From positions 1,981,501 through 2,045,500 of the forward strand of contig NC_014472.1 of the NCBI RefSeq assembly GCF_000153165.2: a stretch of 64,000 nucleotides of DNA, read 5' to 3'. Below are positions 1 through 64,000 of the stretch, piece by piece (the first letter of the stretch is position 1; every line of letters starts with the position of its first letter). Source of the DNA: Maribacter sp. HTCC2170. GTDB lineage: Bacteria; Bacteroidota; Bacteroidia; Flavobacteriales; Flavobacteriaceae. Below the pieces are notes generated by a model. That model was not told where the DNA came from. It ran no database searches and saw nothing but the letters and a program-made list of their open reading frames with translations. The position numbers and the translations under genes are program-made.

Positions 1-30
1 GAAAAAGAAGATTTAGGTTGTTTTTATTGA
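1..30 (+). other. Possible 3' end of an upstream gene
   Basis: Frame 1 is open from the window edge for nine codons and stops with TGA at 28-30. In many flavobacteria a MerR-type regulator precedes crtI, so this could be its tail, but nine codons are too few to identify anything. The remaining bases up to the crtI start show no clear promoter or terminator. Confidence 0.2.
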
Positions 31-124
31 GTAACGGGCACTGGTATTGTGATAGGTATCAGTGCTTGTTATGTTTTTTTCTATTATTTTAATAGTTCAG
101 TATTTTTTCTTCAAATTATTACAA

Positions 125-1588
125 ATGAACAATAAAAAGATCATCATAATTGGTTCTGGATTTTCGTCCCTTGCAGCCAGTTGCTATTTGGCTAAGGCAG
201 GTTTTGGGGTCCAAATTTTTGAGAAGAATCCAGAGATTGGCGGAAGGGCCCGTCAAAAAAAGAGAGATGGTTTTGTGTTTGACATTGGCCCAACTTTTTA
301 TTGGATGCCAGATGTCTTTGAAAGCTTCTTCAGTGATTTTGATAAAAAACCGAGTGACTATTATCAATTAAAAAAATTAGACCCTGCCTATCAAGTATAT
401 TTTGGGGTTAAAGATTCAATTAAAGTATCAGGTTCTATAGAGGAAACAATGAACACCTTTGAAACAATTGAACCTGGAAGCAAGAAAGCTTTACGCAGGT
501 TTTTATCAAAGGCGGGCAAGAATTATAAAATTGCCATTAAGGATCTAGTATATAAACCAGCAGAAAGTATCTTGGAGATTATCACTCCAACCACCATGCT
601 AAAGATTACTGATTTTTTCAGAACGATAAAAAAACAGGTGGCTTCTTACGTAAAAGATGAAAAGCTTAGAAAAATAATGGAGTTTCCAGTACTTTTTTTA
701 GGTGCAAAACCAGGAAATACCCCTTCTTTTTACAATTTCATGAACTATGCTGATTTTGAACTGGGGACTTGGCACCCCATGGGAGGCATGTATGAAGTGG
801 TTGAGGCGATGACGAATTTGGCTTTGGAATTAGGAGTTGAAATCGTGACAGACTCTCCTGTTCAATCTATTCGTACAACTGATAACAATGTTGAAGGTAT
901 ACAAGTAGGTGATAAGTTTTATTCCTGTGATATCCTGTTAAGTGGAGCTGATTATCACCATACAGAATCACTTTTACCTGTTAATAGAAGACAGTATAAA
1001 GAAAGTTATTGGAGTAAAAAGATTTTTGCCCCATCAGCATTGCTCTTTTTCGTTGGCTTCAAAAAGAAGTTAAAAAATGTTTCGCACCACACCTTGTTTT
1101 TTGATACCGATTTTGATGCGCATGCCAAAACCATATATGATACTAAAGAATGGTCAGAGGACCCATTGTTCTACGCAAGTTTTCCTAGCCTGACGGATAA
1201 TGAAAGTGCCCCGGAGGGAAAAGAGGCAGGTATCTTCTTGATACCCATAGCACCGGATCTGGAGGATAACCCGACTATACGTGAGAAGTATTTTAATCAG
1301 ATAATTCAAAGAATGGAGGATTTAACTGAGCAAAATTTACACGCTATGGTTGAGTTTAAAGAATCTTATTGCGTAAATGATTTTAAATCGGACTATAATT
1401 CTTACAAGGGTAATGCCTATGGTTTGGCAAATACACTAACACAGACACATATTCTGCGCCCTAGATTGAGAAGTAAGAAAGTTGATAATTTATTTTTTTG
1501 CGGACAATTGACAGTACCAGGTCCAGGGGTTCCCCCATCCTTGATTTCAGGGAAAATAGTCAGCGAATTAATTTCAAAATATTATTAA
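125..1588 (+). CDS. crtI: Phytoene desaturase (CrtI family)
   Basis: FAD-dependent desaturase that converts phytoene stepwise to lycopene at the membrane, in carotenoid synthesis. I chose ATG at 125, giving 487 aa, the usual CrtI length; an upstream GTG at 62 would add 21 hydrophobic residues unlike the family. The N-terminal dinucleotide fold is visible (IIIIGSGFSS, residues 6-15), followed by FEKNPEIGGRA. The C-terminal FAD-contact region is also intact (CGQLTVPGPGVPPSLISG). The gene is followed after 1 nt by crtB, so the two are almost certainly co-transcribed and translationally linked. No geranylgeranyl diphosphate synthase (crtE) lies in the window, so the precursor must come from elsewhere. 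A related diapophytoene or ketolase-type activity cannot be excluded from sequence alone, but the crtB, crtZ and cyclase partners favour C40 phytoene desaturation. Confidence 0.93.
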   Translation: MNNKKIIIIGSGFSSLAASCYLAKAGFGVQIFEKNPEIGGRARQKKRDGFVFDIGPTFYWMPDVFESFFSDFDKKPSDYYQLKKLDPAYQVYFGVKDSIKVSGSIEETMNTFETIEPGSKKALRRFLSKAGKNYKIAIKDLVYKPAESILEIITPTTMLKITDFFRTIKKQVASYVKDEKLRKIMEFPVLFLGAKPGNTPSFYNFMNYADFELGTWHPMGGMYEVVEAMTNLALELGVEIVTDSPVQSIRTTDNNVEGIQVGDKFYSCDILLSGADYHHTESLLPVNRRQYKESYWSKKIFAPSALLFFVGFKKKLKNVSHHTLFFDTDFDAHAKTIYDTKEWSEDPLFYASFPSLTDNESAPEGKEAGIFLIPIAPDLEDNPTIREKYFNQIIQRMEDLTEQNLHAMVEFKESYCVNDFKSDYNSYKGNAYGLANTLTQTHILRPRLRSKKVDNLFFCGQLTVPGPGVPPSLISGKIVSELISKYY

Positions 1589-1589
1589 A

Positions 1590-2426
1590 ATGAAAAAGCT
1601 TTTTGATGATTCCAGTTACAGTTGTAGCAAGTTGGTGACAAATACATATAGCACTTCATTTTCCTCCGGGATAAAGATGTTCGCCCCATCTATAAGGCCT
1701 GCGATTTATGCGATTTATGGATTTGTACGGTACGCTGACGAAATTGTGGATACATTTAATGAATACGATCAGGAGTTGCTTTTTAATGAGTTCAAGGAAG
1801 ATTATAATAAAGCAATTGAAAGAAGAATAAGTCTTAACCCCATTCTAAATGCATTTCAGGAAATTGTACATAATTATGATTTACACCCATATGTAGAAGA
1901 TTTTCTTGGGAGTATGGAAAGTGACTTGTACAAAAAGGAATATAGTTCCAAACAGGATTTTGTTAAATATATTTATGGATCTGCTGATGTTGTAGGGTTA
2001 ATGTGCTTAAGAGTATTTGTAAATAATGATGATGATGCTTTTAATGCATTAAAAAATTCGGCCATGCGATTGGGCTCTGCCTTTCAGAAAATAAACTTTT
2101 TAAGGGATATCAAGGATGATACAGAGAATTTAGGACGCTCTTATTTCCCAAATTTGTACAACGGGGAGCTTACCAACGAGAATAAATTTGAAATAATAAA
2201 AGACATTGAGGAAGATTTGAAACATGCAAGAAAAGGTATTATACAATTACCATTGGAAGCAAAATTAGGAGTGTATTTGGCATACAGATATTTTGATAGG
2301 CTATTAAGAAAACTAAAACGTTTGGATTGTGATAGAATAATGAATGAAAGAATTCGCATATCGGATCCAATGAAATTGGTACTGCTAACCAGAACGTATG
2401 TACGATATAAGATTAATCATATTTAA
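1590..2426 (+). CDS. crtB: Phytoene synthase
   Basis: Head-to-head condensation of two GGPP molecules to phytoene, the first committed step of carotenoid synthesis. The 278-aa product has both Asp-rich metal-diphosphate motifs of the squalene/phytoene synthase family: DEIVD in the segment YGFVRYADEIVDTF near residue 50, and DIKDD in QKINFLRDIKDD near residue 170. The start codon lies 1 nt after the crtI stop. Length and motifs fit a complete bacterial CrtB. Order crtI-crtB is the common one in Bacteroidota. Confidence 0.94.
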   Translation: MKKLFDDSSYSCSKLVTNTYSTSFSSGIKMFAPSIRPAIYAIYGFVRYADEIVDTFNEYDQELLFNEFKEDYNKAIERRISLNPILNAFQEIVHNYDLHPYVEDFLGSMESDLYKKEYSSKQDFVKYIYGSADVVGLMCLRVFVNNDDDAFNALKNSAMRLGSAFQKINFLRDIKDDTENLGRSYFPNLYNGELTNENKFEIIKDIEEDLKHARKGIIQLPLEAKLGVYLAYRYFDRLLRKLKRLDCDRIMNERIRISDPMKLVLLTRTYVRYKINHI

Positions 2427-2487
2427 TTGTTCGTATTGCAGTAACTTAGTCTATTATATTGCTTGATAAATTAAACAGAAGGGTATT

Positions 2488-2943
2488 ATGGAAATATTAG
2501 CATACATCTTGACCACGCTTTTTACTTTTATTATCATGGAAGGTGTTACCTGGTGCACGCATAAATATGTAATGCATGGTTTTGGGTGGTATTTACATGA
2601 AGATCACCATCAGCCGGGGTATCCTCATAAATTTGAAAAGAACGATGCGTTTTTTGTTGTTTTTGCAGTCCCAAGTATTCTTTTGTTCTACTATGGTATA
2701 AGACCAGAGTTAAATTATATGTTCTTTATAGGGTTGGGTATCCTATGCTACGGTATTGCATATTTTATGGTCCATGATGTGTTGATTCATAGACGCTTTA
2801 AATGGTTAGACAATGTAAACAACAGGTACTTACGTGGATTGCGTAAGGGTCATAAGATTCACCATAAGCATTTAGACAAACCGGATGGTGAATGTTTCGG
2901 AATGTTATTTGTGCCGCTTAAATATTTTAAAGAAATAAGGTGA
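2488..2943 (+). CDS. crtZ: Beta-carotene hydroxylase (CrtZ type)
   Basis: Di-iron membrane hydroxylase of the fatty-acid hydroxylase superfamily that adds 3-hydroxyl groups to beta-ionone rings, giving cryptoxanthin and zeaxanthin. The 151-aa protein has the full set of histidine clusters: HKYVMH (H25, H30), HEDHH (H37-H41), then HDVLIH and HKIHHKH in the C-terminal half, between hydrophobic helices. It lies 61 bp after crtB and its TGA stop overlaps the GTG start of the cyclase gene (GTGA). Length is at the short end but normal for bacterial CrtZ. Confidence 0.92.
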   Translation: MEILAYILTTLFTFIIMEGVTWCTHKYVMHGFGWYLHEDHHQPGYPHKFEKNDAFFVVFAVPSILLFYYGIRPELNYMFFIGLGILCYGIAYFMVHDVLIHRRFKWLDNVNNRYLRGLRKGHKIHHKHLDKPDGECFGMLFVPLKYFKEIR

Positions 2944-3635
2944 ATCATTATCTATATTTATTTTTAAACTTAGCAAGCCTAAGTATACCCTTGTTCTACA
3001 GTATTTTCGAAAGAAAGTTTCACTTCATCCAATATTTTAAGGCTGCTTTCATCAGTATTCTTTTGGTGTCTGTTCCATTTTTGGTTTGGGACGGTATTTT
3101 TACGTCAAATGGTATTTGGGGATTCAACCCTGAATATTATTTAGGAGTAAAAATTATCGGAATGCCTTTCGAAGAATGGATGTTCTTTTTTTGTATTCCA
3201 TATGCTTGTTTATTTACACATGAGGTGCTAAAGTATTATTTGCCAAATTTTAAACTGTCAAGATTTATAACATTGATGATTAGTTTTTCATTGGTTCTTA
3301 TTACTGGAATTTTGTTCATGCTGAACTTTGGCAAATGGTATACAACCATAAACTTTGCACTGTTTGTTTTACTGATTTTGTACGGATTAAAATATCACGT
3401 ACGAACGCTGCAAGAATACTATCCTAGCTTTTTGGTGATATTGGTTCCATTCTTAATTGTAAATGGAGTTTTAACAGGAAGTTTTATTGATGAGCCGGTG
3501 GTTTGGTATGATAACAGTGAAAATTTAGGAATTAGGATATTCACTATTCCGGTTGAAGATATTTTTTATGCATTTGTCATGTTATTTTCAATTCAATTGA
3601 TTTTTAACACTTTAAAGAAAAAGTATTATGCTTAA
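2940..3635 (+). CDS. Lycopene beta-cyclase, fused CrtYc/CrtYd type
   Basis: Polytopic membrane cyclase expected to turn lycopene into beta-carotene. The 231-aa protein consists of two similar halves, each with an acidic signature of lycopene cyclase domains: PFEEW at residues 76-80 and PVED at 204-207. This is the fused form of the heterodimeric CrtYc/CrtYd cyclases known from actinobacteria, archaea and Bacteroidota, and is unrelated to the FAD-dependent CrtY. Translation begins at a GTG that overlaps the crtZ stop codon. Its own stop overlaps the tspO start by 8 bp. That it makes beta rather than epsilon rings is inferred from the neighbouring crtZ. Confidence 0.88.
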   Translation: MNHYLYLFLNLASLSIPLFYSIFERKFHFIQYFKAAFISILLVSVPFLVWDGIFTSNGIWGFNPEYYLGVKIIGMPFEEWMFFFCIPYACLFTHEVLKYYLPNFKLSRFITLMISFSLVLITGILFMLNFGKWYTTINFALFVLLILYGLKYHVRTLQEYYPSFLVILVPFLIVNGVLTGSFIDEPVVWYDNSENLGIRIFTIPVEDIFYAFVMLFSIQLIFNTLKKKYYA

Positions 3636-4104
3636 TAATAGAGCTATTAGATTTATTGTTTTTCTGTTTTTTAATTTTTTGGCTCTGGGTTGTGGAGTTT
3701 TATTAATGAACAATGGTCCTCAAACTGATTGGTACACCTCTTTAAATCAAGCTCCATGGACACCGGCAAATTGGGTGTTTGGTGCTGCATGGTCAACCAT
3801 AATGTTGTGCTTCTCTTTTTACATGACAAAAATTAGTTTTTTATACACTTTTTTAGACAAAAAGATACTTGCACTATATAGTATTCAATGGGTTTTAAAT
3901 GTTAGCTGGAACTTCTTTTTCTTTAATCAACATTTAGTATTAATTGGCTTGATTGTAATTACTATGTTGTGGTTACTTATTGGTTATTTCACTTTTGAAC
4001 ACCTTAAAAAGGTAAAATTTTACACCTTGTTGATTATTCCGTATTTGGTCTGGATGACTATCGCCACAAGTCTAAACGCTTATATATTTCTTTATAACCA
4101 ATAA
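3628..4104 (+). CDS. tspO: TspO/MBR family protein
   Basis: Five-helix tryptophan-rich membrane protein of the TspO/peripheral benzodiazepine receptor family, which binds porphyrins and is linked to oxidative or light stress. The 158-aa product has the family hallmark QAPWTPANWVFGAAWS and further Trp-rich helices (QWVLNVSWNFFFF, YLVWMTIATSLN). The start overlaps the end of the cyclase gene by 8 bp, so this is the last gene of the carotenoid operon. Family knowledge links TspO to regulation of pigment genes in Rhodobacter; any such role here is inference. The gene ends 2 bp before the convergent AlkD-like gene and no terminator hairpin is visible. Confidence 0.9.
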   Translation: MLNNRAIRFIVFLFFNFLALGCGVLLMNNGPQTDWYTSLNQAPWTPANWVFGAAWSTIMLCFSFYMTKISFLYTFLDKKILALYSIQWVLNVSWNFFFFNQHLVLIGLIVITMLWLLIGYFTFEHLKKVKFYTLLIIPYLVWMTIATSLNAYIFLYNQ

Positions 4105-4106
4105 TC

Positions 4107-4772
4107 TCAAAGTAACCTTAATGCTTCTCTTTTGCTTAAGGGAGCTAATTTGTGGTTTGATACAAACTTAACTACCCATTTGGGATTGGTTCTGCTATAT
4201 TCACGTAATACCCATCCGATAGCCTTGTTTATAAAAAATTCATTCGAACCTAGCAGAAGGTTGATAATCTGGGATAGCCTTTGCGTATCCATTTTATCCT
4301 TGCTTTTAAGCTGGTATAACAAACAACAGCGTTGTAACCACATATTGCCAGATGCCAACCATTTTTCTATAATAGGTTTCAATTGTTCCGGAAACATATC
4401 AAAATATGGACCTATCAACTTTACTGCGATATAGTCCACCGTATCCCACCACGATTTATGGGTAACCATGAATTCCAATAGGGCAATATCACTTTTTACA
4501 AACTGTTTTTTGTATTTGTGCACTAATTCTTGCCCTATGAATTGATATTCCCGTTCAGGTTTATTCCATAAGGTTTTAATGATTAATTGCAATTCGGATT
4601 TTGGGGGAAGAAAATCTTTGGCAAGAAAAGGTTTTTGTATTTCGCGGCGTACTGGAGTTTTTATGCCATAGAATTCGAACTGGTTTCGCATATAGGCCTT
4701 TTGTTCTTCAGCGATTTTGGCATTGGAATTACGCTTAAGTTCAAGTTCTAATGTTTGTATGTATTCGTTCAT
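4107..4772 (-). CDS. AlkD-like DNA alkylation repair protein
   Basis: HEAT-repeat DNA glycosylase family (DNA_alkylation) that removes N3- and N7-alkylated purines. I placed the start at the ATG at 4772 (221 aa), which lies 1 nt after the tag stop and is preceded by AAGGAGG; a longer frame up to 4865 would overlap tag. Residues matching the B. cereus AlkD active site appear in order: SWWDTVD (Trp and Asp), WLQRC (Arg), and the Trp of AIGWVLREYSRTNP. The rest is a succession of helical repeats without signal or membrane segment. Co-transcription with tag makes this a two-glycosylase alkylation-repair unit. Confidence 0.85.
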   Translation of the reverse strand: MNEYIQTLELELKRNSNAKIAEEQKAYMRNQFEFYGIKTPVRREIQKPFLAKDFLPPKSELQLIIKTLWNKPEREYQFIGQELVHKYKKQFVKSDIALLEFMVTHKSWWDTVDYIAVKLIGPYFDMFPEQLKPIIEKWLASGNMWLQRCCLLYQLKSKDKMDTQRLSQIINLLLGSNEFFINKAIGWVLREYSRTNPKWVVKFVSNHKLAPLSKREALRLL

Positions 4773-4773
4773 T

Positions 4774-5337
4774 TTAAACCTCCTTATACCTAAAACAACT
4801 TTTCTCATGATCGTTGACCATACCAATGGCTTGCATAAAAGCATAGACCACGGTACTACCAACAAATTTGAATCCTCGCTTTTTCAAGTCTTTACTAATC
4901 TTATCGGATAAGGGAGTATTTGCCGGGCCTTCCTTATAATCCAATAAGGAGTTTTTAATGGGTTTGTTATTTACAAATCCCCAAATGTAATTGCTAAAAC
5001 TCCCAAATTCTTCCTGTATTTTCATAAAGGACTGGGCATTGCTAATGGCCGAATGTACTTTAAGTTTGTTCCTGATGATTCCTGCATCATTCAATAAGGC
5101 TTCAATCTTAGCATCACCATAAGTAGCGATTTTTTTATAATCAAAATGGTTAAAAGCTTTCCTGAAATTCTCTCGTTTTCGAAGAATGGTTATCCAGCTT
5201 AAACCAGCTTGAAAAGTTTCCAAAATCAGAAACTCGAACAAGGTTTCATCATCCTTTACGGGAACGCCCCATTCCAAATCGTGATAAGCCTCATACAGGT
5301 CATTACCTAAACACCAACCACATTTATGTTTTTCCAT
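4774..5337 (-). CDS. tag: DNA-3-methyladenine glycosylase I
   Basis: Excises 3-methyladenine from DNA to start base excision repair. The 187-aa protein shows the Tag zinc site split between both ends: Cys and His in KCGWCLGNDLYEAYHDLEWG at the N-terminus and the H-x3-C pair in NDHEKSC at the C-terminus. The core LILETFQAGLSWITILRKRE is highly typical, and length matches the family. It is the first gene of a two-gene minus-strand operon with the AlkD-like gene directly downstream. Confidence 0.93.
   Translation of the reverse strand: MEKHKCGWCLGNDLYEAYHDLEWGVPVKDDETLFEFLILETFQAGLSWITILRKRENFRKAFNHFDYKKIATYGDAKIEALLNDAGIIRNKLKVHSAISNAQSFMKIQEEFGSFSNYIWGFVNNKPIKNSLLDYKEGPANTPLSDKISKDLKKRGFKFVGSTVVYAFMQAIGMVNDHEKSCFRYKEV
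4777..4783 (-). promoter_or_regulatory. Strong Shine-Dalgarno before the AlkD-like gene
   Basis: The minus strand reads AAGGAGG 4 nt before the tag stop region and a few bases ahead of the ATG at 4772. Such sequences are rare in this window. Here it falls inside the last codons of tag (Lys-Glu), so coding need could also explain it. It supports the start chosen for the AlkD-like gene. Confidence 0.5.
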
Positions 5338-5498
5338 TATTCATTTTATGATTTAAAGATATAGATAAATACAATTCCAAGATATTGAGTATTCTACTAT
5401 TGGATAGTTGATTTATGAAACGAGACTTTATGGGATGATGTTCGGTGGAAATCTGTTAGTTTAAATTCAAAAATATGGTAGTATAACTTTTATTAAAA

Positions 5499-5533
5499 AT
5501 AGTTAAACTATTATATATTGATAGTAATACTAT
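5499..5533 (+). promoter_or_regulatory. Tandem palindromic operator upstream of the TetR gene
   Basis: Two perfect 13-bp palindromes, ATAGTTAAACTAT (5499-5511) and ATAGTAATACTAT (5521-5533), share 11 of 13 bases and have centres exactly 22 bp apart, two helical turns. A weaker copy may lie at 5478-5490. The downstream palindrome directly abuts the putative -7 box at 5534. The arrangement fits cooperative binding by two TetR dimers on one DNA face and autorepression, which is inference. Confidence 0.65.
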
Positions 5534-5541
5534 TATATTTG
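5534..5541 (+). promoter_or_regulatory. Putative -7 promoter box (TATATTTG)
   Basis: Exact match to the Bacteroidota -7 consensus TAnnTTTG, ending 22 nt before the tetR start and touching the second operator palindrome. No convincing -33 TTTG element is visible at the expected distance. Confidence 0.55.
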
Positions 5542-5563
5542 TAACGAACAAAACAAATGACCA

Positions 5564-6238
5564 ATGGAACGCCTGCTACAATCTGTTAAAATAAACATCA
5601 ATGAAAAAATCTTTCTGAAAGATCCAGAATCCTCTGATTTGGGAAAAAGTATAGTCGAGGAAAGTATTCTTATGATTCATAAAATGGGTTTCGAAAGTTT
5701 CACCTTTAAAAAGCTAGGTATTAAGATAGGGTCTAACGAAAGTTCTATCTACCGTTATTTTGAAAACAAGCACAAATTGTTGTTATACTTAACTTCCTGG
5801 TATTGGGGTTGGTTGGAATATCAATTGGTATTTGCAACCAATAGTATTAGTGACCATGCCGAAAAACTAAAAAGGACCATCGAGATTGTTACAAAGACCA
5901 CCGAAGAAGATTCTGCCTTTTCACATATTAATGAAGTGCTACTCAATAAAATCGTAATCAATGAATATTCAAAATCATATTTGACAAAAGAGGTGGACAC
6001 AGAGAACAAAGCGGGTTATTTTGTGATTTATAAAAGATTGGTCAATCGTATTAGGGATATGATATCTGCTCTGGATTCTGAATATGAGTATCCATCAAGT
6101 CTTGCGAGTACAATTTTGGAAGGATCCCTGCACCAATATTTCCTTAAAGATCATTTCCCTTCTATGACCGACTGTCATAAGGACAGTGGCCCAACAAATT
6201 ACTTTCTTAATCTAGTTTTCAATTTACTCAAATCATAG
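5564..6238 (+). CDS. TetR/AcrR family transcriptional regulator
   Basis: DNA-binding repressor family. The 224-aa protein has a helix-turn-helix at about residues 48-68 (FKKLGIKIGSNESSIYRYF), preceded by the usual first helix and a roughly 25-residue N-terminal extension. The C-terminal ligand domain is not recognisable at subfamily level. It is followed after 5 bp by a YitT-family membrane protein gene, which it probably controls together with itself through the palindromes at 5499-5533. The ligand is unknown. There is no sign of frame disruption. Confidence 0.88.
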   Translation: MERLLQSVKININEKIFLKDPESSDLGKSIVEESILMIHKMGFESFTFKKLGIKIGSNESSIYRYFENKHKLLLYLTSWYWGWLEYQLVFATNSISDHAEKLKRTIEIVTKTTEEDSAFSHINEVLLNKIVINEYSKSYLTKEVDTENKAGYFVIYKRLVNRIRDMISALDSEYEYPSSLASTILEGSLHQYFLKDHFPSMTDCHKDSGPTNYFLNLVFNLLKS

Positions 6239-6243
6239 ACCGT

Positions 6244-7134
6244 ATGGCTAAAACTATTATGACCTCAGATGCAAAGGCGCGCACAAATTATAAACTTATT
6301 TTCAAGGATATTTTTTTTATCGTTTCCGGGATATTTACCGCAGCGTTTGGACTTGAAAGTTTTTTGTTCCCAAATCGTTTTATCGATGGTGGGGCAACTG
6401 GTATTTCTTTATTAGTCGCAGAGGTGAGCAATTTACCCCTTTCATTACTCATTATATTGGTGAATATTCCTTTTATAATCCTCGGGTTTCGAGTAATTGG
6501 CCGCACTTTTGCTCTAAAGGCAACATTTGCGATTTTAGGATTGGCATTGGTTTTGGCCACTGTGAACTTTCCGGAAATCACCCAGGACAAGCTATTGGTC
6601 GCTGTTTTTGGAGGATTTTTTTTGGGTGCAGGAATAGGTTTGTCGGTTAGGGGAGGTAGTGTTTTGGATGGGACTGAGGTTTTGGCGATTTTTCTAAGTC
6701 GAAAACTGGGTACCACTATTGGGGACATTATTATTTTGGTCAATATAATGGTCTTCTTGGCCGCGGCCTATCTCCTATCCATAGAGACTGCTTTATATTC
6801 AATGCTTACCTATTTGGCCGCCTCAAAAACACTTGATTTTGTGATAGAAGGTATTGAAGAGTACACGGGAGTTACCATAATATCCGATTTCAGTAATGAT
6901 ATTCGATTAATGATCATAAATAAATTAGGTCGCGGTGTTACTATATATGATGCAAAGGGTGGTTATGTTGAGAATGGCAAGCATAATGAGTATGACGTAC
7001 TCTTTACGGTAATTACCAGGTTGGAAATTCGTAAACTGAATATCGAGATTTCCAAAATTGATCCTAAAGCTTTTGTGGTGATGAACAAAATCAATGATAC
7101 TCGAGGGGGAATGATAAAAAAGAGAGTATTGTAA
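6244..7134 (+). CDS. YitT family membrane protein (DUF2179 C-terminus)
   Basis: Conserved membrane protein of unknown biochemical role. The 296-aa product has about five or six hydrophobic helices in residues 20-200 (for example DIFFIVSGIFTAAFGLESFL and DIIILVNIMVFLAAAYLLSI), and then a soluble C-terminal domain of DUF2179 type (GRGVTIYDAKGGYVENG, through IDPKAFVVMNKINDTRGG). It lies 5 bp after the TetR gene and is almost certainly in its transcript. Family members are often annotated as putative transporters without direct proof, so I do not assign a substrate. Confidence 0.87.
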   Translation: MAKTIMTSDAKARTNYKLIFKDIFFIVSGIFTAAFGLESFLFPNRFIDGGATGISLLVAEVSNLPLSLLIILVNIPFIILGFRVIGRTFALKATFAILGLALVLATVNFPEITQDKLLVAVFGGFFLGAGIGLSVRGGSVLDGTEVLAIFLSRKLGTTIGDIIILVNIMVFLAAAYLLSIETALYSMLTYLAASKTLDFVIEGIEEYTGVTIISDFSNDIRLMIINKLGRGVTIYDAKGGYVENGKHNEYDVLFTVITRLEIRKLNIEISKIDPKAFVVMNKINDTRGGMIKKRVL

Positions 7135-7169
7135 GGTTTTGTGAAAAACACCTACATATGTCACCAATG

Positions 7170-7198
7170 TTACCAATAAATAAATGATTCATTGGTAA
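7170..7198 (+). promoter_or_regulatory. Inverted repeat overlapping the thioredoxin-like gene promoter
   Basis: TTACCAAT (7170-7177) and ATTGGTAA (7191-7198) form perfect 8-bp arms separated by 13 bp, with an additional ACCAAT at 7163-7168. The right arm overlaps the -7 box by 3 bp. This could be a repressor site. The preceding yitT stop is 36 bp upstream, so a hairpin ending that transcript is an alternative, but no T-tract follows. Confidence 0.45.
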
Positions 7199-7203
7199 CT
7201 TTG
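7196..7203 (+). promoter_or_regulatory. Putative -7 promoter box (TAACTTTG)
   Basis: Exact TAnnTTTG match ending 18 nt before the ATG of the thioredoxin-like gene. It supports starting that gene at 7222 rather than at the in-frame alternative at 7192, which would lie upstream of the expected transcript start. Confidence 0.6.
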
Positions 7204-7221
7204 CACTTCAAAATTACTAGT

Positions 7222-7857
7222 ATGAAAACTATCGTTTTAGAAGGTTTAGAGAGTACAACTGAAGAATTGGTCCAAAAAGGAACAAGAAAGGCCATGTCTT
7301 ATAAAGAATACAGGTTATTGGTCGATGATTTGGCCGCAGCCAAAAAATCAACGGGCCCAGAGCAAACAGAGACATTGACCGATTATACCCTTTTGAACCA
7401 AAGACGCATGAAGCGATTGGATAAGACTTTGAAAATTGGGGAGGAGATAGTGACAAAAATCAAGGGTTATGATAAAAAAGTTACTTGGTTGGTGTTGACA
7501 GAAAGTTGGTGTGGTGATGCTGCCCAAACAATGCCTATGATAAACAAAGTAGCCCAGTTGAACGATGATATTTCATTGAAGGTCATTTTACGTGATGAAA
7601 ATCTTGATATTATGAATCGTTTTCTAACCAATGGAGCCATGGCGATACCTAAATTGATCATGGTTGAGGATGGTTCAGGAAAGGTGGTTGGAGAATGGGG
7701 TTCGCGACCTAAAGTTGCCGCTAAAATGGTCATAGATTATAAAAATGAGCATGGTACTTTAACTCCAGAGTTTAAACAAGATTTACAAGTTTGGTATAAC
7801 AAGGATAAGGGGCAAAGTACTTTAGATGATTTGTTGGGGTTACTTTCCTTGAAATAA
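7222..7857 (+). CDS. Thioredoxin-family protein with single active-site cysteine
   Basis: Predicted cytoplasmic thioredoxin-fold protein, 211 aa from the ATG at 7222. The fold is indicated by VTWLVLTESWCGDAAQTMP (residues 87-105) and the cis-proline segment AIPKL later. The redox motif is W-C-G-D, so only Cys97 of a CxxC pair is present, which rules out classical dithiol exchange through this site. An N-terminal helical extension of about 85 residues precedes the domain and no signal peptide is visible. Similar flavobacterial proteins are annotated only as thioredoxin family; the substrate is unknown. The 3' end overlaps the convergent TonB-like gene by 18 bp. Confidence 0.8.
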   Translation: MKTIVLEGLESTTEELVQKGTRKAMSYKEYRLLVDDLAAAKKSTGPEQTETLTDYTLLNQRRMKRLDKTLKIGEEIVTKIKGYDKKVTWLVLTESWCGDAAQTMPMINKVAQLNDDISLKVILRDENLDIMNRFLTNGAMAIPKLIMVEDGSGKVVGEWGSRPKVAAKMVIDYKNEHGTLTPEFKQDLQVWYNKDKGQSTLDDLLGLLSLK

Positions 7858-8568
7858 ATAGGTGATTGTGCCTTTTTGAGAGGCTTTTGTCGAAGTATTG
7901 AATTTAGCTTTTAAAGCATAAGTGATTGCATTGTCGACCAAACAACCGTTTGAAGTGCCTGAACTTTTTGCATTATAACTAGCATCTGACACATTGCCTA
8001 CGGCATCAACGACTATGTTGATTACTACCTTTCCACCTTCTATGCAGGTGTAAATTGGAGGGGGCAGTTTGTAATTATTTCTTCCAACCAATGAATAGGA
8101 AACCGAAGTTTTTCTTTCTGCCAAATTATTGGTGCGCTCCTCTTTTTGAGCCTCACGTTCTCCCAATAATTTCTTTTTTTCCTCTCTCTGTTTTGCCAGT
8201 TCTTTAACCTTTGCGGCATATTCAGAATCTTCGTTGCTATAATCTGAAATCTCATCGGTTTCATTAGCGGCTTTTTCTTCAAGAATTTCTTCAAGCGTTT
8301 TTAAAGGTTCAGGGTCACCATAGCTTGGTTTTGCAGTTTCATTATAGGCCATGTGGCTTTTTATGGGGTCTTGCTGTTGCAATTCTTCTATTAACTTCTC
8401 CTCTTCCTTGAGCAATTCTTCAAGTATCTCAGGATCTAAAACCATTTCAACAATGTATTCATCTTCCTCTTGTTGACCGCCTAAATGTATGTTATAGAGT
8501 CCCAACACCATAATGGACATGGTGAGGAAGGTAATCAATAGCGATAACTGTTGACGACTGAGACTCAT
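7840..8568 (-). CDS. TonB-like energy-transducer protein
   Basis: 242-aa protein with one N-terminal membrane helix (LLITFLTMSIMVLGLYNIHL), a long Glu/Lys-rich periplasmic linker of about 110 residues (EELLKEEEKLIEELQQQ, LAKQREEKKKLLGEREAQKE) that looks coiled-coil, and a C-terminal TonB-like domain (CIEGGKVVINIVVDAVGNVS to the end). TonB-type proteins couple the proton-motive force to outer-membrane transport. No ExbB/ExbD genes are adjacent, and the Pro-rich spacer of classical TonB is missing, so a specialised role is possible. The terminal 18 bp overlap the thioredoxin-like gene on the other strand. Confidence 0.72.
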   Translation of the reverse strand: MSLSRQQLSLLITFLTMSIMVLGLYNIHLGGQQEEDEYIVEMVLDPEILEELLKEEEKLIEELQQQDPIKSHMAYNETAKPSYGDPEPLKTLEEILEEKAANETDEISDYSNEDSEYAAKVKELAKQREEKKKLLGEREAQKEERTNNLAERKTSVSYSLVGRNNYKLPPPIYTCIEGGKVVINIVVDAVGNVSDASYNAKSSGTSNGCLVDNAITYALKAKFNTSTKASQKGTITYLFQGK

Positions 8569-8652
8569 AGAGCTATAACCACTTTTTTATAAAATTATTT
8601 TAAAAACGTTTTAAAAGAGAGCCATTTGTTTAAAAACCAGCTTTTTGACTTC

Positions 8653-9351
8653 TTAATCAAGCAATGTTTTCTCGAAAACCAATGGGTCTAGGGCTTTATT
8701 TACGTTGTAATCGCCTATTTTGGTTCTTCTGAGACGAGATAAATGCGCTCCAGACCGTAAGTGTAGCCCAAAATCATGGGCTAAGGATCGTATATATGTT
8801 CCTTTACTGCATACAACCCTAAATTCGACCTCAGGTATATTGATCTTAGTGATTTCAAATTCAGAAATGGTGACCAATCTTTTTTTGATTTCTACTTCCT
8901 TACCTTCCCGGGCATATTCGTAAAGTCGCTTTCCATCTTTTTTTAATGCCGAAAAGATAGGTGGGACCTGTTCTATGTTCCCCATAAATTGCGCAGTGGT
9001 ATCGCGAATCATTTCATCGGTTATATGCTCAATTGGAAAATTTTCATTGACTTCAGTTTCCAAATCAAATGAAGGGGTGGTCGCCCCAAGGGTAATAGTA
9101 CCAGTATATTCTTTTATCTGTCCTTGAAGGTCGTTTATCTTTTTTGTGAACTTACCTGTACAGATGAGTAAAAGTCCCGTGGCTAATGGGTCTAATGTGC
9201 CCGCATGGCCAACTTTGATTTTTTTTAGCTGGAATTTCCTTCGAATGACCCATTTAAGTTTGTTAACTGCCTGAAACGATGACCAACCTAATGGTTTGTC
9301 GATTAGGAGTAATTGTCCGTCTAAAAAATCTTCTTTCGATAATGATTTCAT
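8653..9351 (-). CDS. truB: tRNA pseudouridine(55) synthase
   Basis: Makes pseudouridine 55 in the T-loop of tRNAs. The 232-aa protein has the TruB signature with catalytic Asp54 in KVGHAGTLDPLATGL (residues 46-60), the N-terminal IDKPLGWSSF, and the RNA-contact segment CSKGTYIRSLAHDFG. It ends without a long PUA extension, typical for Bacteroidota. It is the last gene of the minus-strand ftsX-DUF3098-uppP-truB cluster, 42 bp after uppP. Confidence 0.95.
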   Translation of the reverse strand: MKSLSKEDFLDGQLLLIDKPLGWSSFQAVNKLKWVIRRKFQLKKIKVGHAGTLDPLATGLLLICTGKFTKKINDLQGQIKEYTGTITLGATTPSFDLETEVNENFPIEHITDEMIRDTTAQFMGNIEQVPPIFSALKKDGKRLYEYAREGKEVEIKKRLVTISEFEITKINIPEVEFRVVCSKGTYIRSLAHDFGLHLRSGAHLSRLRRTKIGDYNVNKALDPLVFEKTLLD

Positions 9352-9393
9352 AAAGGATTTTCGTTAGTACAGATTACTGTTCGGAATTGGGCT

Positions 9394-10188
9394 TTAGCTC
9401 CAAAAACTATAACCTATTGCAATAAGCCCCACCAGCAAGCAGTAAATGGCAAAGTAAGTAAGCTTGCTCTTCTTAACAAGTTGAATCATCCAGGTGCAGG
9501 CTGCTAACCCCGCTATAAACGCCGCTATGAATCCTGCGCTCATTGCAAATGTGTTTTCACTATCAAAACTAAGTTCTCCACTCATGATATCCTTGGCCAT
9601 TTTACCAAATATCAGAGGCACTACCATAAGAAAAGAGAAACGGGCGGCTTTTGTTTTATCAACCCCTAACAATACCGATGTTGATATTGTTGCCCCACTT
9701 CTAGAAATTCCTGGGAGCATTGCAATTGCTTGTGAAATACCAACAATGAACGCATTTTTATAGGAAACCTTTTTGTCAGTATCTTTCGCCTTATCAGCGA
9801 AATAGAGTAAAATCGCAGTAATCAATAGCATGAAGCCCACTAAACGAATATCTCCACCAAAAAAAGCTTCCAACTGTTCTTCAAAAAACAATCCAACCAA
9901 AACGGCCGGTAACATTGAAATGATAATTTTCAATGAAAATCGGGTTTCCTCATTCCATTTAAACTGAAAGAGTCCACTTAGAATTTCCCACACATCTTTT
10001 CTGAAAACGACTATGGTGCTAAGGGCAGTAGCGAAATGAAGTACAACAGTAAATAAAAGGCTTTCTTCTGGAACCGAATTGTCACCTAATATGGCTTTGC
10101 CCAATTCTAGATGTCCGCTTGATGATACAGGAAGAAATTCGGTAAGTCCTTGAATAATACCAAGGATAATAGCATCTATAGTCTCCAA
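9394..10188 (-). CDS. uppP: Undecaprenyl-diphosphatase (BacA/UppP)
   Basis: Integral membrane phosphatase that recycles undecaprenyl pyrophosphate for cell-wall and surface polysaccharide synthesis. The 264-aa protein carries both family signatures: GLTEFLPVSSSGHL near residues 14-27 and PGISRSGATIS in the second half, within about eight hydrophobic helices. The start codon follows the stop of the DUF3098 gene with no gap, suggesting translational coupling. Grouping with ftsX and truB is typical for flavobacteria. Confidence 0.95.
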   Translation of the reverse strand: METIDAIILGIIQGLTEFLPVSSSGHLELGKAILGDNSVPEESLLFTVVLHFATALSTIVVFRKDVWEILSGLFQFKWNEETRFSLKIIISMLPAVLVGLFFEEQLEAFFGGDIRLVGFMLLITAILLYFADKAKDTDKKVSYKNAFIVGISQAIAMLPGISRSGATISTSVLLGVDKTKAARFSFLMVVPLIFGKMAKDIMSGELSFDSENTFAMSAGFIAAFIAGLAACTWMIQLVKKSKLTYFAIYCLLVGLIAIGYSFWS

Positions 10189-10458
10189 TTACTTGCGCTT
10201 CTTATGGGGATTCAACAAAATGGCATAAACTTCGATACCCAAACCAATCAACACCAAAGTCGGTGCCAATCGTATTCTTCGAAAATTATAAATATCGTCA
10301 TTAAATACATTAGGGTCATCACTACCTCCGCCACTCATTAAAATAAACCCTAAAGCGATAAAGGCTATACCAATGAACATGAACATATAATTTTTCTTCT
10401 GGAAAATAAACTCAGGCTTTGCTGCCTGGCCAGGAGTATTCTTTTGCTTTTTACCCAT
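10189..10458 (-). CDS. DUF3098 domain membrane protein
   Basis: Small 89-aa protein with two predicted membrane helices (MFMFIGIAFIALGFILMSGG and LAPTLVLIGLGIEVYAILL) joined by a short loop. Basic residues flank both ends, suggesting the termini are cytoplasmic. It matches DUF3098, a Bacteroidota family usually encoded between ftsX and uppP, as here: 9 bp after ftsX and directly abutting uppP. The function is unknown; the context suggests envelope or division work. Confidence 0.88.
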   Translation of the reverse strand: MGKKQKNTPGQAAKPEFIFQKKNYMFMFIGIAFIALGFILMSGGGSDDPNVFNDDIYNFRRIRLAPTLVLIGLGIEVYAILLNPHKKRK

Positions 10459-10467
10459 ATCGCAAAT

Positions 10468-11346
10468 TTAGTAATATAATTCGTCCGTCCTAAGGTTTAA
10501 AAACCGTTGGGTTGCAAAATAAGTGCTTATTAGTGAAATCAATACCCCTAAAACAAAAACTCCTGCAAAAAGCAATATCAATAATGTACTATCCTGAAAA
10601 AGATTTAATTCAGGGAAATTTTTGTTCAAATAAAATAGTACCCCTCCCAAAGCCAAAAGGGCAATAAGCGACCCCAACATTCCAAGTTTAATATTGGACC
10701 AAATAAATGGCCTTCGAATAAAAACCTTGGTTGCACCTACCATTTGCATGGTCTTTATTATGAATCGTTTCGAATATATTGATAATCGAATAGAGCTATT
10801 GATGAGTAGTACGGCGATAAAAGTAAAGATAGTGCTGGCAATGAGAATCCAGAAGCTTATTTTTTTAACATTGTCACTAAGAAGACCAACCAAAGGTTTG
10901 TCATAACTGACTTCATCAACATAGTTCTTTTTCGATATTTCGGTTGCGATACTTTCTATTTGCTCAGGGGAAACAAAATCTGCATTCAATTGAACATCAA
11001 TGGAATTTTTTAATGGATTATATCCTAAAAAGTCAATGAAATTCTCCCCAATTTCTTCGCTATGTTGTTCGGCAGCTTCTTCTTTGGATACATAGGTCGC
11101 CAATTTGGTGTATTCGGCCATTGCCAAACTCTTTTGTAATTGGTCAACTTCCACTTCCTTGGCATTTTCTTTTAGAAAAACAGATATGGTTATCTGCTCT
11201 TTAAAATGATCTGCCATTTTTTTTGTGTTCAGGACCAATAATCCAAGAATCCCAAGAAGAAAGAGCACCAAACCAATGCTCAAAACCACTGAGAAGTAAG
11301 AAGAAATCAGCTTTCGTTTTTGGTACCTTTCAAAAGATTTACTCAT
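10468..11346 (-). CDS. ftsX: Cell division protein FtsX-like permease
   Basis: Membrane subunit of the FtsEX complex that regulates septal wall hydrolases. I chose ATG at 11346 (292 aa, starting MSKSFERYQKRK), because a longer frame up to 11487 would run into leuS. The architecture is FtsX-like: an N-terminal helix (ISSYFSVVLSIGLVLFLLGILGLL), a periplasmic domain of about 120 residues with VFLKENAKEVEV, then three C-terminal helices (including TIFTFIAVLLINSSIRLSIYS). No ftsE lies next to it, so the ATPase must be encoded elsewhere, as is common in Bacteroidota. It is the first gene of the four-gene minus-strand operon. Confidence 0.9.
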   Translation of the reverse strand: MSKSFERYQKRKLISSYFSVVLSIGLVLFLLGILGLLVLNTKKMADHFKEQITISVFLKENAKEVEVDQLQKSLAMAEYTKLATYVSKEEAAEQHSEEIGENFIDFLGYNPLKNSIDVQLNADFVSPEQIESIATEISKKNYVDEVSYDKPLVGLLSDNVKKISFWILIASTIFTFIAVLLINSSIRLSIYSKRFIIKTMQMVGATKVFIRRPFIWSNIKLGMLGSLIALLALGGVLFYLNKNFPELNLFQDSTLLILLFAGVFVLGVLISLISTYFATQRFLNLRTDELYY

Positions 11347-11393
11347 GTATAGGATATGAATATGTAAAAATAGGAAAGTAAATTGAATAAACT

Positions 11394-11401
11394 TATTTTT
11401 G
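11394..11401 (+). promoter_or_regulatory. Putative -7 promoter box (TATTTTTG)
   Basis: TAnnTTTG match ending 26 nt before the leuS ATG at 11428, in the 81-bp gap between divergent ftsX and leuS. It lies inside the longer reading frame beginning at 11383, which argues for the shorter LeuS start. Confidence 0.5.
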
Positions 11402-11427
11402 CCCGGTATAGTAAAGAAAGCGACAAA

Positions 11428-14241
11428 ATGCAGTACAATTTCAACGAAATTGAGGCCAAATGGCAGAAATATTGGGCCAAAAATCAAACTTTTAAAGCAG
11501 AGAATAATTCAGAAAAGGAAAAATTCTATGTGTTGGACATGTTCCCTTATCCATCAGGTGCAGGACTTCATGTTGGTCACCCATTAGGGTATATTGCCAG
11601 CGATATTTATGCACGGTACAAAAGGCATAAAGGCTTCAATGTTTTACATCCAATGGGTTACGATTCTTTTGGGCTTCCAGCAGAGCAGTATGCTATACAA
11701 ACTGGTCAACATCCGGCAATTACAACAGAAACTAATATTAACAGATATAGGGAGCAATTAGATAAAATTGGGTTCTCTTTTGATTGGAGTCGTGAGGTGC
11801 GAACGTCTAATCCAAAGTATTACAAATGGACACAGTGGGTTTTTATTCAACTGTTCAATTCATGGTATAACAAGGATTCTGATAAGGCAGAAGATATTCA
11901 GACATTGATTTCAATTTTTGAAAAGGAAGGAAATGCAACGGTTAATGCTGTTTGCGATGAAAACGTTGATGCTTTTTCCGCCCAAGATTGGAATTCGTTT
12001 TCAAATAAGAGAAAACAAGAGATATTATTACACTACCGTTTGACTTATTTGGCGGAAACAGAGGTGAATTGGTGCCCTGCATTAGGTACCGTATTGGCCA
12101 ATGACGAAATTGTAAATGGTGTTTCCGAACGAGGTGGGCATCCTGTAGTTCGTAAAAAAATGACCCAATGGAGTATGAGAATCACTGCTTATGCACAGCG
12201 TTTGTTAGATGGCTTGGATAAGATATATTGGCCACAACCCTTAAAAGATTCCCAAACGAATTGGATTGGTCGTTCTGAAGGAGCTTCCGCAATATTCAAT
12301 GTTAATGGTCATGATGCCATTATTGATGTCTTCACAACAAGACCAGATACCATTTTTGGGGTCAGTTTTATGACATTGGCTCCTGAGCATGAATTGGTTT
12401 CGAAAATTACAACGGGTGAGCAAAAGGCCGAAGTTGAAGCTTATATTGAAGCAACTGCAAAACGTTCTGAGCGTGATCGTATGGCCGATGTAAAAACGAT
12501 AACAGGTGCTTTTACGGGTGCATATGCAGAACACCCGTTTACAAAAGAACCCATTCCTATTTGGATTGGAGATTATGTTCTGGCGGGCTACGGAACAGGA
12601 GCTGTAATGTCCGTTCCTTGTGGGGATCAACGGGATTATGATTTTGCGAAGCATTTTAATATCTCCATCCCGAACATATTTGAGGGAGTTGATATTTCTG
12701 AAGAAGCTTTTGCTGATAAGTCAACTACGGTGATTACAAACTCTGATTTCTTAAACGGATTAAAATATACGAAGGCTGTAAAAAGAGCCATTTATGAGTT
12801 GGCGCAGTTGGGACAAGGTGAGGGCAAGATTAATTACCGTTTGCGTGATGCTGTTTTTAGCCGTCAACGGTATTGGGGAGAGCCTTTTCCTGTGTATTAT
12901 GTAGACGGAATGCCGCAGATGATCAATGCCGAGCATTTGCCAATAGAATTGCCCGAGGTTGAAAAATATTTACCAACTGAAACAGGAGAACCACCCTTAG
13001 GGAATGCTGAGGTTTGGGCATGGGACACTGACACTAATAAGGTTGTACATAACAGCGCGATAAACAATGCCACGGTGTGGCCGTTGGAATTAAATACTAT
13101 GCCAGGTTGGGCAGGCAGCTCGCAGTATTTTAACCGGTATATGGACTCTGGAAATGAGAATGATATATTTTCAAAGGAAGCCATAAACTATTGGCAAGAT
13201 GTTGATTTATATATTGGCGGTAGTGAACATGCCACAGGGCATTTGCTGTACTCTCGTTTTTGGCAAAAATTTATGTTTGATAAAGGTTTGGTGCCAAAAG
13301 ATGAGTTTGCCAAAAAATTAATTAATCAAGGGATGATTACCGGGACCAGTGCTTTTGTTTATAGAGAAGAAGAAACGGGGAATGTGATTTCCAAAGGATT
13401 GATTGAAGGAAAAAAGGTGACACCTATCCATGCAGATGTTTCATTAATAAATACTTCTGATGAATTAAATATTGAAGGATTCAAGAAGTGGCTTCCAGAA
13501 TATAAAGCAACGGAGTTTGTTCTTGAAGATGGAAAATACGTTGTTGGGAGAGAAGTCGAAAAAATGTCCAAATCCAAGTACAATGTGGTAAGTCCGGATA
13601 GTATTTGTGAAGATTATGGGGCAGACTCTTTACGTTTGTATGAAATGTTCTTGGGGCCTTTGGAGCAGTCCAAACCGTGGAATACTGCTGGGATTTCAGG
13701 AACGCATTCGTTCTTGAAAAAGTTATGGCGTTTATATTTTGATGAGAATGGTGCCAAGTTTACCAATGCAGAACCTACGAAGGACAATTTAAAAACATTG
13801 CACAAAACCATAAAAAAGGTAGAGGAAGATATTGAGAATTTCTCTTTTAATACATCGGTATCTACTTTTATGATCTGTGTAAATGAGCTTATAAGTCAAA
13901 AATGTACCAGCCGAGCTATTTTGGAGCCATTGGCCATATTGGTATCACCTTATGCGCCACACATTGCGGAGGAGCTTTGGGAGCAGTTAGGGCATGATGA
14001 ATCTATTGCGACAGTATCATTCCCAATATTTGACGGGAGTCATTTGGTTGAAAGCACCAAGCAATACCCTATCTCATTTAATGGTAAAATGAGATTTACA
14101 TTGGAGTTGCCATTGGATATGGGCAAAGATGAAATAGAAGAGACTGTAATGGCCCACGAAAAGACCCAACAGCAATTACAGGGTAGAACACCTAAGAAAA
14201 TCATTGTAGTTCCTGGAAAGATTGTTAATATCGTGGGATAG
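11428..14241 (+). CDS. leuS: Leucyl-tRNA synthetase
   Basis: Charges tRNA-Leu. The 937-aa protein (ATG at 11428) has the class I signatures HVGH (residues 48-51) and KMSKS (712-716), an editing (CP1) domain containing TTRPDTIFGVSFMTLAPEHE and GTGAVMSVPCGDQRDYDFA, and a C-terminal anticodon-binding region. An insertion after residue 150 (about SDKAEDIQTLISIFEKEG) is seen in Bacteroidota LeuRS. A longer frame from 11383 adds 15 residues that would cover the predicted promoter and is rejected. Complete and undisrupted. Confidence 0.97.
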   Translation: MQYNFNEIEAKWQKYWAKNQTFKAENNSEKEKFYVLDMFPYPSGAGLHVGHPLGYIASDIYARYKRHKGFNVLHPMGYDSFGLPAEQYAIQTGQHPAITTETNINRYREQLDKIGFSFDWSREVRTSNPKYYKWTQWVFIQLFNSWYNKDSDKAEDIQTLISIFEKEGNATVNAVCDENVDAFSAQDWNSFSNKRKQEILLHYRLTYLAETEVNWCPALGTVLANDEIVNGVSERGGHPVVRKKMTQWSMRITAYAQRLLDGLDKIYWPQPLKDSQTNWIGRSEGASAIFNVNGHDAIIDVFTTRPDTIFGVSFMTLAPEHELVSKITTGEQKAEVEAYIEATAKRSERDRMADVKTITGAFTGAYAEHPFTKEPIPIWIGDYVLAGYGTGAVMSVPCGDQRDYDFAKHFNISIPNIFEGVDISEEAFADKSTTVITNSDFLNGLKYTKAVKRAIYELAQLGQGEGKINYRLRDAVFSRQRYWGEPFPVYYVDGMPQMINAEHLPIELPEVEKYLPTETGEPPLGNAEVWAWDTDTNKVVHNSAINNATVWPLELNTMPGWAGSSQYFNRYMDSGNENDIFSKEAINYWQDVDLYIGGSEHATGHLLYSRFWQKFMFDKGLVPKDEFAKKLINQGMITGTSAFVYREEETGNVISKGLIEGKKVTPIHADVSLINTSDELNIEGFKKWLPEYKATEFVLEDGKYVVGREVEKMSKSKYNVVSPDSICEDYGADSLRLYEMFLGPLEQSKPWNTAGISGTHSFLKKLWRLYFDENGAKFTNAEPTKDNLKTLHKTIKKVEEDIENFSFNTSVSTFMICVNELISQKCTSRAILEPLAILVSPYAPHIAEELWEQLGHDESIATVSFPIFDGSHLVESTKQYPISFNGKMRFTLELPLDMGKDEIEETVMAHEKTQQQLQGRTPKKIIVVPGKIVNIVG

Positions 14242-14272
14242 TTGTTCCTTTTGAAAGGCATAGATTTACAAA

Positions 14273-14527
14273 ATGGAAACGATTGAATTATTAGGGTTAA
14301 TCGCAGCTACTTGTACAACATTTGCCTTTATTCCACAAGTCTATAAAGTGTGGCAAGAAAAATCCGCAAAAGATATTTCTTTAACCATGTATCTTGTAAT
14401 GACCTTGGGACTTGCTTTGTGGTTAATATATGGAATCAATATTGACAGTCTGCCCGTAATTTTAGCGAATGGAATAACGTTGGTATTAGTGTTGTTCATG
14501 GTTTTTCTTAAGTTAAAGCATAAATAG
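14273..14527 (+). CDS. SemiSWEET-type sugar transporter (PQ-loop)
   Basis: 84-aa membrane protein with three helices, the half-size form of SWEET sugar transporters that functions as a dimer. The PQ motif lies in the first helix (TTFAFIPQVYKVWQEKSAKD), with a third helix ILANGITLVLVLFMVFLKL. Length and motif match bacterial SemiSWEETs. It lies 31 bp after leuS, and is followed by a clear terminator. The transported sugar cannot be predicted. Confidence 0.88.
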   Translation: METIELLGLIAATCTTFAFIPQVYKVWQEKSAKDISLTMYLVMTLGLALWLIYGINIDSLPVILANGITLVLVLFMVFLKLKHK

Positions 14528-14553
14528 TTTTAGACATTTTGTCATAAAAATAG

Positions 14554-14586
14554 ACCCCACCAAATTTGGCGGGGTTTTTGTTTTAT
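14554..14586 (+). terminator. Rho-independent terminator after SemiSWEET
   Basis: Hairpin with arms CCCCaCCAAA and TTTGGcGGGG (14555-14574), one internal mismatch, followed by TTTTTGTTTT. It ends the leuS-SemiSWEET transcript. Confidence 0.88.
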
Positions 14587-14645
14587 TCTTAACCTCGATT
14601 AAAGGGGATTCTTTAGTATTTTTATAAAATTAAAATAGAAAAATT

Positions 14646-15341
14646 ATGATGGGATATTATATATTGATTGGAGCTATTGCTTTGGTCAGCTGGTTGGTAA
14701 GTAGTAAGCTAAAAAGTAAGTTTAAGCATTATTCCAAAGTACATTTAAACAACGGAATGAGCGGTGCTGAGATTGCTGAGAAAATGTTGGCCGATCATGG
14801 TATACGGGATGTAAAAGTCGTTTCTACCCCTGGGATGCTATCAGATCACTATAATCCAAAAAATAAAACGGTAAACTTAAGCGAAGGTGTTTATTCGCAG
14901 CGTAATGCTTCGGCAGCAGCTGTAGCTGCACATGAATGTGGGCATGCCGTACAGCATGCACAGGCCTATGAATGGTTGAATTTACGTTCAAAGCTGGTTC
15001 CTGTAGTAAGTGTTACTTCAGGAATGTCTACTTGGATTGTATTTGGCGGATTGGCATTGGGAGCTGCTGCGGGAGTAGGTTTCGGTTATTGGGTGGCCAT
15101 TGCGGGATTGATTATGATGGGATTTGCTACATTATTTAGTTTTGTAACCCTTCCTGTTGAGTATGATGCGAGTAATCGTGCTCTAGCATGGCTGAAGGCA
15201 AAAAACATAGTGACGCAACAAGAGTATAAAGGTTCGGAAGATGCTTTGAAATGGGCAGCACGTACTTATTTAGTTGCTGCAATAGGCTCATTGGCTACTT
15301 TGGTCTATTGGGGCTTACAGGTTTTAGGTGGTCGGGATTAA
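14646..15341 (+). CDS. Zinc metallopeptidase, YugP family
   Basis: Membrane-bound neutral zinc metallopeptidase (Zn_peptidase_2). The 231-aa protein has an N-terminal helix (YYILIGAIALVSWLVSS), the zinc motif HECGH at residues 96-100, and a plausible third ligand region PVEYDASNRAL after two hydrophobic helices. Family length is about 225-235 aa. It is monocistronic, framed by the terminator at 14554 and the convergent Lrp gene. Physiological substrates are not known; a role in membrane-protein quality control is often proposed. Confidence 0.87.
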   Translation: MMGYYILIGAIALVSWLVSSKLKSKFKHYSKVHLNNGMSGAEIAEKMLADHGIRDVKVVSTPGMLSDHYNPKNKTVNLSEGVYSQRNASAAAVAAHECGHAVQHAQAYEWLNLRSKLVPVVSVTSGMSTWIVFGGLALGAAAGVGFGYWVAIAGLIMMGFATLFSFVTLPVEYDASNRALAWLKAKNIVTQQEYKGSEDALKWAARTYLVAAIGSLATLVYWGLQVLGGRD

Positions 15342-15369
15342 TCTTTAAAAGGTTTCGTTTTGTATTTGA

Positions 15370-15840
15370 TTATATCGTAATCTGTCGGTCTATTTGTTGA
15401 TCTAGAGAAATAAAAGTTTCTGTGCGTGAAACTCCATCTATTTGTTGAATTTCTTTGTTCAGTACATGCATTAAATGTTCATTGTCTTTACAAAGCACTT
15501 TAATGAGTATAGACCAATTTCCAGTGGTATAATGGCATTCCAAAACTTCGGGTATTTTTTCTAAATGCTTTACAGCAACAGGATTACTCATAGCCTTATC
15601 CAAATATATACCTATATATGCCATGGTCGTATAGCCCATGACCTTGGGGTTTATGATGAACTTGGATCCGGCCAATAAGCCTGAAGCCTCCAATTTACGG
15701 AGACGTTGATGAATGGCTGCACCAGAAATGCCTATGCTTCGGGCTATTTCCAAAACAGGTTTACGGGCATCTTCCATTAAGAACCTTAGGATTTTCTTGT
15801 CAATCCCATCGATTTTTACATTTTTGTTGTCAGATTTCAT
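15370..15840 (-). CDS. Lrp/AsnC family transcriptional regulator
   Basis: Leucine-responsive type regulator, 156 aa, with an N-terminal helix-turn-helix (ILRFLMEDARKPVLEIARSI followed by GISGAAIHQRLRKLEASGLL) and a C-terminal RAM effector domain (MAYIGIYLDKA, ECHYTTGNWSILIKVLCKD). It lies 47 bp downstream of saccharopine dehydrogenase on the same strand. Lrp proteins next to amino-acid catabolic genes often control them, so regulation of lysine breakdown is a reasonable inference. Confidence 0.92.
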   Translation of the reverse strand: MKSDNKNVKIDGIDKKILRFLMEDARKPVLEIARSIGISGAAIHQRLRKLEASGLLAGSKFIINPKVMGYTTMAYIGIYLDKAMSNPVAVKHLEKIPEVLECHYTTGNWSILIKVLCKDNEHLMHVLNKEIQQIDGVSRTETFISLDQQIDRQITI

Positions 15841-15887
15841 GGGTCTATTTCAATATGTAAGTAAAAATACGAAATCCTTGATAATAT

Positions 15888-17261
15888 TTAATTACCAACA
15901 GAATCAGGATTGTACCCCAAATAAGGAACTTCGTACTCTTTGAAAGCGATTCCATAGTTCTTTAGTTCGGCTAAAATGGGGTCATAGATTTCTTTGGTTA
16001 TCGGTATCTGAACCCCAGGAGTGGTAATTTGCTTGTTCAGAATTAATAAGGTTGCAATGGCAACTGGTAAGCCAACTGTTTTTGCCATAGCGGTATGGGT
16101 GTGATTCTCACCAATGACAACCATATTGGCATCTATCTGTAGTTTTTTACCATCCAGTTCATAACCAAATTTGTGGTACATAACGATCATGTCCTTATCA
16201 TCCTCATCAAGTGTCCAACAATCCTCTAAAATTTGTTGTAGGACTTGGGCAGGAGTGGCATTTTCTTTTTTAATGGTTTTAGTACCATCAAAAATATTAA
16301 GGTCAGCCAACATTTCCCATTTGCTATCGTCTTGGTCAATTTTCAAATAATGCCTCAATTTTAATTCGACTGAATCAGTAGGAGAATAAGGTAGAAATAT
16401 GTTAGTGAATTCTCGATAGGACATTCCCTTTGAATTTTCAATCGTGTAACTATCATCGGTCATACCCAATTGCACGAACATATTCCATGCTTTTGAGAAC
16501 CCAACCCTACGCATGGTTCCTCTGTATAAAGTCAACGCATCATGAAGTCCGTATGCTTCACGATAGTTTAATGAATCTCTATTTGCATACCCTTCGAATT
16601 TACCGTACCCTTCGATTTCGAAAAACTCGGTACGCCTAAACAATTTGTGGTAGGGTATAAATTTGTAAGAACCCTCCTGAATAAATTTCGCTGCGCCTCC
16701 CTGGCCAGCAAGAACCACATTTCTGGGGTTCCATGTAAATTTGTAGTTCCATAGATTGTCATCACTTTCAGGTGCCACTAAACCACCAGTGAACGACTCA
16801 AATAGAAGCATCTTACCGCCTTGCGCACGAATGTGGTCAATAATCTGCATGGCACTCATATGATCGATTCCGGGGTCAAGACCTATCTCGTTCATAAAGA
16901 CCAAACCTTGATCTTTTACTTTATTATCCAGTGCTCTTATTTCTTCGCTTACATATGAAGCGGTAACTAAATTCTTTTTCAGGTTTACGCAATCTTCAGC
17001 TACTTTAATATGAAAACGAGCAGGTAGCATTGAAACCACAATGTCACTCCCTTTTATTGCTTTTTCTCGGTCTTCGTCAATTAATATGTCTAAATGCATG
17101 ACGGTGCAGTTCGTATGATCTTTGATTGCCTTGGGAATAGAATCTGGGTTGATATCTCCAATAGTGAGGTGTAGATTTTCATTGGCCGACTTTTCCAAAA
17201 AATAGTCCAACAAATAAGAAGTTGATTTACCGGCACCTAATACAAGTATTTTTCGCAACAT
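15888..17261 (-). CDS. Saccharopine dehydrogenase family protein
   Basis: 457-aa NAD(P)-dependent enzyme of the saccharopine dehydrogenase/reductase family. The N-terminal Rossmann motif is VLGAGKSTSYLLDYF, and the substrate-domain signature NEIGLDPGIDHMSAMQIIDH is present; the C-terminal part matches the Sacchrp_dh_C domain. It probably works in the saccharopine route of lysine degradation, converting saccharopine to glutamate and aminoadipate semialdehyde. No lysine-ketoglutarate reductase lies in the window. The adjacent Lrp regulator fits an amino-acid role. Confidence 0.87.
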   Translation of the reverse strand: MLRKILVLGAGKSTSYLLDYFLEKSANENLHLTIGDINPDSIPKAIKDHTNCTVMHLDILIDEDREKAIKGSDIVVSMLPARFHIKVAEDCVNLKKNLVTASYVSEEIRALDNKVKDQGLVFMNEIGLDPGIDHMSAMQIIDHIRAQGGKMLLFESFTGGLVAPESDDNLWNYKFTWNPRNVVLAGQGGAAKFIQEGSYKFIPYHKLFRRTEFFEIEGYGKFEGYANRDSLNYREAYGLHDALTLYRGTMRRVGFSKAWNMFVQLGMTDDSYTIENSKGMSYREFTNIFLPYSPTDSVELKLRHYLKIDQDDSKWEMLADLNIFDGTKTIKKENATPAQVLQQILEDCWTLDEDDKDMIVMYHKFGYELDGKKLQIDANMVVIGENHTHTAMAKTVGLPVAIATLLILNKQITTPGVQIPITKEIYDPILAELKNYGIAFKEYEVPYLGYNPDSVGN

Positions 17262-17345
17262 TTACTTAAATTACTTTTACATGATTATAACGGAGCACTA
17301 AGGTATCAAATTGTTATATTTATAAAAAAAGAGACTACTTAAGTT

Positions 17346-17732
17346 ATGAACAAAACAATATTCGGCACTGGTATCGCATTTGGGGTTCTTGCGGTAATAC
17401 TAGGTGCTTTTGGCGCCCATGGGTTAGAAAAATTGGTTGATGCTGAGGCAATACAAACATTTGAAACTGGGGTAAGGTACCAAATGTATCATGCTTTGTT
17501 ATTATTGGTTTTAGGAAATACTAACTTTCTATCCGATAAGAGTAAAGCGTTGATTTTTTATTTTTTAGTGGCAGGAATACAGCTTTTTTCATTTTCGATA
17601 TACCTTCTTGCTACCAATGATTTAACTTCTTTTGATTTCAAGAAAATTGCGCTCCTAACGCCTTTGGGTGGTGTTCTCTTGATTTTAGGTTGGCTGATAT
17701 TTAGTTTTCGCGTTTTTAAAAGAAAAAATTAA
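17346..17732 (+). CDS. DUF423 small membrane protein
   Basis: 128-aa protein with four predicted helices and the DUF423 (YgdD/YwdK) signature GAFGAHGLEK (residues 21-30) followed by FETGVRYQMYHALLLLVLGN. The function is unknown across the family. It stands alone, divergent from saccharopine dehydrogenase and 96 bp upstream of pckA. Confidence 0.9.
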   Translation: MNKTIFGTGIAFGVLAVILGAFGAHGLEKLVDAEAIQTFETGVRYQMYHALLLLVLGNTNFLSDKSKALIFYFLVAGIQLFSFSIYLLATNDLTSFDFKKIALLTPLGGVLLILGWLIFSFRVFKRKN

Positions 17733-17771
17733 TAAATCAATGATTTTTAGTGGGCAAAAATAAAAAAATGA

Positions 17772-17779
17772 TAATTTTG
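17772..17779 (+). promoter_or_regulatory. Putative -7 promoter box (TAATTTTG)
   Basis: TAnnTTTG match ending 49 nt before the pckA ATG, with a T-rich TTTTAG around 17745-17750 as a weak -33 candidate. The longer leader than at other genes in the window leaves room for regulation. Confidence 0.5.
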
Positions 17780-17828
17780 CGCACTTTTAAATCCAATTGA
17801 TTAATTATTTCGAAAAAATTCGAGAACA

Positions 17829-19415
17829 ATGTCAGAAAAAAAGCAAGGATTGAATTTGGACAACATGTTGTATCAAATGTCACCGGCCAAATTACATGAT
17901 ATAACCTTAGAGAAAGGATTGGGTAAAGAGGCTTCTTCAGGCGCTTTGGCTATTAATACTGGTGAATTCACTGGTAGATCACCCATGGATCGTTTTATTG
18001 TAAAAGATGAAATAACCAAAGATGAGATTTGGTGGGGCGATATAAACATACCTTTTGAGCCAGAAAAGTTTGATAAGCTACATCAAAAAGTACTCGATTA
18101 TTTAGATGGAAAGGAATTATATGTTAGGGACTGTTATGCATGTGCTGACCCAAATTATAGAATGAACATTCGAGTGGTAAATGAATTGCCCTGGTCAAAT
18201 ATGTTCGTTTATAATATGTTTATAAGGCCTTCTGATGAAGAACTAAAGAATTTTGAACCAGAATGGACAGTGGTAAATGCGCCTGGTTATATGGCTGATG
18301 TGGCAATTGATGGAACACGCCAGCATAACTTCGCAATCTTGAACTTTACCAAAAAGATTGCTTTAGTAGGTGGTACAGGTTATACAGGAGAAATCAAGAA
18401 AGGAATTTTTTCGGCTCTGAATTTTATTCTACCTGTATTCAAAAATACCTTACCAATGCACTGCTCCGCCAATGTGGGCAAGGATGGTGATACGGCTATC
18501 TTTTTTGGATTATCAGGAACAGGAAAAACTACTTTATCAGCGGATCCCAATAGAAAATTAATAGGTGATGATGAGCATGGTTGGAATAATGAAAATGCGG
18601 TATTCAATTTCGAGGGAGGATGTTATGCCAAGGTCATTAACCTTTCTGAAGAAAATGAACCTGATATATTCAGGGCAATTAAGAAAGGGGCACTTCTTGA
18701 GAATGTAATCATGGGTGAGGATGGAGAGGTAGACTTTGCTGACACCTCTATTACACAAAACACAAGGGTAAGCTATCCATTATACCATATTGATAATGTT
18801 CAAAGACCTTCAATAGGGAAAAATCCAAAGAATATATTCTTTCTTACTGCCGATGCGTTCGGAGTTTTACCTCCGATATCTAAATTAACGCCTGCACAGG
18901 CAGCTTATCATTTTATTTCTGGGTATACAGCTAAGGTAGCTGGTACCGAAGCAGGGGTAGTTGAGCCAATTCCATCATTTTCGGCCTGTTTTGGAGCGCC
19001 TTTCATGCCATTACACCCAGCAAAGTATGCCGAAATGTTAAGTAGAAAAATGCAAGAGGCTGGTGTAAACGTTTGGTTGGTTAACACGGGTTGGACCGGA
19101 GGTCCTTATGGTGTGGGAACCCGTATGAAACTAAAATATACAAGGGCCATGATCAGTGCTGCTTTAAATGGAGATTTAGGGCTTTACAATTATGATAATT
19201 ACCACATTCATTCAGTATTTGGTGTTGCACAACCGCGAGAATGTCCTGGTGTGCCGACAAGTGTATTGAGTCCTAGAACTACTTGGAACGATGATGAGGC
19301 CTATTATAAGACGGCCTTTAAGTTGTCCAATGCTTTTAGAGAGAACTTTAAGAAATTCGAGGAAATTGCAAGTGAGGAAATTAGGCGGGGCGGACCACAA
19401 CGATACGCTTTCTAA
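17829..19415 (+). CDS. pckA: Phosphoenolpyruvate carboxykinase (ATP)
   Basis: Converts oxaloacetate and ATP to PEP and CO2, the entry step of gluconeogenesis, in the cytoplasm. The 528-aa protein has the ATP-type PEPCK kinase-1a P-loop FGLSGTGKTTLSADP (about residues 226-240), the kinase-2 region LIGDDEHGW, and the substrate segment GGTGYTGEIKKG. Length is typical. It is a single-gene unit with its own promoter box and a perfect terminator. Usual in bacteria that live on peptides and polysaccharides. Confidence 0.96.
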   Translation: MSEKKQGLNLDNMLYQMSPAKLHDITLEKGLGKEASSGALAINTGEFTGRSPMDRFIVKDEITKDEIWWGDINIPFEPEKFDKLHQKVLDYLDGKELYVRDCYACADPNYRMNIRVVNELPWSNMFVYNMFIRPSDEELKNFEPEWTVVNAPGYMADVAIDGTRQHNFAILNFTKKIALVGGTGYTGEIKKGIFSALNFILPVFKNTLPMHCSANVGKDGDTAIFFGLSGTGKTTLSADPNRKLIGDDEHGWNNENAVFNFEGGCYAKVINLSEENEPDIFRAIKKGALLENVIMGEDGEVDFADTSITQNTRVSYPLYHIDNVQRPSIGKNPKNIFFLTADAFGVLPPISKLTPAQAAYHFISGYTAKVAGTEAGVVEPIPSFSACFGAPFMPLHPAKYAEMLSRKMQEAGVNVWLVNTGWTGGPYGVGTRMKLKYTRAMISAALNGDLGLYNYDNYHIHSVFGVAQPRECPGVPTSVLSPRTTWNDDEAYYKTAFKLSNAFRENFKKFEEIASEEIRRGGPQRYAF

Positions 19416-19416
19416 T

Positions 19417-19452
19417 AAAAAAGCCCTGACGTTTTCGTCAGGGCTTTTTTAT
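19417..19452. terminator. Bidirectional terminator between pckA and hemD
   Basis: Perfect stem of about 15 bp, core GCCCTGACG / CGTCAGGGC around a TTTT loop (19432-19435), with an A-tract on the left and a T-tract on the right. It can therefore end both pckA (plus) and hemD (minus), whose stop is at 19455. Confidence 0.95.
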
Positions 19453-19454
19453 TT

Positions 19455-20201
19455 TTATTTCTTGTTTATTGTAGTTATATACTTTTGGAGCGCCATTGTC
19501 ATCGACGGTGTGTCGGGCGTAGGGGCTTTAATATCTATTCGAAGTCCTGCTCCGGTAGCAGCTGCAACCGTAGAATTTCCGAAGACTGCAATACGCGTGT
19601 CATTTTGCTCAAAGTCAGGAAAGTTCTTTAGTAAGGATTCTATACCAGAAGGGCTAAAGAAGACCAATACATCATAATAAACATCTCTTAAATCTGAAAG
19701 GTCACTGATCACTGTTTTATAGAAAATACCTCTTGTCCATTCAACATCCAATTCATCTAATTTTTCAGGAACTTCTTGTTTTAGAACGTCTGCAGACGGT
19801 AAAAGAAACTTCTCTTCTTTATATTTTTTAAATAAAGGAACAAGGTCATTAAAATTTCTTTTGCCAACATAAATCTTACGCTTGCGATACACCACGTATT
19901 TCTGTAGGTAATAAGCAACCGCTTCAGACTGACAAAAATACTTCATAGAGTCAGGTACTTTGAAACGCATTTCATCAGCAATTCTGAAGAAGTGATCAAC
20001 CGCATTTCTACTGGTCAAAATAATCGCAGTATAATTGTGTAAATCTATCTTTTGTTGGCGAACCGCTTTAGCATCAACCCCTTCAACATGAATGAATGGT
20101 CTAAAGTCAACTTTTACTTTTTCCTTGTCAATTAGTCTGGAATATGGAGAGTTCTCCATTTTAGGTTCAGGCTGCGATACCAAAATCGTCTTTATTTTCA
20201 T
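19455..20201 (-). CDS. hemD: Uroporphyrinogen-III synthase
   Basis: Cyclises hydroxymethylbilane to uroporphyrinogen III in haem synthesis. The 248-aa protein has the two-lobed HemD pattern: TSRNAVDHFF in the first lobe, VLVFFSPSGIESLLKNF and AVFGNSTVAAATGAGLRIDI in the second, with the terminal APTPDTPSM. HemD sequences diverge widely, but these segments and the DUF4271 neighbour (5 bp upstream) match the Bacteroidota arrangement. It is the last gene of a three-gene minus-strand operon. Confidence 0.88.
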   Translation of the reverse strand: MKIKTILVSQPEPKMENSPYSRLIDKEKVKVDFRPFIHVEGVDAKAVRQQKIDLHNYTAIILTSRNAVDHFFRIADEMRFKVPDSMKYFCQSEAVAYYLQKYVVYRKRKIYVGKRNFNDLVPLFKKYKEEKFLLPSADVLKQEVPEKLDELDVEWTRGIFYKTVISDLSDLRDVYYDVLVFFSPSGIESLLKNFPDFEQNDTRIAVFGNSTVAAATGAGLRIDIKAPTPDTPSMTMALQKYITTINKK

Positions 20202-20206
20202 AAATC

Positions 20207-20863
20207 CTAGTCTTTTAGATAGCTTCCGATGAGGATAAACGGTGCAATTTCAAGAGCGCAAAGGTACAAAATAAAATAGAAAAAGTTGCTAGTAATGAAT
20301 TTTTGATGATTCCTTAGAACAGTTATCCAACCTATCACATTAACCAAAAGAATTAGTATAATCGCTACATATACCACAACTTTTGAACCCATGAAAATGT
20401 AAGTTAGCATAACATTTGCCACGAACATGATCAAACCGCTATAGTTGAAATATGACAATTTCTTGAAAATTACCTCGGATATTAGTTTCTGCGTCCCAAA
20501 AATGAAACTATTACCCATTTGTAGGGATAATTTGATAATTAAGAAGAGGATTATTGATCCAATGATCACGGGAAAAACAAAAATGGATGAATTCGCAGAT
20601 GAACCAACCAGAACAGTTCTTGCTAAATAAAGGAATAAAGATAAATTTATAATAAGAAACAGGCCGAAGAACAGATTGAACCAATTCATCAGCTTTTCTT
20701 TTTTGTTGTACATAAAAATGTACTTGTTGTTAAACGGAAGAATAATGAAATTAAGGAACCTTGTATAAAAAACACTTTTGGCCAATACCACAAACAATAA
20801 GCTGAGGAAGATTAGGATGGTAACCCAATCATAGTTTTCGATGTTTCTGAGAATGGGTTCCAT
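20207..20863 (-). CDS. DUF4271 membrane protein
   Basis: 218-aa polytopic protein with about six or seven helices, for example WVTILIFLSLLFVVLAKSVF, LFFGLFLIINLSLFLYLA and YFILYLCALEIAPFILIGSY. The C-terminal CALEIAPFILI stretch is typical of DUF4271, a Bacteroidota family found next to hemD. Its ATG shares one base with the stop of the upstream GT39 gene (TAATG), and hemD follows after 5 bp. Function unknown. Confidence 0.83.
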   Translation of the reverse strand: MEPILRNIENYDWVTILIFLSLLFVVLAKSVFYTRFLNFIILPFNNKYIFMYNKKEKLMNWFNLFFGLFLIINLSLFLYLARTVLVGSSANSSIFVFPVIIGSIILFLIIKLSLQMGNSFIFGTQKLISEVIFKKLSYFNYSGLIMFVANVMLTYIFMGSKVVVYVAIILILLVNVIGWITVLRNHQKFITSNFFYFILYLCALEIAPFILIGSYLKD

Positions 20864-22533
20864 TATTTGTTTAGTTTAAATGATTCGCTGTTCAACCCGT
20901 GCCGCAATCCGTTTTCTGAAATTACAATTTTAAAGTATGCTGGGGATTCTAATTTCTTTGCCTTTGGAAGGTTAAATGAAAAAAGAGCAGTGTCTTTTGC
21001 TTTTAGTGTTTTCGATTTGTCATCAATATAAACCAATTCTAATGGAACAAGTTCTTTAAATTGTTTGGAATCATTCAAATAAGCAATACTAAATTTCAAT
21101 TTACTTTTGGCAATATCCTGTTTATAAGGGTTGTGTATTTTGGCTACCAGCTTCTTTTCTTCCAGTTGTATATTTTCCTCATCAAGGTAGCACCTAAGTC
21201 CTCTAAAAGATTCAAAATTATTCATGAAATGACCATAATAAACGGTACCACTCAATTTTGGAAAAGTAAATTCTCCATTGCTCATGTATTTTGAAACATA
21301 AAGTACTTTCTTGTGTTGAACGTTTTTTTCGGAACCATCAATTGTATATTGGTTTTGCCTATAATTTATATTGTTCAAGGAGAATGAGGTCTTACCGGTA
21401 TAAAAAGCATACATTGGAGCATTGCGGTAAGAATTTTCAAAAACCACTGGATTATCACCCGCCTTGGATTGTATCTCAGACATCCATGCCTTATTACCAT
21501 GCGACTCATAAATTACGGGAAAAATTGGTTCGTAAATCAGTCCCAGACGTAAAAAAAGTATAACTGCAATGTTGATAAGTCCCAGACGATAAATCCATTT
21601 TCGAATATTGTCATTCTCAATCATATAATTAAAAACTAGAATGGCAACAGGAATAGAAATTACAATAATCCATTGCGTCTGTACCCTTCTATTAAAACTT
21701 GAGATGAAAAAGAATATCAAAACGCCGTAAGTCAAAAATAAAAGTGCTCTGGTGAAGAGGCCTTTTGATCTAATCTTAAACAATGAATAATAAATAAATG
21801 GGAATGTAAGCCCGAAAATAGCAATTAGATTAACCAGAAAACCTAAAGTGTATTTATTAATGTCATAAGCTGCGTTAGGCCTTTCAAAAAGGTGATATTT
21901 TATTGAAACAAAATCATTCTCATACAACCAGATGAAATGCGGTGTGTAACATAGTAGTGATGTGATTACGGCAACCCAAGCGTATTTGTTAAAAACCAAT
22001 TTCAAATTTGATAATAGCACAAAGAAAATCACCAAAACAGCATGGTACTTACTATACATGAGGGCAGCCATGGTTAGCCCCAAACCAATCGCCAATAAAA
22101 TTGATGGTGCTTTTAAAAAATGTTTGTAGACTAAAAGAAACAACGCAGTGAAGAATAATAGTGGGGTGTCTGGCAATGTGAAAAAGCCATAGGCATTAAG
22201 CAGTGTCATTGAAAACACAAGTGTGAAAAAATGAGGCACATACTTTTCCTTATTTGTATTATCTATGGCTAACCATAAAAAAATAAAGGTGCCGGCAGAT
22301 AATAAACAGCTCATAAAACGAACACCCAATTCTCCTTTGAAAAAGAAACTGCTGATCTTTATTAAAAACGCAACCATCGGGGGGTGGTCAAAATATCCCC
22401 AAGCCATATTCTTGGCATAGTGCCAATAATAAGATTCATCAAAGATCAGTTCAGTGAAATTGGCTTGCAAAAGGTTTAAGACCAATATAGAACCTAAAAG
22501 GATTAAAAATAACCTGGGTAACTTCAAAGGCAT
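20863..22533 (-). CDS. GT39-family glycosyltransferase (ArnT/PMT-like)
   Basis: 556-aa integral membrane glycosyltransferase that uses a polyprenyl-phosphate sugar donor. The catalytic acidic pair is in LIFDESYYWHYAK (D32-E33), followed by YFDHPPMVAFLIK, as in ArnT-like enzymes; about a dozen hydrophobic helices follow, then a soluble C-terminal domain of about 180 residues. The divergent neighbour at 22665 is a polyprenol-phosphate mannose synthase-like enzyme, a plausible source of its donor. The acceptor (lipid A, protein or glycan) is unknown. First gene of the operon with DUF4271 and hemD. Confidence 0.85.
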   Translation of the reverse strand: MPLKLPRLFLILLGSILVLNLLQANFTELIFDESYYWHYAKNMAWGYFDHPPMVAFLIKISSFFFKGELGVRFMSCLLSAGTFIFLWLAIDNTNKEKYVPHFFTLVFSMTLLNAYGFFTLPDTPLLFFTALFLLVYKHFLKAPSILLAIGLGLTMAALMYSKYHAVLVIFFVLLSNLKLVFNKYAWVAVITSLLCYTPHFIWLYENDFVSIKYHLFERPNAAYDINKYTLGFLVNLIAIFGLTFPFIYYSLFKIRSKGLFTRALLFLTYGVLIFFFISSFNRRVQTQWIIVISIPVAILVFNYMIENDNIRKWIYRLGLINIAVILFLRLGLIYEPIFPVIYESHGNKAWMSEIQSKAGDNPVVFENSYRNAPMYAFYTGKTSFSLNNINYRQNQYTIDGSEKNVQHKKVLYVSKYMSNGEFTFPKLSGTVYYGHFMNNFESFRGLRCYLDEENIQLEEKKLVAKIHNPYKQDIAKSKLKFSIAYLNDSKQFKELVPLELVYIDDKSKTLKAKDTALFSFNLPKAKKLESPAYFKIVISENGLRHGLNSESFKLNK

Positions 22534-22552
22534 TGCTAATTATTAATTGGCG

Positions 22553-22560
22553 CAAAATTA
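22553..22560 (-). promoter_or_regulatory. Putative -7 promoter box (TAATTTTG)
   Basis: On the minus strand a TAnnTTTG match ends 19 nt before the GT39 gene start. No clear -33 element. Confidence 0.5.
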
Positions 22561-22637
22561 CGAATTATACCTTTTAATGAAAGGTTTAAAAAAATGATAA
22601 ATACCAGGATCATATTCTTCCAGACCTATTAAAACAC

Positions 22638-22645
22638 TATTTTTG
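22638..22645 (+). promoter_or_regulatory. Putative -7 promoter box (TATTTTTG)
   Basis: TAnnTTTG match ending 19 nt before the ATG at 22665. It would drive the GT2-dihydroorotase-DUF4296 operon, divergent from the GT39 operon. Confidence 0.5.
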
Positions 22646-22664
22646 TTGAAATTCTATCAAGTCT

Positions 22665-23393
22665 ATGTCAGGCAGTTTAGTCATTATTCCCACCTACAAC
22701 GAAATTGAAAACATCGACGCCATAATTAGGGCAGTTTTTGAGCTGAAAAAAGATTTTCACGTGCTCATAGTCGATGATAATTCTCCTGATGGTACTGCTG
22801 ATCATGTAATCGGAATCCAGAAAGAATTCCCCCAAAGATTGTTTCTGGAAGTGAGGAAGGAAAAATCTGGTTTGGGAACGGCTTATATTCACGGATTCAA
22901 GTGGGCCATTGCAAAGAAATATGACTATATCTTTGAGATGGATGCTGATTTCTCCCATAACCCTACAGACTTATTGCGATTGCACAAGGCTTGTGAAAAT
23001 GGTGCAGATGTAGCCGTTGGATCTCGGTATAAAAAAGGGGTTAACGTAGTAGATTGGCCCTTGTATCGTGTTCTGCTCTCTTATGGAGCTTCATTTTACG
23101 TTAAAATGATCACGGGAATGCGTGTGCATGACCCAACAGCTGGCTTTGTTTGTTATAAAAGACATGTTCTAGAGAATATAAACCTTGATTCAGTTCGCTT
23201 TGTCGGTTATGCGTTTCAAATTGAAATGAAATTCAGGGCCCATTTAAAAAAGTATAAAATTGAGGAAGTGTCCATTATTTTCCGTGATAGGGTAAAAGGT
23301 AAATCCAAAATGAGTTCTTCTATAATAAGTGAGGCCATTTTTGGTGTAATGAAAATGAAACTAAAAAGTATTTTTCAAAGAAATAAATTCTGA
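22665..23393 (+). CDS. Polyprenol monophosphomannose synthase-like GT2
   Basis: 242-aa cytoplasmic glycosyltransferase family 2 enzyme, close to the soluble DPM1/Ppm1 type. It has IIPTYNEIENI (residues 7-17), IVDDNSPDGTAD (35-46) and the metal-binding DAD at D93-D95 in FEMDADFSHNP, followed by GSRYKKGVNVVDWP. There is no C-terminal membrane domain. It probably loads mannose or a similar sugar onto polyprenyl phosphate, perhaps for the GT39 enzyme encoded divergently. It is the first gene of an operon, 2 bp before dihydroorotase. Confidence 0.88.
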   Translation: MSGSLVIIPTYNEIENIDAIIRAVFELKKDFHVLIVDDNSPDGTADHVIGIQKEFPQRLFLEVRKEKSGLGTAYIHGFKWAIAKKYDYIFEMDADFSHNPTDLLRLHKACENGADVAVGSRYKKGVNVVDWPLYRVLLSYGASFYVKMITGMRVHDPTAGFVCYKRHVLENINLDSVRFVGYAFQIEMKFRAHLKKYKIEEVSIIFRDRVKGKSKMSSSIISEAIFGVMKMKLKSIFQRNKF

Positions 23394-23395
23394 GT

Positions 23396-24730
23396 ATGGG
23401 TAGAGTTTTGATCAAAAATGCAAAAGTGGTCAATGAGAATAAAATATTTGAAAGCGATGTTTTACTCGAAGACGAATTGATTATTAAGGTTGAAAAGGAT
23501 ATTAGTGATTCTAATGCCAAGGTAATTAATGCCGAAGGTAATTATTTATTGCCCGGCGTAATCGATGACCAGGTTCATTTTAGGGAGCCGGGATTAACTC
23601 ATAAGGGAGACATAGCATCAGAAAGTAGGGCGGCCATCGCTGGCGGCATAACTTCTTTTATGGAGCAGCCAAATACCAACCCTCAAACTACGACTATCGA
23701 AAAACTCGAAAATAAATTTGCGAGGGCAGCAGAAACTTCTTTTGCGAATTATTCTTTTTTGTTCGGTGGAACCAATGATAACCTGGAGGAATTAAAAAGG
23801 TTGGATAAAAATGCCTGCTCAGGTGTAAAACTGTTCTTAGGTTCCTCTACAGGAAACATGTTAGTTGATGATGAGGATGTGATTGAGAAGATCTTTAGAA
23901 ATACTGAAATGGTGATTTCTGCCCATTGTGAAGATGAGACCACCATAAAGAACAATTTGGCAAAGTACAAAGAGCAGTATGGTGATGCTATTCCTGTTAA
24001 ATATCATCCCTTGATCAGAAGTGCTGAAGCTTGTTATCTTTCTTCATCCAAGGCTATTGCTTTGGCAAAAAAAACGGGAGCTAGATTTCATGTTTTCCAT
24101 TTATCCACGGGAATAGAAACCGATCTGTTTAGAAATGATATTCCATTAGAACAAAAGAAAATTACCGCTGAGGTATGTATTCACCATCTTTGGTTTTCCG
24201 ATAAAGATTATGATGAAAAAGGGACGCTCATAAAATGGAATCCCGCCGTAAAAACTGCCAAGGATAAAAGCGAACTTTGGAAAGCACTATTAGATGATCG
24301 CATTGATGTTATCGCTACGGATCATGCTCCTCATACTATTGAGGAGAAAGACAATGTATACACACAGGCCCCTTCTGGAGGACCTTTGGTGCAGCATGCA
24401 TTACCCGCAATGTTGCAAAAGTATCATGAGGGCGTTATTACGATAGAAAAAATCGTGGAAAAGATGAGTCACAACCCGGCAAAACTGTTTCAAATAAAGA
24501 AAAGAGGTTTTGTTCGAGAAGGGTTTTACGCAGATTTGGTATTAGTGAACACCAATAATCCCTGGAAGGTTACAAAACAGAACATTGCTTATAAATGTGG
24601 TTGGTCACCTTTTGAGGAAAGCACGTTCAAATCAAAAGTGTCGCACACATTCGTAAATGGTCATTTAGCTTATGAAAACGGTAGCTTTTCATCAAATAGA
24701 AACGCAAAACGATTAACGTTCAATAGATAG
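23396..24730 (+). CDS. pyrC: Dihydroorotase
   Basis: Cyclic amidohydrolase that forms dihydroorotate from carbamoyl-aspartate in pyrimidine synthesis. The 444-aa protein has VIDDQVHFREPGLTHKGD (residues 55-72), the lysine that is carboxylated in GVKLFLGSSTGNM, histidines in SAHCEDE and FHVFHLST, and the catalytic Asp in ATDHAPH. The first His of the usual HxH pair is Gln59 (QVH). I believe this substitution recurs in Bacteroidota dihydroorotases, so it is not obviously inactivating. It sits 2 bp from both neighbours in the GT2-pyrC-DUF4296 operon, a common flavobacterial trio. Confidence 0.9.
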   Translation: MGRVLIKNAKVVNENKIFESDVLLEDELIIKVEKDISDSNAKVINAEGNYLLPGVIDDQVHFREPGLTHKGDIASESRAAIAGGITSFMEQPNTNPQTTTIEKLENKFARAAETSFANYSFLFGGTNDNLEELKRLDKNACSGVKLFLGSSTGNMLVDDEDVIEKIFRNTEMVISAHCEDETTIKNNLAKYKEQYGDAIPVKYHPLIRSAEACYLSSSKAIALAKKTGARFHVFHLSTGIETDLFRNDIPLEQKKITAEVCIHHLWFSDKDYDEKGTLIKWNPAVKTAKDKSELWKALLDDRIDVIATDHAPHTIEEKDNVYTQAPSGGPLVQHALPAMLQKYHEGVITIEKIVEKMSHNPAKLFQIKKRGFVREGFYADLVLVNTNNPWKVTKQNIAYKCGWSPFEESTFKSKVSHTFVNGHLAYENGSFSSNRNAKRLTFNR

Positions 24731-24732
24731 TA

Positions 24733-25161
24733 ATGAAAAAGGTTCTTTATATTCTGTTATTTGTATTCATGTACTCATGTGGTGAGAAACTAATGGAAAA
24801 GCCAGAAGATTTGATTCCTAAGGAAAAAATGATCAATATCCTTAAAGACTTTACCATTTTAAATTCGGCTAAAAATACCAGTGCTATAGTATTACAGGAC
24901 CACAATATTGAAGCTACCGAGTTTATTTTTTCAAAATATGGGATAGACAGCCTACAATTTGTAACGAGTGATAAGTACTATGCCTCTCTTCCCAATGAAT
25001 ATGAAGCCATATATATTGAAATTGAAAAACGCATTAGCGTGCAGAAAGACCAAATGTCTGAAGCAAAAAGACTTAAGGACAGTATGGAATTGCGCGATAA
25101 ACTAAGGGAAAGCCCTTTAAAAAAAGCGAAATCAAAAAAGCCTAAGAATAATCTTCCTTAA
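24733..25161 (+). CDS. DUF4296 lipoprotein
   Basis: 142-aa predicted lipoprotein: signal MKKVLYILLFVFMYSCGEK with lipobox cysteine at residue 16, then an alpha-helical domain with FSKYGIDSLQFVTSDKYYAS, characteristic of DUF4296, and a highly basic tail (KKAKSKKPK). DUF4296 genes regularly follow dihydroorotase in flavobacteria. The function is unknown. The last 20 bp overlap the convergent epimerase gene. Confidence 0.85.
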   Translation: MKKVLYILLFVFMYSCGEKLMEKPEDLIPKEKMINILKDFTILNSAKNTSAIVLQDHNIEATEFIFSKYGIDSLQFVTSDKYYASLPNEYEAIYIEIEKRISVQKDQMSEAKRLKDSMELRDKLRESPLKKAKSKKPKNNLP

Positions 25162-26149
25162 ATTTTTTACAACTTAGGGTGATAACCTTATCCAGATCTT
25201 CAAATTTAAAATCAAGCGTATTAATGATCTTTTGATTATCATAGATATCGCGATGTACCAGAGAATGAATGGTCTTTTTCGTAATTTTTCTTTTGCTCTT
25301 TAGAACTAGATGTTTTAAGTAGTCAAAGCTTCGGGCTATTTTCAACTGCCAAATTTTCAATTCTTTGGTAGGCCCTTTTCTCCCTAATTCTTTAGATATT
25401 CTTGTTAGTATATCTTGGAAGGTAAGATTTTCTGAAACTGCAATGAACCTTTGATTGGTAATATCTGAATCCATAAGTCTCTTCATCATTTTAACAACGT
25501 CACCTACGGTGATAAATCCTGTGCCTCCAGGAGGATAAAAACTATATTCTTTGTTCGCTGTTGTAAAGAATTTTCCACTACCACTATTCCAGAATCCAGG
25601 GCCAATGATTACGCCAGGGTTAATAATGACGGTGACCAACCCTTCCTGAGATCCGCGCCAAACTTCCATTTCGGCCCTATGTTTTGTAAGGGCATAAACA
25701 TTTACTTCCTGACCGTTCCACTCGTTTTCCTCAGTGGCCTCTTGATCATTGGTGCTTTTGCCAATGGCACCGATTGTACTTACATAGCAGAGCTTTTTTA
25801 CTTTGTTTGACAAGCATAAGTTTACAATATTGGCCGTTCCAATAGCGTTGATTTTTTTTAATTCTCGATAGTCGTTTGGGTCAAATGAAATCAACGCTGC
25901 TGAATGGTAAACATAATCTACATCTTTGAATGCGATTTCCATCGCCGGGATATCATTAATATCTGCTTGGAACCATTCAATTTTGTTGAAGAGGTCAGAA
26001 GCATTTTCAGTATAATAGGAAAAGATTTTTTCAACCTGTTCTAAATTGCTTTGGAATCTATGAATTGCCCTCACAACGTTGTTGTTTTGCACAAGATTCA
26101 GCAAAAGATGCGCCCCAACCAATCCCGTACCACCTGTAACCAAAATCAT
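25142..26149 (-). CDS. NAD-dependent epimerase/dehydratase family protein
   Basis: 335-aa extended short-chain dehydrogenase. It has the N-terminal cofactor motif VTGGTGLVGAHLL (residues 4-16), the acidic residue region WFQADINDI, and the catalytic YxxxK in VYALTKHRAEM. The substrate is not evident; close flavobacterial relatives are annotated only as NAD-dependent epimerases or nucleoside-diphosphate-sugar reductases. The gene is divergent from tyrS, and its 3' end overlaps the DUF4296 gene by 20 bp. Confidence 0.85.
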   Translation of the reverse strand: MILVTGGTGLVGAHLLLNLVQNNNVVRAIHRFQSNLEQVEKIFSYYTENASDLFNKIEWFQADINDIPAMEIAFKDVDYVYHSAALISFDPNDYRELKKINAIGTANIVNLCLSNKVKKLCYVSTIGAIGKSTNDQEATEENEWNGQEVNVYALTKHRAEMEVWRGSQEGLVTVIINPGVIIGPGFWNSGSGKFFTTANKEYSFYPPGGTGFITVGDVVKMMKRLMDSDITNQRFIAVSENLTFQDILTRISKELGRKGPTKELKIWQLKIARSFDYLKHLVLKSKRKITKKTIHSLVHRDIYDNQKIINTLDFKFEDLDKVITLSCKKFKEDYS

Positions 26150-26153
26150 GTTT

Positions 26154-26161
26154 CAAATTTA
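26154..26161 (-). promoter_or_regulatory. Putative -7 box (TAAATTTG) almost touching the start codon
   Basis: On the minus strand a TAnnTTTG match ends only 4 nt before the epimerase ATG at 26149. If used, the mRNA would be leaderless or nearly so; a chance match is equally possible. Confidence 0.3.
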
Positions 26162-26218
26162 GGGAAATGACAGCTAATAAAACCATTTTCAAATAGGGAA
26201 AGGCAATGTAATTCCTTT

Positions 26219-26226
26219 TATATTTG
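26219..26226 (+). promoter_or_regulatory. Putative -7 promoter box (TATATTTG)
   Basis: TAnnTTTG match ending 25 nt before the tyrS ATG. Confidence 0.55.
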
Positions 26227-26251
26227 CAGCTATTACCAAATAATACAAAGA

Positions 26252-27547
26252 ATGCGCACAAATTTCGTCGAAGAGTTAAAGTGGAGGGGAATGTTACATG
26301 ATGCCATGCCAGGCACAGAAGAACACCTAATGACAGGAATGCAATCGGCTTATGTTGGTATTGATCCAACAGCAGACTCATTGCATATTGGGCACTTGGT
26401 GGGTGTAATGATGTTGCGTCATTTTCAATTGGCAGGGCACAAACCATACGCTTTGTTGGGTGGAGCCACAGGTATGATTGGTGATCCCTCTGGCAAATCT
26501 GAAGAACGAAATTTATTGGATGAAGCTACACTTCGTTTAAATCAAGAAGCCCTGCGGGCACAGTTAAGTCGGTTTTTAGATTTTGATAGTGAAGATGAAA
26601 ATGCCGCTATTTTAGTCAATAACTATGACTGGATGAAAGATTTTTCGTTTTTGGATTTTATTAGGGATATCGGAAAGCATATAACCGTGAATTATATGAT
26701 GGCGAAAGACTCTGTGAAAAAGAGGTTGTCAGCTGAGTCTAAAGATGGAATGTCATTTACCGAGTTTACCTATCAATTAGTTCAGGGATACGATTTTCTC
26801 CATTTATACCAAAACAATAATTGTACCCTGCAAATGGGAGGTAGTGATCAGTGGGGAAATATTACCACAGGTACAGAACTTATTCGTAGAATTGGTGGGG
26901 GTAAAGGTTATGCCTTAACATGTCCTCTGATCACCAAAGCGGATGGCACTAAGTTTGGAAAAACCGAGGGTGGTAATGTTTGGTTGGATGCTCATAGAAC
27001 TTCTCCTTATAAATTTTATCAATATTGGCTGAACACCTCTGATACAGATGCAGAGAAGTATATAAAAATATTCACATTTCTTACCAAGGAAGAGATTGAT
27101 GGTTTAATTTCAGAACATCAAGAATCGCCACACTTAAGGGTCTTGCAAAAAAGATTAGCTGATGAAATTACGGTCATGGTTCATTCTCAAGAAGATTTGG
27201 ACAATGCAAAAAAAGCAAGTAACATATTGTTCGGAAGATCGACCTCTGAAGATTTAAAAACGCTGGATGAAAAAACATTTTTAGATGTTTTTGATGGTGT
27301 TCCCCAAGCTAATATTTCGAAATCTGAATTGGAGAGTGGTTTGGATATGATAGGTGCGTTGGCTGCAAAAACTGGGTTTTTAAGCTCTAATGGGGAGGCA
27401 AGAAGAGAATTAAAGCAGAATTCAATATCTGTGAATAAAGAGAAGGTCAAAGACGATTATATGATTACCTCAACCGATTTGATCAACGACAGATTTGTGC
27501 TTTTGCAAAAAGGCAGAAGAAATTATTTTGTTTTAGTGGTAGAGTAG
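26252..27547 (+). CDS. tyrS: Tyrosyl-tRNA synthetase
   Basis: Charges tRNA-Tyr. The 431-aa class I enzyme has HIGH at residues 45-48 (SLHIGHLVG), the tyrosine-binding and ATP regions [17 protein letters not shown] and [14 protein letters not shown], and KFGKT at 234-238 as its KMSKS loop, typical for bacterial TyrRS. A C-terminal S4-like RNA-binding domain follows ([18 protein letters not shown]). Complete, single gene, with its own promoter box. Confidence 0.97.
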
Positions 27548-27548
27548 T

Positions 27549-28529
27549 CTATAATACCATGAGATTACAACCTCGAATGTCAGAATGGTCAAAACGTCCT
27601 AAGACTTCAAAGCTCCCGTCTTTGTATTTTTTACCCAAATCCTGGGTTGCGATAAATGAACATGAATTTATATTGGCAAGGTCAATGACATTTACCCCTC
27701 CACTTTTTCCATAATTTTGAAAAGTTAGGGGATCCTCCGTGTCCCGTATTAAGATTTCCATCCAAGATGGAGTTCTAAATATTCCATTTCCATTGGAGTA
27801 GGCTTGGGAAAGTAGTTCTGTCATTCCATATTCGGAATGAATGGTTTCAACACCAAATCCTTTTTGAAGAATTTCATGTAATTCTTCTCGAATCATTTCT
27901 TTTCTCCGGCCTTTCATTCCACCGGTTTCCATGATTATGGTGTTCTTCAGTTTTAGTTGATTTTTTTCAACCATATCCAATAGGGCATATGAAACACCAA
28001 TGAGAATAGCCTTTTGGCCCTCGGAATCAAGTTTTACCAATTTCTCAGAAAGAACATCAATTTCGTCTAGATAAAAGCCACTTTCAGGATGCGAGCTTTT
28101 TTTAATCAGATCATCAACCATGTATACCAAAGAAGACCCACCGCGTTCTAAGTATGATGGCAAAAGAGCCAAAATGCAGTAATCGGAAATGTCGCCATAA
28201 AAATGATGAAACCCTTGCAAATAACTTTCTTGATACAGCTTTAAATCAGTTATGTAATGTTTACTGGTAACTTGTCCAGTAGTACCGCTGCTTGAAAAGA
28301 TGGCCTGCTCAATATCAGTTGTTACAACGATTTTTTTTGACTTGAAGAATTCGATAGGTAAAAAGGGAACTTCTTTTAATTGTGTTACGTTTGATTTTGT
28401 CCTTCCCAGTAGATTGCAAAAATCGGTATAAATTGGATTATTGTCTATTTGAAACCTGAAGACATCCATTGCTATGGATTTAAATTCTTCTGTTGTAGAA
28501 ATATCAAATATTTTATGAGGATCTATCAT
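27549..28529 (-). CDS. LuxE-like acyl-protein synthetase/acyltransferase
   Basis: 326-aa adenylate-forming family protein related to LuxE, which activates fatty acids as acyl-AMP and transfers them to a carrier. It shows the P-loop-like IFSSSGTTGQVTSKHYI, the motif EYGMTELLSQAYSN, and a C-terminal GRFDHSDIRGCNLM. I chose ATG at 28529; the GTG at 28544 overlaps a good -7 box. No luciferase or reductase genes are near, so bioluminescence is not implied. In Bacteroidota such orphan genes may serve lipid or glycan acylation, but the substrate is unknown. Confidence 0.82.
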   Translation of the reverse strand: MIDPHKIFDISTTEEFKSIAMDVFRFQIDNNPIYTDFCNLLGRTKSNVTQLKEVPFLPIEFFKSKKIVVTTDIEQAIFSSSGTTGQVTSKHYITDLKLYQESYLQGFHHFYGDISDYCILALLPSYLERGGSSLVYMVDDLIKKSSHPESGFYLDEIDVLSEKLVKLDSEGQKAILIGVSYALLDMVEKNQLKLKNTIIMETGGMKGRRKEMIREELHEILQKGFGVETIHSEYGMTELLSQAYSNGNGIFRTPSWMEILIRDTEDPLTFQNYGKSGGVNVIDLANINSCSFIATQDLGKKYKDGSFEVLGRFDHSDIRGCNLMVL

Positions 28530-28543
28530 TAGCTTGGTCAGCA

Positions 28544-28551
28544 CAAAGGTA
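28544..28551 (-). promoter_or_regulatory. Putative -7 promoter box (TACCTTTG)
   Basis: Minus-strand TAnnTTTG match ending 14 nt before the ATG at 28529. It overlaps the alternative GTG start at 28544, which argues for the shorter LuxE-like protein. Confidence 0.5.
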
Positions 28552-28586
28552 ATGATATGATGAAATGTTAGATTCTAGTGTCTTTA

Positions 28587-28910
28587 TTATTTTACCACCA
28601 ATTTGCGGGTAATGGTCTTACTATCTTCTGTTACTTGCAATACATATACCCCTGGGACTAGCCTTGATATATTTAAAGATCTGTTCAAGATGCGATCGGT
28701 AAGTACTATTTCTCCAAAAACGTCATAGACAGTTACCACTTTACGGGCATTTTTTTCAGTGGTAATATAAACCACATCATCGAATGCTGGATTTGGATAG
28801 AGTTTGAATCCGGAAATTTCTTCTTTTCGAGGATTATTAAAATCCACTGGTTCTTGCGCAGAAAGGGCAAAAGAAAACACCATAAGTAGGGCAAAGTAGA
28901 TTTTTTTCAT
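28587..28910 (-). CDS. Minimal T9SS type A sorting-domain protein
   Basis: 107-aa secreted protein consisting of a signal peptide (MKKIYFALLMVFSFALSAQ), about 16 linker residues, and a complete type IX secretion sorting domain that starts at GFKLYPNPAFDD (YPNP at 38-41) and ends with GVYVLQVTEDSKTITRKLVV. The sorting domain is normally removed by PorU, so almost no passenger would remain. The N- and C-terminal parts are intact. A related gene lies 177 bp upstream on the same strand. Whether it is a functional peptide, a decoy or a remnant of a larger surface protein is open. Confidence 0.85.
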   Translation of the reverse strand: MKKIYFALLMVFSFALSAQEPVDFNNPRKEEISGFKLYPNPAFDDVVYITTEKNARKVVTVYDVFGEIVLTDRILNRSLNISRLVPGVYVLQVTEDSKTITRKLVVK

Positions 28911-29087
28911 TTGTATTGATTTGGGATCAACAAAGTAAAGATAAAGAAAGAGGGTATTTATGGGATGAAAATGTTGTGAAATTCGTTAAAATGTAGGTAA
29001 ATGATTTTGTATGTGCAGTTCATCGATATTTTTGGCAAATAAACGAAGTAAATACTATCAAAATCTTGAATGAAAAAGGAAAAATAA
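28911..29087. other. Intergenic stretch between the two mini-T9SS genes
   Basis: 177 bp, AT-rich, with no ORF, terminator hairpin or exact TAnnTTTG box that I can support. A near match (TTACTTTG, minus strand) lies just upstream of the 28910 start. Confidence 0.4.
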
Positions 29088-29397
29088 CTACTTAATAATC
29101 AGCTTCCTGGTTGCAATTTTGTTTTTTTCATAGACACGAAGAACGTATACTCCAGCATCCAATTCAGAAACATTCAATTCTTCACGAAGAAGTGTTGTTT
29201 GCATTACCTGAGTACCTAAAACATCAAAAATTAAGATTTTCTTGGGTGCTTTATCGGCCGTCATTATGAAAACTTTGCCCATTTGTAACAGGATTTGGGT
29301 ACAGTTTAAACCCCTCAATATCCCCATTTGGCTTCGCATCCTGTGCGTAGCTCAGCGAGATAAAAAGAAAAAGAAAAATAGAGTAAAATTTCTTCAT
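29088..29397 (-). pseudogene. Frameshifted second minimal T9SS sorting-domain gene
   Basis: From ATG at 29397 the first frame encodes a signal peptide (MKKFYSIFLFLFISLSYAQ) and DAKPNGDIEGFKLYPNPVTN, then runs into TAA at 29251-29253. The sorting domain continues in the next frame as KVFIMTADKAPKKILIFDVLG, up to GVYVLRVYEKNKIATRKLII. Removing one G from the GGG at 29278-29280 joins both parts (NPVTN-G-KVFIMT) and gives a protein colinear with the neighbour at 28587-28910. A sequencing error or +1 ribosomal frameshift are alternatives to a true mutation. The repaired product would have only about 11 residues between signal and sorting domain. Confidence 0.85.
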
Positions 29398-29424
29398 ATA
29401 AATTGGGTTGCAAAAAGCATACCG

Positions 29425-29432
29425 CAAATATA
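29425..29432 (-). promoter_or_regulatory. Putative -7 promoter box (TATATTTG)
   Basis: Minus-strand TAnnTTTG match ending 27 nt before the ATG at 29397, so the frameshifted gene still has a promoter. The rest of the 29398-29638 gap shows no other gene. Confidence 0.5.
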
Positions 29433-29638
29433 ATAATTTTACCTTCCGATTGTAGGTGCTTTCTCTTCATTCGCAGAAAGATCGATGAAATGCACACCTG
29501 ATAAATTCATAGACTCTTGTTTGTTAGGAATTTGTGTACTTCGTGTTATGTTAATGTTACCATTTAAGGTGATTTCCAAAGGTTTAGTCCTAATAGTGTT
29601 ATATTTACTTTTACGATGTTTAAGAATAGTATTTAGTG

Positions 29639-30325
29639 ATGAAAAAGAAGGATATAAAAATACTTTTGGTTGATGATGAACCAGATATTTTGGAAATCGT
29701 TAGCTATAACCTCTCTTCGGAAGGTTACCAAGTATTTACAGCTAATAATGGTGTTGAAGGTGTAGCAAAGGCAAAGAAAAAACAGCCTCATTTAATTATT
29801 CTGGACGTTATGATGCCAGAGATGGATGGCATTGAGGCCTGTGAAATAATTCGAAAGACCGTGGGGCTAGAGGATACTATTATTACTTTTTTGACAGCGC
29901 GCGGTGAAGATTATTCGCAAGTTGCTGGTTTTGAGGCAGGAGCAGATGATTATATTACAAAGCCAATAAAACCTAAGGTTCTTGTTAGTAAGGTTAAAGC
30001 CTTATTACGGCGATTTAGAAAAGATTCAAATTCCAATGATGATATTGTTAGTGTAGGTAATATCGTAATCAATCGAGAGGAGTATAAAATCATTAATGAT
30101 GGTACAGAAATTATACTTCCTAGAAAAGAGTTTGAACTTTTGTCTCTACTTACGTCAAAACCAAATAAGGTTTTTAAAAGAGAGGTCATTCTAGACAAGG
30201 TTTGGGGTAACGAGGTCGTTGTTGGCGGTAGAACAATAGATGTTCATATTAGAAAATTGCGCGAAAAAATTGGTGATGACCATTTTAAGACGGTCAAAGG
30301 TGTAGGCTATAAATTTGTTTTATAG
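29639..30325 (+). CDS. OmpR/PhoB-family response regulator
   Basis: 228-aa regulator with a receiver domain (ILLVDDEPDILEIV, phosphoacceptor Asp56 in LIILDVMMPEMDG) and a winged-helix DNA-binding domain (LLSLLTSKPNKVFKREVILD, VGGRTIDVHIRKLREKIGDD). Start at ATG 29639; the GTG one codon earlier is less likely. It overlaps the following kinase gene by one base, forming a two-component pair. Resembles PhoB-type regulators; the signal is not predictable. Confidence 0.93.
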   Translation: MKKKDIKILLVDDEPDILEIVSYNLSSEGYQVFTANNGVEGVAKAKKKQPHLIILDVMMPEMDGIEACEIIRKTVGLEDTIITFLTARGEDYSQVAGFEAGADDYITKPIKPKVLVSKVKALLRRFRKDSNSNDDIVSVGNIVINREEYKIINDGTEIILPRKEFELLSLLTSKPNKVFKREVILDKVWGNEVVVGGRTIDVHIRKLREKIGDDHFKTVKGVGYKFVL

Positions 30326-31401
30326 TGGCCATTCGATTAAAAAAATCATATAGGTTCGCCTTTAGGTCAGCGATATTGATTACGTTGATCTCCTCATTGA
30401 TTCTTTTATCTTTATTATGGGTTTTTGATACGATTAATTGGCCATTAATCGGCATATTCACACTTACGGTTTTCTTACTTTCCTTTGTTGTACTTCAAAT
30501 AAGAATCGAGAATTTTATTTATCGAAGGATAAAAAAAATATATGATGACGTTGCATTGCTGGAGTCAAAAAACCTTACTTCGGGACCGGTGACAACAGAC
30601 ATGAAAACACTTACAGAGGAAATTGAAAAATTTGCCCATGATAAAAAAATTGAGATTGATACTTTAAAAATCCGTGAGGAGTATAGGAAAGATTTTCTTG
30701 GAAATGTTTCTCATGAGCTCAAAACACCACTTTTTACTGTGCAAGGTTATATCTTGACTTTATTGGATGGCGCCATGGACGACAAGAACATTCGCAAAAA
30801 ATATTTGCAGCGAGCCAATAAAGGTGTTGAGCGACTAATTTATATTGTTCGTGACCTCGATATGATAACAAAACTTGAGGTAGGTGATTTGAATTTGGAG
30901 TTAGTTGAATTTGATATTATTGAGTTGATTCAAAATGTTTTTGACCTCTTGGAAATGAAGGCCAATAAAAAGAAAATCACACTCACTTTTGATATGGATT
31001 ATGCAGATTCTGTCCCTGTATATGCAGATCGAGAAAAAATTCAGCAGGTACTTACCAATTTACTGGTGAATTCCATTAAATATGGGCAGGAAAATGGTAC
31101 TACAGAGATCAGTGTGGAGAATTTAATCAAGAACAAGGTTATTGTGCGCGTAACAGATAACGGTGAGGGTATATCAGAACAGCATATTCCACGTCTTTTT
31201 GAACGTTTTTATAGGGTTGACAAAAGTGGTAGCCGAAACGAGGGTGGTTCAGGTTTGGGTTTAGCGATTGTAAAACATATCATTGAGGCCCATGATGAAA
31301 AGATCTATGTTGAAAGTGCCGAAGGTGTTGGATCGGAGTTTTCTTTCACACTTGAAAAAACAAATGTTCATAACGATGAGCAGTTTAGCCTTACCAGATA
31401 A
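30325..31401 (+). CDS. PhoR-like sensor histidine kinase
   Basis: 358-aa kinase with two adjacent membrane helices (about residues 15-34 and 41-59) separated by only some six residues, so no periplasmic sensor domain. The cytoplasmic part has the H-box NVSHELKTPL with His130, the N-box VLTNLLVNSIKYG, DNGEGI and GGSGLGLAIVKHI. GTG start at 30325 shares its first base with the TAG of the response regulator. Partner of the OmpR-type regulator directly upstream. Confidence 0.92.
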   Translation: MAIRLKKSYRFAFRSAILITLISSLILLSLLWVFDTINWPLIGIFTLTVFLLSFVVLQIRIENFIYRRIKKIYDDVALLESKNLTSGPVTTDMKTLTEEIEKFAHDKKIEIDTLKIREEYRKDFLGNVSHELKTPLFTVQGYILTLLDGAMDDKNIRKKYLQRANKGVERLIYIVRDLDMITKLEVGDLNLELVEFDIIELIQNVFDLLEMKANKKKITLTFDMDYADSVPVYADREKIQQVLTNLLVNSIKYGQENGTTEISVENLIKNKVIVRVTDNGEGISEQHIPRLFERFYRVDKSGSRNEGGSGLGLAIVKHIIEAHDEKIYVESAEGVGSEFSFTLEKTNVHNDEQFSLTR

Positions 31402-31409
31402 GATTTTAC

Positions 31410-31417
31410 TAGCTTTG
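31410..31417 (+). promoter_or_regulatory. Putative -7 promoter box (TAGCTTTG)
   Basis: TAnnTTTG match ending 25 nt before the GTG start of trmB, suggesting that trmB-lysE-ATL have their own promoter apart from the two-component pair. Confidence 0.5.
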
Positions 31418-31442
31418 CCACGAAAAAAATAAACTGCTTTTC

Positions 31443-32114
31443 GTGGGAAGTAAAAACAAATTAAAAAGATTTAATGAGAATGCCACCTTCAAAAATGTGG
31501 TGCAACCTGCAAGACAGGAAATCGAGAATGGTACTTTTGCCTTAAAAGGTAAATGGGCAGAGCATTTTGGAAATGAAAACCCCATCGTTCTTGAATTAGG
31601 TTGTGGTAAAGGGGAATATACAGTTGGTCTAGCGCGATTAAATCCTGATAAAAACTACATAGGTTTAGACATAAAAGGAGCTCGGTTATGGCGTGGGGCC
31701 AAAACGGGTATAGAAGAAGAACTGAATAATGTGGCTTTTTTAAGAACACAAATTGAGTTAGTGGACGAAATATTTGAAGAAAATGAAATATCTGAAATCT
31801 GGATAACATTTCCCGATCCCCAAATAAAATATAAGCGGACAAAGCATCGAATGACCAATGAGGTATTTCTAAATAAATATGAGCAGATTCTAAATGATAG
31901 CGGTTTGGTTCATTTGAAAACCGACAGTGAGTTTATGCACGGTTATACGTTAGGGTTACTGCATGGTTCAGAAAGGGAGGTTATATATGCCAATCATGAT
32001 GTATATAAAAATGAAGGTAGTCCAAAAGAAGTACTTTCAATTCAAACTTTCTATGAAAAACAGTATCTTGATAAAGGAAAACCAATTACCTATATAAAGT
32101 TTAGACTGAACTAA
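31443..32114 (+). CDS. trmB: tRNA (guanine-N7)-methyltransferase
   Basis: Methylates G46 of tRNAs with SAM. The 223-aa protein has the SAM-binding ELGCGKGEYTVGLA, followed by NYIGLDIKGARLWRGAK, and the TrmB signature WITFPDPQIKYKRTKHR. It begins with GTG at 31443 (MGSKNKLKRF), matching the conserved N-terminus in flavobacteria. LysE follows after 3 bp. Confidence 0.94.
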   Translation: MGSKNKLKRFNENATFKNVVQPARQEIENGTFALKGKWAEHFGNENPIVLELGCGKGEYTVGLARLNPDKNYIGLDIKGARLWRGAKTGIEEELNNVAFLRTQIELVDEIFEENEISEIWITFPDPQIKYKRTKHRMTNEVFLNKYEQILNDSGLVHLKTDSEFMHGYTLGLLHGSEREVIYANHDVYKNEGSPKEVLSIQTFYEKQYLDKGKPITYIKFRLN

Positions 32115-32117
32115 AAC

Positions 32118-32744
32118 ATGGAACACCCGCTCATTCTTTTTTTCGCCACCTTTTCGGCAGCCTTTATGGCCACTGTTCCGCCAGGGCTTTTAAATATGAA
32201 TGCCGCAAAGACGAGCGTTGAAAAAGGAAAATTAAATGGTATAATCTTCAGTTTGGGGGTGTCTACCATGATTATGCTTCAAGCGGTGATCGCTGTTTAT
32301 ATATCCAAGTATTTAAATAATAATCCTGAGATTGTTGAGGTCTTATTGAAGATTGCAGTATTGGTGTTTGCCTCTTTAGCGGTTTATTTCTTTTTAGCAG
32401 CGAGAAACAATCGTAAAAAAGTGGTGAAAACCGTGAACATTAGCAAAAGAAATAGTTTTTACAAGGGATTGTTTCTGGCCGCCCTAAATCTACTAACCAT
32501 CCCTTATTATAGTGGTCTTAACATTATGTGGAATGCTTCTGGGTGGATTAAATTTGAAGCATGGGATATTGTAATATTCGTGCTCGCAGCAGGTTGCGGC
32601 ACTTTTTCTGTTCTCTATATGTACACCATTTACTTTAATAAGTTGGAACATAGAACCGATAGATTTTCCAAAAACTCCAACTATATATTAAGCGTTTTAA
32701 TGCTGGTTCTTTTAGGAATAACCCTTTATAGGATTTTCAATTGA
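32118..32744 (+). CDS. LysE/RhtB-family exporter
   Basis: 208-aa membrane protein with about six helices, fitting the LysE translocator family for amino-acid or small-metabolite export. The N-terminal pattern FMATVPPGLLNMNAAKTSVE is close to the family hallmark PGP-type loop. Substrate unknown. Its TGA stop overlaps the ATG of the next gene (TGATG). Confidence 0.8.
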   Translation: MEHPLILFFATFSAAFMATVPPGLLNMNAAKTSVEKGKLNGIIFSLGVSTMIMLQAVIAVYISKYLNNNPEIVEVLLKIAVLVFASLAVYFFLAARNNRKKVVKTVNISKRNSFYKGLFLAALNLLTIPYYSGLNIMWNASGWIKFEAWDIVIFVLAAGCGTFSVLYMYTIYFNKLEHRTDRFSKNSNYILSVLMLVLLGITLYRIFN

Positions 32745-33079
32745 TGAAAGAGGAGAACAAAAATTTTTTTCAAAAAGTTTATGAGGTTGCAAAACTCATC
32801 CCGTATGGGAGGGTCACTTCCTATGGTGCAATTGCCAAATATTTAGGAGCGGCAAGAAGCGCAAGAATGGTTGGCTGGGCCATGAACGGGGCTGGAAATT
32901 TACCCGATGTTCCAGCGCATCGTGTGGTAAACAAAATAGGTTTACTGACCGGGAAACATCATTTTGATGGAACAAACCTTATGCAACAACTATTGGAAAG
33001 TGAAGGAATTGAGGTTGTCGAAAATCAAATCATCGATTTTGACAAACATTTCTGGGACCCATGGAAGGAGTTACAATAA
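32744..33079 (+). CDS. Alkyltransferase-like protein (MGMT family without Cys)
   Basis: 111-aa protein with the DNA-binding half of O6-methylguanine-DNA methyltransferase: IPYGRVTSYGAIAKYLG, RMVGWAMNGA with the arginine-finger region, then PAHRV. In true methyltransferases this last motif is PCHRV; here the acceptor Cys is Ala58, so the protein cannot transfer the alkyl group. Family knowledge: such ATL proteins bind O6-alkylguanine and recruit nucleotide excision repair. It follows lysE with a 1-base overlap. Confidence 0.9.
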   Translation: MKEENKNFFQKVYEVAKLIPYGRVTSYGAIAKYLGAARSARMVGWAMNGAGNLPDVPAHRVVNKIGLLTGKHHFDGTNLMQQLLESEGIEVVENQIIDFDKHFWDPWKELQ

Positions 33080-33095
33080 CGTACTCATATAAGTA

Positions 33096-34442
33096 TTAAG
33101 AAAAATTTAAAGTGAATAAGGTGTGCTCTTTCGAAATTACCTGAATACTACCGCCATGTAATCTCATAATTTGTTTTGAAAGACTTAAACCTATACCAGT
33201 ACCGGTATTTTTTGTCGTGAAAAAAGGCACAAAAATTTCGTCAATAAGATCTGGGGATATTCCTGGACCATTGTCGAAAACTTGGATAATTTTTCCTCCT
33301 TTTTTATTGATCGCGGCCACAAATCTAATCGTTCCATTTTCTTGATTTGCCAATGACTGTTTGGCATTTTTGCCCAAATTCAAAAGTACTTGGGTAATCT
33401 GCTTTTCATCAATGAATAATTCTAATTCTATGGGGTCAACAATTGTTTCGATTTTAAGGTTGGTATGGTCGGCATCTGATTTCAATAGTAAGCGTATTTT
33501 CTCGAGCAGCTTGTGAGCAGATATCAATTCCTTATCAGGTTCCGGTATACTCAAGAATTTACGATATGATTGAACAAAACTCATTAAATCTTTTCCTTGG
33601 TCTTTAATTACTTCCAACCCTTTGACTGTGTTCTTTATTTCATGTTCTTCAAATGAGGTAAAGGGAATTATGGAATCACCTTTTCTAAAATATTTAAGAA
33701 TGGATTCTGATATTGATGTTATTGGAGTAATCGTATTCATGATCTCATGGGTGAGAACTCGAATTAATTTTACCCATGAATCGGTTTCCTTTTCATCGAG
33801 TTCTTTATGAATATCATGAACTATTACCAGCAAAAGGCGACTGTCTTCAATGCTTAGTGAAGTACATTTAATAGATAATAGTTTTTTTTCACGTTCATTA
33901 CTAAGCTCAAAAACGGTATTTTCAAAAGGTTCTATATTCTCAAATAATGCGTAAAGTCCCTTATCTACTTGTGTTAGTTGTTTTATGTGATTTAGTGGGT
34001 AATAATTGAGAAGGTTTTGAACCGTGGGATTGGCATAGAGAATGTGTCCTTTGGGATTAATGGTAAAAACACCCATATCTGCTTGCCGTAAAATTTCTTG
34101 GTAATATTGTTCCTGGGCCTGCTTTTTAAGATGAATATCTTGAATCATACTATTCAACATATTCAAGCTATGATTCAATTCCTCTAAAGATTTAACACTC
34201 AGTTTTTCAGGAAATCGTAAAGTGAAATCCTCGTTTTTAATGGCATCAAAAAAGTAAGCTATTTTTCTGTTGGTTTGGTTAATGTATTGAATCACAAAAA
34301 TGGTTTGCAAAACCAATAACACCAAGAATAAAGAAGTAGCCAAATACTCAGATTTAAAAAAGAAGAAAGCCATTGCAATGGCAGTAGCGGTAATCAAAAC
34401 GATCCTCAGAATTAACTGGAAGTAAATATTTCTACTAACCAT
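33096..34442 (-). CDS. NtrB-like sensor kinase with minimal extracytoplasmic loop
   Basis: 448-aa histidine kinase. Two N-terminal helices (about residues 10-29 and 34-54) are separated by only KSEY, so it lacks a periplasmic sensor. A linker and a PAS domain (YYQEILRQADMGVFTINPKG, about residues 110-220) follow, then the phosphoacceptor His232 in RVLTHEIMNTITPITS and an ATPase domain (LLNLGKNAKQSL, FDNGPGISPDLI, TGTGIGLSLSKQIM). It lies 1 nt after the sigma-54 regulator gene and is divergent to the exporter operon, so it probably senses the transporter or membrane state. That is inference, modelled on intramembrane-sensing kinases such as BceS. Confidence 0.88.
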   Translation of the reverse strand: MVSRNIYFQLILRIVLITATAIAMAFFFFKSEYLATSLFLVLLVLQTIFVIQYINQTNRKIAYFFDAIKNEDFTLRFPEKLSVKSLEELNHSLNMLNSMIQDIHLKKQAQEQYYQEILRQADMGVFTINPKGHILYANPTVQNLLNYYPLNHIKQLTQVDKGLYALFENIEPFENTVFELSNEREKKLLSIKCTSLSIEDSRLLLVIVHDIHKELDEKETDSWVKLIRVLTHEIMNTITPITSISESILKYFRKGDSIIPFTSFEEHEIKNTVKGLEVIKDQGKDLMSFVQSYRKFLSIPEPDKELISAHKLLEKIRLLLKSDADHTNLKIETIVDPIELELFIDEKQITQVLLNLGKNAKQSLANQENGTIRFVAAINKKGGKIIQVFDNGPGISPDLIDEIFVPFFTTKNTGTGIGLSLSKQIMRLHGGSIQVISKEHTLFTLNFS

Positions 34443-34443
34443 A

Positions 34444-35808
34444 TTACTTGTTCTCTTTTTTAATTTTATTGTATAAGGTTTGTCTTGATATACCTAATTG
34501 CTCAGCGGCCGCACTGTAATTACCATTGTTTTTGTTAAGAGCGTTTGCAATCATCAATTGCTCCATTTCACCCAATGTATTAGGTCCTTTTTGTAAAGAG
34601 ATTGTTGTGTTTGTATTTAAAATAAAATCGTCTGGGGATAAAATATTTCCTTCAGATAGAATAACAGCACGCTCAATCGCATGTAATAATTCTCTAATGT
34701 TACCGGGCCACCCATAAGAGTTTAGTTTTTCTTCTGCTTTTTGATTTATTTTCAATTGGGGTTTTCCATATTTAGATGTAAATTTCTTCAAGAAAAAATC
34801 TGAAAGCACCAAAATATCCCCGTCCCGTTCCCTGAGTGGAGGAACCTCAATACTTATGGTGTTTATACGGTAAAGAAGATCTTCACGAAAAAGTCCGTCA
34901 GCAACCATTTTTTCTAAATTACAATTGGTTGCGCAGATCAAACGAATATCAACGGGTATGGTTTTGTTTGAGCCAACCTTTACAATTTCTTTGTTCTGGA
35001 TTGCCGATAAAAGTTTGGCCTGTGTCTGCAGTGACAAGTTTCCTATTTCGTCCAAAAATAATGTACCTCCATTGGCCGCTTCAAATTTACCAATACGGTC
35101 TCCTTTGGCATCGGTAAATGACCCTTTTACATGTCCGAAAAGTTCACTTTCAAACAGGCTTTCAGAAATCGAACCCATATCAACAGGAATAAAAACTTCG
35201 TTTTCCCTAAGCGATAGATTATGCACTTCACGGGCAATGAGTTCTTTGCCTGTTCCGTTTTCCCCAGTAATTAATACGTTCACACTTGTTTTTGCTACTT
35301 TTCTGACGAGAGTGAGAACTGAATTAAGTGTCTTGGAATTCCCAATGATATATTCTTTATTATGGTTGATCACCTGTTTTAGACTGCTCTCTTTTTTTCT
35401 TAAATGTTTAACTTCATTTTGGGCTTTTCTTAAGTTAAAGGCTGTTTTGACCGTGGTAATTAGTCTTTCGTTGCTCCAAGGCTTTAAAATAAAATCGGAA
35501 GCACCTTCCTTCAATGCTTCAACTGCCAACTCAACAGCGCCATATGCGGTCATCATTATTACCGAAATATGAGGAGCTTTTTTTTTGATTTCCCGAAGCC
35601 AATAAAGCCCTTCATTACCTGTATTTACTCCAGCAGAGAAATTCATATCCAGTAGTATGATATCCAAAGCTGTAAAATCTGGATAAGAAGGAATCTGATT
35701 TGGGTTCGAGATGGTGTTTACACTCTTAAATTCAAACTGTAACAATATTTCCAGAGCGCTAAGCACGCTTTTGTTATCGTCTATCACTAAGATGTTTGCA
35801 TCAATCAT
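34444..35808 (-). CDS. Sigma-54-dependent response regulator (NtrC family)
   Basis: 454-aa activator from the ATG at 35808. Domains: receiver (ILVIDDNKSVLSAL, phosphoacceptor Asp54 in IILLDMNF), AAA+ domain with Walker A GENGTGKE (about residue 180), the sigma-54 contact loop GSFTDA (about 229-234), Walker B LFLDEIGNL, and a C-terminal Fis-type helix-turn-helix (GNYSAAAEQLGISRQTLYNK). The usual GAFTGA loop reads GSFTDA; similar GAFTDA loops occur in Bacteroidota, so function is likely kept. It forms a pair with the kinase downstream and probably binds the palindromes at 35869-35907. Confidence 0.93.
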   Translation of the reverse strand: MIDANILVIDDNKSVLSALEILLQFEFKSVNTISNPNQIPSYPDFTALDIILLDMNFSAGVNTGNEGLYWLREIKKKAPHISVIMMTAYGAVELAVEALKEGASDFILKPWSNERLITTVKTAFNLRKAQNEVKHLRKKESSLKQVINHNKEYIIGNSKTLNSVLTLVRKVAKTSVNVLITGENGTGKELIAREVHNLSLRENEVFIPVDMGSISESLFESELFGHVKGSFTDAKGDRIGKFEAANGGTLFLDEIGNLSLQTQAKLLSAIQNKEIVKVGSNKTIPVDIRLICATNCNLEKMVADGLFREDLLYRINTISIEVPPLRERDGDILVLSDFFLKKFTSKYGKPQLKINQKAEEKLNSYGWPGNIRELLHAIERAVILSEGNILSPDDFILNTNTTISLQKGPNTLGEMEQLMIANALNKNNGNYSAAAEQLGISRQTLYNKIKKENK

Positions 35809-35868
35809 AATTAAATAAATAAAAAGGATGGTTAAATCTACGATTTGAAATTTATTTGGCTGGGAAAG

Positions 35869-35907
35869 TGTCCAAAAATTGGACAATATCTGTAAAATAA
35901 TTTTACA
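35869..35907 (+). promoter_or_regulatory. Tandem 17-bp palindromes, candidate NtrC-type enhancer
   Basis: TGTCCAAAAATTGGACA (35869-35885) and TGTAAAATAATTTTACA (35891-35907) are both near-perfect dyads with TGT...ACA ends, and their centres are exactly 22 bp apart. They lie between the divergent sigma-54 regulator gene and the exporter operon, about 100-120 bp ahead of the likely operon start, where enhancer sites are expected. Binding by the regulator at 34444-35808 is inferred. Confidence 0.7.
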
Positions 35908-35967
35908 TTAATTTATGTGATAAATGTAGACGCTGTTGATAATGTATTGATATACAAATGATTGCAG

Positions 35968-35986
35968 TTGTGGCACAACAATAGTA
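35968..35986 (+). promoter_or_regulatory. Partial sigma-54 promoter of the exporter operon
   Basis: TTGTGGCAC gives an excellent -24 element (GG at 35972-35973). At the right spacing the -12 element reads TAGTA instead of TTGCA, keeping the G but not the C. TGTGGCA here also pairs with TGCCACA at 35994-36000. A near sigma-A box (TATAGTTTG) overlaps, so the sigma-54 reading is tentative. Confidence 0.4.
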
Positions 35987-36011
35987 TATAGTTTGCCACA
36001 TTCAATTAAGC

Positions 36012-37364
36012 ATGAATAATAAAATAAAAACAACTTTACTAATATTTGCCATGAGCTGTTCTGGACTTATTGCTCAGGACACTTGGTCTTTGGATGAATG
36101 TGTGTCCTATGCCCTTGAACACAATTTAAATCTGAAGGATTTTGAATATAATGAGGTATCCAACAAAGAAAACTATCGTCAGTCAATTCGCAATTTATTG
36201 CCAAGTGTAAGCGGTTTTGCAGGATATAATAAAAGCTTTGGAAGGTCAGAGGACCCAAATACAGGAGGTTATGTGAACACTGATTTCTTCTCGAACAACT
36301 ATTCATTGAATTCAACAATCGATTTATTTCGAGGTTTTCAAAAAATAAATACTATTAAGGTTTCCAAGTTCTTGCATAAGGCGGCCAAGGAAGATGTTGA
36401 ACAACAGAAGTATTTATTGGCGTTTAGGGTGATGTCAGCTTATTATGAAATTAAATTTTTTGAGGGATTGCTTGCAAATTCCAAAGAGCAAAAAGAGATT
36501 TCTCAAACCAATTATAATCTTGTCAATAGACAAGTTGAACTAGGGCTCAAAGCTGGGGCAGATTTAAATGAAGCCGAATCATTATTGCTTTCTGATATCT
36601 TGACTGTAACTCAAAATGATAACAATCTACAAGCCTCGCGTATTAGTCTAATTCAGGAAATGAACCTTGAAGGGGTCTCGACAATAGAATTACGGCCAGT
36701 ATTGGATAGTATTGACTATACTGAAGTTGCATCAAAAAGTTTGGACCAAGATTCCATTTTTAATAATGCAATAGATTTTATTCCGGTAATAAAGGCTCAA
36801 GAATTAAGGACTAAGGCTGCAAAAAAGAACGTTGCAGTTGCAAGAGGAAATCTTTATCCTTCATTGTCCTTCGCGGCAGGATATGGCACCGGTTATTTTG
36901 AGACCAATACGGATGATATGAACAATATAATTCCTTTTAGAACACAGATAAAAGACAACACTTCTAGGTATATTGGTTTTTCGCTTAATGTTCCCATAAG
37001 TGACAAATGGTCAAACCGCTCAAGGGTTAAACAGCAAAAAATAGCTTTATTAAGAGAAAAGAACAACCTGCAAATTCAGGAACAAGAACTCTATAAGACC
37101 ATTCAACAGTTGGTGCAGGAGAGGAATTCACTCGAGGTTGAAACGACCCAGAGCAATATGAAAGTACAATCACAGCAATTGGCATTTACAATTGCCCAAA
37201 AGCGATACGAAAAAGGATTGATAAGTGCATTGGAGTTGGTCCAGGCCAAAACATTGTTCGCTACCGCTCAAAATGAGAACTTACAAGTGCGTTTAAGTGC
37301 AGAAGTTAATAAAAGCACTCTCGATTTTTACCAAGGACTACCAGTATTTAATATAAACAATTAA
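36012..37364 (+). CDS. TolC-family outer-membrane efflux protein
   Basis: 450-aa outer-membrane channel of the OEP family. Signal peptide MNNKIKTTLLIFAMSCSGLIAQ, then WSLDECVSYALEHNLNLK, the typical first helix, and two repeats of long coiled-coil helices (for example RQVELGLKAGADLNEAESLL and KRYEKGLISALELVQAKTLF). First gene of the exporter operon at 36012-50600, upstream of its adaptor by 15 bp. Expected to form a trimeric exit duct for the MacB-type pump encoded downstream. Confidence 0.92.
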   Translation: MNNKIKTTLLIFAMSCSGLIAQDTWSLDECVSYALEHNLNLKDFEYNEVSNKENYRQSIRNLLPSVSGFAGYNKSFGRSEDPNTGGYVNTDFFSNNYSLNSTIDLFRGFQKINTIKVSKFLHKAAKEDVEQQKYLLAFRVMSAYYEIKFFEGLLANSKEQKEISQTNYNLVNRQVELGLKAGADLNEAESLLLSDILTVTQNDNNLQASRISLIQEMNLEGVSTIELRPVLDSIDYTEVASKSLDQDSIFNNAIDFIPVIKAQELRTKAAKKNVAVARGNLYPSLSFAAGYGTGYFETNTDDMNNIIPFRTQIKDNTSRYIGFSLNVPISDKWSNRSRVKQQKIALLREKNNLQIQEQELYKTIQQLVQERNSLEVETTQSNMKVQSQQLAFTIAQKRYEKGLISALELVQAKTLFATAQNENLQVRLSAEVNKSTLDFYQGLPVFNINN

Positions 37365-37379
37365 GATTTTTTACCTAAG

Positions 37380-38630
37380 ATGGATATAAAAATAGAAAAG
37401 AAAAAGGGATTGAAACCAAAGCATTACGCATATATAGCTGGTGCGATACTATTGCTTTTTGTTCTTTATAAGTTGGTAATGAGCACGTCTGTTTCAACTT
37501 TTAGAGCAGAGAAAGACAAGCTGTCATTAGGGGAGATTACCCAAGGAAAATTTGATGACTATATTACAATAAACGGTAATGTTGCTCCAATAGCTACTAT
37601 TTATATGGATGCCTACGAAGGTGGGCGTGTCAATGAAAAATTGATTGAGGAAGGTGCGATGGTTAAAAAGGGAGATATTATTTTGAAACTCGAGAATATG
37701 AATCTTTACGAGCAAATTTTAGCGAGTGAAAGTAACCTGGCCTTAAAGCAGAATGACCTTAGATCAACCAAATTAACTTTTGATTCTCGTCAAGTAGAAG
37801 GAAGGCGGTCTTTGGCTACTGCTAGTACAGATTTACAGCGATTAAAAAGAAATTTTGAACAAAATCAGGCATTATATAATGAGGAGTTGATTTCAAAAGA
37901 GACTTATTTATTGTCAAAAGAAAACTATGAACTTTCACAAAAGCAGCATGACATTGTAAAAATGCAAACTGTTAATGATGATGAGCTGCGCAAGACCTCA
38001 TTAACTGGATTGGATGCCGATTTGGCTAGAATGAAGAAAACTTTGGGTATGGTGTATGAAAGATTGGACCATTTGAACGTTCGTGCCCCAGCCGATGGTC
38101 AACTTGGATTTTTAGATGCCGAAATAGGTCAGAATATTGGTCAAGGAGAAAGAATTGGCCAAATAAATGTTTTGACAGATTTTAAAATTGAAGCGGATAT
38201 TGATGAGCACTATATCGACAGGGTTAAGCGAGATTTAAATGCAACTTTTGAACGAAATGGGCAAGAGTATGAATTAAGGTTACGAAAAGTATATCCTGAG
38301 GTTCGCAGTGGTAGATTCAAGGTTGATTTGGTATTTACAGGAGATAAACCTGAGAATATAAGAGCTGGTCAGAGCTATAATATAAAACTGCAATTGGGAG
38401 AATCTTCAGATGCCTTGCTATTACCAAAAGGTAGTTTCTTCCAAAGTACAGGTGGCCAGTGGATTTTTGTGGTTAATCAAAATGGCGGGGAAGCTTTGCG
38501 AAGAGATATTCGTATAGGTAAGCAAAACTCAAGGTACTATGAGGTACTTGAGGGTCTTGAACCAGGAGAACAAGTAATTACCAGTAATTATGCAAGTTTT
38601 GGTGAAGCAGAAAAAATAGTCTTAAAATAA
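37380..38630 (+). CDS. HlyD/MacA-type periplasmic adaptor
   Basis: 416-aa membrane-fusion protein with one N-terminal helix (YAYIAGAILLLFVLYKLVM), a split lipoyl domain (GNVAPIATIYMDAYEGGRVN ... VRAPADGQLGFLDAEIGQNI), a central coiled-coil hairpin of about 110 residues, and beta-barrel plus membrane-proximal domains. It links the TolC-like channel to the inner-membrane permeases of the same operon. A 63-bp gap with a small hairpin (38636-38649) precedes the ATPase gene. Confidence 0.9.
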   Translation: MDIKIEKKKGLKPKHYAYIAGAILLLFVLYKLVMSTSVSTFRAEKDKLSLGEITQGKFDDYITINGNVAPIATIYMDAYEGGRVNEKLIEEGAMVKKGDIILKLENMNLYEQILASESNLALKQNDLRSTKLTFDSRQVEGRRSLATASTDLQRLKRNFEQNQALYNEELISKETYLLSKENYELSQKQHDIVKMQTVNDDELRKTSLTGLDADLARMKKTLGMVYERLDHLNVRAPADGQLGFLDAEIGQNIGQGERIGQINVLTDFKIEADIDEHYIDRVKRDLNATFERNGQEYELRLRKVYPEVRSGRFKVDLVFTGDKPENIRAGQSYNIKLQLGESSDALLLPKGSFFQSTGGQWIFVVNQNGGEALRRDIRIGKQNSRYYEVLEGLEPGEQVITSNYASFGEAEKIVLK

Positions 38631-38693
38631 AATCAACTGACACATCAGTCATATGATGTTGTCTATTATACTAACAAATAATTCAATCAAGAA

Positions 38694-39389
38694 ATGATAA
38701 CGATTCAAAATTTAAAAAAGAGCTTTAGAACGGAAGAGGTAGAAACCTTGGCACTGAATAATGTCAACCTAAATGTAGCAGAAGGCGAATTTGTGGCCAT
38801 TATGGGACCCTCAGGATGTGGTAAGTCGACGCTTTTGAACATTGTTGGTATGCTAGATAACCCAACTGAAGGTAGCTACAACTTTGCGGGTAATGAAGTT
38901 GGTGGACTAAAGGAAAGTCAACGTACTCAACTGCGAAAAGGTAATCTGGGTTTTGTTTTTCAAAGTTTCAATTTAATTGACGAGTTAACGGTATATGAGA
39001 ACGTGGAACTACCCCTTATATATCTTAAAATGAGTAAGAGTGAACGAAAAGAAAAAGTGATGAAAGTACTTGAGCGAATGAAAATAGCTCACCGCGCAAA
39101 ACACTTTCCACAACAATTGTCTGGTGGTCAGCAGCAAAGAGTTGCTATTTCTAGGGCGGTTGTTACTAACCCAAAACTGATTTTAGCCGATGAGCCAACG
39201 GGTAATTTGGATTCTAAAAATGGAATAGAGGTAATGAATCTTCTTACTGAATTAAATCAGGAAGGTACAACCATTGTTATGGTAACTCACTCGGACAGGG
39301 ATTCTCATTATGCGCATAGAGTGGTTAATTTATTTGATGGTCAAATTGTGACCGAAAGTCAGAATAGAGAAATTGGGGCATTGATTTAA
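38694..39389 (+). CDS. MacB/LolD-type ABC ATPase
   Basis: 231-aa ATPase with Walker A GPSGCGKST (residues 38-46), Q-loop FVFQSFNLIDELTVYENVEL, signature LSGGQQQRVAISRA, Walker B ILADEP and intact D-loop GNLDSKNG. The sequence matches ATPases that power MacB-like permeases, working as mechanotransmission rather than classical transport. It lies just ahead of the four permease genes. Confidence 0.94.
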   Translation: MITIQNLKKSFRTEEVETLALNNVNLNVAEGEFVAIMGPSGCGKSTLLNIVGMLDNPTEGSYNFAGNEVGGLKESQRTQLRKGNLGFVFQSFNLIDELTVYENVELPLIYLKMSKSERKEKVMKVLERMKIAHRAKHFPQQLSGGQQQRVAISRAVVTNPKLILADEPTGNLDSKNGIEVMNLLTELNQEGTTIVMVTHSDRDSHYAHRVVNLFDGQIVTESQNREIGALI

Positions 39390-39416
39390 TCACATTGTTT
39401 ATTAAAGGAGTTTATT

Positions 39417-39431
39417 CATCAATCAAAAATC
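39417..39431 (+). repeat. Shared 15-nt leader, copy 1
   Basis: CATCAATCAAAAATC, identical to 44269-44283 and similar to sequences ahead of 38694 (TTCAATCAAGAAATG) and 46748 (CAATCAAAAAA). It lies 7 nt before the GTG start of permease 1. Confidence 0.6.
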
Positions 39432-39438
39432 AATAATC

Positions 39439-41793
39439 GTGTTTAGAAACTATTTGAAAATCGCTTGGCGAAACCTCTGGAAGAATAAAGTCTACAGTGC
39501 ACTAAATATATTTGGATTGGCCATCGGGATTACCTGTGCCAGCCTAATATTACTTTGGGTGGAGGACGAGTTAAGTTTTGATAGTACTTTCGAAAAGCAA
39601 GATCAAGTATATTATCTTCCCACAAACCAGCAGTATGAAGGTGAGTGGAGTACATTTTTTCAAGCAACCCCAGGTCCTCTGGCCAAAGTTCTAAAAGATG
39701 AAATTCCAGAAATTATTGGAAGTGCCCGAACAAAACAAGAAAGCCTTCTGTTTGAGGTAGGTGAAAACTCAATAAGTAAATATGGGCGATTTGCAGATCC
39801 AGATTTTCTAAAAATGTTTAGCCTTTCTTTTGTTGAAGGAAACTTGGAAAATGCCTTTAACGATTATAATGGCATTGTTATTTCAAAAAAAGCAGCTACT
39901 CATCTTTATGGAGAAAATGAATCTGCTTTGGGCAAAGTTGTCCAGGTCAATAATGATACTAATTATACAATTACTGGGGTTTTTGAGGACTTGCCAACAA
40001 ATGTGACCTATGTTTTTGATTGGGTTGCTCCTTTTGAAAGGTTTTCAGCAGGCAAAGAATGGATGAAGGAATATGGGAATAAATTTTCGGACACTTTTGT
40101 TGAACTTTCTTCGGAGGCTGACTTTGAATCGGTCAATTCCAAGGTGAAGAAAATACTTCCGGCAAAGACTGAAGATGATGAAACTTACGCATTTCTGCAT
40201 TCGATGAAAGATTGGCACCTAAGATCTAATTTTGAAGGAGGAAAAAAAGTAGGTGGACAAATCGTTTATGTGCGCTTATTTGCACTAATCGCAATAATCA
40301 TCCTCTTTATTGCATGTATCAATTTCATGAATCTTTCGACCGCTAGAAGCGAAAAAAGAGCTAGTGAAGTAGGTGTGCGTAAAGTATTGGGTTCTGGGAA
40401 GAGGGGATTGATTTCTCAATTTATGGCCGAAGCGATGATTACAGCGACTTTGGCAACTTTAGTAAGCGTACTTCTATTGGTTGTGATTCTTCCACAGTTT
40501 AATTCGTTGATTGATAAACAAATCGTCCTTCATTTATTTGCCCCAGTTCATTTACTGTCTTTGGTTGCCATCACAATAATCTGTGGTCTTATTGCTGGCT
40601 GGTATCCTGCGTTTTATTTGTCTTCTTTCAAACCTGTTCAAGTACTTAAAGGTTCAAGCCGCAAGCAAGGTAGTGCCCCCTTAATACGTAAAGGTCTAGT
40701 AGCTACTCAATTCATTATATCCATAGTATTTATAATTAGCACAATTATAGTATATCAACAAGTACAATATGTAAAAAGCCGAGATTTAGGATACGATAGG
40801 GACAATCTCATTAAAGTGCCTGTCAATGGTGATATAATCAAAAATTTTAGTCCTATTGAACAGGATATGCTTGCTTCAGGGATGATTGAAAATATTGGAT
40901 TGAACAACTCAGAAATTTTATCAGGAGGTAATAATACATCAGGATTGGAATGGCAAGGTGGTACCGATACAGAAGATATTCTTGTTTCTGTTCGATATGT
41001 GAGCCCAAAGTTTTTGGAAACTGCGGGGATGGAGATCGTTGAGGGTCGAAAGTTTAGTTCTAATGCAGTCGCCGATAGCACGAATATTTTGGTTACAGAA
41101 AGTTTTGCTAAACTTATGGGTAAAGGCTCAGCGGTTGGCAAGAAAGTAATCAGCGGAGGTGGATATACTGTTATTGGGGTCGTCAAGGACTATTTGTATG
41201 GAGATATGTACGGCTCAAGCGACCCAGTAATATTCTTTAATTATAACCGTAATGCAAGATTCATGTATGCCAGAGCCAAGACCGGAGAAGATTTAGGGAA
41301 AACTCTCGTAGCTATGGAAAGCGTTCTTAAACAACACAATCCCGCTTTTCCTTTTGAATATGAATTTGTTGATGATGCATTCAACGCTAGGTTCAAAAGT
41401 GAAAAGCTCATCGGTAGCCTTTCACAACTTTTTGCATTGTTGGCTATATTGATTTCGTGTTTAGGCTTGTTTGGGCTTGCAGCGTTTACAGCAGAACAAC
41501 GCCGAAAAGAAATAGGAGTACGAAAGGTTCTGGGATCCAGTGTTACGGGCATTGTTCAACTATTATCCAAAGATTTTATGCAGTTGGTGCTTGTTGCCAT
41601 ATTGGTCGCAAGTCCAATCGCTTGGTGGATGATGAAGAATTGGCTAGAGAGCTTTGCTTACCGTATTCACATTAAATGGGAAGTATTTGCAATTGCCGGA
41701 ATTATTGCAATGGTCATTGCTTTACTGACCGTAAGTTTTCAGGCTTTGAAAGCAGCGTTGGCTAATCCTGTAGAAAGTCTAAGAACAGAATGA
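39439..41793 (+). CDS. MacB/FtsX-family ABC permease 1
   Basis: 784-aa permease with an N-terminal helix (NIFGLAIGITCASLILLWVE), a periplasmic MacB-PCD-like domain, three helices with FIACINFMNLSTARSEKRAS, a second periplasmic domain and a final three-helix FtsX domain (LISCLGLFGLAAFTAEQRRK, then EIGVRKVLGS). Ends with NPVESLRTE, a tail shared by all four permeases. It begins with GTG at 39439, in the conserved context of FxNYLKIAWRN. First of four tandem paralogues. Confidence 0.93.
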   Translation: MFRNYLKIAWRNLWKNKVYSALNIFGLAIGITCASLILLWVEDELSFDSTFEKQDQVYYLPTNQQYEGEWSTFFQATPGPLAKVLKDEIPEIIGSARTKQESLLFEVGENSISKYGRFADPDFLKMFSLSFVEGNLENAFNDYNGIVISKKAATHLYGENESALGKVVQVNNDTNYTITGVFEDLPTNVTYVFDWVAPFERFSAGKEWMKEYGNKFSDTFVELSSEADFESVNSKVKKILPAKTEDDETYAFLHSMKDWHLRSNFEGGKKVGGQIVYVRLFALIAIIILFIACINFMNLSTARSEKRASEVGVRKVLGSGKRGLISQFMAEAMITATLATLVSVLLLVVILPQFNSLIDKQIVLHLFAPVHLLSLVAITIICGLIAGWYPAFYLSSFKPVQVLKGSSRKQGSAPLIRKGLVATQFIISIVFIISTIIVYQQVQYVKSRDLGYDRDNLIKVPVNGDIIKNFSPIEQDMLASGMIENIGLNNSEILSGGNNTSGLEWQGGTDTEDILVSVRYVSPKFLETAGMEIVEGRKFSSNAVADSTNILVTESFAKLMGKGSAVGKKVISGGGYTVIGVVKDYLYGDMYGSSDPVIFFNYNRNARFMYARAKTGEDLGKTLVAMESVLKQHNPAFPFEYEFVDDAFNARFKSEKLIGSLSQLFALLAILISCLGLFGLAAFTAEQRRKEIGVRKVLGSSVTGIVQLLSKDFMQLVLVAILVASPIAWWMMKNWLESFAYRIHIKWEVFAIAGIIAMVIALLTVSFQALKAALANPVESLRTE

Positions 41794-41831
41794 AATAAAA
41801 GAAGGGAACATCAATCTTAAAATCATGAATA

Positions 41832-44267
41832 ATGTTTAAAAATCATTTGAAAATAGCTTGGAGAAGTCTAAAAAAACAACCTTTTTTTACTTTTTTGAAC
41901 ACTTTTGGCCTCGCTATAGGAATAGCAGGCGGAATACTTATTTCATTATATATCTATGATGAATTAAGTTATGATAAAATGTTCGCTGACGCTGATCGGA
42001 TTCACCGAATTCATGCCGATATTAAATTTGGTGGGGAAGATCGCAAATTTGCTGTTACTCCAGCTCCTATGGCCGAGTCAGCTCAAAATGATTTTTCTGA
42101 AGTAGAGTTGGCCATGCGATTTCGTACGCAGGGTAGTATGTTAGTTCGCAAATCGGATACTGAGGCAAATATTAAGGAAATACAGACCACATATGTAGAT
42201 TCGACTTTCTTCAAAATGTTTGGGTTGGATTTATTGGTTGGTGATATTAAAACAGCCTTAAAATCTCCTAATACCTTGATTTTGACTAAATCTGCTGCTG
42301 AAAAGCATTTCAGTGTCAATGAGGCTGTTGGCCAAACTCTGATTTTAGATAATGATAATTCTTATACGGTAACAGGAGTTATTGAAGATTTTCCCAAAAA
42401 TTCGTTTTTAAGAGATCATACAGTTTTTATTGCGATGTCGGGTTATGAAGATTCTCGTATAGTGAATTGGGGGAGTAATAATTATCAAACGTATATTAAG
42501 TTGATACCGAATGCAAATATTAATGATATACAGGAGCCATTACGGGGATTTTTGGACAAGTATGTAATTCCAGGGGTACAACAGTTTATGCCAGGAATTA
42601 CAAAAGAACAGTTTGAGGCTGCAGGCAATCATTTAATCTATAGTACCATGCCAATGACTGATATTCATTTGCATTCGGATAGGGTTGCAGAAATAAGTGG
42701 GAACAATGACATCCAGAGTATCTATATTCTATCGTTCATTGCTATATTTTTACTGGTTTTGGCCTGCGTTAATTTTATGAACCTATCTACTGCGCATTCT
42801 CTTAAGAGGGCCAAGGAAGTTGGGATAAGAAAAACTTTAGGTTCTAAAAGGGGGGAACTGATCAGGCAGTTTCTGATAGAATCTGGTTTAGTCTCCTTGG
42901 CATCTTTGCTGCTGGCTGTGGTTTTGGCAATAATATTACTTCCATTGTTCAATGATTTGGCAGATAAGGATATATCAATGCCGTATACAAATCCGTTTTT
43001 CTGGTTGTTGCTTCTTGCTGCAGGTATTGCCCTTGGACTTTTTTCAGGGGGGTATCCCGCCTTTTTCATGTCAAAGTTTATTCCTGTAAAAGTTTTAAAA
43101 GGCACAAGTAGTAATAGTATTGGCGGAGGTAAAGTTAGAAACGCATTGGTGATTTTCCAATTTGCTATTTCCGTCTTTTTGATTGTCGGAACATTGGTGG
43201 TCTATCAACAATTGGATTATATTCAAAACAAAGACCTTGGTTTTTCAAAAGATCAGGTATTAATAGTGAACGATGCATTTACACTCGGTAATAAATCGAC
43301 TTCATTTAAAGAAGAAGTTAAAAAACTAAGCTATGTTAAAGATGCTACCTTGAGTAGTTTTTTTCCAACACCATCTTCCAGGTCTGATTCAACCTTTGCA
43401 CCGGAGGAAGGACTAACAGATCAGGAAAACGCTTTGAATATGCAACGTTGGGGTGTTGATCATGATTATGTGTCCACCATGAATTTTGAGATAATTGCCG
43501 GTAGGGATTTTAATCATGATTTTAAAAATGACTCCACTGCAATTATTGTAAACGAATCTGCGGTATCCGTTATTGGAGGATCGCCTGAAGATGCAATAGG
43601 TAAGCGTTACACTCCTGATTTTAGTGCGGAAAATCCGGAGTATTTTACCATAATCGGTGTGGTAAAGGATTTTCATTTTTCACCCTTTAGAGCTGATATT
43701 GAATCCTTGAGCTTACACTTAAGTAATCGCGCCTATGCTCTTGCCATCAAATTAGAATCAGGCGAATTTACAAATGCAATATCTGGAATTGAAGGTATTT
43801 GGAATCAAATAGCACCAGGGCAACCATTTGACTATTATTTTATGGAGGATTCATTTAATGATACGTATCAATCAGAACAGCGCTTGGGTAGAATATTTTT
43901 CATATTCACTGCCTTGTCTATATTAATTGCGTGTTTGGGTTTATTTGGCTTGGCCGCGTTTAATGCCGAAAAGCGTACCAAAGAAATTGGCATAAGAAAA
44001 GTTCTTGGGGCAAGTGTTGGGCAGATTTCATATAAACTATCGGTTGACTTTTTAAAATTGGTAGGTGTTGCTATTCTAGTTTCTCTTCCATTGGGCTGGT
44101 TTGCCATGAACAAATGGTTAGAGGATTTTTCATACCGTATTGAAATTGGTATTTGGGTCTTTGTTTTTGCAGCGTTATTAGCAATTGCCATTTCAATTAT
44201 TACCGTTAGTTATCAAAGTATTAAAGCCGCAATAGTAAACCCCATAAAAAGTTTACGTACAGAATAA
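41832..44267 (+). CDS. MacB/FtsX-family ABC permease 2
   Basis: 811-aa paralogue with the same double FtsX architecture (TFGLAIGIAGGILISLYIYD, VLACVNFMNLSTAHSLKRAK, LIACLGLFGLAAFNAEKRTK) and NPIKSLRTE tail. It is most like permease 3: both begin with YLKIAWRSLK-type sequence followed by QPFFT and share matching segments throughout, so they probably arose by a recent tandem duplication. The periplasmic domains differ from permeases 1 and 4, suggesting different client or partner contacts. Confidence 0.92.
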   Translation: MFKNHLKIAWRSLKKQPFFTFLNTFGLAIGIAGGILISLYIYDELSYDKMFADADRIHRIHADIKFGGEDRKFAVTPAPMAESAQNDFSEVELAMRFRTQGSMLVRKSDTEANIKEIQTTYVDSTFFKMFGLDLLVGDIKTALKSPNTLILTKSAAEKHFSVNEAVGQTLILDNDNSYTVTGVIEDFPKNSFLRDHTVFIAMSGYEDSRIVNWGSNNYQTYIKLIPNANINDIQEPLRGFLDKYVIPGVQQFMPGITKEQFEAAGNHLIYSTMPMTDIHLHSDRVAEISGNNDIQSIYILSFIAIFLLVLACVNFMNLSTAHSLKRAKEVGIRKTLGSKRGELIRQFLIESGLVSLASLLLAVVLAIILLPLFNDLADKDISMPYTNPFFWLLLLAAGIALGLFSGGYPAFFMSKFIPVKVLKGTSSNSIGGGKVRNALVIFQFAISVFLIVGTLVVYQQLDYIQNKDLGFSKDQVLIVNDAFTLGNKSTSFKEEVKKLSYVKDATLSSFFPTPSSRSDSTFAPEEGLTDQENALNMQRWGVDHDYVSTMNFEIIAGRDFNHDFKNDSTAIIVNESAVSVIGGSPEDAIGKRYTPDFSAENPEYFTIIGVVKDFHFSPFRADIESLSLHLSNRAYALAIKLESGEFTNAISGIEGIWNQIAPGQPFDYYFMEDSFNDTYQSEQRLGRIFFIFTALSILIACLGLFGLAAFNAEKRTKEIGIRKVLGASVGQISYKLSVDFLKLVGVAILVSLPLGWFAMNKWLEDFSYRIEIGIWVFVFAALLAIAISIITVSYQSIKAAIVNPIKSLRTE

Positions 44268-44268
44268 T

Positions 44269-44283
44269 CATCAATCAAAAATC
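44269..44283 (+). repeat. Shared 15-nt leader, copy 2
   Basis: CATCAATCAAAAATC, identical to 39417-39431, 7 nt before the ATG of permease 3. Confidence 0.6.
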
Positions 44284-44290
44284 GTCAATC

Positions 44291-46723
44291 ATGTTTAAAA
44301 ACTATCTAAAAATCGCATGGAGAAGCCTAAAAAGGCAACCTTTTTTCACTTCCCTAAATGTTTTTGGCCTCGCTATTGGTATGGCAGGCGGTTTGCTTAT
44401 TTCATTATACATCTATGATGAATTAAGTTTTGATAAAATGTTTACAGATGCAAATCGAATATATAGAATAGATACTGATATTAAATTTGGAGGAGCTGAA
44501 ATGAGAGCTTCAGAAGCCGCTGCTCCAATGGCTGCTGCAATGCAAAGTGATTTTCCACAAGTAGAAATGACCTTTAGGTTTCGTAATAGTGGAAGCATTC
44601 TGTTAAGGAAAAGTGACTCTGAAACAAATACAAAAGAATTGAATGCAACTTTTGCGGATACCAATTTTTTTGATTTTTTTGGAATTGACTTACTAGTTGG
44701 AGACTCAGATACAGCATTGAAAGAACCCAATACGGTGATATTGACCAAAACGGCGGCTGAGAAACATTTTGGAATACAGAGTGCATTGGGGCAAAGTTTG
44801 TTATTGAATAATACTGACACCTACACCGTAACTGGGGTTATTGATGATCTACCTAAAAATTCCTTATTAAGAAACCACTCTGTTTTTATGTCGATGTCTG
44901 GGTATCCTCCTGCTCATGAGAATAATTGGGGTAGTAATAATTTTGTAACGTTTGTTAAGTTGATATCCTCAGCAAATGCTGCAGATTTTGAGGTGCCGTT
45001 ACAAGGTATGCTAGAAAAGTATATGCTCCCTTGGGCACAACAATTTTTTCCGGGTATCACAAAAGAAACATTCCTTGCAGCGGGTAATTATTTAGATTAC
45101 CATACAATGCCCTTGACCGATATACATTTGCATTCCTCTCGTGATCAAGAATTGAGTGCCAATAGTAGCATGCAAAATGTTTACATATTATCGTTTATTG
45201 GACTTTTTCTTATAGTATTGGCCTGTGTAAATTTTATGAACTTATCCACGGCCTATTCGTTAAAAAGAGCAAAAGAGGTGGGTGTTCGAAAGACTTTGGG
45301 GTCTAATAAAGCAGATCTGGTACGTCAATTCTTGATTGAATCAGGACTCATTTCTTTCATCTCCTTGCTTTTTGCCTTGTTGGTCACTATTATGGCGTTA
45401 CCGTTTTTCAATGAGCTTTCTGGCAAATCCGTTACCGTTCCGATTACCAATCCTTTTTTCTGGGGAATTTTACTTATTGCGACAGTTCTTTTAGCACTTT
45501 TCTCAGGAAGTTACCCTGCTTTTTTTATGTCGAAATTTGTTCCCGTTAAAGTACTTAAAGGAAGTGGTGATAGTAGTGTAGGTGGTGGTAAAATCAGGAA
45601 CACATTAGTAGTTTTCCAGTTTGCCATATCGGTTTTTTTAATTGTTAGCACGTTGGTCGTTTTTCAGCAGTTGAATTTTATTCAAAATAAAGATTTAGGA
45701 TTTGCCAAAGAACAAGTTGTTTTGATTGAAGATGTCTACGCCGCGGGAAGTCAAGCACAGACATTTAAGGAAGAAACTCAAAAGTTAGGCCTAGTGCAAA
45801 GCGCAACCTTAAGTGGCTTCATGCCCACGCCCTCCTCGCGCTCCAATAGTTCTTATTTTAAGGAAGGGGCAAGGGAACAAGAAAATGCAATTCAAATACA
45901 AACTTGGAATGTTGATGAGAATTATCTCGCAACATTGAATATGGAACTTGTTGAAGGGCGTAATTTCAACAAAGAGTTTGCCACGGATTCTACGGCGGCA
46001 ATTATTAACGAGGCAACCTTGAAAGTTCTTGGTGTACAGCCCCATGAAGCTTTGGGGATGCGTATTTCAGACGATATTGAATTAGAAACTCCCCAATTCT
46101 TCACCATTATTGGTGTAGTTAAAGATTTTCATTACGAATCATTACGTGAAGATATTGGTGCCTTGGGACTCTTCTATAGAGAATCATCTGGAATGATGGC
46201 AGTGAAGTTAAATGCGGGTGATTTTTCGAAGGCAATTGCTGACATCGAAGAGGTGTGGAGCAAATTGGCCCCTGGTCAACCATTTAGTTATAGTTTCATG
46301 GACGAATCGTTCAATTCCACCTATGAGGCAGAACATCGCTTGGGCAAGATATTTATGATTTTCACCATACTTTCTATTTTGATAGCCTGCCTTGGTTTGT
46401 TCGGACTGGCTGCTTTTAACGCACAAAAGCGTACTAAAGAAATTGGTGTGAGAAAGGTTTTGGGAGCAAGTGTAGGTCAAATAACGTATAAACTTACCGT
46501 TGACTTTCTTAGGCTTGTTGGTGTTGCCATTCTCGTTTCTATACCCTTGGGCTGGTATGTCATGAACAAATGGTTGGAAGATTTTTCATACCGAATAGAA
46601 ATTGGATGGGGAGTTTTTGTTTTTGCTGCATTTTTAGCAATAGTGGTAGCTGTACTGACCGTCAGTTATCAAAGTATTAAGGCAGCCATTGTAAATCCAG
46701 TTGAGAGTTTAAGAACCGAGTAA
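44291..46723 (+). CDS. MacB/FtsX-family ABC permease 3
   Basis: 810-aa close paralogue of permease 2 with VFGLAIGMAGGLLISLYIYD, VLACVNFMNLSTAYSLKRAK, LIACLGLFGLAAFNAQKRTK and the NPVESLRTE tail. Both periplasmic domains and all FtsX helices are complete. It follows the stop of permease 2 by 23 bp. Confidence 0.93.
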   Translation: MFKNYLKIAWRSLKRQPFFTSLNVFGLAIGMAGGLLISLYIYDELSFDKMFTDANRIYRIDTDIKFGGAEMRASEAAAPMAAAMQSDFPQVEMTFRFRNSGSILLRKSDSETNTKELNATFADTNFFDFFGIDLLVGDSDTALKEPNTVILTKTAAEKHFGIQSALGQSLLLNNTDTYTVTGVIDDLPKNSLLRNHSVFMSMSGYPPAHENNWGSNNFVTFVKLISSANAADFEVPLQGMLEKYMLPWAQQFFPGITKETFLAAGNYLDYHTMPLTDIHLHSSRDQELSANSSMQNVYILSFIGLFLIVLACVNFMNLSTAYSLKRAKEVGVRKTLGSNKADLVRQFLIESGLISFISLLFALLVTIMALPFFNELSGKSVTVPITNPFFWGILLIATVLLALFSGSYPAFFMSKFVPVKVLKGSGDSSVGGGKIRNTLVVFQFAISVFLIVSTLVVFQQLNFIQNKDLGFAKEQVVLIEDVYAAGSQAQTFKEETQKLGLVQSATLSGFMPTPSSRSNSSYFKEGAREQENAIQIQTWNVDENYLATLNMELVEGRNFNKEFATDSTAAIINEATLKVLGVQPHEALGMRISDDIELETPQFFTIIGVVKDFHYESLREDIGALGLFYRESSGMMAVKLNAGDFSKAIADIEEVWSKLAPGQPFSYSFMDESFNSTYEAEHRLGKIFMIFTILSILIACLGLFGLAAFNAQKRTKEIGVRKVLGASVGQITYKLTVDFLRLVGVAILVSIPLGWYVMNKWLEDFSYRIEIGWGVFVFAAFLAIVVAVLTVSYQSIKAAIVNPVESLRTE

Positions 46724-46747
46724 GAACAATCAAAAAAAGAATCGATC

Positions 46748-49147
46748 ATGTTTAAAAACTATTTAAAAATTGCTTGGAGAAACTTAATAAAGAATAAGGC
46801 CTATTCCATCATCAATATTGGAGGCCTTGCATTAGGAATGGCAGTCACGCTAATTATTGGGCTTTGGATTCAGGATGAACTCACATATAACAATTATTTC
46901 CAAAACGAAACGAAAATTGCACAAGTATTTCAATCACAAACCTTTAATAACGAAACAGGGACCGGACCAGCTATACCCAGACCTTTAGAAAAGGCATTGC
47001 GAGAAGGGTATGGTGATAATTTCAAGCATTTGATAATGGTGACTTGGACCAACGACCGCTACTTGAAATATAAGGAAACCAATCTATCTCGATCGGGTAA
47101 TTATGCGCAACGAGAGGCTCCTGAACTGTTTGAACTGCAAATTGTCAAAGGAGAAAAAGATGGACTCCGAGAAATCAATTCTATTATGCTTTCCGAATCA
47201 ACTGCCAAAGCGCTGTTTGGTGATGAAGCACCTATTGGAAAAACTGTTCAAGTAGGCAATCGGGATGATTTGATGGTAAGTGCTATCTTCAAAGATATTC
47301 CGGTAAATAATTCTTTTAACGACACCGATTTCCTTATTCCATGGGAACAGTATCTGTCTACAACAGAATGGGTAAGAAACGCGGAGGATAGTTGGGGTAA
47401 CAATTCTTTTCAAATGTTTGTTCAATTGGCTGATAATACAAATATGGGTATGGTTAGTGAGTCCATTCGCAATGTTAAGAAAGATTTGAATGAAGATACA
47501 GCGGAATTTAATCCACAGATTTTTCTTTTTCCGATGGAAGATTGGCATCTGCACAGCAATTTTGAAAATGGGAAACAAACTGGAGGGAGAATCAAGTATG
47601 TTTGGTTATTTGGTGTTATTGGAGCTTTTGTACTTCTGTTGGCGTGTATCAACTTCATGAATTTGAGCACAGCCAGATCTGAAAAAAGGAGTAAAGAAGT
47701 TGGAATTCGTAAATCAATCGGTTCTCAAAGAGGTCAATTGATTTATCAGTTTTTAAGTGAATCGTTCTTGGTGGTTTTGTTCGCTTTTTTCATTGCGTTG
47801 GTTATTGTATTACTGTCCCTTAACGGATTTAATGAATTGGCTCGGAAAGAGATTGTCTTTCCATGGTCAAACCCAATTTTTTGGGGTATTTCTTTACTAT
47901 TTGTTCTTTTTACGGCATTATTGGCGGGAAGTTACCCAGCCCTGTATTTGTCTTCTTTTAAACCCGTTGATGTTCTAAAAGGAACTTTTAGATCAGGGCG
48001 ATATGCCGGTCTGCCAAGAAAAATATTGGTGGTGGTTCAGTTTACGGTATCAGTAGCTTTTATAATAGGTACGGTCATAGTGATGCAACAGATTAATCAT
48101 GCAAAAAATCGCCCTGTTGGATATGATAAAGAAGGGTTAATTCAGGTGCCGACATTTAGTCAAGACTTTAACGGCAAGTATGATTTGATGCGAACAGAGT
48201 TCTTAAGTTCTAATGCGGTTATTGGGATGTCATCTTCTAGCAGTCCGACCACCCGAATCTGGTCTAACAGAGGAGGTTTTACATGGGAAGGAAAACCTGA
48301 AGGGTTTCAAGAAGATTTGGCTTGGACGGAAGTATCTCCCGAATATGCTTCATCATTGAATTTGAAGATTTTAGAAGGACGAGATTTTTCAAGAGAATTC
48401 GCTACCGATTCATTAGGAGTGCTTATCAATGAGACTGCTAAGAACTATTTGGGAATGGCCGATCCCGTTGGTAAATTTTTAAAAGATGATGATGATGAAG
48501 ATCCTAACCCGCCTTTAAAAATAATAGGTGTGGTTCAAGATATGATTACACAATCTCCTTATGAGCCTGTAAAACAGGGGGTTTATGTATATGACAGATT
48601 TAATAATTCCAGCTATTATAATCTAAGGTTAAATCCTGAGAAAAGTTCGAGTGAGAATATTGCAACCGTTGAACGGGTATTTAAAGAGCATTTTCCAGAT
48701 ATACCTTTCGAGTACGATTTTATAGATGAAGAATACGGAGAAAAATTTGCTTCTGAGGAGCGTATCGGTAGCCTATCTGGGATTTTTACGGCTCTGGCAA
48801 TTTTAATCAGTTGCCTTGGTTTGTTTGGTCTTACATCATTTGTTGCGGAGCAACGAACCAAGGAGATTGGTGTACGTAAAGTATTGGGAGCTTCAGTTTT
48901 CAATGTTTGGAATATGCTTTCAAAAGATTTTTTGAAGCTAGTGATTATCTCATGTTTTATAGCCGTTCCAGTCGCGTATTTCGTAATGAATGGTTGGTTG
49001 CAAGAATACCCTTATCGAATTATTCTGAAATGGTGGATTTTTGCTTTGGCTATGGTCGGTGCAATGTTGGTGACCGTTATTACTGTAAGTTTTCAGGCAA
49101 TAAAAGCAGCTAAGCAAAATCCTGTAAAGAGTTTACGAACCGAATAA
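46748..49147 (+). CDS. MacB/FtsX-family ABC permease 4
   Basis: 799-aa permease, with NIGGLALGMAVTLIIGLWIQ at the N-terminus, LLACINFMNLSTARSEKRSK, LISCLGLFGLTSFVAEQRTK, and tail NPVKSLRTE. It groups with permease 1 rather than with 2 and 3. The preceding 24-bp gap has a variant of the shared leader. Followed after 32 bp by the DUF2807 gene. Confidence 0.92.
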   Translation: MFKNYLKIAWRNLIKNKAYSIINIGGLALGMAVTLIIGLWIQDELTYNNYFQNETKIAQVFQSQTFNNETGTGPAIPRPLEKALREGYGDNFKHLIMVTWTNDRYLKYKETNLSRSGNYAQREAPELFELQIVKGEKDGLREINSIMLSESTAKALFGDEAPIGKTVQVGNRDDLMVSAIFKDIPVNNSFNDTDFLIPWEQYLSTTEWVRNAEDSWGNNSFQMFVQLADNTNMGMVSESIRNVKKDLNEDTAEFNPQIFLFPMEDWHLHSNFENGKQTGGRIKYVWLFGVIGAFVLLLACINFMNLSTARSEKRSKEVGIRKSIGSQRGQLIYQFLSESFLVVLFAFFIALVIVLLSLNGFNELARKEIVFPWSNPIFWGISLLFVLFTALLAGSYPALYLSSFKPVDVLKGTFRSGRYAGLPRKILVVVQFTVSVAFIIGTVIVMQQINHAKNRPVGYDKEGLIQVPTFSQDFNGKYDLMRTEFLSSNAVIGMSSSSSPTTRIWSNRGGFTWEGKPEGFQEDLAWTEVSPEYASSLNLKILEGRDFSREFATDSLGVLINETAKNYLGMADPVGKFLKDDDDEDPNPPLKIIGVVQDMITQSPYEPVKQGVYVYDRFNNSSYYNLRLNPEKSSSENIATVERVFKEHFPDIPFEYDFIDEEYGEKFASEERIGSLSGIFTALAILISCLGLFGLTSFVAEQRTKEIGVRKVLGASVFNVWNMLSKDFLKLVIISCFIAVPVAYFVMNGWLQEYPYRIILKWWIFALAMVGAMLVTVITVSFQAIKAAKQNPVKSLRTE

Positions 49148-49179
49148 TTCAATTAACTATTCACAAAATATTTTGAATC

Positions 49180-49917
49180 ATGAAAAGAAGAATTTCGATT
49201 TTAATAATGTTGTTAACGGTTACCATTTGGGCACAGGAAAAAACAATTAGTGTTGGGCATTTTGATAAAGTTACTGTTAACCCGCATATTGAAGCAACTT
49301 TTGTTCAAGGTGATAAAGAACAGGTGCAAATAGAGAGTTGTACAGTGTCAATGAATAAAGTAAACACTGAGATTAAAGGTAAAACACTTCGTATTTATCT
49401 AGATGGAGCAAAAGAAATAACCAAAAATGAGAAAGTAAAAGAGAATGGTTATAAAAGGAGTAAATCCATCTATAATGGCACAGTTCTGAAAGTGATAATC
49501 ACATATAGAAACTTGGAAGAACTTTCATTGAGGGGTGAAGAGAAATTTGTTTGTGAAAGTCCATTGAATAGTGATCGGTTTCAATTGAAAATATATGGTC
49601 AATCACAAGTATATCTTTCCCAAGTTGATTTTAATGAATTGCAGGCATCTATTTACGGAGAAAGCTTTTTGGAAATTCAATCCGGAAGAATAGATAGGCA
49701 GAAATATACTGCTTATGGAGAAACCAGGATTAATGCACTGGGCATTAAAAATAATAGTACTAAAATCGTAGCCTATGGTGAAGGTAGTTATAGAGTGAAT
49801 GTCTCGAAAAGATTGAAAGTTACTGCATACGGTGAGGCAACCATTGCCTATAAAGGGTCGCCAGATGTTGATAGGGGGATTATAATTGGTGAGGCCACAA
49901 TTCAAAGTATTGATTAA
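49180..49917 (+). CDS. DUF2807 (head-GIN) secreted protein
   Basis: 245-aa exported protein with signal peptide MKRRISILIMLLTVTIWAQ and a DUF2807/GIN domain predicted to form a right-handed beta-helix: repeated short strands such as LSLRGEEKFVC, LKIYGQSQVYLS, ASIYGESFLEI, YTAYGETRINA, VTAYGEATIA. DUF2807 proteins are common in Bacteroidota and of uncertain role, perhaps surface adhesion or polymer binding. Its place inside the exporter operon, between permease 4 and the second ATPase, suggests a link to the transport process. Confidence 0.86.
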   Translation: MKRRISILIMLLTVTIWAQEKTISVGHFDKVTVNPHIEATFVQGDKEQVQIESCTVSMNKVNTEIKGKTLRIYLDGAKEITKNEKVKENGYKRSKSIYNGTVLKVIITYRNLEELSLRGEEKFVCESPLNSDRFQLKIYGQSQVYLSQVDFNELQASIYGESFLEIQSGRIDRQKYTAYGETRINALGIKNNSTKIVAYGEGSYRVNVSKRLKVTAYGEATIAYKGSPDVDRGIIIGEATIQSID

Positions 49918-49934
49918 CAAGTAAATTAAAGACC

Positions 49935-50600
49935 ATGTTACTACAACTAAACAATATTTTTAAGTGGGTACAATCTGGCGGACAGCGCATCTTCTTATTG
50001 AAAGATATAAATCTAGAAGTGGAGGAAGGCGAGTTCATATCAATAATGGGGCCTTCTGGTTCAGGAAAATCTACTTTACTCAATGTTATTGGTATGTTAG
50101 ATTCTTTTGATGAGGGTGAGTATAATTTTATGGATGAATCTGTTCATACACTTAAAGAAAAACACCGCTCAAATCTGTATAAACAGTACATCGGATTTGT
50201 TTTTCAATCGTATCACCTATTGGATGACCTTACAGTACAGGAAAATTTGGAAATGCCTTTACTTTATAAAAAAGTCAAATCTTCTGAACGAAAAGCTAGG
50301 GTTGCCGATATGCTGGACCGCTTTAGTATTGTAGGGAAAAAGGACCTTTTTCCTGCGCAATTAAGTGGTGGGCAACAACAATTGGTCGGTGTGGCCAGGG
50401 CACTTATGGCGAACCCGAAACTTATTTTGGCAGATGAGCCAACGGGCAACTTAAACTCTACCCAAAGTACAGAAATAATGGAGTTGTTCAAAAAACTGAA
50501 CCAGGATGGAGTTACTATTATCCAAGTGACCCATTCAGAACAAAATGCCGCTTATGGCTCCCGTATTATCAATCTTTTAGATGGTCGAAAAATCGTGTAA
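49935..50600 (+). CDS. Second MacB-type ABC ATPase with altered motifs
   Basis: 221-aa ATPase with Walker A GPSGSGKST (39-47) and Walker B LADEP intact, but the signature reads LSGGQQQLVGVARA (Leu150 where Arg is usual), and the D-loop is GNLNS (Asn174 where Asp is usual). Both residues lie at the dimer interface in MacB-type ATPases. It may pair with the first ATPase or serve a subset of the four permeases; reduced activity is possible. It is the last gene of the exporter operon. Confidence 0.9.
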   Translation: MLLQLNNIFKWVQSGGQRIFLLKDINLEVEEGEFISIMGPSGSGKSTLLNVIGMLDSFDEGEYNFMDESVHTLKEKHRSNLYKQYIGFVFQSYHLLDDLTVQENLEMPLLYKKVKSSERKARVADMLDRFSIVGKKDLFPAQLSGGQQQLVGVARALMANPKLILADEPTGNLNSTQSTEIMELFKKLNQDGVTIIQVTHSEQNAAYGSRIINLLDGRKIV

Positions 50601-50675
50601 GTAGACTTATAAGACTGGTCTATAATACCATTCCACTTTTCAATTCAATAACTTTAGTTTCTTGCCCTTAAAGCG

Positions 50676-50683
50676 TATCTTTG
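50676..50683 (+). promoter_or_regulatory. Putative promoter (TATCTTTG -7; TTAG near -33)
   Basis: TAnnTTTG match ending 26 nt before the mrp gene, with TTTAG at 50653-50657 about 18 nt upstream as a weak -33 element. It separates mrp-nifU from the exporter operon. Confidence 0.55.
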
Positions 50684-50709
50684 TTGTTTAGAATGAATTT
50701 ACATAGCGC

Positions 50710-51849
50710 ATGAAAATTGATAAGAAAGATGTTTTAAAGGCATTGGAACATATTACAGTACCTGGAGAAGGCCAGAATATGGTGGAAAGTGGTGCAGTAA
50801 AGAATATACAGATTTTTGGTGATGAGGTTGAGGTAGATATTACCATCAAGAATCCGAGCCTTCAAGCACGAAAAAAGACCGAAGTCGAAATTCTAAAAAT
50901 CATCCATAGTGAGGTCTATGCGAAAGCGAAGATAAAAATCAATGTAAAGGTTGATGCTCCTGCTAATCCTCCCATAAATGAAATTAAGGGGAAACCTTTA
51001 CCTGGTATTCAGAATATTATTGCCGTAGCTTCCGGGAAGGGTGGTGTTGGTAAATCTACAGTTACAGCTAATCTAGCAGTTACAATGGCTAAAATGGGTT
51101 TTAAAGTTGGTTTGTTGGATGCCGATATTTATGGGCCTTCAATGCCAATTATGTTTGATGTTACCCATGAAAAACCACTGGCGGTCACTATCGACGGAAA
51201 ATCAAAAATGAAGCCCGTTGAGAATTACGGGGTTAAATTATTATCCATTGGCTTTTTTACAGAACCTAGTCAGGCTGTGATCTGGAGAGGTCCCATGGCT
51301 GCGAAAGCATTGAACCAAATGATTTTTGATGCCCATTGGGGCGAGTTGGATTTCTTATTGATCGATTTACCTCCTGGAACCGGAGATATTCACCTAAGTA
51401 TTATGCAAGCTATGCCAGTTACTGGTGCAGTGGTGGTTAGTACCCCACAGGAAGTTGCCTTGGCCGATGCGCGTAAAGGCGTTGCAATGTTCCAGCAAGA
51501 ATCGATAAATGTTCCCGTATTGGGGATTATAGAAAATATGGCCTATTTTACTCCAGAGGAATTACCTGACAACAAATATTATATCTTTGGGAAAGAGGGA
51601 GCGAAAAACCTAGCTGAAGATTTAAGTGTTTCATTTTTGGGTGAAGTACCATTGGTACAGAGTATTCGTGAGGCTGGTGATGTTGGTAGACCAGCGGCCA
51701 TGCAAACTTCTACACCTATAGAAGCTGCATTTGAGGAAATTACGAGAAACGCCGTGCAGGAGATGGTAAATAGAAATAAAACATTACCTCCAACCGAAGC
51801 AATTAAGATTACTACGATGGCAGGTTGTTCTACGGTAAATAAAAATTAA
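50710..51849 (+). CDS. Mrp/NBP35-family Fe-S carrier ATPase
   Basis: 379-aa P-loop protein that carries or assembles Fe-S clusters. An N-terminal MIP18/DUF59-like domain (residues 1-90) is followed by the deviant Walker A GKGGVGKST (109-117), DADIYGPSMP and LIDLPPGTGDIH. It ends with a Cys-poor tail. The NifU-domain protein follows after 2 bp, matching a role in cluster delivery. Could also be labelled ApbC. Confidence 0.92.
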   Translation: MKIDKKDVLKALEHITVPGEGQNMVESGAVKNIQIFGDEVEVDITIKNPSLQARKKTEVEILKIIHSEVYAKAKIKINVKVDAPANPPINEIKGKPLPGIQNIIAVASGKGGVGKSTVTANLAVTMAKMGFKVGLLDADIYGPSMPIMFDVTHEKPLAVTIDGKSKMKPVENYGVKLLSIGFFTEPSQAVIWRGPMAAKALNQMIFDAHWGELDFLLIDLPPGTGDIHLSIMQAMPVTGAVVVSTPQEVALADARKGVAMFQQESINVPVLGIIENMAYFTPEELPDNKYYIFGKEGAKNLAEDLSVSFLGEVPLVQSIREAGDVGRPAAMQTSTPIEAAFEEITRNAVQEMVNRNKTLPPTEAIKITTMAGCSTVNKN

Positions 51850-51851
51850 AT

Positions 51852-52091
51852 ATGACATCAACTGAGTTAAAGATCAATGTTGAAAAAGCCCTAGAGGAAA
51901 TACGTCCTTTTTTACAAAGTGATGGCGGTGATATTGAACTAGTTTCAATTGACAATGATTCTTCTGTAAAGGTAAAACTTCAAGGAGCTTGTGTTGGTTG
52001 TAGTGTAAACCAAATGACACTTAAAAGTGGTGTTGAAATGACTATCAAGAAATACGCCCCACAAATCGAGGAAGTAATAAATATAGAATAA
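51852..52091 (+). CDS. NifU-domain Fe-S scaffold protein
   Basis: 79-aa single-domain protein of the NifU C-terminal family, with the cluster-binding CVGC at residues 47-50 in LQGACVGCSVNQMTLKSGVE. It lies 2 bp after mrp, and the two probably act together in Fe-S cluster assembly. Its stop is 9 bp from the convergent ABC exporter gene. Confidence 0.94.
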   Translation: MTSTELKINVEKALEEIRPFLQSDGGDIELVSIDNDSSVKVKLQGACVGCSVNQMTLKSGVEMTIKKYAPQIEEVINIE

Positions 52092-52100
52092 GATACCTTA

Positions 52101-53840
52101 TTAAATCCTTGCTTGATAAGTAAACAGGTTATAATATCTGCCTTCTTTCGCAATTAATTCGTCATGTGTTCCTTGTTCGGCAATTTTGCCGTTTTCAATT
52201 ACCAAAATCTGATTTGCTTTGCGTATAGTACTTAATCTATGTGCGATTACAAAAGTGGTTCTACCTTCAGTAAGTTTTGCTAAACTCTTTTGAATCAATG
52301 CCTCACTTTCGGTATCAAGATTTGAGGTTGCTTCATCTAAAATCAATACTCTTGGATTTGCCAAAACAGCTCTACCGATAGCAATTCGTTGTCGCTGACC
52401 TCCAGATAATTTTACTCCTCGCTCTCCAATAAGTGTATCTAGACCATCGTCAAAACGATCTGTAAATTCATCAACATAAGCAGCTTTAACGGCTGCTTGC
52501 AATTCTTCTTCAGTCGCATTTGGTCTCGGAAAAAGAATGTTTTCGCGTATTGTGCCTTCAAACAAGAAGTCATCTTGCAATACCACTCCCAAATGTTGCC
52601 TAAAACTATTAAGGTTTACCTTCGCTAAATCCTTTCCGTCAACGGTAATTGTTCCCGACTGCGGATTCAAAAAACTTGCCGCTAAACCAGCAATTGTGCT
52701 TTTACCTGATCCTGAGCTACCAACAAGGGCGACAACAGAGCCAGATTCTACATCAAAATTAATATCATGAAGAACTTCTTTCTCTTCTTCATATGCAAAG
52801 GAAACATTCTTAAAGGTCATATCACCTTTAATGGTTTCCAAATTTATATTGCGATCTTTCTCATCGGCTTCTGCTGTCATGTTCATAAGCTCCTCTGTGC
52901 GATCAAGGCCAGCAAATGCCTCAGTTAACTGGCTGCCTATATTGCTCATTTGAACAATTGGTGCCACCATTAGTGCCAGTAAAAAAGTGAATTCAAAATA
53001 ATCCCCTGTAGATAATTGACCATTCATCATTTCTAATCCACCATAACCCATCAAAATGCCAGTGGTCGCAAGTCCTAAAAGAAACGTCGAAGAGCTCGTC
53101 ATTACAGCAGTGGCTGTTAAACTTTTCTTCACATTCTGAAAGAGACGATCAACACCGGTTTCGAAAACTCTTGCTTCTTGTTCTTCGGCATTAAAACCTT
53201 TAATTACTCGAATACCACCAAGCGTTTCAGTTAATCTTCCTTTCACTTCAGCATTTATTTTTCCACGTTCTCTAAATACTGGACGAATTATTTTAAAGGC
53301 TTTTAAAGCAATAACGGCAAATATGACTAATGGGATTAGGGCCATTAGGGTCATACCCATGCTTATTTTAAGCAATAAGATCAATGAAACAACAGCCGTT
53401 ATTGTTCCGCCGACTAATTGTACCAATCCGGTGCCTATTAAGTTTCTCACCCCCTCAACATCGGACATTATTCTTGAGACCAATGCCCCAGATTTGGTGT
53501 TGTCAAAGAACCTAATTGGCAGGGTCAATACTTTTTTTTGTACTTGAGCCCTTAATTCCGAGATCATGTATTGCGCTTGTACACTCAATACTTTGGTTAG
53601 TAAGAACGAAGTAATGGCTTGTACCAGAAATGAAATAACAACCAAGCTCACTAAGATTTTGAGAAAATCAATGTCCTTATAAGGTACAATGTCGTCCATT
53701 AGATATTTAAGTGATATGGGCGCTACAAAACTTGCAGCTCTACTTATAACAATTAATAACAGTCCAACAAAAACCAAATTTCTTCTCGGCCAGATGATGG
53801 TTTTAAATGCAGTTAGTATGCTTACTTTCTTATTTGACAT
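52101..53840 (-). CDS. MsbA-like ABC exporter
   Basis: 579-aa half-transporter with six N-terminal helices (for example LVFVGLLLIVISRAASFVAP) and a C-terminal ATPase: Walker A VGSSGSGKSTIAG (about residue 370), signature LSGGQRQRIAIGRA, and LILDEATSNLD. It would work as a homodimer. The family exports lipids or drugs; the match to MsbA/multidrug types does not fix a substrate. Single gene on the minus strand. Confidence 0.92.
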   Translation of the reverse strand: MSNKKVSILTAFKTIIWPRRNLVFVGLLLIVISRAASFVAPISLKYLMDDIVPYKDIDFLKILVSLVVISFLVQAITSFLLTKVLSVQAQYMISELRAQVQKKVLTLPIRFFDNTKSGALVSRIMSDVEGVRNLIGTGLVQLVGGTITAVVSLILLLKISMGMTLMALIPLVIFAVIALKAFKIIRPVFRERGKINAEVKGRLTETLGGIRVIKGFNAEEQEARVFETGVDRLFQNVKKSLTATAVMTSSSTFLLGLATTGILMGYGGLEMMNGQLSTGDYFEFTFLLALMVAPIVQMSNIGSQLTEAFAGLDRTEELMNMTAEADEKDRNINLETIKGDMTFKNVSFAYEEEKEVLHDINFDVESGSVVALVGSSGSGKSTIAGLAASFLNPQSGTITVDGKDLAKVNLNSFRQHLGVVLQDDFLFEGTIRENILFPRPNATEEELQAAVKAAYVDEFTDRFDDGLDTLIGERGVKLSGGQRQRIAIGRAVLANPRVLILDEATSNLDTESEALIQKSLAKLTEGRTTFVIAHRLSTIRKANQILVIENGKIAEQGTHDELIAKEGRYYNLFTYQARI

Positions 53841-54011
53841 ATGCTGAGAAATTCAATTTTAGGAAGATGCAAGGTACAGTAAAATAATCTTGTTTTTTTA
53901 AATCCCTTGTACTTGAAATGAAATTTGAGGAAAAATTAGTATTTCTTTTTTAAGTCTGTTAATTTCACAGCATTGGCAATTATTGTCACCCAATAAAAAA
54001 CAAGTTGTATT

Positions 54012-56186
54012 ATGAAATATTTAATGCTTTTTCTATTAGTAGGGGTATTATCATGCTCCACTAATAATGAGCTTTCCGAACTTGATAAATGGCAAGCACA
54101 AGCTGAAAACATAACCATAATAAGAGATGATTTTGGAGTGCCGCATATTTATGGAAAGACCGATGCTGATGCTGTTTTTGGACTTTTATACGCGCAATGT
54201 GAAGACGATTTTAATCGTGTTGAGCAGAATTATATATGGGCAACGGGTAGATTGGCCGAAGTAGAAGGTAAAGAAGCACTGTACAGTGATTTACGGGCAA
54301 AACTATTTATGACCGAAGAAGAAGCAAAAACCAATTATGAAGAAAGTCCAAAATGGTTAAAAGAATTATGTGATGCTTTTGCGGATGGTATAAACTACTA
54401 TTTGCATACACATCCCGAGGTTAAGCCCAAGTTATTGACCCGATTTGAACCATGGATGCCCATGTATTTCAGCGAAGGTTCAATAGGGGGTGATATTGAA
54501 CGCATCTCGACCAGAAAAATCAAATCCTTTTATGAAAGCGACATGCAAATTCCGGAAATGGAAGAGTTGAAATTGAAACAGGAAAAGGAAATGACCGAAC
54601 CTCAGGGCTCTAACGGTATTGCCATTTCTGGTGAACTAACGGAATCAGGCAATGCGATGCTTCTTATTAATCCACATACGTCTTTTTATTTCAGGGGCGA
54701 GGTACATGTGGTAAGTGAAGAAGGGCTCAATGCATACGGTGCAGTAACATGGGGACAGTTTTTTGTCTATCAAGGCTTCAATGAAAAAACTGGGTGGATG
54801 CATACCTCTACTTATACTGATGTAATGGATGAATTCAGAGAAACCATTGTCAAAATGGATGAAAAGCTTCTTTATCAATATGGTGAGGAACTTCGACCTA
54901 TTGAAACTTCTGAAATCACTTTAAAATATAAAGATAGTGATGTACTCAAAGAAAAAATCTATCCTGCTTACCATACACATCACGGCCCAATTACGCATAT
55001 GGTAAATGGGAATTGGACGGCGTCTGCAATGATGTGGGAACCTGTAAAGGCATTGGAACAATCTTTTGTGAGAACAAAGAAAAACGGGTATAAAGGATTT
55101 CGGGAGATGATGGATATTAGAACAAACTCTTCCAATAATACGGTATATGCCGATGCTGAAGGCAACATAGCTTATTTCCATGGAAATTTTGTTCCCAAGC
55201 GAGACACTCAATTCGATTATTCCGAATCTGTTGATGGTAGTAACCCTAAAACAGATTGGCAAGGACTGCATACGGTTGATGAGAATATTCTCTTATTAAA
55301 TCCTGAAAACGGGTGGTTACAGAATTGCAATTCCACACCTTATACTGCAGCACTTGAATTCAGTCCCAAAAAGGAGAATTACCCCAATTATATGTCAATT
55401 GACAGGGAAAACTTTAGGGGAATTCATGCGATTGACCTATTAAAAGACAGGAAGGGATATACTTTGGATAATTTGATTGAATTGGCCCATGACCCTTATC
55501 TCCCTGCTTTTGAAAAATTGATTCCGGGGCTTATAAAAGCCTATGATACTCATGATGATAAAAACCCAAAACTTAGAGAGGCGATTGATGTACTTAGGGA
55601 GTGGGATTTCAAAACTTCAAAGGAATCAGCGGCGATGACTTTAGCCCATTTTTATGGAACGAAATATTATGCCGAAGGAGAATATGAAAAAGGATTAACA
55701 CCCATGGAAAGAGTCACATTTTGGGGTAGCGAATCGCCGAATAGTGAAAAACTAAGAATTTTCGAAACCGTTGTTGACCAACTGAATGAGGATGTTGGTA
55801 GCTGGAATACTACTTGGGGAGAAGTAAATCGTTATCAAAGGTTGAATGGTGATATTAGACAAGCCTTTGACGATAGTAAGCCAAGTATTCCTGTCGGGTT
55901 TGCCTCCGGGCGTTGGGGGGCTCTGGCGGCATATGGTGCACGTTATACCAACAACACCAAAAAGATTTATGGTACTCGTGGAAACAGTTTTGTGGCGGTA
56001 GTTGAATTTGGAGAGAAGGTAAAAGCTAAAAGTATGTTGGCTGGAGGGCAAAGTGGAGATCCCAATTCACTACATTTTAATGATCAGGCACAACCTTATG
56101 CCGATATGCAGTTTAAAGATGTGCCTTTTTATAAGGAAGATGTTTTGAAAAGAGCTGTTAGAACCTATAAGCCTGGAGAAAAATAA
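54012..56186 (+). CDS. Penicillin acylase-family amidase, lipoprotein
   Basis: 724-aa Ntn-hydrolase. The N-terminus is a lipoprotein signal with Cys15 (FLLVGVLSCSTN). The precursor must self-cleave before Ser200 in EPQGSNGIAIS, the nucleophile of the beta chain, with supporting segments NPHTSFYFRGEVH and GWMHTSTYTDVMDEF. Family members hydrolyse acyl amides such as penicillins or acyl-homoserine lactones; quorum-quenching or peptide-acyl removal are possible roles, and sequence does not decide. The promoter region (53841-54011) shows no exact consensus box. Confidence 0.88.
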   Translation: MKYLMLFLLVGVLSCSTNNELSELDKWQAQAENITIIRDDFGVPHIYGKTDADAVFGLLYAQCEDDFNRVEQNYIWATGRLAEVEGKEALYSDLRAKLFMTEEEAKTNYEESPKWLKELCDAFADGINYYLHTHPEVKPKLLTRFEPWMPMYFSEGSIGGDIERISTRKIKSFYESDMQIPEMEELKLKQEKEMTEPQGSNGIAISGELTESGNAMLLINPHTSFYFRGEVHVVSEEGLNAYGAVTWGQFFVYQGFNEKTGWMHTSTYTDVMDEFRETIVKMDEKLLYQYGEELRPIETSEITLKYKDSDVLKEKIYPAYHTHHGPITHMVNGNWTASAMMWEPVKALEQSFVRTKKNGYKGFREMMDIRTNSSNNTVYADAEGNIAYFHGNFVPKRDTQFDYSESVDGSNPKTDWQGLHTVDENILLLNPENGWLQNCNSTPYTAALEFSPKKENYPNYMSIDRENFRGIHAIDLLKDRKGYTLDNLIELAHDPYLPAFEKLIPGLIKAYDTHDDKNPKLREAIDVLREWDFKTSKESAAMTLAHFYGTKYYAEGEYEKGLTPMERVTFWGSESPNSEKLRIFETVVDQLNEDVGSWNTTWGEVNRYQRLNGDIRQAFDDSKPSIPVGFASGRWGALAAYGARYTNNTKKIYGTRGNSFVAVVEFGEKVKAKSMLAGGQSGDPNSLHFNDQAQPYADMQFKDVPFYKEDVLKRAVRTYKPGEK

Positions 56187-56190
56187 CCAA

Positions 56191-56847
56191 CTATTCTTTA
56201 GTGATAATCAAAGTAGCTTTTGAACCTTCGGAAAGTAGCCATTTGTTGGAGTAAATGAGCTGACCGGTTTCATCGTAAACATCAACTTGTGCTGTATTTG
56301 GGCTTGCTGAACCTTCATTTAGTGCCTCAAAATCCAAGCGGTTAAATCCTTTATGTAAATCTACGTTAACACCTTTAAAACTAGAGGTGAGCAGCATGTT
56401 ATGGTCTATTACATGACCATTGGTTGATATTTTTACACGATCACCATCTACATATTCGTGATCTCGGCAAACTATACCCACAAACTTGCCATTACTCTTG
56501 ATGTCACCTAAATATTGATTCCCGAATTTCTCCTTTTTACCACCTTTTCTTTCAGACCTGCCAACTTTAGTGTCTAATTTTAAATCATGTCCTGCTTGCA
56601 ATAGCTCTCTATTAGGCAGCATTTGAACGGGCATCCTTGTTAGGGAATCCTTTAAATTTATATTTGGCTTCTCATCTATTACAGAGGGAATATTCAATGC
56701 ATTTCCCTGAGAAGTATTGTTATTTTCATCCGGAGTGGTCAATGTTCCAATTTCAAGAGGATTGTCACTAGGTAAGTCGGTCTGTGCATTCCCATAGAAG
56801 GAAAGCATTAGAATAAACACAACTATCGAGATTTGTTTTATAATCAT
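56191..56847 (-). CDS. Secreted protein of unknown function
   Basis: I do not recognise this protein. From ATG at 56847 (218 aa) it begins with a signal peptide (MIIKQISIVVFILMLSFYGN) ending AQ, then a low-complexity Asn/Pro/Thr-rich stretch, a basic segment (RSERKGGKKEKFGNQYLG), and a C-terminal region of likely beta strands (NRLDFEALNEGSASPNTAQV, DVYDETGQLIYSNKW). No T9SS YPNP motif or lipobox is present. It converges with the acylase gene, 4 bp apart. Confidence 0.72.
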   Translation of the reverse strand: MIIKQISIVVFILMLSFYGNAQTDLPSDNPLEIGTLTTPDENNNTSQGNALNIPSVIDEKPNINLKDSLTRMPVQMLPNRELLQAGHDLKLDTKVGRSERKGGKKEKFGNQYLGDIKSNGKFVGIVCRDHEYVDGDRVKISTNGHVIDHNMLLTSSFKGVNVDLHKGFNRLDFEALNEGSASPNTAQVDVYDETGQLIYSNKWLLSEGSKATLIITKE

Positions 56848-56991
56848 CAGGGAACATAAATTTCGTCGTAAAGATAGCAATTACCCTGCCAGACGGACTT
56901 AAAGGCCTGTTAATTTCGCTGAAGTGATACAAAGGGAACGTTTTTCCGCTTTAGAACTTTACTGTTTTTTGTGTCAATCGCATGAACATAC
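56848..56991. other. Intergenic stretch, nothing recognised
   Basis: 144 bp between two minus-strand genes. I see no hairpin terminator and only a near match (TATCTTTA) to the -7 consensus ahead of the secreted-protein gene. Confidence 0.4.
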
Positions 56992-59265
56992 TTAATCTAA
57001 TGCCGGCAATTGTCGAAGAAAATTAGAATAATTAGTGTTGTTCGGAAACAATTGAACAAGCTGTAAACCTATCTCTCTTGCCCTGTCAATTTCTCCGTAT
57101 TTAGAATGGAAAAAAGCGAGCGTATATAACAGTTCTTCATTAGAGGGGTACACCTTAAGACCTTTGATAATAGCTTCTTTGGCTTTCTTAGTTTCATTGA
57201 CGCTATCGTACAATAAACCGAGATTATAATATACTCTTAGATTTTCTGGCATGTGGGTCATGGCCTTTTCCAGTTGTATAATGGCCTCATTGTTTCTGCC
57301 GGTTTCTGCGAGTAATAAAGCTAAGGAGTAATAAGTTGGCCCATATTCCGGTTCTTGCTTTATAATGAGTTTAAAAGCAGTCTCTGCTTCGTTCAGTTTT
57401 CCATTTCTATAATAAAGATTGGCCAAACTTGTTCTCACCATGTTGTTGAGGTTGTCTATTTTCAAAGCCTTTTCATAATTATCAATCGCATTTGCCACAT
57501 CTCCCTTCTTTAAATGATAATTGGCTTCCTTGGCTTTTCCGCCTGCAAATTCAGCGGTGGCCTCCAAGTATGTTAGAAACTCAGTTTTGACTTTTTGATA
57601 TACTTCTTTATAGTCAGCAGGAACTTGGTTTTCTGTCAATCCTCCTAAAGCATAAAATGCTTTGACCCGTACAGATCTCTTTGGATCTTTTAATAGAGGG
57701 AATAAGTATGTAGTATAATCAGTACTGTTAATTTCACCCAAAACATCCAAAGTTGACGCTCTAACTACGGGGGACGAATCATTCAAGAATGTAATTAAGT
57801 TGGCAACATCATTTTCATTCATATAATATTGTAGCCCTCGAACTGCTGAAGCTCTTGCGATTTCTGGTTGCAGCGTATCATTCATTAAAGTAAGGAGCGA
57901 TTCTTTTCCATGGGGGTCACCACTTAAACCTGAAGCCAAAAGTTCTGAAAAATGTTGATAATCAGGAACACCATATTGTTCTTGGAAAGTTTGCCAGGCC
58001 CACTCATCGTCTTTGTCGTCATGGCATTGGGTACATGCATTTGGCGTGCCATATTTTAAGCTTAAATCTGGTCTTGGAATCCTAAAACTATGGTCTCTTC
58101 TAAAATCATTCCCCATATAAAATCGCCCGGTCATATGGCAATTAATACATTGACCACCTTCAGAGACAACTTCGTGAAAATGATGCTTTGGAGTATCATA
58201 TTGCTCGGGAACATGACATTGTGCACAGAGTTGATTTCCTTCAAATTTGAGCTCTAAGGAATGTGCATTGTGACAATCAGTACAAGTAACGTCATTCAAG
58301 TACATTTTACTCTGTACAAAAGAGCCGTAGACATAATCCTCGTCTAATATCTGTCCGTCTAAATGGTAGAGTCTTTCTGTTATCAATTGCGGAAAATAAT
58401 GATCTAGCATGGTTCCTTCAAAATTGAATAATTCTGAAATCTGCTCCCTACGCATATGGCACCTTGCACATTGATCCACTAATTTCTTTGGCTGTGTTCC
58501 AGGTATCATTTGCATGGACCCAGATGCCTTGTAATTTTCACCTAATTTTGTAGCCTTATCAGCATGTTCTTTTCCAGGACCATGGCAGGCTTCACAACTC
58601 ACATTAATTAAAGCGAATTCGGTATTATACCCGTTTGTTTCCTCTTTATAGTTCTTTCGAACATTGGTTGAATGGCAATCAGAACACATGGTGTTCCAGT
58701 TTAAACCTCCTCTTGACCAGTGCAACCATTCTGAATGCACGACCTTAAAATCAGGATATAAATCAAACCATTTGTTTTTTTCAGTGTCCCAAGCTGTTCT
58801 TAAACATTGAAACCTTCCATCAGGGAATTCAACAATATATTGTTGTAAGGGGGTTATACCAAATGTATATATGATTTTATAGTCATGGTAATTGCCATCG
58901 GGCCCTTCAGTATTCACGAAGAAGTCATCACCTTTGGAATAAAACTTTGACGTAATACCTTGACTGTTGAATTTTTCACCATCAAAGTCTGCCAAAATGG
59001 TTTCCCTTTTAGCCAATTGCATAGCTTTGTCATGGTGTGAACCCTCCCAATCCTTAAATTCAGCTTGATGGCATTGTTTGCATGCATCATCCCCTAAGAA
59101 ATTTGCATCGGCAATTTGAGCTGTAGACGCAAAAATTGCATTTGGGTTTTTCTGAGGAACTTTTTCATATTCAGCTTTTTTGTCATCTCCACAAGAGAGT
59201 AGAACACTAAATAGGAGGGAAAAAGAAAATAGCTTTGAAAAACTCCTCATTTTAATAAAACTCAT
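56992..59265 (-). CDS. Octaheme cytochrome c lipoprotein with HEAT and TPR repeats
   Basis: 757-aa protein. It has a lipoprotein signal with Cys25 (LFSVLLSCGDD; a start at Met6 is also possible), then eight CxxCH haem motifs: CKQCH (62-66), CSDCH, CEACH, CARCH, CTDCH, CAQCH, CINCH and CTQCH (411-415). The C-terminal half has HEAT-like repeats (ASTLDVLGEINSTDY, KAFYALGG) and about five TPR units (AIDNYEKALKIDNLNNMVRT, AETAFKLIIKQEPEYGPTYY). It is probably anchored in a membrane facing the periplasm or outside, where it moves electrons or reduces a substrate. It lies downstream of nuo genes on the same strand. Confidence 0.87.
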   Translation of the reverse strand: MSFIKMRSFSKLFSFSLLFSVLLSCGDDKKAEYEKVPQKNPNAIFASTAQIADANFLGDDACKQCHQAEFKDWEGSHHDKAMQLAKRETILADFDGEKFNSQGITSKFYSKGDDFFVNTEGPDGNYHDYKIIYTFGITPLQQYIVEFPDGRFQCLRTAWDTEKNKWFDLYPDFKVVHSEWLHWSRGGLNWNTMCSDCHSTNVRKNYKEETNGYNTEFALINVSCEACHGPGKEHADKATKLGENYKASGSMQMIPGTQPKKLVDQCARCHMRREQISELFNFEGTMLDHYFPQLITERLYHLDGQILDEDYVYGSFVQSKMYLNDVTCTDCHNAHSLELKFEGNQLCAQCHVPEQYDTPKHHFHEVVSEGGQCINCHMTGRFYMGNDFRRDHSFRIPRPDLSLKYGTPNACTQCHDDKDDEWAWQTFQEQYGVPDYQHFSELLASGLSGDPHGKESLLTLMNDTLQPEIARASAVRGLQYYMNENDVANLITFLNDSSPVVRASTLDVLGEINSTDYTTYLFPLLKDPKRSVRVKAFYALGGLTENQVPADYKEVYQKVKTEFLTYLEATAEFAGGKAKEANYHLKKGDVANAIDNYEKALKIDNLNNMVRTSLANLYYRNGKLNEAETAFKLIIKQEPEYGPTYYSLALLLAETGRNNEAIIQLEKAMTHMPENLRVYYNLGLLYDSVNETKKAKEAIIKGLKVYPSNEELLYTLAFFHSKYGEIDRAREIGLQLVQLFPNNTNYSNFLRQLPALD

Positions 59266-59345
59266 AATAGATAAAGTAGGACGAAATGTCCAATTTTGAT
59301 CAATAAAGCACTAAAGTAAAATAATTAAGCCCTAATCAAGGATGT

Positions 59346-59681
59346 TCAACTGGTTTTTCCTCCGTTGTTCCAATATTGAGGGGAGGTGTCTTCGGTTTTT
59401 TGATTCCAATAGTCTTGGGTCACCTTATGACCGTCAAAGGTTTTTAATTTACGTTGGAAAATCCATATTGTAGGATTGAAAACCATATCGGTAACCCCTA
59501 CTGTATATAGTTGAGGCACATCTTCGGAAGCTCTTTTTTCTTCTTGGATAACAACTTCAAAACCATTATGTTCCAAAAGTTTTTTAAGAAAGTCTTTTCT
59601 ATTTTCCTCTATTTTCTTTTCAACAAAAGTTACCCTGGTTTCACCAATGCTTCCAAAAAGATGTTTTCCTGCGAGTGCCAT
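59346..59681 (-). CDS. Small uncharacterised protein after nuoN
   Basis: 111-aa soluble protein, no signal or membrane helix, rich in charged residues (VEKKIEENRKDFLKKLLEHN), with IWIFQRKLKTFDGHKVTQDY towards the C-terminus. I do not recognise the family. It follows nuoN by 5 bp and so is likely the last gene of the nuo transcript, which suggests a complex I accessory or assembly role, as inference only. Confidence 0.7.
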   Translation of the reverse strand: MALAGKHLFGSIGETRVTFVEKKIEENRKDFLKKLLEHNGFEVVIQEEKRASEDVPQLYTVGVTDMVFNPTIWIFQRKLKTFDGHKVTQDYWNQKTEDTSPQYWNNGGKTS

Positions 59682-59686
59682 AACGT

Positions 59687-61114
59687 CTAATTAAAAATTC
59701 CGCTTAATTCATATATATAATCATACAATGGGCTGTAAAGACCTAGCACCAGTATCCCAATCACTGTAATCAAGAGACCAAGACGCATGTAAATCTTGTT
59801 TTTAAAGAATGGTATGGGATTATCACTTTTTCTTAAGAACATAGCCCTTACAACGATGAGGTAATAATAAAGTGATATGGTTACATTGACAACAGCTAGA
59901 AATACTAATAAATAATATCCTTCGCTGGCCGCAGCAGTAAATAGAAAGAACTTTCCAAAGAAACCAGCAACCGGAGGTATTCCGGCCAATGAGAACAAAG
60001 CCAACATCATTATCAAACTTAGATTGGGATTAGTACGGTACAACCCTTCATAATCATCAATATTTTCTTTTCCTGTCTCCAAAGAAATTGCTTGAACTAC
60101 ACCAAAAGCTGCTAAATTCGAGAATACGTAAATCAACACAAAATATACTATCGTTGTCGTTCCTAATTGGTTTCCTGCGATTAAGCCCAGTAAAATGAAA
60201 CCAGCCTGAGCAATCGATGAGAAAGCCAAAAAGCGCTTCATGTTTTGTTGTCTTAATGCGAATAAATTACCAATGAACATGGTTAGTACCGCCACCACAT
60301 AAATTATGTTTTCCCAAACATGCATCAACGGTTTTAAAACAGTAAACAATAATATCATTAGGATGAAGACAGCTGCTCCTTTAGAAATTACTGACAAATA
60401 AGACGCTACACTAATAGGGGCACCTTCATAAACATCAGCCGTCCAGAAATGGAATGGGACCAAAGAGATTTTAAAACCCAATCCCGCAAAAAACAGTATC
60501 ATCCCAAGAATGGTCAAATCAGTGGACGAAATCACTTGAATGATCTCATCAAAATAGATTGACCCCGAAGTTGCATAAAGCATGGAAATTCCAAATAAAG
60601 AAACTCCAGAGGCTAAGGCAGATGAAAGAATTAATTTGATGCCGGCCTCACTTGATTTTCTGTTCGCTGTTTCATAGGCGGACAAAGCTGCCACAGGAAG
60701 TGTTGATAATTCCAGTCCCAAATAGAACATTAAGAAATCTCCCGAGGATATCATAAAGTACATTCCCAATAAGGAAGAAAAAAGTAAGATGAAAAATTCG
60801 GTTCCTTTGTTTTGGACAACTATTTTTTCCTGAAGCCAATCAGCAGATTGGAGCAAGAGAATCAAGACACCGACATTGAGAACATTCTTGAAAAAGTGAA
60901 TTAAACCATTGGTTCTGAACATTCCACCAAAAAGTGTTGTTTCGCCTGTAGGTAAAAATCCAATTAACGTGTGGACCCCAAACAAAAGAATGGCCAAATG
61001 AACAATACTATGTTTCTTTTTTTGAGGTATAAATATTTCAGCAACTACCAGCAACAATGTTATTGCCAAAAGAACTATTTCGTGACGCATCGATAAAAAG
61101 TTGCTAAAATCCAT
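59687..61114 (-). CDS. nuoN: NADH-quinone oxidoreductase subunit N
   Basis: 475-aa antiporter-like membrane subunit of respiratory complex I, about 14 helices. Typical segments include YLGLELSTLPVAALSAYETA, GLGFKISLVPFHFWTADVYE with conserved Lys, and LAGIPPVAGFFGKFFLFTAA. It lies 10 bp after nuoM. Confidence 0.95.
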   Translation of the reverse strand: MDFSNFLSMRHEIVLLAITLLLVVAEIFIPQKKKHSIVHLAILLFGVHTLIGFLPTGETTLFGGMFRTNGLIHFFKNVLNVGVLILLLQSADWLQEKIVVQNKGTEFFILLFSSLLGMYFMISSGDFLMFYLGLELSTLPVAALSAYETANRKSSEAGIKLILSSALASGVSLFGISMLYATSGSIYFDEIIQVISSTDLTILGMILFFAGLGFKISLVPFHFWTADVYEGAPISVASYLSVISKGAAVFILMILLFTVLKPLMHVWENIIYVVAVLTMFIGNLFALRQQNMKRFLAFSSIAQAGFILLGLIAGNQLGTTTIVYFVLIYVFSNLAAFGVVQAISLETGKENIDDYEGLYRTNPNLSLIMMLALFSLAGIPPVAGFFGKFFLFTAAASEGYYLLVFLAVVNVTISLYYYLIVVRAMFLRKSDNPIPFFKNKIYMRLGLLITVIGILVLGLYSPLYDYIYELSGIFN

Positions 61115-61124
61115 TCTTCTTAAT

Positions 61125-62612
61125 TTATAATACTCCTTGTATAAAAGGTTGTAAACTATCCAAAATCATATCACTTAACCAAAGTGGTGCAACACCCATC
61201 CCCACTATAGGAATCAACAATAACATTATTCCTAATTTCTCATACCATGTGACCCTTTCCAAAGTCAAGTACTTCTCATTTGTAACAGGACCCATGAGCA
61301 TGATGCCTACAACGCGTAAAATATAGACAGCAGTTACCACTATTGCTGAGACTGTAATTATTGTTGCAATCCTTGTGAACATATCGTCATGTTGAAACGC
61401 TCCCACAAAAATGTTCATTTCTGCAACGAACCCACTGAATCCTGGAAGCCCCAAGGATGCAAGACCGGCTATAACATAAATGACCGAAATAAATGGGATT
61501 ACTTTGAGCAATCCACCGAGTTTGGTAACATCCCTAGTATGTGTCCTGCCATAGATCATCCCAATTAAAGCAAAGAAAAGAGCAGTCATGAAGCCGTGTG
61601 AGAGTGACTGTAAAATAGCACCGTTCCAAGCGGTTTTGTTCAACATCAATAAGGCAAACAATACCATTCCCAAATGACTCACTGAGGAATAAGCATTAAT
61701 GTATTTTAAATCTGTTTGTTTGATGGCCGAGAATGCCCCGTAGATTACACCAATTGTCGCCAATATAATAAAGAACCAAGACCAGTGATGTGCACCTTCA
61801 GGTAATAAATACATCGCTACACGGAATACCCCATAACCCCCTAATTTCATCAATACCCCAGCATGAAGCATAGAAACAGCAGTTGGTGCTGAAGCATGAC
61901 CATCGGGAGACCAAGTATGGAAAGGGAACAAAGCCCCAATAACCGCAAACCCTATGAATGCCAAGGGAAAGAATAATTTTTGAGCTTCAAGAGGGATATT
62001 GACTTTGGCGATTTCCAAGATATTAAAAGTTAAAGCCCCACCATCAGCATTAGAGTTGAAATAAATCCCTAAAATGGCAACCAGAAGAACGGCTGAAGCA
62101 CCCATCAACATCAAGGTTAATTTCATCGCCGAATATTCTTTGGGACCAGTTCCCCAAATGCCAATCAATAAATACATGGGAATCACAGCAATTTCAAAAA
62201 ACACGAACATGGTGAACAGATCAAGGGAAATAAAGAAACCGTAAACACCTATTGAAAGGACTATTAAAGAAACAAAAAACTCTTTCGGAAGATCATTCAT
62301 TTTCCAAGAAATGAATACCCCAGCCAAAACAACAATCGCAGTCAATAATAAGAGGGCCACTGAAATACCATCTACACCTATATTGTAATGAATGTTAAAA
62401 TCCTTGAACCAGACCACATCTTTGGTGAATACCATGATGTCATTATTCACGGCCTTTTCTTTGAAATAGACAAATACTAAATTGATGGCCATACCTAACT
62501 GTACAAGACTCCCAATCATCGAAACAATACGTGCTTGTTTCAAACCTTTGGTAAAGACCAAGGCGATGATGGTCAATATTGGTACAGTTATAAAGAGTGT
62601 TAGAATATCCAT
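61125..62612 (-). CDS. nuoM: NADH-quinone oxidoreductase subunit M
   Basis: 495-aa antiporter-like subunit of complex I with VDGISVALLLLTAIVVLAGV, FFEIAVIPMYLLIGIWG and GALFPFHTWSPDGHASAPTA, all NuoM hallmarks. It lies 9 bp after nuoL and ahead of nuoN, the standard order of the membrane-arm genes. Confidence 0.96.
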   Translation of the reverse strand: MDILTLFITVPILTIIALVFTKGLKQARIVSMIGSLVQLGMAINLVFVYFKEKAVNNDIMVFTKDVVWFKDFNIHYNIGVDGISVALLLLTAIVVLAGVFISWKMNDLPKEFFVSLIVLSIGVYGFFISLDLFTMFVFFEIAVIPMYLLIGIWGTGPKEYSAMKLTLMLMGASAVLLVAILGIYFNSNADGGALTFNILEIAKVNIPLEAQKLFFPLAFIGFAVIGALFPFHTWSPDGHASAPTAVSMLHAGVLMKLGGYGVFRVAMYLLPEGAHHWSWFFIILATIGVIYGAFSAIKQTDLKYINAYSSVSHLGMVLFALLMLNKTAWNGAILQSLSHGFMTALFFALIGMIYGRTHTRDVTKLGGLLKVIPFISVIYVIAGLASLGLPGFSGFVAEMNIFVGAFQHDDMFTRIATIITVSAIVVTAVYILRVVGIMLMGPVTNEKYLTLERVTWYEKLGIMLLLIPIVGMGVAPLWLSDMILDSLQPFIQGVL

Positions 62613-62621
62613 TTCAAATTT

Positions 62622-64000
62622 TTAATTCGTCCAGAAATAAATAAATACTAAGGCTATGACCACTATTCCTGCAATAAATGCGTATGCATAGTCTTGCACC
62701 TTTCCAGATTGCAGTCCTTTTATTTTCTCTGAGGTCAGTACCGTTTTGTTTCCAATCCCCACCATTGTACCATCAACATATTTCTTATCAAATTTGGCAA
62801 TCGGAGCTGAAACTCGGTTGAACAATATTTTTTTGGTCACAAAAAGATAAATCTCATCGAAATAGAACTTATCACTGGTCCATTGATACAAGGGCCCAAA
62901 GAAATTCGCCATCTTATCTGCCAGATTGTTTTCCTTTTTATAGAATACCCAGGCTAGTACAATACCAATCAGTCCAACTCCCACTGCGATAGCTGCCAAA
63001 GGATAATTCAAGTGAGCCTCAAAACCTACTTTATCTGCGGAAACAAATTCACTGAAAGGGATAAACCCTCCAACTATACTCAATAATGCGAGAAACATTA
63101 AGGGAAATGTCATAGATATTGGCGATTCATGTGGTTTATGCTCATATTTTGTGTCTTTTCCCCAGAAAATGCCAAAGTAAATCCTGAACATATAAAAGGC
63201 GGTAAGACCAGCTACCAAGATTCCGACAGTGTAAATCAATTTATTATGTTCAAAAGCTGCGACCAATATTTCGTCTTTACTAAAGAATCCTGAAAAAGGA
63301 GGAACACCAGCTATAGCCAAAGCTGCTATCAAAAATGTAATGTTGGTAATAGGCATGTATTTTCGTAAACCACCCATGTCTTTTAGATAATTACTGTGCA
63401 CAGCATGAATTACTGAACCTGCACATAGGAATAATAACGCCTTGAACATGGCGTGGGTAAATAAATGGAACATTGAGGCCATATACCCAAGCCCTTCATG
63501 ACCTTCATAACCTGAAACGCCCAATGCCAACATCATATAACCTAACTGTGACATGGTTGAAAATGCTAGTACACGTTTAATATCAGTCTGGGTGATGGCA
63601 ATTATGGCAGCGAACAGGGATGAAAAGGCACCGACATAAGCGACAATATTTAGGGCAAACCCATCTTCAACAAAATAGAACATAGGGAATAATCTGGCTA
63701 CTAAAAATACACCTGCAACTACCATGGTCGCGGCGTGGATTAATGCTGAAACGGGAGTAGGACCCTCCATCGCATCAGGCAACCAAATGTGTAATGGGAA
63801 CATTGCAGATTTACCCGCACCTCCTATGAATATGAGTATCAAGGCCCATGTTAGAACTGACAATCCCATAAATGAAGTTGATGCCCAATTAAGAATGGCA
63901 TTTCCTTCCGGATTGTTCAAGGTTTCAAAATCATAGGTTCCGGTGTAATAACCCATTATCAATATACCTACTAGGAATCCTAAATCTGCAAAACGAGTTA
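62622..64000 (-). CDS. nuoL: NADH-quinone oxidoreductase subunit L, 5' end cut by window
   Basis: Antiporter-like subunit L of complex I. The reading frame continues without a stop to the window edge; the last codons read TRFADLGFLVGIL, matching the internal NuoL region, so a TTG or ATG near 63960 is not the true start. About 460 C-terminal residues are present, with LIFIGGAGKSAMFPLHIWLP, GPTPVSALIHAATMVVAGVF, and AGVPPFSGFFSKDEIL. The missing N-terminal part lies outside. It heads the nuoL-nuoM-nuoN set here. Confidence 0.96.
   Translation of the reverse strand, partial: TRFADLGFLVGILIMGYYTGTYDFETLNNPEGNAILNWASTSFMGLSVLTWALILIFIGGAGKSAMFPLHIWLPDAMEGPTPVSALIHAATMVVAGVFLVARLFPMFYFVEDGFALNIVAYVGAFSSLFAAIIAITQTDIKRVLAFSTMSQLGYMMLALGVSGYEGHEGLGYMASMFHLFTHAMFKALLFLCAGSVIHAVHSNYLKDMGGLRKYMPITNITFLIAALAIAGVPPFSGFFSKDEILVAAFEHNKLIYTVGILVAGLTAFYMFRIYFGIFWGKDTKYEHKPHESPISMTFPLMFLALLSIVGGFIPFSEFVSADKVGFEAHLNYPLAAIAVGVGLIGIVLAWVFYKKENNLADKMANFFGPLYQWTSDKFYFDEIYLFVTKKILFNRVSAPIAKFDKKYVDGTMVGIGNKTVLTSEKIKGLQSGKVQDYAYAFIAGIVVIALVFIYFWTN

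Follow-up and report, generated by a model that had tools for sequence, protein, structure and literature searches.

The window, i.e., the whole stretch of 64,000 nucleotides analysed from Maribacter sp. HTCC2170, carries eleven intact genes at 33096-50600, in the order given by a preliminary description of this DNA. The genes of a kinase and of an NtrC-type regulator (minus strand) are divergent to a tolC-hlyD-ATPase-four permeases-DUF2807-ATPase operon (plus strand). The features are the following.

33096..34442, minus strand: histidine kinase, 448 aa, with hairpin, HAMP-like helices, PAS-type fold, DHp with H232, and CA
34444..35808, minus strand: NtrC-type response regulator, 454 aa, with receiver, sigma-54 AAA+ with loop GSFTDA, and Fis-type HTH
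35869..35885, no strand: palindrome 1, TGTCCAAAAATTGGACA, upstream of the plus-strand operon
35891..35907, no strand: palindrome 2, TGTAAAATAATTTTACA, its start offset by 22 bp from the start of palindrome 1
35971..35986, plus strand: sigma-54-type -24/-12 element, TGGCACAACAATAGTA (GG-N10-GT), its GG 64 bp past palindrome 2
36012..37364, plus strand: TolC-type outer-membrane duct
37380..38630, plus strand: HlyD/MacA-type periplasmic adaptor, which passes TIGR01730 (RND_mfp)
38694..39389, plus strand: ABC ATPase 1, best curated relative DarD, below cut-off
39439..41793, plus strand: doubled MacB/FtsX permease A
41832..44267, plus strand: doubled MacB/FtsX permease B (AlphaFold2 model)
44291..46723, plus strand: doubled MacB/FtsX permease C, 64% identical to permease B
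46748..49147, plus strand: doubled MacB/FtsX permease D
49180..49917, plus strand: DUF2807 protein
49935..50600, plus strand: ABC ATPase 2, at the distal end of the permease run

The genes of the plus run are separated by 15-63 bp. The start of the regulator is the ATG at 35808; the TTG at 35886 in the ORF list lies further upstream. Five of the 50 family loci fetched have a similar DUF2807 protein, and in several relatives ATPase 2 is likewise placed distal to the permeases. Between 33000 and 50800, a generic sigma-70 and terminator scan gave no excess over shuffles, and no tandem repeats were found.

The four permeases have 784-811 aa each. The three that were scanned (A, B and D) contain two MacB_PCD and two FtsX stretches each, i.e., a doubled MacB unit, and the AlphaFold2 model of permease B has 8 membrane helices and two periplasmic domains. 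The closest solved fold is that of E. coli YbbAP (E 8e-19), at only 13% identity; we know of no adaptor, duct or two-component pair for YbbAP. The fold match of the model with BceAB-S (E 1.4e-8) is weaker than with YbbAP or MacB, and no sequence match of BceB to the permease was obtained at E 0.001. The best curated relatives belong to the darobactin exporter DarBCD and the ADOP family (NF038007, NF038008, NF038010, TIGR03434): DarD for ATPase 1, DarC for the adaptor, ADOP then DarB for the permease. All scores remain below the cut-offs (bits vs. cut-off: DarD 301/375, DarC 202/450, ADOP 302/622, DarB 141/700). To our knowledge, the definitions of DarBCD and ADOP include no sigma-54 kinase. 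The exporter shares with MacAB-TolC the adaptor, the MacB-type permease fold and the TolC duct. However, its ATPases are separate genes, whereas MacB (654 aa) joins ATPase and permease in one chain, and its permeases are doubled and, among relatives, often several. MacAB of E. coli and Salmonella is described as being under PhoPQ control (accessible text of PMC5985334).

The regulator has the receiver, Sigma54_activat and HTH_8 domains (Pfam), i.e., the domain set of the NtrC family. The loop of sigma-54 activators is named after the motif GAFTGA, for which the window regulator has GSFTDA. RpoN is encoded in the genome, and the palindrome pair of the window occurs only once in its 3.87 Mb. A strict palindrome pair with a constant offset of 22 bp was found in 21 of 44 intergenic regions vs. 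0.06% of shuffles; of the other 23 regions, 12 have one palindrome and 11 have none. In 16 kinase-bearing genomes, 34 palindrome-pair sites were counted vs. 3 for the reversed pattern (two of the 16 have no site), and in 17 kinase-less genomes 4 vs. 7. For 17 of 33 sites the locus is given, and all 17 are upstream of exporter genes (9 tolC, 7 permease, 1 ATPase); among the 8 not at tolC, 3 sit on a contig other than that of the kinase. With the palindromes as anchor for locating the -24 element, TGGCAY is found at 52-55 or 62-67 bp to one side in 47 of 55 distinct pairs, which is a raw count without shuffled control. The -12 half is degenerate, and the window has GT where GC is expected. It is thus predicted that upstream activating sites and a -24/-12 promoter precede the operon. 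Comparable sites also mark further permeases genome-wide, both in cis and in trans. At the level of sequence, the operator/promoter architecture and the presence of such sites upstream of permeases are supported. Some relatives have another TGGCA element, also conserved, about 23 bp downstream of the -24 site.

A sigma-54/FtsX link has been predicted before. PMC12316311 (2025) predicts such promoters upstream of COG0577/FtsX-like permeases in Bacteroidia, gamma-Proteobacteria and Opitutia, and terms this prediction first evidence. That work is a promoter scan, and its accessible text makes no mention, for these permeases, of kinase type, linkage, palindrome pair, array or trans sites. No description of the kinase-exporter module was found in the literature. 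The view that no system of this make-up had been described is thus kept for the module and given up for the link between sigma-54 and FtsX permeases.

The preliminary description had named beforehand the lack of conserved linkage between kinase and permeases as an observation that would count against it. In fact, adaptor and permease accompany kinase and regulator at 48 of the 50 full-length family loci fetched, and the remaining 2 are cut by contig ends. Among 296 Bacteroidota genomes, 76 have both the kinase and the doubled permease, 1 the kinase only, 13 the permease only and 206 neither. The resulting ratio of 76/77 kinase-bearing genomes leaves out three weaker full-length kinase matches (G210, G298, G302), in genomes without doubled permease; it becomes 76/80 when they are counted in. 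In a survey of 27 genomes that started from the regulator, all 11 short-loop kinases adjoin a MacB-type exporter, vs. 1 of the 24 other regulator-kinase loci (L127, with a soluble kinase; Fisher 2.9e-8), and the doubled permease is present in exactly the 10 genomes with the kinase. The association of kinase and exporter is not due to chance.

It could still be a neighbourhood without mechanistic meaning, i.e., a two-component system placed by the pump that it controls and sensing through a partner encoded elsewhere. Two-component genes beside pumps are common, and in 13 of the 89 genomes with the permease no full-length kinase was matched. On the contrary, the near absence of exporters beside the other kinase classes with like regulators (the above 1/24), and palindrome pairs that mark permeases in trans too, make this explanation very improbable.

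Outside loci are less uniform. At 15 of 80, an adaptor is present with no recognised permease, and at some loci ATPase and TolC accompany the adaptor, again with no recognised permease nearby. Six of the 15 were judged to be cut by a contig end (L180, L215, L229, L240, L246, L254) and 9 are unexplained by a nearby end (L191, L208, L219, L222, L228, L232, L238, L241, L243); permeases that are short or lie very far off may have escaped detection at adaptor-only loci. Another 18 outside loci have neither adaptor nor permease. Among these, four were set aside since the sequence is cut near kinase or regulator (L209, L237, L248, L249), one has a TolC-like gene (L224) and one TolC and an ATPase (L223). 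At the other twelve (12/80), the kinase is of the short-loop type and the locus sequence examined contains no exporter (L210, L218, L220, L231, L245, L255, L256; L212, L230, L234, L236, L247). Ten genes near the first seven of them were assigned by Pfam to unrelated functions, including Nramp, GARS, UvrD, GDPD, lactonase, CarboxypepD_reg and transglutaminase-like.

By hydropathy, the kinase helices are at 10-28 and 33-51, and the AlphaFold2 model (mean pLDDT 80.8) has a helix at 2-29, a turn at 30-32 and a helix at 33-69. The loop is thus of about 3-4 residues, which agrees with the joint of about four residues that had been described. It has 2-4 residues in 120 of 124 kinases and 11 in the other 4. 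The kinase is therefore predicted to have no periplasmic sensor domain, i.e., to have the anatomy of intramembrane-sensing kinases. The term «NtrB-like» needs a correction, as curated models place the protein closer to AtoS/ZraS than to NtrB. In NCBIfam and among PDB sequences, its best matches are kinases of the AtoS/ZraS type, which work with NtrC-family regulators. The sensor part of AtoS and ZraS is periplasmic, whereas in 120 of the 124 kinases the extramembrane part is reduced to the 2-4-residue turn.

A hairpin of this kind might sense the membrane itself (fluidity, thickness, lipid packing or inserted peptides), as DesK- or LiaS-type kinases do, the exporter being a mere response. In favour of it are the missing periplasmic domain, the twelve outside loci with no exporter, and an Arg close to where helix 1 begins, which 88% of the 124 kinases retain. 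This reading leaves the close tracking of the exporter by the kinase unexplained, and apart from the Arg the helix sequences are poorly conserved; we consider it unlikely.

The kinase had also been likened to BceS-type kinases, which have no sensor domains. It is not free of further domains, since a PAS-type fold is found in the model at about 123-210; the Pfam PAS score of the window kinase is below cut-off, and that of one relative just above. A soluble ligand could thus be the signal, which counts against sensing of the exporter. In such a switch, comparable to NtrB or AtoS, the PAS domain would bind a small molecule or respond to a redox cue, the hairpin would be an anchor, and the exporter an output and not the sensor. 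The best curated and solved relatives of the kinase, which include AtoS, ZraS and PAS kinases, are in line with this. So is the covariation with the adaptor, after removal of the effect of the regulator: HAMP (partial correlation 0.43) and PAS (0.32) exceed the membrane helices (0.08 and -0.09), which show no excess but are short and weakly conserved segments; the values for DHp and CA are 0.15 and 0.22. This test was designed to reveal contact of the kinase helices with the exporter and gave no sign of it. Nevertheless, soluble kinases of about 362 aa are paired with NtrC regulators in the same genomes, so that an anchor would be needless. Moreover, the loop is nearly always minimal, the kinase is closely co-distributed with one permease type, and conservation of the linker-PAS segment is no more than moderate (mean pairwise column identity 0.29) and indicates no ligand. 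A PAS-driven switch is thus judged rather improbable, though it is the alternative to be taken most seriously.

The locus had been proposed as a sigma-54 counterpart of the Bce modules (BceRS-BceAB) of Firmicutes. Bce modules have an OmpR-type response regulator, and BceS has no cytoplasmic PAS domain; the window has an NtrC/sigma-54 regulator and a kinase with a PAS-type fold. BceS (334 aa) matches the kinase profile at 305-447 only, i.e., the ATPase domain. What is shared is a two-helix kinase without extracytoplasmic domain, HAMP, and a transporter of the FtsX/MacB superfamily, which in Bce modules is under control of the pair (PMC10314905, PMC8534201, accessible parts). The Bce-type permease has ten helices and one large extracellular domain and works with no adaptor protein (PMC5985334, accessible text), whereas the model of permease B has eight helices and two periplasmic domains, and the operon has an HlyD adaptor, TolC and several permeases in a Gram-negative host. 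Literal membership in the Bce modules is rejected, as regulator, PAS-type fold, permease type and adaptor/TolC all differ. The other part of the proposal stands: the data support short-loop kinase, NtrC regulator, predicted sigma-54-type control and MacB/FtsX exporter as a conserved, co-inherited unit. As a separate matter, PG1431/PG1432 of Porphyromonas gingivalis were considered as a studied relative and dropped; the accessible parts of the papers call this pair FimSR, and one assigns its regulator to the LuxR family.

The reading that we prefer, with a probability of roughly 0.55, is that kinase and regulator form a sigma-54 switch dedicated to one modular tripartite ABC exporter, and that the kinase is signalled by contact with this exporter. 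The kinase would phosphorylate the NtrC-type regulator, two dimers of which, bound at the palindromes with their 22-bp offset, would activate RpoN-polymerase at the -24/-12 promoter in front of tolC-hlyD-ATPase-permeases. From the lack of a periplasmic domain and the co-distribution with permeases, we infer that the signal most likely comes from the exporter to the kinase, by contact through the hairpin and the HAMP/PAS region; the working or idle state of the exporter would be the stimulus that fits best. The substrates may be peptide- or lipid-like envelope compounds, by resemblance to MacB, Dar and YbbAP. Weighing against the preferred reading, besides the PAS-type fold and the covariation result, are the outside loci that lack permease or exporter, the genomes in which only one of kinase and doubled permease is found, the degenerate -12 half, and the intergenic regions and genomes in which the strict palindrome pair is missing.

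In relatives with more permeases, sites of this kind lie in front of the extra permease genes, either further down the array or at other chromosomal positions, so that a repertoire of permeases would share one motor, one adaptor and one duct. The largest array has at least 26 permeases in a single run. A further, tentative step, which we hold possible rather than probable, is that a single set of kinase, motor, adaptor and duct works with many doubled permeases that can replace one another, are encoded in tandem and in trans, and presumably differ in substrate. As the kinase would read a state common to all of them, the use of any one would raise the supply of the whole set.

If the preferred reading is true, sensing coupled to a transporter has evolved, or has been reassembled, outside Firmicutes with parts of NtrC/sigma-54 systems. 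Many Bacteroidota would then hold a system for envelope defence or export that has apparently escaped study and whose permease set can be expanded. A control function is also suggested for scattered FtsX-type permeases that have no ATPase gene in their vicinity. With an operator and promoter code this explicit, target genes can be predicted in related genomes, and a role of RpoN in Bacteroidota, as well as the stimulus of periplasm-less kinases, thereby become testable.

The genes of the locus are the following. The Pfam scan took in 10 of the 11 gene products, all but permease C.

33096-34442, divergent from the exporter operon: histidine kinase, 448 aa
34444-35808, divergent from the exporter operon: NtrC-type regulator
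36012-50600, + strand: TolC, HlyD, ATPase, four doubled MacB/FtsX permeases, DUF2807, second ATPase

Permeases A-D (784-811 aa) are doubled; the three scanned with Pfam (A, B, D) have two MacB_PCD and two FtsX stretches each. The gaps between genes of the + strand run are 15-63 bp. The genome of Maribacter sp. HTCC2170 (one contig, 3.87 Mb) has one RpoN and three strong sigma-54 activators. It contains no second full-length relative of the window kinase, the next best match spanning residues 220-447 only.

The kinase was searched in 149 Flavobacteriaceae genomes and the 50 listed matches outside the window that reach the membrane part, or nearly so, were taken; these and the window fall in at least 45 of the 149 genomes. 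DNA was fetched around each match (up to 20 kb, as contigs permit). A sigma-54 regulator lies beside the kinase in all 50 loci. Adaptor and MacB/FtsX permease are present in 48 of them, a count biased by itself since the query was the short-loop kinase; the two exceptions (L045 and L070) are both truncated by contig ends. Exporter and regulator point in opposite directions, divergently, in 46 of the 50 loci. In two loci (L084 and L085) the exporter is codirectional with regulator and kinase, and the permeases are half-size. The loop of these two kinases appears short too.

As a start independent of the short-loop kinase, every strong sigma-54 activator in 27 genomes was listed (105 rows): 92 places were fetched (91 stretches), 11 were already covered and 2 weak ones were omitted. 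The regulator-kinase loci fall into these classes: (i) soluble kinases of ~362 aa (11 loci); (ii) kinases of ~800-850 aa with helices ~240-250 residues apart (12 loci); (iii) a 626-aa protein without predicted helices (one locus); (iv) the short-loop type (11 loci including the window). A MacB-type exporter adjoins 11/11 short-loop loci vs. 1/24 other regulator-kinase loci (Fisher, 2.9e-8). The latter (L127) has a soluble kinase and a half-size permease. Among regulators without a nearby kinase, there is one case (L145) of a permease-like frame, 163 aa long, at a distance of no more than 7.5 kb. The doubled permease occurs in 10 of the 27 genomes, exactly those 10 having the kinase, and is confined there to the kinase locus, except in genome G018.

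Upon 296 Bacteroidota genomes, 76 have kinase and doubled permease, 1 the kinase alone, 13 the permease alone and 206 neither (Fisher, 1e-55, ignoring the relatedness of the genomes). In one of the 13 (G397) the kinase match is broken by a contig end. This count omits three genomes with weaker full-length kinase matches (G210, G298, G302), as well as six whose permease matches are weak; the former three are without doubled permease, leading to a looser co-occurrence of 76/80.

The outside-family scan of named genomes covers 80 loci, i.e., the best 80 of 578 relatives. They range from Zobellia and Maribacter to Bacteroides, with a small number of metagenome assemblies under the labels Latescibacterota, Acidobacteriota, Ignavibacteria, Cloacimonadota, KSB1 and Zixibacteriota. 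Among these best 80, a gene for a sigma-54 regulator is present in 77, a recognised permease in 47 and an adaptor or permease in 62 (up to 10 kb fetched each side). No exporter is found within that fetched DNA at 12. The adaptor stands without recognised permease at 15, 9 of which are unexplained by a nearby contig end. These nine loci (L228, L232, L238, L241, L243, L191, L208, L219, L222) have adaptor and ATPase by the kinase-regulator pair with no recognised permease nearby, and some of them TolC too. Three Bacteroides loci (L217, L221, L226) have two small genes (~236-269 aa) directly upstream of the regulator and codirectional with it, and ATPase and permease genes with no adaptor within the fetched DNA. 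At L205 an open frame of 1446 aa separates the regulator from the ATPase-permease genes. Exporter layout clusters strongly on the kinase tree (125 rows; 34 changes vs. 72 in shuffles), and the distances of kinase and adaptor are correlated (0.85, 93 loci).

For the window and 46 loci, the region from the regulator to the first gene of the exporter was read, statistics being made on the 44 regions of at least 90 bp. The strict palindrome pair TGT-N10/11-ACA is found in 21/44 regions vs. 0.06% of shuffles, with a spacing of 22 bp in every case. The other regions have one palindrome (12) or none (11); judged by eye, many of the latter fall in one subgroup with a diverged palindrome. TTGGCACG is matched in at least 7 of 8 positions in 19/44 regions vs. 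2.6% of shuffles; in the window itself, 6 positions match. For 47 of the 55 distinct palindrome pairs, TGGCAY lies 52-55 or 62-67 bp away to one side, two ranges differing by about one helical turn. Within 130 bp of palindromes, 67 of 69 TGGCAY matches fall in three clusters (53-54, 63-66 and 86-89 bp). The -12 half, T-N-G-N-W with G in 74%, is looser than the textbook one. It must be mentioned that, in relatives, the -24 element is followed ~23 bp further downstream by a second TGGCA element (19/69 matches, 86-89 bp from palindromes); its window counterpart (35992-35999) is degenerate, TTTGCCAC.

A degenerate 39-bp pair was used as genome-wide pattern. In the genome of Maribacter sp. HTCC2170 it matches the window site only. 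Fifteen other kinase-bearing genomes, of which 13 have at least one site, contain 33 sites vs. 3 for the reversed control, and 17 kinase-less genomes contain 4 vs. 7. Of the 33 sites, the 17 with loci given each precede an exporter gene, namely tolC (9), a doubled permease (7) or an ATPase (1). The 8 located sites away from tolC are within ~30 kb of the kinase (5) or on another contig (3). One of the other 16 sites (G050, C7) has no palindromic look. Position, conservation and genome-wide specificity strongly support that the regulator would drive the exporter operon.

In G018, doubled permeases, at least 26 of them, form one same-strand run ~65 kb long that adjoins the kinase (L278-L280, L037); the first is clipped by the fetched edge and the run may be longer. 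Their mutual identity is 22-56%, which speaks against an assembly artefact. The median is 0.23 in both periplasmic domains vs. 0.35 in one membrane region and 0.43 in the other. A single set of kinase, regulator, TolC, adaptor and ATPase genes adjoins the array. Sixteen dispersed permeases of this genome were also read (L281-L294), with no recognised ATPase nearby. Since 5 of the 16 have the palindrome pair upstream, the dispersed permeases may be controlled and powered in trans.

The window kinase was modelled with AlphaFold2, the input alignment holding 23 relatives (mean pLDDT 80.8, pTM 0.46). The model has a helix (2-29), a turn (30-32) and a helix (33-69), then a helix (84-120), a PAS-type fold (~123-210), DHp and CA. 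We read the stretch beyond the second membrane helix as HAMP-like; the window kinase has no Pfam match to HAMP. Over 124 kinases (L084 and L085 excluded), 2-4 residues separate aligned residues 29 and 33 in 120 and 11 residues in 4, which leaves no space in the kinase for a periplasmic sensor. Its cytoplasmic part, as modelled, is not domain-free. The turn sequence is unconserved, and 88% of the 124 retain an Arg at position 13.

The simplest account is that the kinase reads the exporter, since it has no outside part and follows one permease type across the phylum. Against this count: (i) the PAS-type fold of the model; (ii) the lack of covariation of the kinase membrane helices with the adaptor; (iii) operons without recognised permease and unlinked kinase relatives. 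A transporter-reading model is already proposed for BceS (excerpts of PMC10314905 and PMC8534201), and sigma-54 promoters are predicted before FtsX-like permeases in Bacteroidia (excerpt of PMC12316311). No description of the kinase-regulator-exporter module was found in the accessible parts of the open-access literature; most subscription papers are outside that scope and absence is unproven. The parts of the exporter are similar to MacB, YbbAP and the darobactin exporter, and by this likeness the substrates would probably be envelope-active peptides, lipids or lipoproteins.
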